Shown here: positions 1 through 28,479 of the stretch, piece after piece
Numbering within the stretch: position 1 is the first letter of the stretch
How the letters are laid out: the number at the start of each line of letters is the position of its first letter
Source: a virus
Virus record (IMG/VR): IMGVR_UViG_3300042516_000958
Location: 1 to 28,479 of that record
DNA length: 28,479 bases
Strand: one strand, 5' to 3'
Made by a program: the position numbers and the translations under genes
Notes under the pieces: model-generated
What the model was told of the DNA's origin: nothing
The model's input: only the letters and a program-made list of their open reading frames with translations
Database searches by the model: none

Positions 1-1
1 C

Positions 2-244
2 AAAGAAAGTGAATTAGAACTAAAATATGGAGTAAATAAAGATAAGATAGTTCGTGATTTAATTGATATGATTGACGAATGTAAAACACAGACATCAACA
101 GATAGACAGAATTGGTTAAAAGGACTAGATATGTTGAATAAGATGTTTGGATATTATACCCCCGAAAAACACGAACATAAACACGAGGGTATTGTAATAA
201 ATATACTAAAACCAAAAAAGGATGATGAAAGTATTGAGGAATAA
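2..244 (+). CDS. Terminase small subunit-like protein, 3' part only
   Basis: An open frame enters from the left edge and stops at TAA 242-244, giving about 80 residues. It is polar and helical-looking, with the stretch DRQNWLKGLDMLNKMFGYY followed by a His/Glu/Lys-rich tail. This pattern is like the C-terminal part of small terminase subunits, which bind phage DNA and hand it to the large subunit. The main argument is position: it lies in the same direction just before the large terminase, with one small gene between. The DNA-binding N-terminus is outside the window, so the assignment is an inference. The next gene starts 23 bases before this stop. Confidence 0.5.
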   Translation, partial: KESELELKYGVNKDKIVRDLIDMIDECKTQTSTDRQNWLKGLDMLNKMFGYYTPEKHEHKHEGIVINILKPKKDDESIEE

Positions 245-632
245 TGAGGATTATGAATTTTTATTGGGGGAAAGTGCCCTTGATTTATTCTACTACTACC
301 AAGTAGAAGAACTACACGGGTTGAATATAGACGATTGTAGGAAACGAATAGAAGAAGGTGGGACATATATTGATGGTATGTGTAATTACATCCCTGTTAT
401 GGACTATACAATAGATTATTCAAAGTTCTTTATCTTTATAAATTTAAGTTCGTTAGATGGTTCATATAAAGATATAACACTGGTTCAACACGAAACTACA
501 CACGGGGGATTTAAGATGTATGATTACAACCCCAATAGAGAAGAAGAAATTATAAGTTGGGGTGAAGAACTTACAAATGAAATAATGCCACAGATTTTTA
601 GAGAAGTAAATATAAGACGATATGGAAATTAA
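222..632 (+). CDS. Small HExxH protein, possible zinc metallopeptidase
   Basis: 136 residues. Residues 90-94 read HETTH, a perfect HExxH zinc-binding signature, preceded by a hydrophobic strand and the segment DITLVQ. About 13-20 residues later comes an acidic helix (REEEIISWGEELTNEIMP, 106-123) that could supply a third, glutamate ligand, as in gluzincins. The spacing and the closing 'E..I..W..EL..EIMP' resemble ImmA/IrrE-type (M78) peptidases, but the rest of the protein does not look like them. The gene sits between the two terminase subunits, overlapping the upstream gene by 23 bases and the large terminase by 11, so it is probably translated with them. A second ATG at 225 is an equally good start. 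HExxH occurs by chance, so enzyme activity is unproven. Confidence 0.55.
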   Translation: MMKVLRNNEDYEFLLGESALDLFYYYQVEELHGLNIDDCRKRIEEGGTYIDGMCNYIPVMDYTIDYSKFFIFINLSSLDGSYKDITLVQHETTHGGFKMYDYNPNREEEIISWGEELTNEIMPQIFREVNIRRYGN

Positions 633-1935
633 CTTTACCCCATCCTTAAAACAAGATTTGATATTTGAATACTTTGATGATGTTGATACGACAGAAGTAT
701 TATATGGGGGTGCTGCGGCAGGTGGTAAATCATATGGTTCGTGTGCCTTCACGATAATTAAATGTCTTCAATATCCTGGTATTAGAGTAGGTTTATGTAG
801 GAATGAATTAACTACATTAAAGAAGACAACGATAGTGTCCCTAATGGAAGTATTAAGTGATTGGGGATTAAAGACAGATGAACACTATAAGTATAATTCA
901 ACCACAGGTGAAATCACATTTGAAAATGGTTCAAAGATAATTTGTCTTGAATTAAGATATTTACCATCCGACCCGAACTATACCCGTCTTGGGGGACAAC
1001 TACTGACTTTTGGGATTATAGATGAGGCAGGTGAAGTAGATGAAAAGGGAAAACAAATACTCCAATCAAGGTTGGGTAGATGGATGAATGTAGAAACGGG
1101 GGTAAAACCATTTTTACTTATGACTTGTAACCCCTCTAAAAACTTCCTTTATAGGGACTTTTATTTACCGAGTAGTGATAATACCTTACCGACACATAGA
1201 AAGTTCATACAATCCCTTGTATTAGACAACCCATTCATCAACGATGTGTATGTAAATAACCTACATAAGTCATTATCCAACCAAGATAAGGAAAGATTGA
1301 TAAATGGGAATTGGGATTATGATGACGACCCAAATTGTCTAATGGAATATCCAACGATTATGAATATTTTTATAGATAAAAAACCTATTGTGGAAAAACC
1401 AAAGACATACATATCTGCCGATATTGCCTTCACAAGTGATAATGCCGTCATAATGGTATGGGAAGATTTAACACTGGTAGAGATAATTGTTAATCCTGAA
1501 GGTATTATTGAAGATGTAATTAGGGATAAGGCAAAAGAATATAAAGTATTCCCCAATAATATCAGTTATGATAGTGATGGTGTGGGTAAGTATTTGATGA
1601 ATTACCTTAAATCTGCCAAACCAATAGTCAATAACGGGAAACCATTAAGAGATGAAAACTATGAAAACCTTAAAACCCAATTATATTTCAAGTTGGGGGA
1701 AGTTGTAAATAGTGGTGAATTAAAAGTGTTGAAGTCCAAGTATGATGATAAGATAATTGAGGAACTACAACAGGTAAAACACAAACCAAGTGATAGGGTT
1801 GGAAAGATTGGGATGGTTAATAAGGGGGATGTTAAAAGGATGTTGGGTCGTTCCCCCGATTTTAGTGATGCGATGGCATATAGAATGATATTTGAAATAA
1901 AGGTGGGGACAACAAAGACATTTAGATTTATGTAA
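622..1935 (+). CDS. terL: Terminase large subunit (DNA packaging ATPase/nuclease)
   Basis: 437 residues, normal length for the family. The N-terminal ATPase has a Walker A-like loop GGAAAGGKS (29-37), a Walker B IIDEA (132-136) and a coupling motif TCNPS (168-172). The C-terminal RNase H-like nuclease shows its acidic residues in SADIAF (D267), the YDSDG segment (D317/D319) and SPDFSDAMAY (D413, D416). Together these power DNA translocation into the prohead and cut the concatemer at the portal. The start ATG at 622 overlaps the end of the HExxH gene by 11 bases. The portal gene, normally a close neighbour, lies 16.6 kb downstream here. Confidence 0.95.
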   Translation: MEINFTPSLKQDLIFEYFDDVDTTEVLYGGAAAGGKSYGSCAFTIIKCLQYPGIRVGLCRNELTTLKKTTIVSLMEVLSDWGLKTDEHYKYNSTTGEITFENGSKIICLELRYLPSDPNYTRLGGQLLTFGIIDEAGEVDEKGKQILQSRLGRWMNVETGVKPFLLMTCNPSKNFLYRDFYLPSSDNTLPTHRKFIQSLVLDNPFINDVYVNNLHKSLSNQDKERLINGNWDYDDDPNCLMEYPTIMNIFIDKKPIVEKPKTYISADIAFTSDNAVIMVWEDLTLVEIIVNPEGIIEDVIRDKAKEYKVFPNNISYDSDGVGKYLMNYLKSAKPIVNNGKPLRDENYENLKTQLYFKLGEVVNSGELKVLKSKYDDKIIEELQQVKHKPSDRVGKIGMVNKGDVKRMLGRSPDFSDAMAYRMIFEIKVGTTKTFRFM

Positions 1936-1950
1936 AAACACCCTAACAAA

Positions 1951-1962
1951 AAATATATTTAT
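1951..1962 (+). promoter_or_regulatory. AATATATTTAT motif before the tail chaperone gene
   Basis: The 59-base gap after the terminase stop holds an A-run followed by ATATTTAT (1955-1962), 32 bases before the next ATG. The same A-rich plus ATATTTA arrangement recurs before several other structural genes. It may be the -10-like part of a phage promoter, but no matching upstream box is seen here. Confidence 0.4.
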
Positions 1963-1994
1963 AATAAAAAATAATAATTTAAAACAAAAAGGAA

Positions 1995-2591
1995 ATGAAA
2001 AAATTAAGTATTGAAGTTGATGATGAAATAAAAGATTATTTCTTACCCGAAAGTTGGGATGAGGTTAAATTAAGTGATTTTATTACTTTGTTTAGTGTTG
2101 ATAAAACTAATTTAAATCCATTAGAAATATCTGTTAAAACAATAGAGATATTATTAAAGATTGATGAAGAGATATTGATGATGATGAATGCCAACGATTT
2201 TGAAACATTGGCAAAAGAACTTGAATTTACAACAAAGGATGTTGAACCTGTTAATGTAGATTTTATAGAATTAGAAGGTGAAAAATATTACATTAAAAGT
2301 AATTTTAATCAACTTACGATGGGGGAGGTAATTAGTATTGAAACTATATTAGAAGATGGAGATAATAATATATTCAAAGTTATGGATAAGTTATTATGTA
2401 TCTTTTTAAGAAAGAAAAAAGAAAATGGTAAATTAGAAACATTTAAGGGTGAATTTATGGAACGACAAGAGTTGTTTAGGAATGCCCCCGTTTCAAAGGT
2501 GTATAATATCTTTAATTTTTTTTTGTCTGGAGGAAATTTATTAGAAGTCAATACACAGGATTATTCGGAAAACCCACCAACAAACCAATAA
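1995..2591 (+). CDS. Tail assembly chaperone-like protein, short form
   Basis: 198 residues. The N-terminal half has the 'SWDEVKLSDFITLFS' opening and an L-rich helical section. The C-terminal half reads LTMGEVISIETILED, LLCIFLRKKK and ends in a helix NIFNFFLSGG. This layout is typical of tail assembly chaperones that guide tape measure protein during tail assembly (lambda gpG-like). The strongest support is not similarity but the -1 frameshift architecture: a T9 run at 2516-2524 near the end of the gene, and an open, protein-like -1 frame without a start codon running on to 2800. The family assignment is moderate; the tape measure gene itself is 8.7 kb away rather than adjacent. Confidence 0.6.
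   Translation: MKKLSIEVDDEIKDYFLPESWDEVKLSDFITLFSVDKTNLNPLEISVKTIEILLKIDEEILMMMNANDFETLAKELEFTTKDVEPVNVDFIELEGEKYYIKSNFNQLTMGEVISIETILEDGDNNIFKVMDKLLCIFLRKKKENGKLETFKGEFMERQELFRNAPVSKVYNIFNFFLSGGNLLEVNTQDYSENPPTNQ
2516..2524 (+). other. Probable -1 ribosomal frameshift site (T9 run)
   Basis: The zero frame reads AAT TTT TTT TTG. The T TTT TTT heptamer (2516-2522) allows both tRNAs to slip back one base with perfect re-pairing. The -1 frame is closed by TAA at 2513-2515, immediately upstream, and then open to 2800, so the slip must happen at or after this run. No clear downstream stem-loop was found. Confidence 0.6.
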
Positions 2592-2800
2592 AAGAAAAAA
2601 AGGTTAAAAGGTTTGGGGATATAGATAAGGTTGAATATGATAATAGATTTAAGTATTTAGATATGGTTTATACTTTACTAAAAGAATTAAATACTACGGA
2701 TACAATAATTTATGAAAAGAACTACATATCTTGTTTAAATTGGATGTCCTACTTTTATCAAAAAAATAAAATAGAAATAAGTAAAAAAGGTGGTATATGA
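2522..2800 (+). CDS. -1 frame extension of the tail assembly chaperone
   Basis: This frame has no plausible start codon but reads as normal protein from 2522 to TGA 2798-2800. It begins with a basic linker ending in GKPTNKPIKEKK, then RFGDIDKVEYDNRFKYLDM, and near the end a helix CLNWMSYFYQKNKIE. If ribosomes slip at the T9 run, the product is about 176 + 92 = 268 residues, mirroring lambda gpGT. The stop overlaps the next start as ATGA. Without a frameshift, 206 bases between genes would be unexplained in a genome that otherwise leaves little space. The exact slip point is inferred. Confidence 0.6.
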   Translation, partial: FVWRKFIRSQYTGLFGKPTNKPIKEKKVKRFGDIDKVEYDNRFKYLDMVYTLLKELNTTDTIIYEKNYISCLNWMSYFYQKNKIEISKKGGI

Positions 2801-3921
2801 GTGTAAATATAATTAGTTTAAACCAAATCATAAATTTATTCCAATCGTTTAGTGAAAGAAACTATTTCATTAAGGATTTTGGTTACGGACCGACAAGTGA
2901 TATTGGGACTTCAAGACAAATGAACTTCCCATATATGTGGTTGTCTCTGGACCAAAACTCAACGATTGTAATACAGAACAAAACTGCCATACCCCAATAT
3001 GGTATAACAATCTTATTTATGGATAAGATGAATATTCAAAAGAATTATTTGGATATAAATGGGGTGAATAGTGATAATTCACAGGAAGTATTAAGTGATA
3101 TGTTACAATTACTTCAGGATTTGATTACAGAGATTGAGGTAGAATGGGGGAATTATGGATTAAGAATTGAAGGTGATGTAAATTGTTTTCCTGCGGTTGA
3201 TGAAACAACAGATAAAGTAAATGGATGGGTAGGACAATTCACATTAAGAGTGAAACACTCCAATTGTATTCTTCCAACAGGAGACATCGTCCAAACAAAC
3301 ATATCCCCAATCAATCCATTTACCCGTTATTTGACTTGTGATACATTATCTTTGTGTCCCACAATAATAGATATAGAAAATCAATTATCTACTCTTACAG
3401 GGACATCTTATAATGTAGGGTTATTTTCACAAACAGGGGATAGTGTAACAATATCTGCCACCACAACAGAAACATCTTTAATTGACGGAGGGGTTGGTTC
3501 ATTATCAGTTCCCCCAAATGGATTTAATATAGGTGATAGTTTCCGTGTTAAAATGGGTGGGGTAATATCAAATCAAAATAATCATACATTAAGATTAAAA
3601 TTAAAATCAGGTTCAGTTATATTGGCAGATAGTGGGATTAAAACATTACAATCACACTCCAACGATATATGGGATTTGGTTGTTGATTTTACAATACGAA
3701 ATATTGGTAGTGGTGGGACTGCGTCTATAATGACTTTGGGAACATTCCATACCACAAAGAAAAATAGTGGTAATGTAATAGGGTTTGGTTTTGATACACT
3801 AAACGACACCACATTTGATACAACCATTTCTAATACATTAGATATTACATTAGAATGGGGACAATCAAGTAGTAATGATATAATCTATTCAAGGACATTT
3901 ACATTAAATAAAGTATATTAA
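2797..3921 (+). CDS. Tail completion/neck-type protein with C-terminal jelly-roll-like domain
   Basis: 374 residues in two parts. Residues 1-170 look like a tail terminator or completion domain: helices around LSDMLQLLQDLITEIEVEW, with a closing strand QFTLRVKHSN. After a short Cys-containing link (170-195), residues 200-374 form a beta-rich domain with the pattern GDSFRVKMGGVIS, WDLVVDFTIRNIGSGG, LDITLEWGQ and a final SRTFTLNKVY. That pattern recurs at the ends of phage virion proteins and suggests a surface-exposed jelly-roll decoration. The gene follows the frameshifted chaperone with an ATGA overlap and precedes a gp10-like neck protein. The domain split is my reading; the exact role is not certain. 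Confidence 0.5.
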   Translation: MSVNIISLNQIINLFQSFSERNYFIKDFGYGPTSDIGTSRQMNFPYMWLSLDQNSTIVIQNKTAIPQYGITILFMDKMNIQKNYLDINGVNSDNSQEVLSDMLQLLQDLITEIEVEWGNYGLRIEGDVNCFPAVDETTDKVNGWVGQFTLRVKHSNCILPTGDIVQTNISPINPFTRYLTCDTLSLCPTIIDIENQLSTLTGTSYNVGLFSQTGDSVTISATTTETSLIDGGVGSLSVPPNGFNIGDSFRVKMGGVISNQNNHTLRLKLKSGSVILADSGIKTLQSHSNDIWDLVVDFTIRNIGSGGTASIMTLGTFHTTKKNSGNVIGFGFDTLNDTTFDTTISNTLDITLEWGQSSSNDIIYSRTFTLNKVY

Positions 3922-3922
3922 G

Positions 3923-4366
3923 ATGAGTAAATTAATAACACCACAGAAGATGAAAGAGTTTGGTAGGGATTATGTAAAAATACTTACCCGTGAATTATTA
4001 AGGGCAGGTAAAGATGCGTCAGGACAACTTATTCGTTCAATCAATTATAAGATAGTTGAGGATGCGGAAATTATCCGTATGGAGATATTGGCAGAGAAAT
4101 ACTTGGAGTTTGTAGATAAGGGTAGAAAACCTGGTTCATACCCCCCAATTAAACCACTTATCCAATGGGTAAATATAAAAGGACTTGAACCACAAGTAGC
4201 ATATGCTATTCAAAAAAGTATATTTAAGTTTGGTATTAAACCAACAAATATTATACAGAAAGTAGTTAGGGAATTTGAAACATCCCCAACTTTAACAAGA
4301 AAATACGAAGAAGAAGTCGTGAATAATATTATAGATAATATAAATAAAAATTATAAAACAGAATAA
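3923..4366 (+). CDS. HK97 gp10-like head-tail joining (neck) protein
   Basis: 147 residues. The core reads EILAEKYLEFVDKGRKPG followed by YPPIKPLIQWVNIKGLE and YAIQKSIFKFGIKP. The aromatic/Gly 'FVDKGRKPG' turn and a helix that selects 'W...KGL' are typical of HK97 gp10/neck proteins, which sit between portal and tail tube. The gene starts one base after the preceding stop and ends two bases before the next start, so it is part of one transcript. Function is inferred from pattern and context. Confidence 0.6.
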   Translation: MSKLITPQKMKEFGRDYVKILTRELLRAGKDASGQLIRSINYKIVEDAEIIRMEILAEKYLEFVDKGRKPGSYPPIKPLIQWVNIKGLEPQVAYAIQKSIFKFGIKPTNIIQKVVREFETSPTLTRKYEEEVVNNIIDNINKNYKTE

Positions 4367-4368
4367 AT

Positions 4369-6648
4369 ATGGGGTATAGTGCTATTACACAACCTGATAC
4401 ATATATGGGGGCATATAGTGCCGTTCCACTTAAAGTATTTGATAGTGAATATAATGTAAGTGAAAATTTTAAATATCTTATCCACATTTGTTGGGATGAG
4501 GTAAATATAACTGGTGAATTGGGTTACATAATGGGGAATGATGTTTATACTAAATTAACCTCATCAACCCCACACAAATATTCGTTGGGTGATTATTTAT
4601 TTTTAGATGATAAATTAAATGATAATTTATACACAGGATATTATATTGTAAGACAAATAATCAGTTCAACTGAATTTGTAATTGATTTAACAATTGAACA
4701 ACCTATGGGTTCAAGTGCCTATACAACTTCAAGATTTATTAAATATCAATTTAACCCTGATTTAAATGGGTATGCCAAAGTAGATTTATCAAATGTTCTA
4801 AAAGATTTTGTATCACAAAATTTAACAGGACAATCTGTAGATTATAAATTGGTTTATAATGGTGAAGATACAAGATTTGATTATAAGTTAGTATGTGGTA
4901 GTGAAAAAAGATATAGATTTGAATTTCAAGACAACCTATTCAGTGGGGGTTCATTATGTTTTTATAATAATACAATCACAAATTTAAGTGATGTCCCATT
5001 TGAAGTTGGTGATATTATAAATGTCCAACAAGATATTTATGGTTGGAACTACATAGATAATACATATACAGGATTTTACATAGGATTTAGTGGTTCAACA
5101 AATGTTCCATTTAGAGTAGGACAATCAATTACGGTTGTAGGACAAATTACAAACCCCTCTTATAATGGGGAAACAATTGTAGATGGAATACCAAGTTCAA
5201 AGGTATTACGAACTCAAAAACCATTTTTATTAAATACTCCACCAGAACCTGGTGTCATATATGGTGTCCCTCGTCCTGAATATAATGGGACTTGTAGTAT
5301 AGTTAATATATTTATCCATCCAACTTATGGATGTGTTATTATAACGGACAAACCATTTACAGATAGTTCCCCTGTTATACCAGGTTATATTGAATTTGCG
5401 GACAACCGATTAACGACATTACCAAATCAATTAACAATATCAGGTTTATCTGTTTATAATTCCCACTTAAATTATGGGGAATATTCATTAACAGAATTTG
5501 ATAAGTATGTAATTCAAAATAGAAACTATGATTTGAATTATTTATCAACTATAATGAACGATAAACAAAAATATAGGGTAGAACCTAACACGATTGGTTT
5601 TGTATTAGGACATAGAAAAACAAACATATTTCAAGGTATGGGTTATGAGTTCTATAATAGTGGGGGACAAACATTAGGACAATTAGTTTATACTGGTGTA
5701 ACTGAAGATTGGTATTCCCCAATAGGTTTAGAACAAATATCAGGTTTAAATAATGTGAATAATTTTGGAATACCATTTTCATCTTATAGTGGAAATATAG
5801 ATAGTTATTGTATTTATGCCGCAGATGATTGTGGATGTAGTTGTCTTACTGGTATAATTAAATATAAGGTTGGTTCAGGAACAACTGCTACCTATAACCT
5901 TGTATCAAACGGACAACTTAATGGTAGGGATTATTGGGATTTTCAAACAACTGCCACAACAGGTGTATTAGATGTAAGATTATGGTGGGTAAATGATGGT
6001 TTATCATTCAAATGGTATTTAACACCACAGACAAATACAGGACATACACCATACTTTATGTTTGATAAGGACTATAATACTGATTGTCCTGGTGATACAC
6101 TTGCGTGGAGTATCCCTATTGGTTCCCCATTTTCAGGTAATAATTCAAATGGAACCTTATTTTTAGAAAATCCAAGTGGAGGTATTACACAATATTCTAA
6201 CCAAATATGTTTTGAATTAAATAAAGATTGTAGTATGTATGAAATATACCACCTAATGTGGAAAGATAAATTAGGTTCATTTGTATCATATCCATTTATT
6301 TATGTTTCAAGGGATAATATTGAAAGTGAAAGAAAGAACTACTATAAACAAAATGGTGATTGGAGTAATAATTCATTTGGTTATAAAGATTATGAAAGAG
6401 GGGAAAAGGACTTTTTCGTTAGAAGTAGAAAATCTATAATACTAAATTCAGGGTGGTTATATGAGTTTGAGAGGGATTTAATGGAAGATTTGATACAATC
6501 ACCTTCCGTGTATCTACAAACCCCTGACAATCGTTTATTTGGTGGTAGAATTGAAGAGAAGAAAATAGAAGTTTATAAAAAAGTTAATGATGATTTATTC
6601 AGTTATTCCTTCAACTTTATATTTTCTAATAATGAATACAGGTTTTAA
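4369..6648 (+). CDS. Large tail protein (distal tail/baseplate-like)
   Basis: 759 residues. The N-terminus (about 1-150) has FKYLIHICWDEV and a long strand-rich segment ending RFIKYQFNPDLNGYAKVDLS, the arrangement seen in tail proteins of Bacteroidota phages. The middle is rich in Gly, Tyr and Asn, and has a Cys cluster DDCGCSCL (about 485-492). The C-terminal part carries WLYEFERDLMEDLIQSPSV and a final strand YSFNFIFSNNEYRF. There is no sign of an enzyme. It is followed by a terminator and a new promoter-like motif. The role at the tail tip is inferred from size and order, just before an even larger tail protein. Confidence 0.55.
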   Translation: MGYSAITQPDTYMGAYSAVPLKVFDSEYNVSENFKYLIHICWDEVNITGELGYIMGNDVYTKLTSSTPHKYSLGDYLFLDDKLNDNLYTGYYIVRQIISSTEFVIDLTIEQPMGSSAYTTSRFIKYQFNPDLNGYAKVDLSNVLKDFVSQNLTGQSVDYKLVYNGEDTRFDYKLVCGSEKRYRFEFQDNLFSGGSLCFYNNTITNLSDVPFEVGDIINVQQDIYGWNYIDNTYTGFYIGFSGSTNVPFRVGQSITVVGQITNPSYNGETIVDGIPSSKVLRTQKPFLLNTPPEPGVIYGVPRPEYNGTCSIVNIFIHPTYGCVIITDKPFTDSSPVIPGYIEFADNRLTTLPNQLTISGLSVYNSHLNYGEYSLTEFDKYVIQNRNYDLNYLSTIMNDKQKYRVEPNTIGFVLGHRKTNIFQGMGYEFYNSGGQTLGQLVYTGVTEDWYSPIGLEQISGLNNVNNFGIPFSSYSGNIDSYCIYAADDCGCSCLTGIIKYKVGSGTTATYNLVSNGQLNGRDYWDFQTTATTGVLDVRLWWVNDGLSFKWYLTPQTNTGHTPYFMFDKDYNTDCPGDTLAWSIPIGSPFSGNNSNGTLFLENPSGGITQYSNQICFELNKDCSMYEIYHLMWKDKLGSFVSYPFIYVSRDNIESERKNYYKQNGDWSNNSFGYKDYERGEKDFFVRSRKSIILNSGWLYEFERDLMEDLIQSPSVYLQTPDNRLFGGRIEEKKIEVYKKVNDDLFSYSFNFIFSNNEYRF

Positions 6649-6700
6649 TGTAGTAATTAAAACCATAAACCTAAAATAAGGGAGGTGTTCTAATCTAAAC

Positions 6701-6724
6701 AAGGGGGATAATGTCCCCCTTTGT
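6701..6724 (+). terminator. Rho-independent terminator
   Basis: An 8-bp stem AAGGGGGA / TCCCCCTT with loop TAATG, followed by TGTTGTT, lies 53 bases after the stop of the 759-residue tail gene. The T-tract is broken by G, so termination may be partial. Confidence 0.75.
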
Positions 6725-6742
6725 TGTTAAAAACATCAAGTC

Positions 6743-6758
6743 AAAAATAATATTTATA
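6743..6758 (+). promoter_or_regulatory. AAAAATAATATTTATA promoter-like motif
   Basis: Lies between the terminator at 6701 and the ATG at 6769, so a new transcript is expected to start here. It matches the motif at 9961 almost base for base. Only about 10 bases separate it from the start codon. Confidence 0.5.
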
Positions 6759-6768
6759 GAAAAACAAT

Positions 6769-9700
6769 ATGAATAAATTTGAAGTAGTTGCGAACGGAAT
6801 AACATTAGATACATATGATAATATTGGGGTTAGTATCAATTATCAAATTGAGGATATTTTAAACATCACAAAACGAACCACCAATTTTAGTAAGACAATT
6901 ACATTACCAGGAACCCCTGATAATAATAAATTCTTCAAACAGATTTTTGATGTAAATATAGACACAATAACCTTTAACCCAAAAGTTGCCATACCATCAG
7001 TTATTCGTGTTGGTAATCAAGAGGTAATGAATGGGGTGATGATGTTATTAAATATAAACATAAATCAAAAACAGGTTGATTATGAAGTATGTATATTTGG
7101 TAGATTAAAAAATATTATCCAAGAATGGGGGGATTATACATTAAGAAATATTGATTTAAGTGAATATAACCATCTTCGTTCAATAGAAAACATTACAGAT
7201 AGTTGGGAATATACAATTCAAAAGTTTGGAAGTCCAACATCAAATTTTAATACAGGTGAAGGTTATGTGTATCCATATATCATTTATGGTAATCACACAG
7301 ACATTAACAATCGTATGTATGCGAGTTTAATGGCACCATCCGTATATCTTAAAACAATTATAGATAAATCATTTCAATTGGCAGGTTATACCTACACATC
7401 TAATTTTTTTAATAGTGAATATTTCAAAAAACTTATTATACCATTTGTCCAAGATAAATTACAGATGGACGCAGAAGAAGTTAATAAACGAACTACAAGG
7501 GTTGGTTTATTACCATACACAAATCCAACAACAACTCGTCCCTTATTATATGGTAATTCCCCAAACAATTCTTGGTTATATTCATATAATAACCCAAACC
7601 CTACAGAATTTAGGGCAATATCACCTGTATTAGCAGATAGTAGTGGTAATGATAATACTTGGTTTAAGAATTATGAATATAGTAGGGGGTATTATTTTCC
7701 ATTAGAAAAAGAAACAGGACAAGTTGGGGATTTAGATTTACAAGATTTAGATAATCAGTGGTTTGTATCTGCCCCCACACAGACAACTAATTCAGGTGGT
7801 TTTACATATTATCAAAATAAGAATGCAGGATTTTATGATATATCCCTTGATTGTGAATTTTATATGTATTATATCCATAATGGGGGTGAAGATTTAGATT
7901 ATAAAAGTGGTGATATAAGATACTTCGGTAGATTAGTTTTAGAAAGAACTGATGGAACTTCAACTATTATACAACAAACAGATTTTCCACATATCTTTAC
8001 ACCAAGTGATGGTGTTTATAACTCTCCCTGGATTGACTATGATAAACCACTTCCACTATCTATGGCAGTATCTAACATTTATCTTGGTGTTGGGGATAGA
8101 ATTAGAATTGGGTTTGGTTTAGAATATAAAAATGTTAAATGGGTTGATGTTCAAGATATAAATGTATATTGTCAGGCAATTATGCCCGTATCGGTTGGTA
8201 GTAACTATAATAACTTTGAGGTTAAACCTGCCAATAATACACTTCAAGGACAAGACGATTACATCAATATGAACCAAATTCTTCCTGATGTTAAAATCAA
8301 AGATTTATTTGTATCAATATTGAGGATGTTTAATTGTATTGTATATGATAATCCTGAAAAACTAAATGATTTAATTATTGAACCCCGTGATGATTTTTAT
8401 TTCAGTAGAAAAAAAGTAAAGGATTGGACATATCTATTGGATTATAATACCCAAATTAAAATAACCCCTATGAGTGATGTGGATTTTAGAACATTATTAT
8501 ACACATACAAAGAAGATGGGGATTATTATAACCAATCATATACAGATGAATTTAAAAGAATATATGGTTCATACGAAATTGATGTGATAAATGATTTCAG
8601 TGAAGTAGAAAATAAAAATGAAGTATTATTTTCACCAACACCTGATGGAAGTTGGGGGATTGGAAATAGAATTGCCCCCTATTTTTGTAGTTTAGAGGAT
8701 GATATATTAAAACCTAAAAAGGTAAAACCAAGAATATTATTCTATAGTGGTTTAAAAAATTCAAGTAATACAATCACATTACTTGATTATGTAGGACAAC
8801 CAACAGGACTTGGGGAGAACATTACACAATATCCATATGTGGGGATGTGGGACGACCCAGATAATCCACAACACGACTTATCATTTGGTTTAACAGAAAA
8901 AGTATATTTCAATACAAGTTATTTCCCTGTAAATACTTTGGTTGAGGAGTTCCATAAAAATAGTATAATGGAACTTATAGACATTAATAGTAAAATGATG
9001 GAGGCATCTTTCTATCTTACACCAAAGGATATTGCGGAATTTGATTTTAGAGACATTATATTGATTGATAATAGTTATTGGAGGGTTTATAAGATTAAGG
9101 ACTTCAACCCTATTGGAAATGAAAAAGTAACCCAATGTATTTTATACAAATTAAATAATGTAAATATTTTTAATAGTGGGGTTGTTGATATAACATTTTC
9201 AAATAAATCTTGTCCTACCGATATAATCCAAAAGTTTAGTAAGAAAGGTTCATATTACATATCACAATCAGGACAGATTATTACGGAAGATTGTTGTAAT
9301 AGTTTGGGTGCGAAATGGAATAATGGTAAATGTTTTTCAGGTTTAAGGTGGGAAAATATATGGAGTAAAAACACCGATGGTTCCGTAGTAAAAAATATGT
9401 TAATACAGGGTAGTCCAAATATTACCCCCAACCAAACTACGATGACTGAAAGACAAAACCAAGATGGTAATACAAACAATAGTCCTGGTGTAATTATTAG
9501 GGGACAAAGAAACTATGTAGGTGAAAATGTTAAATCATCAATTATATTGGGGGATGGTTCATCATTATTAGAAGGTTCAAAGAACCAATTGGTAATCGGT
9601 GATGGTATTACCCCAACCGAATGTAATTCAATCACCATAGGTAGTTTAGTGATTACTGAAGACGGATTTAAACAGACAACCCCAACAATTATTGATGGTG

Positions 9701-9948
9701 GTTTAGATGAGGTTATGAGGGTTAATAAAACAAACCTAATAGATATTATTGATGGTGGATTTAATAGTGTTAGAAATGAAGGTGGGGATAGTAAGTCCCG
9801 TCCAATTATAGATGGTAATGTAAATAGAAACGACCCTGAACAACAATTAGAAAACCCTGATTGGATTTTAATTGGTGGTAGTTGTGGTGAAGATGGTATA
9901 TGGTATGATACTGGTGTTTGGGATGATACAAGTTTTTGGATTGACTAA
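6769..9948 (+). CDS. Very large tail protein with C-terminal beta-repeat region
   Basis: 1059 residues. The N-terminus contains NFSKTITLPGTPDNNKFF, a signature-like segment I associate with large tail/baseplate proteins of Bacteroidota phages. The central part is Tyr/Asn-rich with many beta strands. Near 900-965, turns such as GVIIRGQRNYVG and SIILGDGSSLLEG repeat a 'hydrophobic-x-GDG' rhythm like trimeric beta-roll heads. The C-terminus closes with WYDTGVWDDTSFWID, a Trp/Asp-rich end resembling that of the 123-residue gene at 21153. It is bounded by promoter-like motifs on both sides, so it may be its own transcription unit. A receptor-contacting or baseplate hub role is inferred. Confidence 0.5.
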   Translation: MNKFEVVANGITLDTYDNIGVSINYQIEDILNITKRTTNFSKTITLPGTPDNNKFFKQIFDVNIDTITFNPKVAIPSVIRVGNQEVMNGVMMLLNININQKQVDYEVCIFGRLKNIIQEWGDYTLRNIDLSEYNHLRSIENITDSWEYTIQKFGSPTSNFNTGEGYVYPYIIYGNHTDINNRMYASLMAPSVYLKTIIDKSFQLAGYTYTSNFFNSEYFKKLIIPFVQDKLQMDAEEVNKRTTRVGLLPYTNPTTTRPLLYGNSPNNSWLYSYNNPNPTEFRAISPVLADSSGNDNTWFKNYEYSRGYYFPLEKETGQVGDLDLQDLDNQWFVSAPTQTTNSGGFTYYQNKNAGFYDISLDCEFYMYYIHNGGEDLDYKSGDIRYFGRLVLERTDGTSTIIQQTDFPHIFTPSDGVYNSPWIDYDKPLPLSMAVSNIYLGVGDRIRIGFGLEYKNVKWVDVQDINVYCQAIMPVSVGSNYNNFEVKPANNTLQGQDDYINMNQILPDVKIKDLFVSILRMFNCIVYDNPEKLNDLIIEPRDDFYFSRKKVKDWTYLLDYNTQIKITPMSDVDFRTLLYTYKEDGDYYNQSYTDEFKRIYGSYEIDVINDFSEVENKNEVLFSPTPDGSWGIGNRIAPYFCSLEDDILKPKKVKPRILFYSGLKNSSNTITLLDYVGQPTGLGENITQYPYVGMWDDPDNPQHDLSFGLTEKVYFNTSYFPVNTLVEEFHKNSIMELIDINSKMMEASFYLTPKDIAEFDFRDIILIDNSYWRVYKIKDFNPIGNEKVTQCILYKLNNVNIFNSGVVDITFSNKSCPTDIIQKFSKKGSYYISQSGQIITEDCCNSLGAKWNNGKCFSGLRWENIWSKNTDGSVVKNMLIQGSPNITPNQTTMTERQNQDGNTNNSPGVIIRGQRNYVGENVKSSIILGDGSSLLEGSKNQLVIGDGITPTECNSITIGSLVITEDGFKQTTPTIIDGGLDEVMRVNKTNLIDIIDGGFNSVRNEGGDSKSRPIIDGNVNRNDPEQQLENPDWILIGGSCGEDGIWYDTGVWDDTSFWID

Positions 9949-9960
9949 AAACATAACATA

Positions 9961-9974
9961 AAAAATAATATTTA
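9961..9974 (+). promoter_or_regulatory. AAAAATAATATTTA promoter-like motif
   Basis: Found in the 39-base gap before the fibre gene; 13 bases separate the motif from the ATG at 9988. It is nearly identical to the site at 6743, including the downstream AAAACAATATG. Confidence 0.45.
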
Positions 9975-9987
9975 ATAAAAAAACAAT

Positions 9988-11139
9988 ATGAGTGATAAAG
10001 TAGAATATAGTAGATTATTACTAAAAAGAAGTAATGTAAGTAGTGAAATACCAACCATACCTACTGGTAATACCCTAAATGAAATGATAGACACTGACAC
10101 CTTTGTTGGGGAGTTCTATTTAAATGCGGTAGATAATAGATTATGGGTTAGAACCGACAACGGACAATATGAAATAATGATGTCAGGTAATACATCAGGT
10201 TATTCACAAACATTGGGGGCAACACTAACATTGGGAAATGAAACTGATGGTTATAATATTGTTATGTCCCAAGATGATAGAATAACAAGTTTTAGTGGTA
10301 ATTCATATATTGAGTTTAATAAGGTTACTGACGAACAACTTAAATTATATTCAACTAATATTCCTGGTGATAATACTATTGTAGATGTTACACCACTTGA
10401 ATTATCTATGTCACACCAATCAAGTGGGGGGACATTAGGAATGTTTAGTATAGATAGTAATACATTAGATTTATCATTCACAGATTTAACAGAGACATCT
10501 ACATTAAGTATGACACCTTCTGTATTTACATTACAGACATCATTTGGAAATATCCAATCAACACTTGATTTAGACCCAGAACAATCAAACAACGGGACAC
10601 AATTAAGAAGTCAGGATATAGTTAATAATAACTTTGGTTTGGTATTAGTTAGAGAAAGTGATGTGTTAATAAATGTGGATAATCCAGTATCAAGTAAAAG
10701 TTCATCATTGGCAATCACAGACGATAATACACAGATGATAAGTGAATTATATTTTCAAGGTTATAATGGTGTTGGTTTTTGGACGAAATGTGATACAACA
10801 ACTACAACAGGAAATACCCCAATAGATATTATTAGTATTGATACGGGAATGGCACCATTTGGTAATAACAGAGTTTATAAAATAATCTGTCATTATACAG
10901 GTATTGATAGTTTATACACAAGTGGATATACGACAGAAGTTCGTGGAACATTTAGAAATAATGGTGGAACATTAACACAGATAGGTTCATTAGAATATTT
11001 TTCAACAAGAAATGAATTTACAGGTTTAACTGACCCAGACATCTATGTATCAGGTGATAATATTAGAGGTAGAGTTAGGGGTATTACTTCAACTGATATA
11101 ACTTGGAGTGTTATAATGATGATACATAATTACGGATAA
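9988..11139 (+). CDS. Tail fibre/appendage protein
   Basis: 383 residues. The N-terminus (GEFYLNAVDNRLWVRTDNGQ, about 41-60) is the short attachment domain often found at the base of fibres. Residues 65-230 are Ser/Thr/Asp-rich strands with a loose 'DNTLDLSFTDLTETSTLSM' rhythm, similar in composition to the larger fibre at 21556. The last 130 residues form a more compact beta domain ending SVIMMIHNYG, possibly the receptor-binding tip. No enzyme motif is visible. It follows the 1059-residue tail protein and precedes the tape measure. Confidence 0.6.
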   Translation: MSDKVEYSRLLLKRSNVSSEIPTIPTGNTLNEMIDTDTFVGEFYLNAVDNRLWVRTDNGQYEIMMSGNTSGYSQTLGATLTLGNETDGYNIVMSQDDRITSFSGNSYIEFNKVTDEQLKLYSTNIPGDNTIVDVTPLELSMSHQSSGGTLGMFSIDSNTLDLSFTDLTETSTLSMTPSVFTLQTSFGNIQSTLDLDPEQSNNGTQLRSQDIVNNNFGLVLVRESDVLINVDNPVSSKSSSLAITDDNTQMISELYFQGYNGVGFWTKCDTTTTTGNTPIDIISIDTGMAPFGNNRVYKIICHYTGIDSLYTSGYTTEVRGTFRNNGGTLTQIGSLEYFSTRNEFTGLTDPDIYVSGDNIRGRVRGITSTDITWSVIMMIHNYG

Positions 11140-11156
11140 AATTAAAATAGAACGAT

Positions 11157-11327
11157 ATGCCCGTAAAAGAATGTAAATTAGAAGGGAAACCAGGATACAA
11201 ATGGGGGGATGAGGGTAAATGTTATACATATTCCCCCGATAATGAAGGACAAAGGAGAAATTCAAAGAAAAAGGCAATCACACAGGGGATTGCCATAGGT
11301 GATATAAAAACAAGTAAAGATAAATAA
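11157..11327 (+). CDS. Small conserved phage protein (KPGYKWG...GKCYTY)
   Basis: 56 residues, starting at ATG 11157 and ending at TAA 11325-11327, two bases before the tape measure gene. It is basic, with C6 and C22 in the pattern KPGYKWGDEGKCYTY and a Lys-rich helix KKKAITQGIAIG. I recognise this short motif from small proteins or domains near structural genes of many phages, but know no proven function. The tight spacing makes it part of the tape measure transcript. Confidence 0.65.
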   Translation: MPVKECKLEGKPGYKWGDEGKCYTYSPDNEGQRRNSKKKAITQGIAIGDIKTSKDK

Positions 11328-11329
11328 CT

Positions 11330-14143
11330 ATGGCACAAACGGCACAGATAAATATTAAGGTTGATGGAAAACAGGCAGAGGGTAGTGTTAATTCATTAAA
11401 CCAATCAATACAAGGGGCAACCAAAAATACTACATCATTAAGAACCGAATTAAGACAGGTTACCCAAGAATTACAACAATTAGAACCTGGTAGTAAAAGA
11501 TTTGATGAACTATCCCAAAGGGCAGGACAATTAAGGGACACGATACAAGATACGAGTGCCGTTATTAACGCAACTGCGGGTTCTGCCATAGAGAATTTGG
11601 GGACAGGATTACAGGGTGTTGCCACGGTTGGTATTGGTGCGTTTCAAGGTGTAACTGCTGCCGCAACCCTATTTGGAAATGAAAATGAAAATCTACAAAA
11701 ACAATTAGTTAAATTACAGGCAGCAGCAAACCTTGCTCAGGCAATCAATACCTTTGGTTCATTAGGGGATGTTGTAACCCAAGTAAGGGCATCATTTGCG
11801 GCATTCACCACCCAACTTGCGTCATCTACGGTAGTTACAAAAATCTATAATTTTGTAATGAATGAAACTACGGTTGCCCAAGTTAAGGAAACAATATCTA
11901 CAACCGCAGGGACAATTGCGAAGGGGGTTCAAACTGCCGCAACTTGGTTATTAGTTGCTGCCAAAAAGGCACTAACAACATCCACCTTTACTGCCGCAAA
12001 TGCGATGAGGGTTTTAAAGGGGGCAATCGTTGCGACAGGTATTGGGGCATTAGTAGTTATACTTGGTGAGTGTATTAGTTTGTTAATGGATATGGGAAGT
12101 GAAACTGAAAATGCCGCAGACAAACAAGAAAAGATGGCACAGGCAGCAGAAAAAACCCGTCAAAAACTTCAAGATGCTGCCTCAGCAGCAAGGGACTTAA
12201 ATGCGGCATCCACAGGTGGTTTAAATGACTTGGAAAGACAATTAAAAGTAATGACTGCGAGAGGGGCAAATTATAATGCCATTTATGAAAAAACAATTGA
12301 AATTAAAAATGAAGAATTAAAATTACTTCAAGAACAGGCATTTCAGGAGGGTATTAATACAAATGAAGAACTTAAAAACTTAAAAGGTAAAAAATTAGAA
12401 AGGGCAATATATTATAGAGAAACACGACAAAATATAATGACTGAAATGGAAATGTCGTCAATCGCAAGAAGTAATGCCGCAAAGGAAGAAGAGGAAGAAC
12501 GAAAAAGGGCGGCACAGGATGCTGCCAACAAATCAAAACAATTGGCAGACGAACGAAAAAGAGAGGCAGAAGCAGCAGAAAGGGACAGACAAGACAAAAG
12601 AAAAAAAGAATTAGATATATTCAACGAACGACTACAAAGAGAGAAAGATGCCAATAAAGAATTAAGGAAACTATCTGTTGATGAAATGGTTACCACCGAA
12701 CAGGTTGGGGATGTTAAAATATCATCTATTACCAAAATTACTGAAAAAGAACAGGAGTTAATGAAGTTAAAAATAGAAATGGATGAATTTGAAGAAAATT
12801 TAATTCAAAAAGGTATTCAACGAACAATACAGGCAGAGGAAGAAAAATGGATTAAGAGTAAAAAACCTATTGAAGATTTTGCCAAAGTTAGGGAACAAAT
12901 AGAAAAAGATGGTATAAATAATTTATTACCTGTGGAACTTGAATTACTTGAAAAGAAAAAGAAACTTTACGAACAAGATACAGAAAATAGAAGAAAAGAA
13001 TTTGAAAGATTAAAACAATTATCAATACAAACTGCGGAAAAAATTGCGTATGATACTGCGATTGCCCAAATGGAATTTGATAAACAACAAGAAATAAGAC
13101 AAGTTAATCAAAGTAAAAAAAGTGAATTAAAGAAACAAGAAGAAATATTTAAAATTAGACAAGAATATGTTGATGCCCAAGTTTCCCAACTTCAACAATC
13201 GGAGGAAATACAACAAGAGATTTTATATCAAGAATATTTAAATGCGGTTAAAATTGCTGAAGAAAAGGGGGAAGATACAACACAAATAGATAGTAAATAT
13301 CAAAATGATAGATTTAATCTACATAAAGATACAACTGAAAAAATACAAAACTTGGAAGATGCGGCAAGAGAAGAAAGGGATGCTAAAGTATTGGCACAGG
13401 CAGAACAACTTGCTCAAGAACTTGATAAGTATTTTCAAATGGTTAGTGGATTGGGGAATGCCCTTAATGAATTGGCGGCGGTTCAAACACAAAATAGATT
13501 AAATCAAATTGATAGTGAATACAACCACGAGGAAGAAAGATTAAAAATGTTGTATGATAGTAAAGTAATAAGTGAAGAAGAATTTAACGATAAGAAAAGG
13601 GCATTGGACTTCCAAAGAAGTGAAGATGAATTAAAATTAAAAAGACAACAATTCAAAAGAGAAAAAAGTATGAATATCATACAGGCAACTATGGATACTG
13701 CCCTTTCAATTTTATCTGCGATGAAGACATTTGGACCCCCACCATCACCATTAGGTATTATTGCGATGGCAGTTGCTGCGGCAGTAGGTGGAATACAGAT
13801 TGCCACAATATCTTCACAACAATTTAGTGCGGCAAGAGGGGGGATTGTTCCTGATAATGGAAAACCAAGTGATGTTGATAGTGTCCCATCTATGTTGGCA
13901 CCAGGTGAGGCAGTAATTAACTCCCGTTCAACAGAGATGTTCCCACAAACTTTATCACTTATCAATCAGGCAGGTGGTGGTATTCCCCTTGTTCCTGAAA
14001 TGATACAACAAGGTTCATCAGGTAGTGGGATGATATTTGGGGAAAATCAACCACAACAATCTATTAGGGCATATGTAGTAGAAACAGAAATAACTGACAC
14101 CCAAAGAAGAATTGATAGGATACAAAGGGCAGTTGAATTTTAA
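11330..14143 (+). CDS. Tape measure protein
   Basis: 937 residues, the signature long helical tail protein that sets tail length. Residues 20-75 start with coiled-coil helices, 85-220 are Ala/Thr-rich, and 229-256 form a hydrophobic, probably membrane-inserting segment (GAIVATGIGALVVILGECIS). Residues 260-760 are long charged coiled coils rich in Glu, Lys, Gln and Arg. The C-terminus has a second Ala/Gly-rich hydrophobic stretch (about 780-820) and the usual closing turn ARGGIVPDNGKPSDVDSVPS then LAPGEAVINSRS. The length implies a long tail, most likely a siphovirus since no sheath gene is seen, although the window may not be the whole genome. Confidence 0.9.
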   Translation: MAQTAQINIKVDGKQAEGSVNSLNQSIQGATKNTTSLRTELRQVTQELQQLEPGSKRFDELSQRAGQLRDTIQDTSAVINATAGSAIENLGTGLQGVATVGIGAFQGVTAAATLFGNENENLQKQLVKLQAAANLAQAINTFGSLGDVVTQVRASFAAFTTQLASSTVVTKIYNFVMNETTVAQVKETISTTAGTIAKGVQTAATWLLVAAKKALTTSTFTAANAMRVLKGAIVATGIGALVVILGECISLLMDMGSETENAADKQEKMAQAAEKTRQKLQDAASAARDLNAASTGGLNDLERQLKVMTARGANYNAIYEKTIEIKNEELKLLQEQAFQEGINTNEELKNLKGKKLERAIYYRETRQNIMTEMEMSSIARSNAAKEEEEERKRAAQDAANKSKQLADERKREAEAAERDRQDKRKKELDIFNERLQREKDANKELRKLSVDEMVTTEQVGDVKISSITKITEKEQELMKLKIEMDEFEENLIQKGIQRTIQAEEEKWIKSKKPIEDFAKVREQIEKDGINNLLPVELELLEKKKKLYEQDTENRRKEFERLKQLSIQTAEKIAYDTAIAQMEFDKQQEIRQVNQSKKSELKKQEEIFKIRQEYVDAQVSQLQQSEEIQQEILYQEYLNAVKIAEEKGEDTTQIDSKYQNDRFNLHKDTTEKIQNLEDAAREERDAKVLAQAEQLAQELDKYFQMVSGLGNALNELAAVQTQNRLNQIDSEYNHEEERLKMLYDSKVISEEEFNDKKRALDFQRSEDELKLKRQQFKREKSMNIIQATMDTALSILSAMKTFGPPPSPLGIIAMAVAAAVGGIQIATISSQQFSAARGGIVPDNGKPSDVDSVPSMLAPGEAVINSRSTEMFPQTLSLINQAGGGIPLVPEMIQQGSSGSGMIFGENQPQQSIRAYVVETEITDTQRRIDRIQRAVEF

Positions 14144-14160
14144 ACCATTAAACGATGTGT

Positions 14161-14174
14161 AAAAAATATATTTA
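14161..14174 (+). promoter_or_regulatory. AAAAAATATATTTA promoter-like motif
   Basis: Sits in the 36-base gap before the protease gene, ending only 5 bases before the ATG at 14180. If it is a -10 element the transcript would be nearly leaderless. Confidence 0.4.
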
Positions 14175-14179
14175 ATAGT

Positions 14180-15121
14180 ATGGAAAAATTACCAGTATAT
14201 TATTTGGAGATAGACGAATTTGATATGAAATCGGGGATGGATGCCATCAGTTTTGTAACAGAACCTGCCACCCAATTAGAATGGAATATGTTTAGTGTAA
14301 TGACTGATACATATAATGACTATCCCAAATCTGCGAGTGAAAATGCCTGTAGGGCATTAAAATACAGAGATAAAGAAAATCCTGATTGTGGAACACCTGT
14401 TGGATGGAAGAGGGCAAACCAACTTTGTAACAGAGATAAAATAAGTGTTGATACAATCGGTAGGATGGGTTCGTTTAAACGACACCAACAACACAAGGAT
14501 GTCCCCTATGATGAAGGATGTGGTGGATTGATGTGGGATGCGTGGGGAGGAACCGAAGGTGTTGAATGGGCAATCCGTAAAATGGAATGGGTTAATCACA
14601 ATATGTGGAATAACAATATGTCCAAAGTAGAGTTTAAATCAAACGATGAAAAACAGATTATAACTGCCCCCGTTATGTTGGCAGAAACCCCCATATTAAG
14701 ATTTAATCCTTCTATTGGAAGATACTATGTAAAGTTTAGTGAAGACACCATCTTAAAGATGATGAAAAAATACTTCAAGGATAATAAAATACATAGAGTA
14801 AATGAAGAACACGACCCGACAAGGGTTGCTAATGGTGTGTATATGATAGAAAGTTTTATCGTGGGGGATAGAACAACAAGTGAATTATACCCTGATTTAC
14901 CAAAAGGTAGTTGGGTTGCGTCGTTCTATATTGAAGATAAAGAGTATTGGAATAAAATAAAACAGGAAGGTTTCACAGGATTTTCATTAGAAGGTTTCTT
15001 TGAAGAACAATATGAAATGGAAATGATTAACAAAGTATTCAACTCTGTTAAGAATATAGTATTTTCCAACCTACCTGATGAAGATAAAGAAGAACAAATT
15101 AAAAGAATATTAGGTTTATGA
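14180..15121 (+). CDS. XkdF-like prohead protease with inserted domain
   Basis: 313 residues. The protease core is residues 160-280: H211 in NEEHDP, the strand GVYMIESFIV, LPKGSWVASFYIED and the segment GFTGFSLEG, where S269 is the likely nucleophile. This is the XkdF-type serine protease pattern used to cleave scaffold during capsid maturation. Residues 45-140 hold a separate domain with Cys57, Cys70, Cys83, Cys114 and a Trp-rich end (WDAWGGTEGVEWAIRKMEWV); I have seen such an insert in other phage proteases but its role is unknown. The gene stops in ATGA overlap with the holin-like gene and sits upstream of scaffold and capsid, as expected. Confidence 0.8.
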   Translation: MEKLPVYYLEIDEFDMKSGMDAISFVTEPATQLEWNMFSVMTDTYNDYPKSASENACRALKYRDKENPDCGTPVGWKRANQLCNRDKISVDTIGRMGSFKRHQQHKDVPYDEGCGGLMWDAWGGTEGVEWAIRKMEWVNHNMWNNNMSKVEFKSNDEKQIITAPVMLAETPILRFNPSIGRYYVKFSEDTILKMMKKYFKDNKIHRVNEEHDPTRVANGVYMIESFIVGDRTTSELYPDLPKGSWVASFYIEDKEYWNKIKQEGFTGFSLEGFFEEQYEMEMINKVFNSVKNIVFSNLPDEDKEEQIKRILGL

Positions 15122-15564
15122 AAACATTATTAAGTAATTTTTGGGTGGGGTTTTTGATGTTTATGTCCCCACTTTTCCCCCTAATGTTAATAATCACAAT
15201 ATCAACTATCTTTGATACATTCGTAGGTAGATGGTATGCCAAGAAGAAAGGAGAAGTAATTACCAGTGGTAAAACCCGTAGGGGATTATGTGTAAAATTA
15301 TTAGTGTATCTATCTGTGATATTCTTTTCGTTTTTGATTGATAAATTTATGATAAACGACATCACAAGAAACTATGTATGGTTTGATTTTGCCTTCACCC
15401 GTTTTTGGACTGCGTTTTTCGTTTGGATAGAATATACTTCTATTGACGAAAAGGTAAAATGGGTATATGGTGAAGGAATAACAGATAGAGTTATGAAGTT
15501 TTTAAGGGGGTTTAAAACCCTTTTCAACAACTCTATGGATATGAAGGATAGGTTAGATAAATAA
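15118..15564 (+). CDS. Holin-like membrane protein
   Basis: 148 residues with three hydrophobic segments: about 8-35, 57-76 and 87-107. Between the first two is a basic, cytoplasmic-looking loop (GRWYAKKKGEVITSGKTRRG), and the C-terminus is charged. The 'D-T-F-G-R-W-Y-A-K-K-K-G' loop after the first segment resembles phage holin families found in Bacteroidota phages. Holins open the inner membrane at lysis. It starts inside the protease stop codon (ATGA), so it is translated with it. No endolysin gene lies nearby in this window, so the lysis role is inferred. Confidence 0.6.
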   Translation: MKTLLSNFWVGFLMFMSPLFPLMLIITISTIFDTFVGRWYAKKKGEVITSGKTRRGLCVKLLVYLSVIFFSFLIDKFMINDITRNYVWFDFAFTRFWTAFFVWIEYTSIDEKVKWVYGEGITDRVMKFLRGFKTLFNNSMDMKDRLDK

Positions 15565-15581
15565 AATACATTAAACACAAT

Positions 15582-15598
15582 AAAAATAAATATATTTA
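15582..15598 (+). promoter_or_regulatory. AAATATATTTA promoter-like motif
   Basis: In the 46-base gap before the scaffold gene, 12 bases from the ATG at 15611. It would allow extra transcription of scaffold and capsid, which are needed in large amounts. Confidence 0.45.
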
Positions 15599-15610
15599 AG
15601 ATAAAATATT

Positions 15611-16405
15611 ATGGATAAAAAGAACATATTAACAAAAATTAAAGAACTTTTTAATACAGAAGTAGAGAAGTTTGAAACTGATTATAAAACCCAAGACGGA
15701 AGAATTATCAGATGTTATGGTGAAGGTTTAGAAGTTGGAGAAATGGTTAAAGAAATCACTGAAGAAGGTGAGGTAGATATTGAAGATGGTGAATACACAT
15801 TAGAAGACGGAATAGTTTTAAACATAATGGGTGGTAAAATTCAAAATATTGGAGAAACTAATGACGAAATGGAAGAAATAACAGACACTATAACAGAAGA
15901 TGTTGAAATGGGGGATGATATGAAAGACAGAATGGAAGATGGTTATAAAAATGAAATAGACACCAAATTAGTTGATGGAACAGAAATCAGAGTATTAACC
16001 AAAGGTGAGGCAATATCAGTAGGTGATATGGTTTTAGTTAAAGTAGGTGAGGGATATAAAGAGGCACCAGAAGGAAGACACGAAGTTGAAGGTGGTTTAG
16101 TAGTTTATACAGACAAAGAAGGTAACATCAACGAAATTGAAACCAAAGAAACTGAAGAAGAAGATGAAATGGGTAATATGAAAGACAAAGAAGAAATGAG
16201 TGAGTTATTCAAATCTATTTCTAAATTGGTTGATGAGGTTAAATCTTTAAGAACTGAAGTGGGGGAAATTAAAACTGAAAATGAAGAATTAAAATCTAAA
16301 TTTTCAAAGTTCAGTAAAGAACCAAGTGTAGAACCTACACAACACGAAATTAAATTTTCAGGAAAAATGACGAAGGATGATAAATTAAAATTCTTCGGTA
16401 GATAA
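15611..16405 (+). CDS. Capsid scaffold-like protein with internal repeat
   Basis: 264 residues, very acidic. Two copies of a small beta domain are visible: about 23-85 (TQDGRIIRCYGEGLEVGEMV then DGEYTLEDGIVLNIMGGKI) and about 118-178 (LVDGTEIRVLTKGEAISVGD then GRHEVEGGLVVYTDKEGNI). Residues 195-235 are a coiled coil (LFKSISKLVDEVKSLRTEVG), and the tail is basic, ending KDDKLKFFGR, fitting a capsid-binding C-terminus. Position between protease and major capsid protein supports scaffold. It would shape the prohead and be removed by the XkdF-like protease. Confidence 0.7.
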   Translation: MDKKNILTKIKELFNTEVEKFETDYKTQDGRIIRCYGEGLEVGEMVKEITEEGEVDIEDGEYTLEDGIVLNIMGGKIQNIGETNDEMEEITDTITEDVEMGDDMKDRMEDGYKNEIDTKLVDGTEIRVLTKGEAISVGDMVLVKVGEGYKEAPEGRHEVEGGLVVYTDKEGNINEIETKETEEEDEMGNMKDKEEMSELFKSISKLVDEVKSLRTEVGEIKTENEELKSKFSKFSKEPSVEPTQHEIKFSGKMTKDDKLKFFGR

Positions 16406-16445
16406 TAAAAAAAAAATAATAAACTAACTTAAAAAAAATTAAATT

Positions 16446-17387
16446 ATGAGTTTAAATGTAGCAGGATTAACGGCATATGTTGATGAAAACAAAATGGCAT
16501 TAATCAAAAAAGCAGTATTAGGTGGTAGAACTTTGAGGTATATTTCAGTTCAACCTGACATCAAGTCAAGTGCCACTATTAACATTATCAATTCCAACCT
16601 TGTTGCTCAGGCAGGTGGTTGTGGTTGGAGTGAAAACGGGACAACAATTTTGACCCAACAAACATTATCGGTATGTCCGTTAAAAGTAAATGAGGCAATC
16701 TGTCTTGATACTTTGGAAACTTACTACACACAAAAGATGATGCAACCAGGTTCTTATAATGAGAACATCCCATTTGAGGAAATCTTCGCATCAGAGAAGG
16801 CAGACAAAATCAATGCCCTTATTGATGACTTAATTTGGAAAGGGAACACATCAACAGGTTCAGGTAATCTTGCGTTATGTAATGGTTTCATCAGATTGGC
16901 AGGACAAACATTTTCAGGTTCAGTAGTAACTGGTAATGTTAATGTTGTTACGGCAATCACTTCTTCTAACATCATAGACATCGTTGATGGTATGTCTTCT
17001 GTAGTCCCTACGGATATTTTAGATATGGATGACTTACACTTATTCTGTGGGTATGACTTCTATAGAACTTATGCGTTGGCATTAAGAAATGCTAATCTAT
17101 TCCACTACACAGGTGCGGAAAATCAAGGTGAAGATTATTCACAAATGATACCAGGAACAAACATTAGAATTGTGGCATTAAGAGGTTTGAATGGAACTAA
17201 CAGAGCATTCTTATCATCTGCGTCTAACCTATACTTTGGAACTGACTTATTGAGTGATGCGGAAGATTTCCAAATCTTCTACTCTGCGGATTTTGATGAG
17301 GTAAGATTTAGAAGTAAGTGGAAACAAGGTGTTCAATTTGCGTTCCCTGAATTTGTGGTATATTTCAAAATCGGTTCAGGTATTTAA
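16446..17387 (+). CDS. Major capsid protein
   Basis: 313 residues directly after the scaffold and followed by a terminator. The middle has FEEIFASEKADKINALIDDL and IWKGNTSTGSGNLALCNGFI, the 'long helix then W-x-G-N' arrangement of HK97-fold capsid proteins, and the C-terminus ends in strands FRSKWKQGVQFAFPEFVVYF. Codon use here is richer in ACC, TTC and ATC-type codons than in its neighbours, as expected for a highly expressed gene. The N-terminus is short, so the delta domain is absent or the scaffold is separate, in line with the upstream gene. Confidence 0.85.
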   Translation: MSLNVAGLTAYVDENKMALIKKAVLGGRTLRYISVQPDIKSSATINIINSNLVAQAGGCGWSENGTTILTQQTLSVCPLKVNEAICLDTLETYYTQKMMQPGSYNENIPFEEIFASEKADKINALIDDLIWKGNTSTGSGNLALCNGFIRLAGQTFSGSVVTGNVNVVTAITSSNIIDIVDGMSSVVPTDILDMDDLHLFCGYDFYRTYALALRNANLFHYTGAENQGEDYSQMIPGTNIRIVALRGLNGTNRAFLSSASNLYFGTDLLSDAEDFQIFYSADFDEVRFRSKWKQGVQFAFPEFVVYFKIGSGI

Positions 17388-17399
17388 TTAAAAAAACTT

Positions 17400-17420
17400 G
17401 GGGGTGAAAGTCCCCCTTTA
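17400..17420 (+). terminator. Terminator after the capsid gene
   Basis: A 5-bp GGGGG / CCCCC stem with loop TGAAAGT, followed by TTTATAAAAA. The stem is short and the T-run brief, so some read-through into the tail tube gene is likely. It matches the style of the terminators at 6701 and 27841. Confidence 0.6.
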
Positions 17421-17458
17421 TAAAAATAATAAATAAACAAAATTAAAAATATAAAATT

Positions 17459-17974
17459 ATGAGTTGTGTAATAGATACAGGTTATGTTTTGGGATGTAAT
17501 ACCATTGGTGGTGTTGAAAAAGTTTGGATTGGAACATATAGTGCCGACCAAAACTACACATATGATGGTGATAATATAATCACAGGTATAACATCGGGTG
17601 TCACAATTTATTTAATGGAACAAGATATGGAGTTCGCAGGTTTAAATCAAACAGGTAACTTCAGTAGAGAAAACGGAAGTGTTTTTTACGAAAGTGTATT
17701 GTCCCTTAAATTTATTGAATTGAGTGCCGAATTAAGAAATTTAGTAATTGCGTTGGGTAGGGCACCTATCTTCGCAGTGATAAAATCAAACGCAGGTGAT
17801 TACTATGCGTGTGGTGTGGAAAGTGCGGGTAGAGCAACTGCGGGTGTTGCGTCATTAGGTATTGCTCAAGGTGACTTGAATGGTGCGACTTTTGAAATCA
17901 CTTGGAGAACTCCAAATGGTGTGTATTTGATGAACCAATCTTTGATTGGAACTTCTTTACCTGTTGGTTCGTAA
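17459..17974 (+). CDS. Major tail tube protein
   Basis: 171 residues. The sequence alternates strands and loops: VEKVWIGTYS, ITSGVTIYLMEQDMEFAGL, then NFSRENGSVFYESVLSLKF and a helix ELRNLVIALG. It ends with YYACGVESAGRATAGVASLG and GDLNGATFEITWRTPNGVYL. The 'GDxNGxxFxxxW' close and the size match tail tube subunits placed after the capsid gene in Bacteroidota phages. Tight packing between capsid and portal and high-expression codons agree with an abundant virion protein. Confidence 0.7.
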   Translation: MSCVIDTGYVLGCNTIGGVEKVWIGTYSADQNYTYDGDNIITGITSGVTIYLMEQDMEFAGLNQTGNFSRENGSVFYESVLSLKFIELSAELRNLVIALGRAPIFAVIKSNAGDYYACGVESAGRATAGVASLGIAQGDLNGATFEITWRTPNGVYLMNQSLIGTSLPVGS

Positions 17975-17979
17975 AACAC

Positions 17980-18046
17980 TTGTCGTGTGGGATGTAATAT
18001 AGTTCCTGATAGGTTTTTAACCTTATAGTGGATATGGACACGACAA
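17980..18046 (+). ncRNA. Candidate structured RNA in the tail tube-to-126-residue gene gap
   Basis: A perfect 9-bp stem TTGTCGTGT (17980-17988) / ACACGACAA (18038-18046) encloses a short inner hairpin AGGTT-TTT-AACCT (18011-18023) and a possible 4-bp helix GGGA/TTCC. No ORF is present. It is not a tRNA: no T-arm, anticodon arm or CCA end can be placed. It lies 6 bases after the stop codon and 50 bases before the terminator, so it would be the 3' end of the tail tube transcript or a separate small RNA. Confidence 0.45.
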
Positions 18047-18056
18047 TAATATTTTC

Positions 18057-18096
18057 ATAGGGTTTTTATTTATCCTTTTATTCGTTTTAACCCTAT
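18057..18096 (+). other. Hairpin preceding the terminator (possible antiterminator)
   Basis: A perfect 8-bp stem ATAGGGTT (18057-18064) / AACCCTAT (18089-18096). The next eight bases contain a near copy, AACCCCTAT, which belongs to the terminator stem, so the 5' arm could pair with either. This allows a switch, but it is only a possibility. Confidence 0.45.
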
Positions 18097-18128
18097 AACC
18101 CCTATCGTCCTGATGGGGGTTTTTGTTT
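18097..18128 (+). terminator. Strong rho-independent terminator
   Basis: A 10-bp stem AACCCC-T-ATC / GAT-G-GGGGTT (one T-G wobble) with loop GTCCT, followed by TTTTTGTTT. It ends the capsid-tail tube block before the portal region. Confidence 0.85.
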
Positions 18129-18149
18129 ATAAACAAAATCAACCCCCCT

Positions 18150-18157
18150 ATATTTAT
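18150..18157 (+). promoter_or_regulatory. ATATTTAT motif after the terminator
   Basis: Follows the strong terminator and lies 10 bases before the ATG at 18168, so transcription of the portal region most likely restarts here. Confidence 0.45.
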
Positions 18158-18167
18158 AACAAAAACT

Positions 18168-18548
18168 ATGATTACATTATCAGGAAATCAAATAACAGAT
18201 GTGGCATTTACCCTATACGAAAAGACAACTTTATCGGGTGCCACTTATATCTTGGATTTGTATAGTAATCAAAATCACAACCACACCCTATTATGGTTAA
18301 CAGGAGACACTACAAATAACAATATGAGGTATAACTACTTCCCAATAGATTTAACCCCTTATACGGGTTCTACTTTGATTGGGGGAACATATGATTATTT
18401 TGTATGGCAAACAACAGGTTCAACCTTATCAACTACTGGTTTAACAATCAGTGATGTGGTAGAAAGTGGGTTATGTGAAATTGTATTACCAAACATCTAC
18501 ACAGGAACGACTTATAATAACCCTAAACAGGAATATACATTTGAATAA
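18168..18548 (+). CDS. Small virion-associated protein of unknown function
   Basis: 126 residues from ATG 18168. The frame can be extended to a TTG at 18123, but that codon lies in the terminator's T-tract and upstream of the promoter-like motif, so the ATG is preferred. The protein is beta-rich, with VAFTLYEKTTLSGATYILDL, a Gly-Tyr strand pair GGTYDYFVWQTTG and the end VVESGLCEIVLP. I recognise the general pattern from small structural-region proteins of related phages but know no function. It ends two bases before the portal gene. Confidence 0.6.
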   Translation: MITLSGNQITDVAFTLYEKTTLSGATYILDLYSNQNHNHTLLWLTGDTTNNNMRYNYFPIDLTPYTGSTLIGGTYDYFVWQTTGSTLSTTGLTISDVVESGLCEIVLPNIYTGTTYNNPKQEYTFE

Positions 18549-18550
18549 TT

Positions 18551-19927
18551 ATGGAAAATAAAAAGAATAAAATAACTATGGAGGTAGAAAATACACCTGA
18601 AACACAAACTAAACAGATATTCAAAGTATTTAACTTTGGTAAAGAGTATTTGGCACCCGAATATAAATTTGATGCGAAGGATGGTTTTATACATTGGGGA
18701 ATTGATAATCAATATCCACAATATTTACTTAACCTATACAACCATTATGGTTCCCCAACACATAAGTCCATCATCAACAAGAAGTCCCGTCTAACAACAG
18801 GATATGGATTGAGAAACATAGTTGATACACAACTTCAAAACTTCGTAGATAAGAATAAATTAGAAAAAGTATTAAGACAATGTGAAATTGACTTTGAAAT
18901 ATTCAACGGATTTTGTTTTGAAATTATATGGAATAACGAGGGGAGTGATTTTACAATTCACTATATGCCATTTACTAAAATTAGAAAGGGTATTGAAAAT
19001 AAAGAAATAGATTACCCACATTTTTGGTATTCAAAGAATTGGAACGAAATTAAAAAGGAAGAATATAAACCAACTATGATTAGAAGGTTTAACCCTGATA
19101 TTAGACAAGGGAAACAATTGTTTTATTATATTGAACCAAACCCACAACAAGACGAAATCTACCCAATCCCAAACTATTCAACTACGATTAACTGGATTGA
19201 ATTGGATTATGAAATAAGTAAGTTCCATTTGAACCAAGTTAAACAGGGGTTTGCCCCTTCATTTATACTTAACTTTTCCACAGGTATTCCATCTATTGAA
19301 GAAATGGATGAATATTACAGGGACTTTAAAAGAAATTATCAAGGTGCGGAAAATTCAGGTAAGATTATTATTACATATAGTGAAGGACAAGAACAAAAAC
19401 CTGAACTAATCCCTATCCAATTAAACGATAGTGATGAAAGATTTATTATGTTACAGGATATGGTGGAAAAAAATATTGTAATGGGACACGAAATACCCCC
19501 ACAATTAGTTATTTTAACACCAGGTAAGTTAGGTTCAACAACAGAAAGACAAGAGTTATTGGGTGAATTTCAGTCATACTATATTACAACACGACAATCA
19601 CAATTAGAAGAAGGATTTAATCGTGTATTAAATTTACTATTTAGTGAAGATATAGTATTAAAAACATACGATGAGGTTGATACAATCAAAGAAGAAGATT
19701 TGGGGGTTCAAGAGAAGGCACAGGCAGAACTAAAAGGTTCAGTTGGTGGTGTTCAAGGTATTCTACAAATACAACAATCTGTATCACAAGGATTTACCAC
19801 AATAGATAGTGGTTCGGCAATCCTTGAATTGATATATGGTATTGACCCAGTAGAGGCAAGAAGAATGTTGGGGGAACCAAAACCAGTAGAACCAACTGAT
19901 AATACAAAACAAACAATTAACGGATAA
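18551..19927 (+). CDS. Portal protein
   Basis: 458 residues. It has the portal order: an acidic N-terminus, a wing region with NKKSRLTTGYGLRN (about 75-90), a Trp/Tyr-rich central part, and a stem-crown region that contains PQLVILTPGKLGSTTERQEL (about 317-336) followed by a long helix to about 360. The C-terminus is acidic and Pro-rich (GEPKPVEPTDN). The portal forms the 12-subunit ring through which DNA is packaged. It overlaps the connector gene by one base. It is unusual that it sits downstream of the capsid gene and far from the terminase. Confidence 0.85.
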   Translation: MENKKNKITMEVENTPETQTKQIFKVFNFGKEYLAPEYKFDAKDGFIHWGIDNQYPQYLLNLYNHYGSPTHKSIINKKSRLTTGYGLRNIVDTQLQNFVDKNKLEKVLRQCEIDFEIFNGFCFEIIWNNEGSDFTIHYMPFTKIRKGIENKEIDYPHFWYSKNWNEIKKEEYKPTMIRRFNPDIRQGKQLFYYIEPNPQQDEIYPIPNYSTTINWIELDYEISKFHLNQVKQGFAPSFILNFSTGIPSIEEMDEYYRDFKRNYQGAENSGKIIITYSEGQEQKPELIPIQLNDSDERFIMLQDMVEKNIVMGHEIPPQLVILTPGKLGSTTERQELLGEFQSYYITTRQSQLEEGFNRVLNLLFSEDIVLKTYDEVDTIKEEDLGVQEKAQAELKGSVGGVQGILQIQQSVSQGFTTIDSGSAILELIYGIDPVEARRMLGEPKPVEPTDNTKQTING

Positions 19928-20523
19928 TGGCAACACTAAAAGTAAAATTTATATCAACGATATATCTAAAAGAAAATACGACAATTGAAGATAATGTGGA
20001 TGATAATAAACTTGTCCCATTTATTTATTCGTCACAGGATACACATATTCAACAGGCATTGGGAACAAACTTTTACAATCGTCTTAAATCAGGTGTAACC
20101 AATAACGACTTAACTACCCTTGAAGATGATTTTTTAAGGGATTATGTCCAACCTTGTTTGGCACAATGGGTATTCTATGAGGTTTATCCGTTTCTTAACT
20201 TTAAGACAACCAATAAGGCAGTATCAAAAGAAAGTAGTGAGTTTTCCCAACCAAGTGAATTGGATGAAATAAAATATATGAGACAAACCATAAGGGATTT
20301 GGCAGAGTTTTATTTAAGAAGAATTAACCAATACCTATGTGACTTTGGTTATTTATTCCCTGAATATGAAAACCCCGACCCATATGAAAACCTACCTGCC
20401 AATAGTAAATCATATTTCAGTGGTATGTATCTTCAAAGAAGAAGTAGAACAGGGGATTTATTCCCAAATATCCCAACCTATTATGGTGATAGGTATGATT
20501 GTTATAGAAATGGTGGTTGTTAA
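19927..20523 (+). CDS. Head-tail connector-like protein (DUF6712-type)
   Basis: 198 residues. The N-terminal half reads FISTIYLKENTTIEDNVDDN and then ALGTNFYNRLKSG, followed by a long helical part (LRDYVQPCLAQWVFYEVYPF), the pattern I associate with DUF6712-type adaptor proteins of Bacteroidota phages. These occupy the place of gp6-like connectors below the portal. The C-terminus is Tyr/Arg-rich and probably unfolded. It overlaps the portal stop by one base and is followed closely by the MuF-like gene. Confidence 0.65.
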   Translation: MATLKVKFISTIYLKENTTIEDNVDDNKLVPFIYSSQDTHIQQALGTNFYNRLKSGVTNNDLTTLEDDFLRDYVQPCLAQWVFYEVYPFLNFKTTNKAVSKESSEFSQPSELDEIKYMRQTIRDLAEFYLRRINQYLCDFGYLFPEYENPDPYENLPANSKSYFSGMYLQRRSRTGDLFPNIPTYYGDRYDCYRNGGC

Positions 20524-20533
20524 AATATAGAGT

Positions 20534-21121
20534 ATGTGTAAAATAGATTATAGTTTAGAAGAGTTAATCAATCACCCCAAGTTAAGTGATGATTATAAAT
20601 TCCAAGTTTTGGAAGAAAGAATTAACGAAGAGTTATTTTTGGATTGGTTAGAAACCCAAGAATTGGGAATACCATTAGAAACACTTGGTTTAAAATTAGA
20701 CGATTTAAACGACTTTTATGATATTGATGATACAGATTATCAGTATGTAGAACAAAAGTTTAACACAGAGGAGAAATTCAGGGTAATACGACTATACAAA
20801 TACTTCGGTAATATTAGTGATAATTCCCGTCCGTTTTGTAGAACACTTGTTAGAAGAACAAACTTATCGTTGATGAGGAAAGAAGATATAGAACAACTCA
20901 ACACACAAAATCCTGGTTTTGGAAAAGGTGGTAGTGATAGTTATTCTGTCTTTAATTGGAGGGGTGGTGTAAATTGTGTTCATAAGTGGGTTAAGTATTA
21001 CTACGATGAAGAAACTATGAACTTGGTATTGGCACCCGACCAACCACAACAGACATCAGTAGATGGTAGAGTTCCATATGCGAATGGAACATTAACACCC
21101 CCACCAAGAAAAAAGGGATAA
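20534..21121 (+). CDS. MuF-like head morphogenesis C-terminal domain protein
   Basis: 195 residues. The key part is about 95-155: NSRPFCRTLVRRTNLSLMRK, a short helix DIEQLNTQNPGF, and FNWRGGVNCVHKWVKYYYD. 'RPFC', a central helix and 'GG-x-x-C-x-H-x-W' is the usual C-terminal module of Mu gpF/SPP1 gp7 minor head proteins. The Cys and His (C102, C147, H149) could bind a metal or pair. The N-terminal 90 residues are acidic and not recognised. It follows the portal and connector, a typical place for this class. Confidence 0.6.
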   Translation: MCKIDYSLEELINHPKLSDDYKFQVLEERINEELFLDWLETQELGIPLETLGLKLDDLNDFYDIDDTDYQYVEQKFNTEEKFRVIRLYKYFGNISDNSRPFCRTLVRRTNLSLMRKEDIEQLNTQNPGFGKGGSDSYSVFNWRGGVNCVHKWVKYYYDEETMNLVLAPDQPQQTSVDGRVPYANGTLTPPPRKKG

Positions 21122-21130
21122 AAACAAAAA

Positions 21131-21147
21131 TTAAAAAACAATATTTA
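21131..21147 (+). promoter_or_regulatory. AAAAAACAATATTTA promoter-like motif
   Basis: In the 31-base gap before the gene at 21153; the motif ends 5 bases before the ATG. It resembles the other late-region sites. Confidence 0.4.
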
Positions 21148-21152
21148 GTGAT

Positions 21153-21524
21153 ATGGGAACTATAGATTTATCAACATTATTTGGGGACTTGGGAATTGTA
21201 AGTGGAAACACCAATGCCAAGAACCAATATGAGTTTTATTATGGTGTTGTATGGGATGACGATACAATAACTTATAATCAATATGAGTTTTTCCAAAAGA
21301 TTGGAATGAGTAGATATGATTTCTTTAAACAATATGGGAGTGAATATGAATTTTACAAGAATACAACCGACCCAAGTATAAGTGATTATAGGACTTTTTA
21401 CGAAAACGCAGGTTTTTTTTTGTCTAATCCTCTCCCAACTGATTGGATTTTAAGGTTTGGATATTGGGAAGATGATTACTTTTGGGTAGATAGTGATAAT
21501 TGGGAAGACACCATAATAGGATAA
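21153..21524 (+). CDS. Aromatic-repeat protein of unknown function
   Basis: 123 residues. Between 25 and 95 the same aromatic unit recurs: NQYEFYY, NQYEFFQ, SRYDFFK, SEYEFYK and DYRTFYE, an '(N/R/E)Y-x-F-(F/Y)' motif roughly every 8-20 residues. The C-terminus is Trp/Asp-rich (FGYWEDDYFWVDSDNWED) and similar to the end of the 1059-residue tail protein. It lies before the large fibre gene and may help attach it, but that is a guess. No enzyme or membrane feature is visible. Confidence 0.55.
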   Translation: MGTIDLSTLFGDLGIVSGNTNAKNQYEFYYGVVWDDDTITYNQYEFFQKIGMSRYDFFKQYGSEYEFYKNTTDPSISDYRTFYENAGFFLSNPLPTDWILRFGYWEDDYFWVDSDNWEDTIIG

Positions 21525-21555
21525 TAATAAATAAAATAAAAAAATATAAAATAAA

Positions 21556-23526
21556 ATGCCAAATTTTGATTTAATTAATAATGGAGATAGTGGTTTATCA
21601 GTAAGAACCACTTTAAATGATGTAATAAACTACGTCAATACAGGGATTACAAGTGGGAGTAGTTTTACCTACATAACAGAAGACACTACACCTGGTAGTG
21701 AATTTGTAAATATATTATCACCAAGAGATGTTTATATTAGTGGTGGGACATCAGTTGAACTTGAATACTATGGTTCCCCAACAATAACAAGATACTTGAT
21801 ATTGGATGGAATGCAGAGTGCTATTTATAATGATGATTTAGTTGATAGTAGTAATTTAGTAATGGGAACTACACAAACACAAATTGATACTACAGATGGT
21901 TTAACGGGTAATAATACACAATTAACATTAGATGGTTTTGCTATCAGTATGGGGACATTTAATTCTGGTGCGACTATAAGTAGTGAATTTGTAGTTGATA
22001 TAAATGCCGATACTAAATTACAAGTAATAGATGGAACAGATAGTAGTATTGTTTCATTAATACCTACATCTATAATATCTACGGTGGATGATGGAACAAA
22101 CACATCAACACAAACAATTACATCAAATGAAGTAAATACTAATGTAACAGATGGAACAGATACATCAAGTATTGAACTAACAGAAGTAACATTAAATATT
22201 GAAGTTAATAATACATTAAAAGGGGGTCAAAGAACTTCTACAATAAGTATTAATCCAGGTGGTGTTAATGCTATAGATATGATGTCTGATGATAACGCAG
22301 GACAAACAAGTAATAGAAAACAACAATATAATAGTATTGGTGATGAAGTTAGTAATGGAACTGACACATCTTTAATAGGATTAACTACAATAGGATGGGA
22401 AATGTATAATTCCGATGGGACTTCTACAACTAATTTTAATGGTAGTAATAATAATATCACTTCTTTGATTGATAATTCTATCATATTATTTGAAGGGACA
22501 GAGGAGGCATATGGTGCTATTTTAGATGAATTAAAAGGTGAATTATATGTTATTATTCCTGATAATAGTGTAGCATCATCAGGTTTTTTTAATATATCTA
22601 ATAATATTGTTATTTATTTTACAGGTGATACTACAACCTTTATTAATATAGATATAAACCAAATTACATCAACAACACCAGGAATAGGAAATCCAGGTGG
22701 AACAACAAGATTAAGATTAAATGGTTCACAAGGTATATCAAATACTTATGTTGGTGATGGTTGTTATGTATTTACCCCCGATTTAGGTGGTGGTGGAACA
22801 GAAGTTATACCTGAAGATATTGAACCTTATACATCAAAAATTGTATTAAGTGGTGATAATATTACAATAGAAAAAATAACTAATTTAGATACATCATCAT
22901 TAGTTGTTGGTGATAATTTTGTAGATATAAATTCATCATATGGAGATACATTATCTCAATTACGAGTAGGAATGAATGGTGGAGATGGAAATAAATTTAA
23001 AACTAACGATATTAGTATTGAGGTAGGGACAGGGATTTCATTTGCACCCGACCAATCTTATCAGTGGGCAGGTGATTATGATTATACTATGACGGCATAT
23101 ACTGAAAATTATTGTTCTGGAACTGAACAATATTTATTTCAACAAAACGGAGATTATATTTCACAACTTGTCCTTGACCCCGCATCACTAAATACTGGAA
23201 CATTATTTAAGAGTGAAGATTTAGTTGTTGGTTCATCAACAATTCTATCACTTGGATATGATGGTATGGGTTCATTTGATATGACTGATGGAACAGGTAA
23301 TAGTAGTTATTTTTCATATACCCCATCAAGTTTAAATTTAGGAGTAGATGATGGTAGTAATTCAAATATCATTACATTAACATCAACTAATTTAAATATA
23401 TCAAATATACCTTCATTTGATGATGATGCTTCGGCAAGTGGTTTAACAACAGGTGATATTTACCAAACAACAGGTGGTGGGGCATCCCCACTTGATGTGG
23501 CAGGTATTCTAATGATTAAACAATAA
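21556..23526 (+). CDS. Large tail fibre/receptor-binding protein with DGT repeats
   Basis: 656 residues. Residues 150-300 carry repeats around 'DGT-(D/N)-T-S' (DGTDSS, DGTNTS, DGTDTS, NGTDTS, DGTSTT), each followed by a short hydrophobic strand, as in triple beta-helical fibre shafts; similar units (DGTGNS, DGSNSN) recur near 580-610. A Gly/Asn-rich globular part lies near 320-430. The C-terminus SFDDDASASGLTTGDIYQTT and final VAGILMIKQ form a pattern I have seen at fibre ends in this type of phage. It is the last long gene of the late block and the most likely host-recognition protein, though the 383-residue fibre is another candidate. Confidence 0.65.
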   Translation: MPNFDLINNGDSGLSVRTTLNDVINYVNTGITSGSSFTYITEDTTPGSEFVNILSPRDVYISGGTSVELEYYGSPTITRYLILDGMQSAIYNDDLVDSSNLVMGTTQTQIDTTDGLTGNNTQLTLDGFAISMGTFNSGATISSEFVVDINADTKLQVIDGTDSSIVSLIPTSIISTVDDGTNTSTQTITSNEVNTNVTDGTDTSSIELTEVTLNIEVNNTLKGGQRTSTISINPGGVNAIDMMSDDNAGQTSNRKQQYNSIGDEVSNGTDTSLIGLTTIGWEMYNSDGTSTTNFNGSNNNITSLIDNSIILFEGTEEAYGAILDELKGELYVIIPDNSVASSGFFNISNNIVIYFTGDTTTFINIDINQITSTTPGIGNPGGTTRLRLNGSQGISNTYVGDGCYVFTPDLGGGGTEVIPEDIEPYTSKIVLSGDNITIEKITNLDTSSLVVGDNFVDINSSYGDTLSQLRVGMNGGDGNKFKTNDISIEVGTGISFAPDQSYQWAGDYDYTMTAYTENYCSGTEQYLFQQNGDYISQLVLDPASLNTGTLFKSEDLVVGSSTILSLGYDGMGSFDMTDGTGNSSYFSYTPSSLNLGVDDGSNSNIITLTSTNLNISNIPSFDDDASASGLTTGDIYQTTGGGASPLDVAGILMIKQ

Positions 23527-23927
23527 TGAATAAATATTTAGATTATACGGACGATATTTGGACACCAATATATTTAGATGTAAATAAAATTGAACCCCAT
23601 ACTTTGTGGGGTTCTGTTTTATATTTAGGTATGGGTTCATCTTTAATCCCCCGACTTCAAAGTGATAAGGTTACTAAAACAACAATCGTTGAAATTGATG
23701 AGGGAACTATACAATACAATAAGGATAATAATTTACTTCAACCTGAATGGGTTATTTACTTGGATGATGTATTTACATTTAAACCCCTTGATACTTATGA
23801 TTTTATCTTTATTGATATATTCTATAAATCAACTACTAAAAGTGTGATGGAGGGGTTAATTAATAGATATAAACCATTTTTAAATGATGATGGTAAAATC
23901 TTCTATTTACAATCAGTTGTTAAATAA
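23526..23927 (+). CDS. SAM methyltransferase/spermidine synthase-like Rossmann protein
   Basis: 133 residues. Motif I is LYLGMGSSLIP (32-42), followed by TTIVEIDEGTIQ, whose acidic residues E56/D58 would bind the SAM ribose, and by a strand YDFIFIDIFY (91-100). The overall order is that of a small class I methyltransferase core or spermidine synthase-like domain, but it is too short for a complete enzyme with a substrate domain. It overlaps the fibre stop by one base, so it is made with it; a role in modifying the fibre or another virion protein is speculation. Confidence 0.5.
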   Translation: MNKYLDYTDDIWTPIYLDVNKIEPHTLWGSVLYLGMGSSLIPRLQSDKVTKTTIVEIDEGTIQYNKDNNLLQPEWVIYLDDVFTFKPLDTYDFIFIDIFYKSTTKSVMEGLINRYKPFLNDDGKIFYLQSVVK

Positions 23928-23932
23928 AACAA

Positions 23933-23971
23933 AAATCCCCAAACAGAATGGGAAAAACTGAATGGGGATTT
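23933..23971 (-). terminator. Terminator between convergent genes
   Basis: A 9-bp stem AAATCCCCA / TGGGGATTT with an inner CAG/CTG step. On the minus strand it is followed by TTTTTGTTTTA, a good T-tract for the operon ending at 24044. The plus strand has only TTTATAATC, so the structure may serve both directions unequally. Confidence 0.7.
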
Positions 23972-23977
23972 ATAATC

Positions 23978-24027
23978 GGTGTCTCGTTCTACTTCATCTT
24001 ACGATATACTTTATCTGTCCCGACACC
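23978..24027 (-). other. Long hairpin in the 3' region of the zinc-finger gene
   Basis: A 6-bp stem GGTGTC (23978-23983) / GACACC (24022-24027) with a 38-base loop, lying between the 24044 stop and the minus-strand terminator. No ORF. It could be a 3'-UTR structure; the long loop makes it weaker than the terminator. Confidence 0.3.
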
Positions 24028-24043
24028 TATACACATATACATA

Positions 24044-24508
24044 TTAAAAAGGTAATCCATCTTCACCCAAAGGTATTCCATCACCTTTTACATTATCTTC
24101 ATACCATTTTACATCTTCACTGATTGTATCTTCAATACATTTACCATCAGGGAATGTATCTTGTTCATCTTCGTTGAAGATTACATATCCATTACCGCAA
24201 CAATTAAAACAATCACTTACATCACCATCTTCGTCAAAAAAACCTTCACCATCACATCTTGGACAAGATGTATGTGTGTCCTCTTCATCAACATTAACCA
24301 TAGAGTTAAATTTATCAATAGTTTGTTGTAGTTTATCAATAGTTTGTTGTAGTTTATCTACTCGTTCGTTTGTATCCATATTTACATTAAGTAAATAGAT
24401 ATAAACTAATTTCTGTTCAGGTGTAGTATCATCACTTGATATGATTTTTATTACATCAGTAAAACTGATATTAACTAAATTTTCTTGGTTTAAGTTTGTA
24501 AATTCCAT
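24044..24508 (-). CDS. Small protein with DnaJ-type CxxCxGxG zinc finger
   Basis: 154 residues. The N-terminal 45 residues are helical, then a Gln/Lys coiled coil (45-68) that contains a tandem 7-residue repeat, KLQQTID twice. The zinc motif is CPRCDGEGF (C82, C85) and CFNCCGNGYV (C100, C103), two half-sites of a DnaJ-like cysteine-rich domain, enough for one zinc. The C-terminus is acidic. Such small proteins can act as zinc-binding adaptors; the target is unknown. It is transcribed on its own from the two-part promoter at 24577-24551. Confidence 0.6.
   Translation of the reverse strand: MEFTNLNQENLVNISFTDVIKIISSDDTTPEQKLVYIYLLNVNMDTNERVDKLQQTIDKLQQTIDKFNSMVNVDEEDTHTSCPRCDGEGFFDEDGDVSDCFNCCGNGYVIFNEDEQDTFPDGKCIEDTISEDVKWYEDNVKGDGIPLGEDGLPF
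24311..24352. repeat. Two tandem copies of a 21-bp repeat
   Basis: TTTATCAATAGTTTGTTGTAG occurs twice in a row and is followed by the first six bases of a third copy. It is in frame with the zinc-finger gene and encodes the repeated coiled-coil heptad KLQQTID. Confidence 0.9.
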
Positions 24509-24550
24509 TTTTGTTTTTTTTTAAGTTTTATTATTATTTATCCTATACTA

Positions 24551-24577
24551 ATAAATATCACGAAGTTTTGAAAAAGT
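24551..24577 (-). promoter_or_regulatory. Two-part promoter of the zinc-finger gene
   Basis: Read on the minus strand: ACTTTTTC, 11 bases, ATATTTAT, then TAGTATAGG; the start codon follows 42 bases later. Box and spacing match the site at 25702, and the bases before the box (AAAAAAAGTG) resemble an A-tract enhancer. Confidence 0.65.
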
Positions 24578-24612
24578 CACTTTTTTTGAAAAAAAAATTA
24601 AATTATTTTTTA

Positions 24613-25287
24613 TTAAAGTAAAATTTCCCTAAATCTATCCATTATTTGGGGGTTGGATTTAATCTTTTTTAATAAATCTTGAACTACCAATGATGCGTTC
24701 TGTTTGGTAAAACCATTCATTTCACTTACAATAGTAAAAGTCATACCAGGAATTAAGTAATAATCAAGAAATAACATTACCTTACTATACTTCATCTTTG
24801 GGATAGTCATAAGTAAATCTTCTAATTCCTTCCTATTTATTGTTTTTTCTTCATATAAGACACTATCGTCTTCAAGTTGGAATATATCTACATTATCTAT
24901 TTCAACTATCGTTGGACGGGAATTTAATGTTTTCTGTGAAACATTCTTTGATATTGGTAATCTAATAATATCTTTATTTATATTGAAGTAATCCAAGATA
25001 CTCCATCTAATAGTTGAATTACAATATGATACAATACTTTCCCCTCGTTGAATATCAAATTTATCTATACCACGAATTAACCCCATATTACCGACAGACA
25101 CCAGTTCATCAAATTCATTTGGTGAATTAAATTTATTGGCAATAAAAATTACCATAGGTAAAAGGGATTTGATTACCTCATCCCTTCTACCATCTTTTAA
25201 CATAGTAATTAAAGTATCATTATCGTATTTGGTATAACCTTTGGATATGTCTTTTTTGTATTGTCTAATAGATTTATTATTTTTCAT
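24613..25287 (-). CDS. Sigma-70-like RNA polymerase factor
   Basis: 224 residues. Region 2 is clear at about 40-102: MVIFIANKF, EFDELVSVGNMGLIRGIDKF, DIQRGESIVSYCNSTIRWSI, which is the core-binding and -10 recognition helix pair of sigma-70 proteins. Residues 105-125 (RLPISKNVSQKT) match the link to region 3. Region 4 is weak but a helix-turn-helix-like end is present at 170-215 (MTFTIVSEMNGFTKQNASLV). It overlaps the HNH-like gene by 11 bases and is transcribed with it. The likely role is to direct host RNA polymerase to phage promoters, perhaps including its own. Confidence 0.8.
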   Translation of the reverse strand: MKNNKSIRQYKKDISKGYTKYDNDTLITMLKDGRRDEVIKSLLPMVIFIANKFNSPNEFDELVSVGNMGLIRGIDKFDIQRGESIVSYCNSTIRWSILDYFNINKDIIRLPISKNVSQKTLNSRPTIVEIDNVDIFQLEDDSVLYEEKTINRKELEDLLMTIPKMKYSKVMLFLDYYLIPGMTFTIVSEMNGFTKQNASLVVQDLLKKIKSNPQIMDRFREILL

Positions 25288-25669
25288 CAGGTATAAATAT
25301 TAATTGATTAGTTTGTTTATCATACAAGGTATTTAAAACCTTCTTTGGATTAACCCATCTTAAATTATCTAAATCATTATTTAATTTATTACCATCAAGA
25401 TGTATCAATTTATACTTATGTATTGGATGGGGGATAAATGTTTCTGCTAATAATTTATCATAATCCAAATATTCCCCGTTGAAGAATACTTTTTTATAAC
25501 CTTTATTAAGATAAACTCTTAATATTTTATAATTATTTGTTTCAACGATAGTTCCTTCTATATTGACTATCAAACCTAAACCTGTATTAGGTATGTAATA
25601 CCAATCAAATTGGTAATAATTCATTTCTTTTTTTCTAAATTCAATTAGATTTTTCTTTGATTTCCTCAT
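25277..25669 (-). CDS. HNH-like protein (HNH_3/NUMOD type) upstream of sigma
   Basis: 130 residues. The C-terminal half has the HNH_3 layout: LLAETFIPHP (73-82), LIHLDGNKLNNDLDNLRWVN (88-107) with H90, D92, N97/N98 and N102. The usual 'H-R-L-V-A' histidine before the 'A-x-x-F-I-P' segment is replaced by Asp/Lys (YDKLLAE), so cutting activity may be weak or lost. The N-terminal half is a small strand-rich, basic domain. It overlaps the sigma gene by 11 bases, so the two are translated together. It may be a free-standing homing-type nuclease or a DNA-binding relative. Confidence 0.6.
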   Translation of the reverse strand: MRKSKKNLIEFRKKEMNYYQFDWYYIPNTGLGLIVNIEGTIVETNNYKILRVYLNKGYKKVFFNGEYLDYDKLLAETFIPHPIHKYKLIHLDGNKLNNDLDNLRWVNPKKVLNTLYDKQTNQLIFIPDEK

Positions 25670-25701
25670 TTTTAATTCCTTTTATGTTTATTGTTATATT
25701 A

Positions 25702-25728
25702 ATAAATATCTTCAAATATAGAAAAAGT
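25702..25728 (-). promoter_or_regulatory. Two-part promoter of the HNH-sigma operon
   Basis: Minus strand: ACTTTTTC, 11 bases, ATATTTAT, TAATATAAC, then the ATG 32 bases later with AAAGGA about 10 bases before it. Same boxes and spacer length as 24551, 25999 and 26070. Confidence 0.7.
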
Positions 25729-25739
25729 TAATTTTTTTA

Positions 25740-25998
25740 TAATTATTTTTTATTAATTTATATTCTATTTTGGGGGTGATAATAAACAAGTCATACCCCC
25801 TACCCCCAAAGAAAGAAGTATGACTTATTCATCACCAATTATTTATAAACTATTTTGTGTGGCTGTTAGTGGTTACAAGTCGTAGAAGAACCTATCTAAC
25901 ATTTAAGATAATATTTACCAATACAGATTGTATCTCTTCTCCATCTCGGTTAAATGTATCCCCTTCATCGTTTAGGTAAATTATCAACGATTACATTT
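25740..25998 (-). ncRNA. Non-coding stretch with a candidate minus-strand RNA
   Basis: This part of the 458-base gap (25670-26127) has no convincing ORF on either strand; the longest are 17 codons (minus) and 21 codons (plus). It begins with the two-part promoter at 26025-25999 reading leftward and ends in a long hairpin at 25836-25775. Near its 5' end the minus strand has a 6-bp stem ATCGTT / AACGAT. A small regulatory RNA, or a long leader for the HNH-sigma operon, would both fit. There is no direct evidence that it is transcribed. Confidence 0.35.
25775..25836. other. Two-step hairpin GGTGAT / AAGTCATAC
   Basis: Outer stem GGTGAT (25775-25780) / ATCACC (25831-25836), internal loop AATAAAC / ATTC, then a perfect 9-bp stem AAGTCATAC (25788-25796) / GTATGACTT (25818-25826). 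The 21-base loop has CCCCTACCCCC. It may be a terminator, but no T-tract follows on either strand, so a structured RNA or a protein-binding site is equally possible. Confidence 0.6.
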
Positions 25999-26025
25999 AT
26001 AAATATGCCGTAGTTTTGAAAAGTT
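25999..26025 (-). promoter_or_regulatory. Two-part promoter facing the non-coding stretch
   Basis: Minus strand: AACTTTTC, 11 bases, ATATTTAT, AAATGTAAT. It shares the spacer start AAAACT-CG with the site at 24551. It is divergent from the plus-strand promoter at 26070. No gene starts within 300 bases downstream. Confidence 0.55.
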
Positions 26026-26069
26026 CCTCCAAAGTAAAAAAAAAATAAAAAAAAAATTAAAGTAAAGTG

Positions 26070-26096
26070 TTTTTTTCCAAAGTTACAGATATTTAT
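26070..26096 (+). promoter_or_regulatory. Two-part promoter of the nuclease gene
   Basis: TTTTTTTC, 11 bases, ATATTTAT, TATAAAATAAC, then ATG 31 bases downstream with AAAGGA between. Same layout as the three minus-strand sites. Confidence 0.6.
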
Positions 26097-26127
26097 TATA
26101 AAATAACAAAGGATAAAATTTAAAATT

Positions 26128-26622
26128 ATGATTGACTTTAATAAAAAATGGGAAAACGACTTGAACGAAGGACAAAAAGGTGAAAGAGTTGTTAGTGAAT
26201 ATTTCACAAAAAGATGGGGTTTAACGGGTATTACTTTTAACGACAATAGTGATTATGACTTTATGGGTAGTAAAGACGACAGAACCATTCTATTTGAGGT
26301 AAAAACGGATAGATACGAACACTTCAAGGGGGTAAATACATACAATATGTTTATAGAAGTTTCTTGTAGTGGAAAACCAAGTGGTATTCTTACTTCAAAG
26401 GCAGAACAATTCGTATATTACTACCCTGATTTAGAAGAAATGTTTATAATCCCAATGACTGAATTAAGATTATTATGTATCTTGGAAGATTTGAAACTGA
26501 CAGAACAATCAGGAGACAAAGGTAAAACCAAAGGATACTTATTACACAGGAACTTATTTCGTGATAGATTTAAAGTATTCCAAGTTATAAAAGACACAAC
26601 GATATGGGAAGACAAGATATAA
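26128..26622 (+). CDS. PD-(D/E)xK superfamily nuclease
   Basis: 164 residues. A helix GQKGERVVSEYF with E19 precedes the catalytic core: NSDYDFMGSK (D42/D44), then LFEVKTDRY with E57-V-K59. The next segments, NMFIEVSCSGKPSGILTSKA and EQFVYYYPD, match small phage nucleases of this superfamily that I have seen, in which 'GKPSGI..(T/S)KA' is a fixed element. They cut or trim DNA, possibly Holliday junctions or host DNA; the exact substrate is not known. It is the first gene of the rightward operon after the divergent promoter region. Confidence 0.75.
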   Translation: MIDFNKKWENDLNEGQKGERVVSEYFTKRWGLTGITFNDNSDYDFMGSKDDRTILFEVKTDRYEHFKGVNTYNMFIEVSCSGKPSGILTSKAEQFVYYYPDLEEMFIIPMTELRLLCILEDLKLTEQSGDKGKTKGYLLHRNLFRDRFKVFQVIKDTTIWEDKI

Positions 26623-26640
26623 TAACGATAATAAAAATAT

Positions 26641-26658
26641 GTATTGTATTATCAATAC
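26641..26658 (+). repeat. Short inverted repeat GTATTG / CAATAC
   Basis: A 6-bp stem with loop TATTAT, in the 74-base gap between the nuclease gene and the 72-residue gene. It could be an RNA hairpin or an operator. A 31-codon ORF begins here at 26639 but overlaps the next gene and has no ribosome site, so it is not called. Confidence 0.4.
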
Positions 26659-26696
26659 TACAACTAATAATAAACACAATCTAAAAACAAAAAACG

Positions 26697-26915
26697 ATGA
26701 AAAGGAACGAAAGAATTTATGTAATGGAAGATGAAAATGGGGAACCGATAATCTGTGATTGTCAGGACTATTTAGAGTTCATCTTACGAACGATTAAGAA
26801 CACACCCAATGATATGGACTTGGGGACTAAAATAAGGAATGAATATGATACTTTAAAATTATCACTAATAATAATGTTTGGGGATAATATAGAAGACGAA
26901 ATACCATTTGACTAA
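26697..26915 (+). CDS. Small hypothetical protein
   Basis: 72 residues from ATG 26697, highly charged and acidic at the end. It starts with a basic KRNERIYVME and contains a Cys pair (ICDCQDYLEFIL). No domain recognised. It follows the nuclease and precedes two other early-type genes in one direction, with little space between, so it is probably co-transcribed with them. Confidence 0.55.
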   Translation: MKRNERIYVMEDENGEPIICDCQDYLEFILRTIKNTPNDMDLGTKIRNEYDTLKLSLIIMFGDNIEDEIPFD

Positions 26916-26937
26916 TAAACCAATAAACAAAAAAGAA

Positions 26938-27321
26938 ATGATAGAACAATTACTGGGGATTGATATAAATAACATTCAACCCCACCATTCAAAAGTTATA
27001 CAGGAGTTAATTAACTATAACACGGACTTACAACACAGATTACAAATCTATACTGAATATGAAGATATAGATGGTATTACCAAAGAAGAGTTTATCCTAA
27101 ACGAACAGGATACTCTTTATACAATCTTGGGGACGACTGCCGCATTACTTTTCGTCTATAATAGAATAGAACAATATGAGTTGAGTGCGGACTTACATAA
27201 GGAAATGAAAACATCATTCTGTTTAATTATGAATGAAATATTCCCTTCAACAAATAACGAACAAAAGTTTCACGACTTGGTGGAAAAAATGTTTGATGGT
27301 TTTAAACAAATACTACAATAA
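26938..27321 (+). CDS. Hypothetical helical protein
   Basis: 127 residues from ATG 26938. A TTG at 26908 in the same frame would add ten residues and overlap the upstream gene by eight bases; ATG starts are used almost everywhere in this window and an A-rich leader with AAAAGAA precedes 26938, so ATG is preferred. The protein looks all-helical: a first part HHSKVIQELINYNTDLQHRL, a hydrophobic helix LYTILGTTAALLFVYNRIEQ (about 60-85) and a C-terminal helix FHDLVEKMFDGFKQIL. No known family is recognised. It overlaps the next start by one base (TAATG). Confidence 0.55.
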   Translation: MIEQLLGIDINNIQPHHSKVIQELINYNTDLQHRLQIYTEYEDIDGITKEEFILNEQDTLYTILGTTAALLFVYNRIEQYELSADLHKEMKTSFCLIMNEIFPSTNNEQKFHDLVEKMFDGFKQILQ

Positions 27322-27836
27322 TGAAAATCAACGACATACTAATAGAAATCACAACAAAGGGTTCAATCTATGATGAAATAATGAATAACCTTTTATCACC
27401 AAGATTTGAATTAAAACCTGAATTGATAAGTGAAATATCATTATCCTTTTTAGAGAACAGAGAAAAGATAGAAAAGGTATATGAAATGGGGTATTTTAAA
27501 TATTACTTTATTAATACAATTAAAAACCAAGTTCATTCCAACACATCACCATTCCATAAAAATATAAGAATTAAAGATTATGATTACATACAAGATTATA
27601 CTGATATACCTAACGATGATGATATACAAGAAAAAATCTTATTTGAGGAAAGATTAGACAAAGTAAATGAAATCTATAAATCAACAAGTAAAAGTTGGTT
27701 TGAAGATAGGATGTGGGAAGAATACTTTGTAAATGGTAAGACATACAGACAGATAGAGAAAGAATACGGACTGGACCACTGCCTTGTGTTCCATAATGTA
27801 AAGAAAGTCAAACAGAAGATACAAAAACAACTATAA
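27321..27836 (+). CDS. Small sigma-like protein with C-terminal HTH
   Basis: 171 residues. The C-terminus reads FVNGKTYRQIEKEYGLDHC (about 136-154) followed by a recognition-type helix LVFHNVKKVKQKIQKQL: a sigma region 4-type helix-turn-helix. The middle (50-80) has a helix KIEKVYEMGYFKYYFINTIK and resembles a reduced region 2. I have seen such short sigma-like proteins near the early genes of related phages. The role in promoter choice is inferred. It ends the operon that begins at 26128 and is followed by a perfect terminator. Confidence 0.6.
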   Translation: MKINDILIEITTKGSIYDEIMNNLLSPRFELKPELISEISLSFLENREKIEKVYEMGYFKYYFINTIKNQVHSNTSPFHKNIRIKDYDYIQDYTDIPNDDDIQEKILFEERLDKVNEIYKSTSKSWFEDRMWEEYFVNGKTYRQIEKEYGLDHCLVFHNVKKVKQKIQKQL

Positions 27837-27840
27837 ACTT

Positions 27841-27864
27841 GGGGGATTTAATCCCCCTTTTTTT
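27841..27864 (+). terminator. Rho-independent terminator
   Basis: GGGGGAT-TTA-ATCCCCC (7-bp perfect stem, 3-base loop) followed by TTTTTTT, four bases after the stop of the sigma-like gene. It ends the nuclease-to-sigma-like operon. Confidence 0.9.
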
Positions 27865-27894
27865 ATTAAAAACCGAAACAAAAATAGGTGTTTA

Positions 27895-27902
27895 ATATTT
27901 AT
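27895..27902 (+). promoter_or_regulatory. ATATTTAT motif before the last gene
   Basis: Between the terminator at 27841 and the ATG at 27923, with AAAGGA between motif and start. The CTTTTTC box is absent at the 11-base distance. Confidence 0.4.
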
Positions 27903-27922
27903 TTATGAAAAAAGGATAAATT

Positions 27923-28479
27923 ATGGAAAAAAAAGAATTAACATATGATGATGTAGTCCGTATCACCCTGACTTTTATGTCTTGGTATGATAGATTAAAC
28001 GGGATACAAGATTATTTTATGGAAATAAAAAAAGAAAAAATCCAAGATATTAATATATCAGGACAAGAGTATCTTTTATTCAACGATTATACTATGTCCC
28101 CTATGGATATGGATATTTCAGTTGTGGAATTACAATCTGCGTTTTATAATCCAATCGTTCAGTCGGTTGCGTCAATGCCTGTGGAAAACCAAATTGGAAG
28201 ACAACTAACATTGGGGATTAAAGAAAACAAGACAGGGACTTATTTAGGATTTACAAGAATATGTAGTCCAGTATTATCTATCAAACCAAGAAACGAATTG
28301 TTTGGATTACCTGTTGATGGTAAGGATGTAAATAAATTTATGGTTAATGGAACACATATTATCCCCGTTCAACCATTTGGATACAATTACTTGGGTGGTA
28401 AATTGATTTGTCTATTAGGATTATCACACGAAGTTAGAAATATGTTCAACGATAAGTATGAGGACAAGTGTAATATTAT
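27923..28479 (+). CDS. Phage protein resembling the DruA/DUF4338 group, 3' end cut
   Basis: 185 residues are inside the window and the frame is still open at the right edge. The second half reads TYLGFTRICSPVLSIKPRNE, LFGLPVDG, MVNGTHIIPVQPFGYNYLGG and KLICLLGLSHEVRNMF. The order 'G-F-x-R-x-x-S-P-x-x-x-x-x-x-R-(N/D)' then 'N-x-x-x-I-I-P-x-Q-x-F-G-x-N-Y-L' parallels the central part of DruA/DUF4338 proteins. Related genes occur in other marine and gut phages. DruA itself is a host defence component, so a shared fold does not imply that function here. The assignment is tentative and the C-terminus is missing. Confidence 0.4.
   Translation, partial: MEKKELTYDDVVRITLTFMSWYDRLNGIQDYFMEIKKEKIQDINISGQEYLLFNDYTMSPMDMDISVVELQSAFYNPIVQSVASMPVENQIGRQLTLGIKENKTGTYLGFTRICSPVLSIKPRNELFGLPVDGKDVNKFMVNGTHIIPVQPFGYNYLGGKLICLLGLSHEVRNMFNDKYEDKCNI

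Follow-up and report, generated by a model that had tools for sequence, protein, structure and literature searches.

In their survey of dsDNA phages, Rusinov et al. (PMC6286503) found that 7.1% of Type II site-genome pairs were eliminated and that avoidance was confined almost entirely to orthodox Type II sites, with nearly none for other restriction-modification (R-M) types. A word was scored here as eliminated, as in that survey, when its observed-to-expected ratio (O/E) was below 0.1 with more than 15 copies expected, our estimator differing from the one used there. Described phages were counted as yardsticks with the same script as the DNA under study (the first 50 kb for Staphylococcus phage K and 30 kb for Bacteroides phage Versailles). 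GATC and GGCC are at or near zero in Staphylococcus phage K and Anabaena phage A-4L, as are GGCC and CGCG in phi29 and GATC in T7; K, A-4L, and phi29 have each eliminated two tetramers and T7 has eliminated one. The Helicobacter pylori phages KHP30 and 1961P, with three and two eliminated tetramers, avoid ACGT and GTAC, and KHP30 also avoids TCGA. Of cultured phages, the closest in terminase sequence are Flavobacterium phage 11b, Cellulophaga phage phi10:1, and Bacteroides phage Versailles (35 to 40% identity); they have eliminated one, two, and four tetramers, respectively.

The window analyzed here is the entire IMGVR_UViG_3300042516_000958 record, 28,479 bp. It shares with the surveyed phages (PMC6286503) the reduction of palindromic Type II sites to an O/E below 0.1, and it avoids each of the words named above for K, A-4L, phi29, T7, KHP30, and 1961P. 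In contrast with all of them, it has eliminated 10 of 10 testable G/C-containing tetramers, plus several longer motifs, and its sister lineages carry differing lists. The maximum among 73 other loci, a small comparison set, was seven.

The terminase, portal, tape measure, and protease genes (Table 1) indicate that the window is a tailed dsDNA phage. Open reading frames run off both of its ends. In a related contig, G001, the terminase gene occurs twice, at a distance of 27,960 bp, which suggests a genome size of about 28 kb, so the window is probably nearly complete. The best phage matches of the terminase are to phages of Flavobacterium, Cellulophaga, and Bacteroides, and its best cellular matches are to Bacteroidota genomes (40 to 43% identity, Pedobacter at the top). 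A host search via prophages gave nothing beyond these Bacteroidota matches. The host therefore probably belongs to the Bacteroidota and, unlike that of KHP30 and 1961P, not to Helicobacter.

Table 1. Predicted genes and residual copies of avoided words in the window
Feature	Position	Strand	Remarks
Sole CTAG	125..128		
Terminase large subunit	622..1935	+	phrog_2, E 1.2e-29; Pfam Terminase_3; marker for finding relatives
Residual TGCA	7824..7827		Asn-Ala codons
Tape measure	11330-14143		
XkdF-like protease	14180-15121		
Residual TGCA	16741..16744		Forced by Met-Gln (ATG CAA)
Residual GTNNAC	18296..18301		
Portal protein	18551..19927	+	phrog_11226, E 4.4e-36; basis of relatives' tree
Sole ACGT	21632..21635		
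Residual TGCA	21812..21815		Forced by Met-Gln (ATG CAG)
Residual GTNNAC	22724..22729		
Residual TGCA	23043..23046		Phe-Ala codons
Sigma factor	24613-25287	minus	
HNH protein	25277-25669	minus	
Conserved family gene	26128..26622	+	Nuclease-like by eye only; PHROG match unnamed

Exact counts gave no copies of GATC, CATG, GTAC, TCGA, CCGG, GGCC, AGCT, CGCG, or GCGC in the window (expected counts being small for the last two), one copy each of ACGT and CTAG, and four of TGCA. Together, the 12 G/C-containing palindromic tetramers occur six times, compared with approximately 490 expected. A sequence-only reading of the window had claimed that GATC, CATG, and GTAC are absent and that TCGA also seemed to be missing; first-order Markov expectations of 69, 110, 80, and 36 copies, respectively, bear this out. 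The four words were correct but too few, since the list extends to at least 16 testable motifs. The codon choices described in the same reading also hold. None of 496 GAT codons precedes C, while GAC does so 16 times, and CAT never precedes G, while CAC does so 10 times. The Gly-Thr codon pattern follows necessarily from the absence of GTAC.

The window has a G+C content of 31.5%, the GC dinucleotide is rare, and Ala, Ser, and Arg codon usage is unlike that of its relatives, all of which might suggest that the gaps arise from mutational bias or from codon preference in an AT-rich genome. However, shuffles of the coding sequence that kept proteins and codon usage still gave z values of -10.0 for GATC, -6.7 for CATG, -11.3 for GTAC, and -8.9 for TCGA, with a range of -3 to -11 over the G/C-containing tetramer palindromes. 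Of the 4-mers in which each of the four bases appears once, the 8 palindromes occur 6 times in total and the 16 nonpalindromes 40 times each on average. Relatives of similar G+C content lack the same gaps. These results contradict mutational or codon bias as the cause, and we give that explanation practically no credence. By the Markov expectation, GATC, CATG, GTAC, TCGA, ACGT, CTAG, TGCA, CCGG, GGCC, and AGCT are the 10 of 10 testable tetramers that are eliminated; by the codon null, GANTC, GTNNAC, AGNCT, and TATATA are eliminated too.

Longer motifs were scored in the coding sequence with a codon-swap null that also forbade the twelve tetramers, since their absence would otherwise distort other expectations. 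GANTC (0 observed versus 46 expected), AGNCT (0 versus 38), CTWAG (0 versus 29), ACWGT (0 versus 24.5), and TATATA (0 versus 24) were missing altogether, and GTNNAC (2 versus 54.5), TCNGA (9 versus 58), and CCNNGG (2 versus 17) were strongly depleted. The O/E was 0.1 or less for 16 of the 18 motifs scored in the window. Since all 12 G/C-containing tetramer palindromes and several odd-length ones are hit, a general force against short palindromes, acting through hairpins, cruciforms, packaging, or replication regardless of restriction, might be suspected. However, AATT, TTAA, ATAT, and TATA occur at 0.8 to 1.0 of expectation, and gapped look-alikes are spared (CANNTG, 131 versus 117; ACNNGT, 76 versus 76; GCNGC, 26 versus 27), as is CATATG. 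TGSCA is normal or high and CCWGG only slightly low (20 versus 27). Close relatives, moreover, keep GTAC, CATG, AGCT, or TGCA at normal levels. Lineage-specific lists and spared palindromes of the same form contradict a palindrome or hairpin effect, which is scarcely credible. As the sparing of CANNTG, ACNNGT, GCNGC, and TGSCA shows, the force targets a discrete list of words and not palindromes as such.

Most of the avoided words are known Type II specificities, and a table of 32 H. pylori R-M sites includes most of them (PMC3849833; correction, PMC4041143). A literature search for AGNCT as an enzyme specificity came back empty. We know of no enzyme for AGNCT, TATATA, or [ACG]GC[CGT]. The last of these describes a rule on GC steps: with the relatives' codon usage as the null, coding GC steps are nearly all flanked as TGCN or NGCA, and [ACG]GC[CGT] occurs 3 times on the + strand versus approximately 129 expected. 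AGC is used for 0 of 585 Ser codons, GGC for 0 of 600 Gly codons, and CGC and CGG for 0 of 292 Arg codons; the fraction of GCT among Ala codons falls from 0.32 in relatives to 0.09 in the window, with a shift to GCC and GCG. These shifts in codon usage appear to follow from the avoidance. The GC rule may reflect a single degenerate specificity or a set of specificities that overlap. A CviJI*-like specificity (RGCN/YGCY) was rejected, since GGCA and TGCC are freely used.

Palindromes dominate avoidance in the window, yet the nonpalindromic words AAGC (3 observed of 73 expected), AGCC (0 of 38), AGCG (0 of 25), and GGTC (2 of 35) are depleted too. The list may thus include targets of other defenses (Type I, III, or IIG or methylation-guided) and not only of Type II systems, which we regard as rather unlikely: avoidance of Type I, III, or IIG sites was rare in the phages surveyed (PMC6286503), the strongest signals are palindromic, and the losses of AGCC, AGCG, and CGCC fit a single degenerate palindrome. 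Two apparent strand effects were set aside. The GACC/GGTC asymmetry is largely explained by GATC avoidance, which forces GAC before C (16 of 19 GACC copies are in that phase). A strand-specific, Type III-like avoidance of AGCA (14 of 88 versus 23 of 23) was not accepted, because that null kept the window's shifted codon usage, a setting in which nulls that preserve codons can be misleading; measured against the relatives' codon usage, both strands show AGCA depletion (14 of 70 on + and 23 of 38 on -).

Relatives were found by scanning IMG/VR with the terminase marker; most are fragments, their genes were called with a simple ORF criterion, and, being related, they are not independent of one another. 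They share 49 to 77% mean amino acid identity with the window over shared genes. In the window's own lineage (G006, L001, and L002), the avoided list is almost wholly shared. G007, its sister in the portal tree (path, 0.19), avoids GATC, GANTC, TGCA, CTAG, and ACNGT but keeps CATG, GTAC, TCGA, ACGT, and TATATA at half of expectation or more. G002, G014, and G015 avoid GATC, GTAC, TCGA, ACGT, CTAG, CCGG, GANTC, ACNGT, and GTNNAC but retain AGCT and TGCA, and L035 retains GTAC and TGCA while most other words are missing. Short lists are found in G011 (CATG and TGCA only), G009 (CATG and TCGA), and G012 (TGCA and TCGA). The differing lists occur among lineages of similar G+C content. On the portal tree of 15 rows, in which several inner branches are weakly supported, 16 motifs require at least 35 state changes. 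Of the 237 lineage-by-motif cells for candidate motifs, 77 had an O/E of 0.1 or less; of the 163 cells for control words, none did.

Since the window is a metagenome contig without an isolate, its gaps might reflect library preparation or assembly, for instance from restriction-digested DNA. However, records of the window's lineage, carrying its list, also came from separate sample sets (L001 from 3300036398; L002 and G006 from 3300020044), and one sample number, 3300037493, yielded contigs with 6, 0, and 8 avoided motifs (L017, L052, and L058, respectively), which argues against a library artifact. No single digestion removes 16 motifs, and such an origin is hardly worth entertaining. The avoided words might instead be targets of a nuclease with which the phage destroys host DNA, absent from the phage genome to spare itself; candidates in the window would be an HNH protein and the product of a conserved nuclease-like gene (Table 1), the latter with no match in a Pfam search. 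However, this conserved gene is also present, at 57 to 63% identity, in G001, G002, G007, G010, and G013, whose lists differ strongly, indicating that it does not set the list. At least 16 motifs are not plausible targets for one or two enzymes, and self-sparing is very improbable as the explanation.

Sites can be compared at homologous positions. Where aligned residues are identical, 0 of 22 GTAC sites of L035 and 0 of 11 of G007 are kept in the window, compared with 32 of 50 and 35 of 78 AATT sites, respectively. Sites have been removed, or never allowed, via synonymous codons; the loss is a sequence change at homologous sites and not a loss of genes. Some sites offer no synonymous escape, as Met-Gln and Met-His force TGCA and Trp-Pro forces GGCC. 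Met-Gln and Met-His together occur 2 times versus 28.6 expected in four TGCA-avoiding lineages and 25 times versus 56 expected in twelve other lineages (P = 0.0016 for the group difference, an approximate value since the lineages are related). Other Met dipeptides are normal, and two of the four TGCA sites left in the window are Met-Gln pairs. TGCA avoidance thus has a visible cost at the protein level. Trp-Pro occurs 0 times in the window versus 3.2 expected, but it is rare family-wide, so this carries little weight.

We consider it very probable that the avoidance results from selection by many host Type II R-M systems, a known kind of explanation and the one that the sequence-only reading had favored. 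The hosts of the phage would jointly carry a large and variable set of such systems. Unmodified phage DNA bearing a recognition site would be cut on entry, so that variants with fewer sites would survive and sites would be lost one after another, mostly by synonymous change. Each lineage would purge the sites recognized by the systems it encounters among its own hosts, and sister lineages would come to differ in their lists. Restriction is the best explanation because the list is discrete and made up mostly of Type II specificities already known, because palindromes of A and T only and other gapped ones are spared, because relatives whose G+C content is similar avoid different words, and because loss is mainly synonymous. 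We infer that the selection is exerted by host restriction enzymes and that the list pools the repertoires of many host strains instead of reflecting a single one. The very large number of specificities counts against this reading, as do the words without a known enzyme (AGNCT, TATATA, and [ACG]GC[CGT]) and the depletion of the nonpalindromic AAGC, AGCC, AGCG, and GGTC. A tentative proposal, with somewhat less than an even chance of being right, is that AGNCT, TATATA, and [ACG]GC[CGT] mark R-M systems yet to be discovered in uncultured Bacteroidota and that the lineage-specific lists could serve as assays of host R-M repertoires.

The records of phage 11b, phi10:1, and Versailles annotate DNA methyltransferases. 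In contrast, no match to PF01555, PF02086, or PF00145 was found in the window, a search of three Pfam families that methyltransferases of other families could escape; a small SAM-binding ORF of the window had no homologue in the relatives. The lack of sites may therefore be the window's main antirestriction defense. A PF01555 methyltransferase is present in the relatives G001, G002, and G009, and the phage family seems to mix methyltransferase protection with site avoidance, with no motif tied to an enzyme.

The window takes a known strategy, restriction site avoidance, to an extreme; the breadth of the avoidance, its lineage-specific turnover, and its cost at the protein level are unusual. 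Site avoidance is well known, but few words are affected in the phages compared here. This family offers differing lists, nearly complete in the window, with consequences at both the codon and the protein level. It opens the question of the pace at which sites are lost and won back, as well as a way to predict host restriction repertoires with nothing but a phage genome and to search for new enzyme specificities. Such a phage genome reads as an imprint of the defenses of the bacteria it has infected.

PF01555 DNA methyltransferases were present in three relatives of the window (G001, G002, and G009), whereas none was found in the window itself. Among the 18 motifs scored, G009, with two such genes, avoided only CATG and TCGA (observed/expected ratio of 0.1 or less); in G002, which has one, ten motifs were still avoided. 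Two loci from gut MAGs that contain terminase relatives, L098 and L101, show elimination of seven tetramers (ACGT, CCGG, CGCG, CTAG, GCGC, GGCC, and TCGA), which form a distinct, GC-rich list. Milder depletion was seen in the window for several non-palindromic words: CTC-containing words on the + strand (CTCA, 12 observed versus 52 expected), CCAG (+ strand, 48 versus 105), and TCTC/GAGA (56 versus 139).

Two of the loci compared with the window, L006 and L013, both derive from IMGVR_UViG_3300028571_000063 (34147 bp), which carries two differing terminase genes (79% and 85% identity to the window terminase) 27,960 bp apart. This contig is probably an assembly fusion of two related strains or a concatemer-like junction.

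Coordinates of features in the window and its relatives
Feature	Location	Strand	Basis
PF01555 DNA methyltransferase	G001:C1:551-1588		PF01555 match
PF01555 DNA methyltransferase	G002:C1:4982-6145		PF01555 match
PF01555 DNA methyltransferases, two	G009:C1:14716-16516		PF01555 match
133-aa protein, putatively SAM-binding, spermidine-synthase-like	window 23526-23927	+	by-eye judgement
phrog_19197-related protein	window 27923-28477, continues past end	+	relation to phrog_19197

The phrog_19197-related protein, encoded here by a phage, also shows a weak relation to DruA of Druantia, in the DUF4338 domain. The spermidine-synthase-like protein, which had no homologue among the retrieved relatives, is too small for a DNA methyltransferase and lacks an obvious motif of one; it weakly matched mad2 in PADLOC (E = 6.4e-9). 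This putative SAM-binding protein may still have a role in modification.
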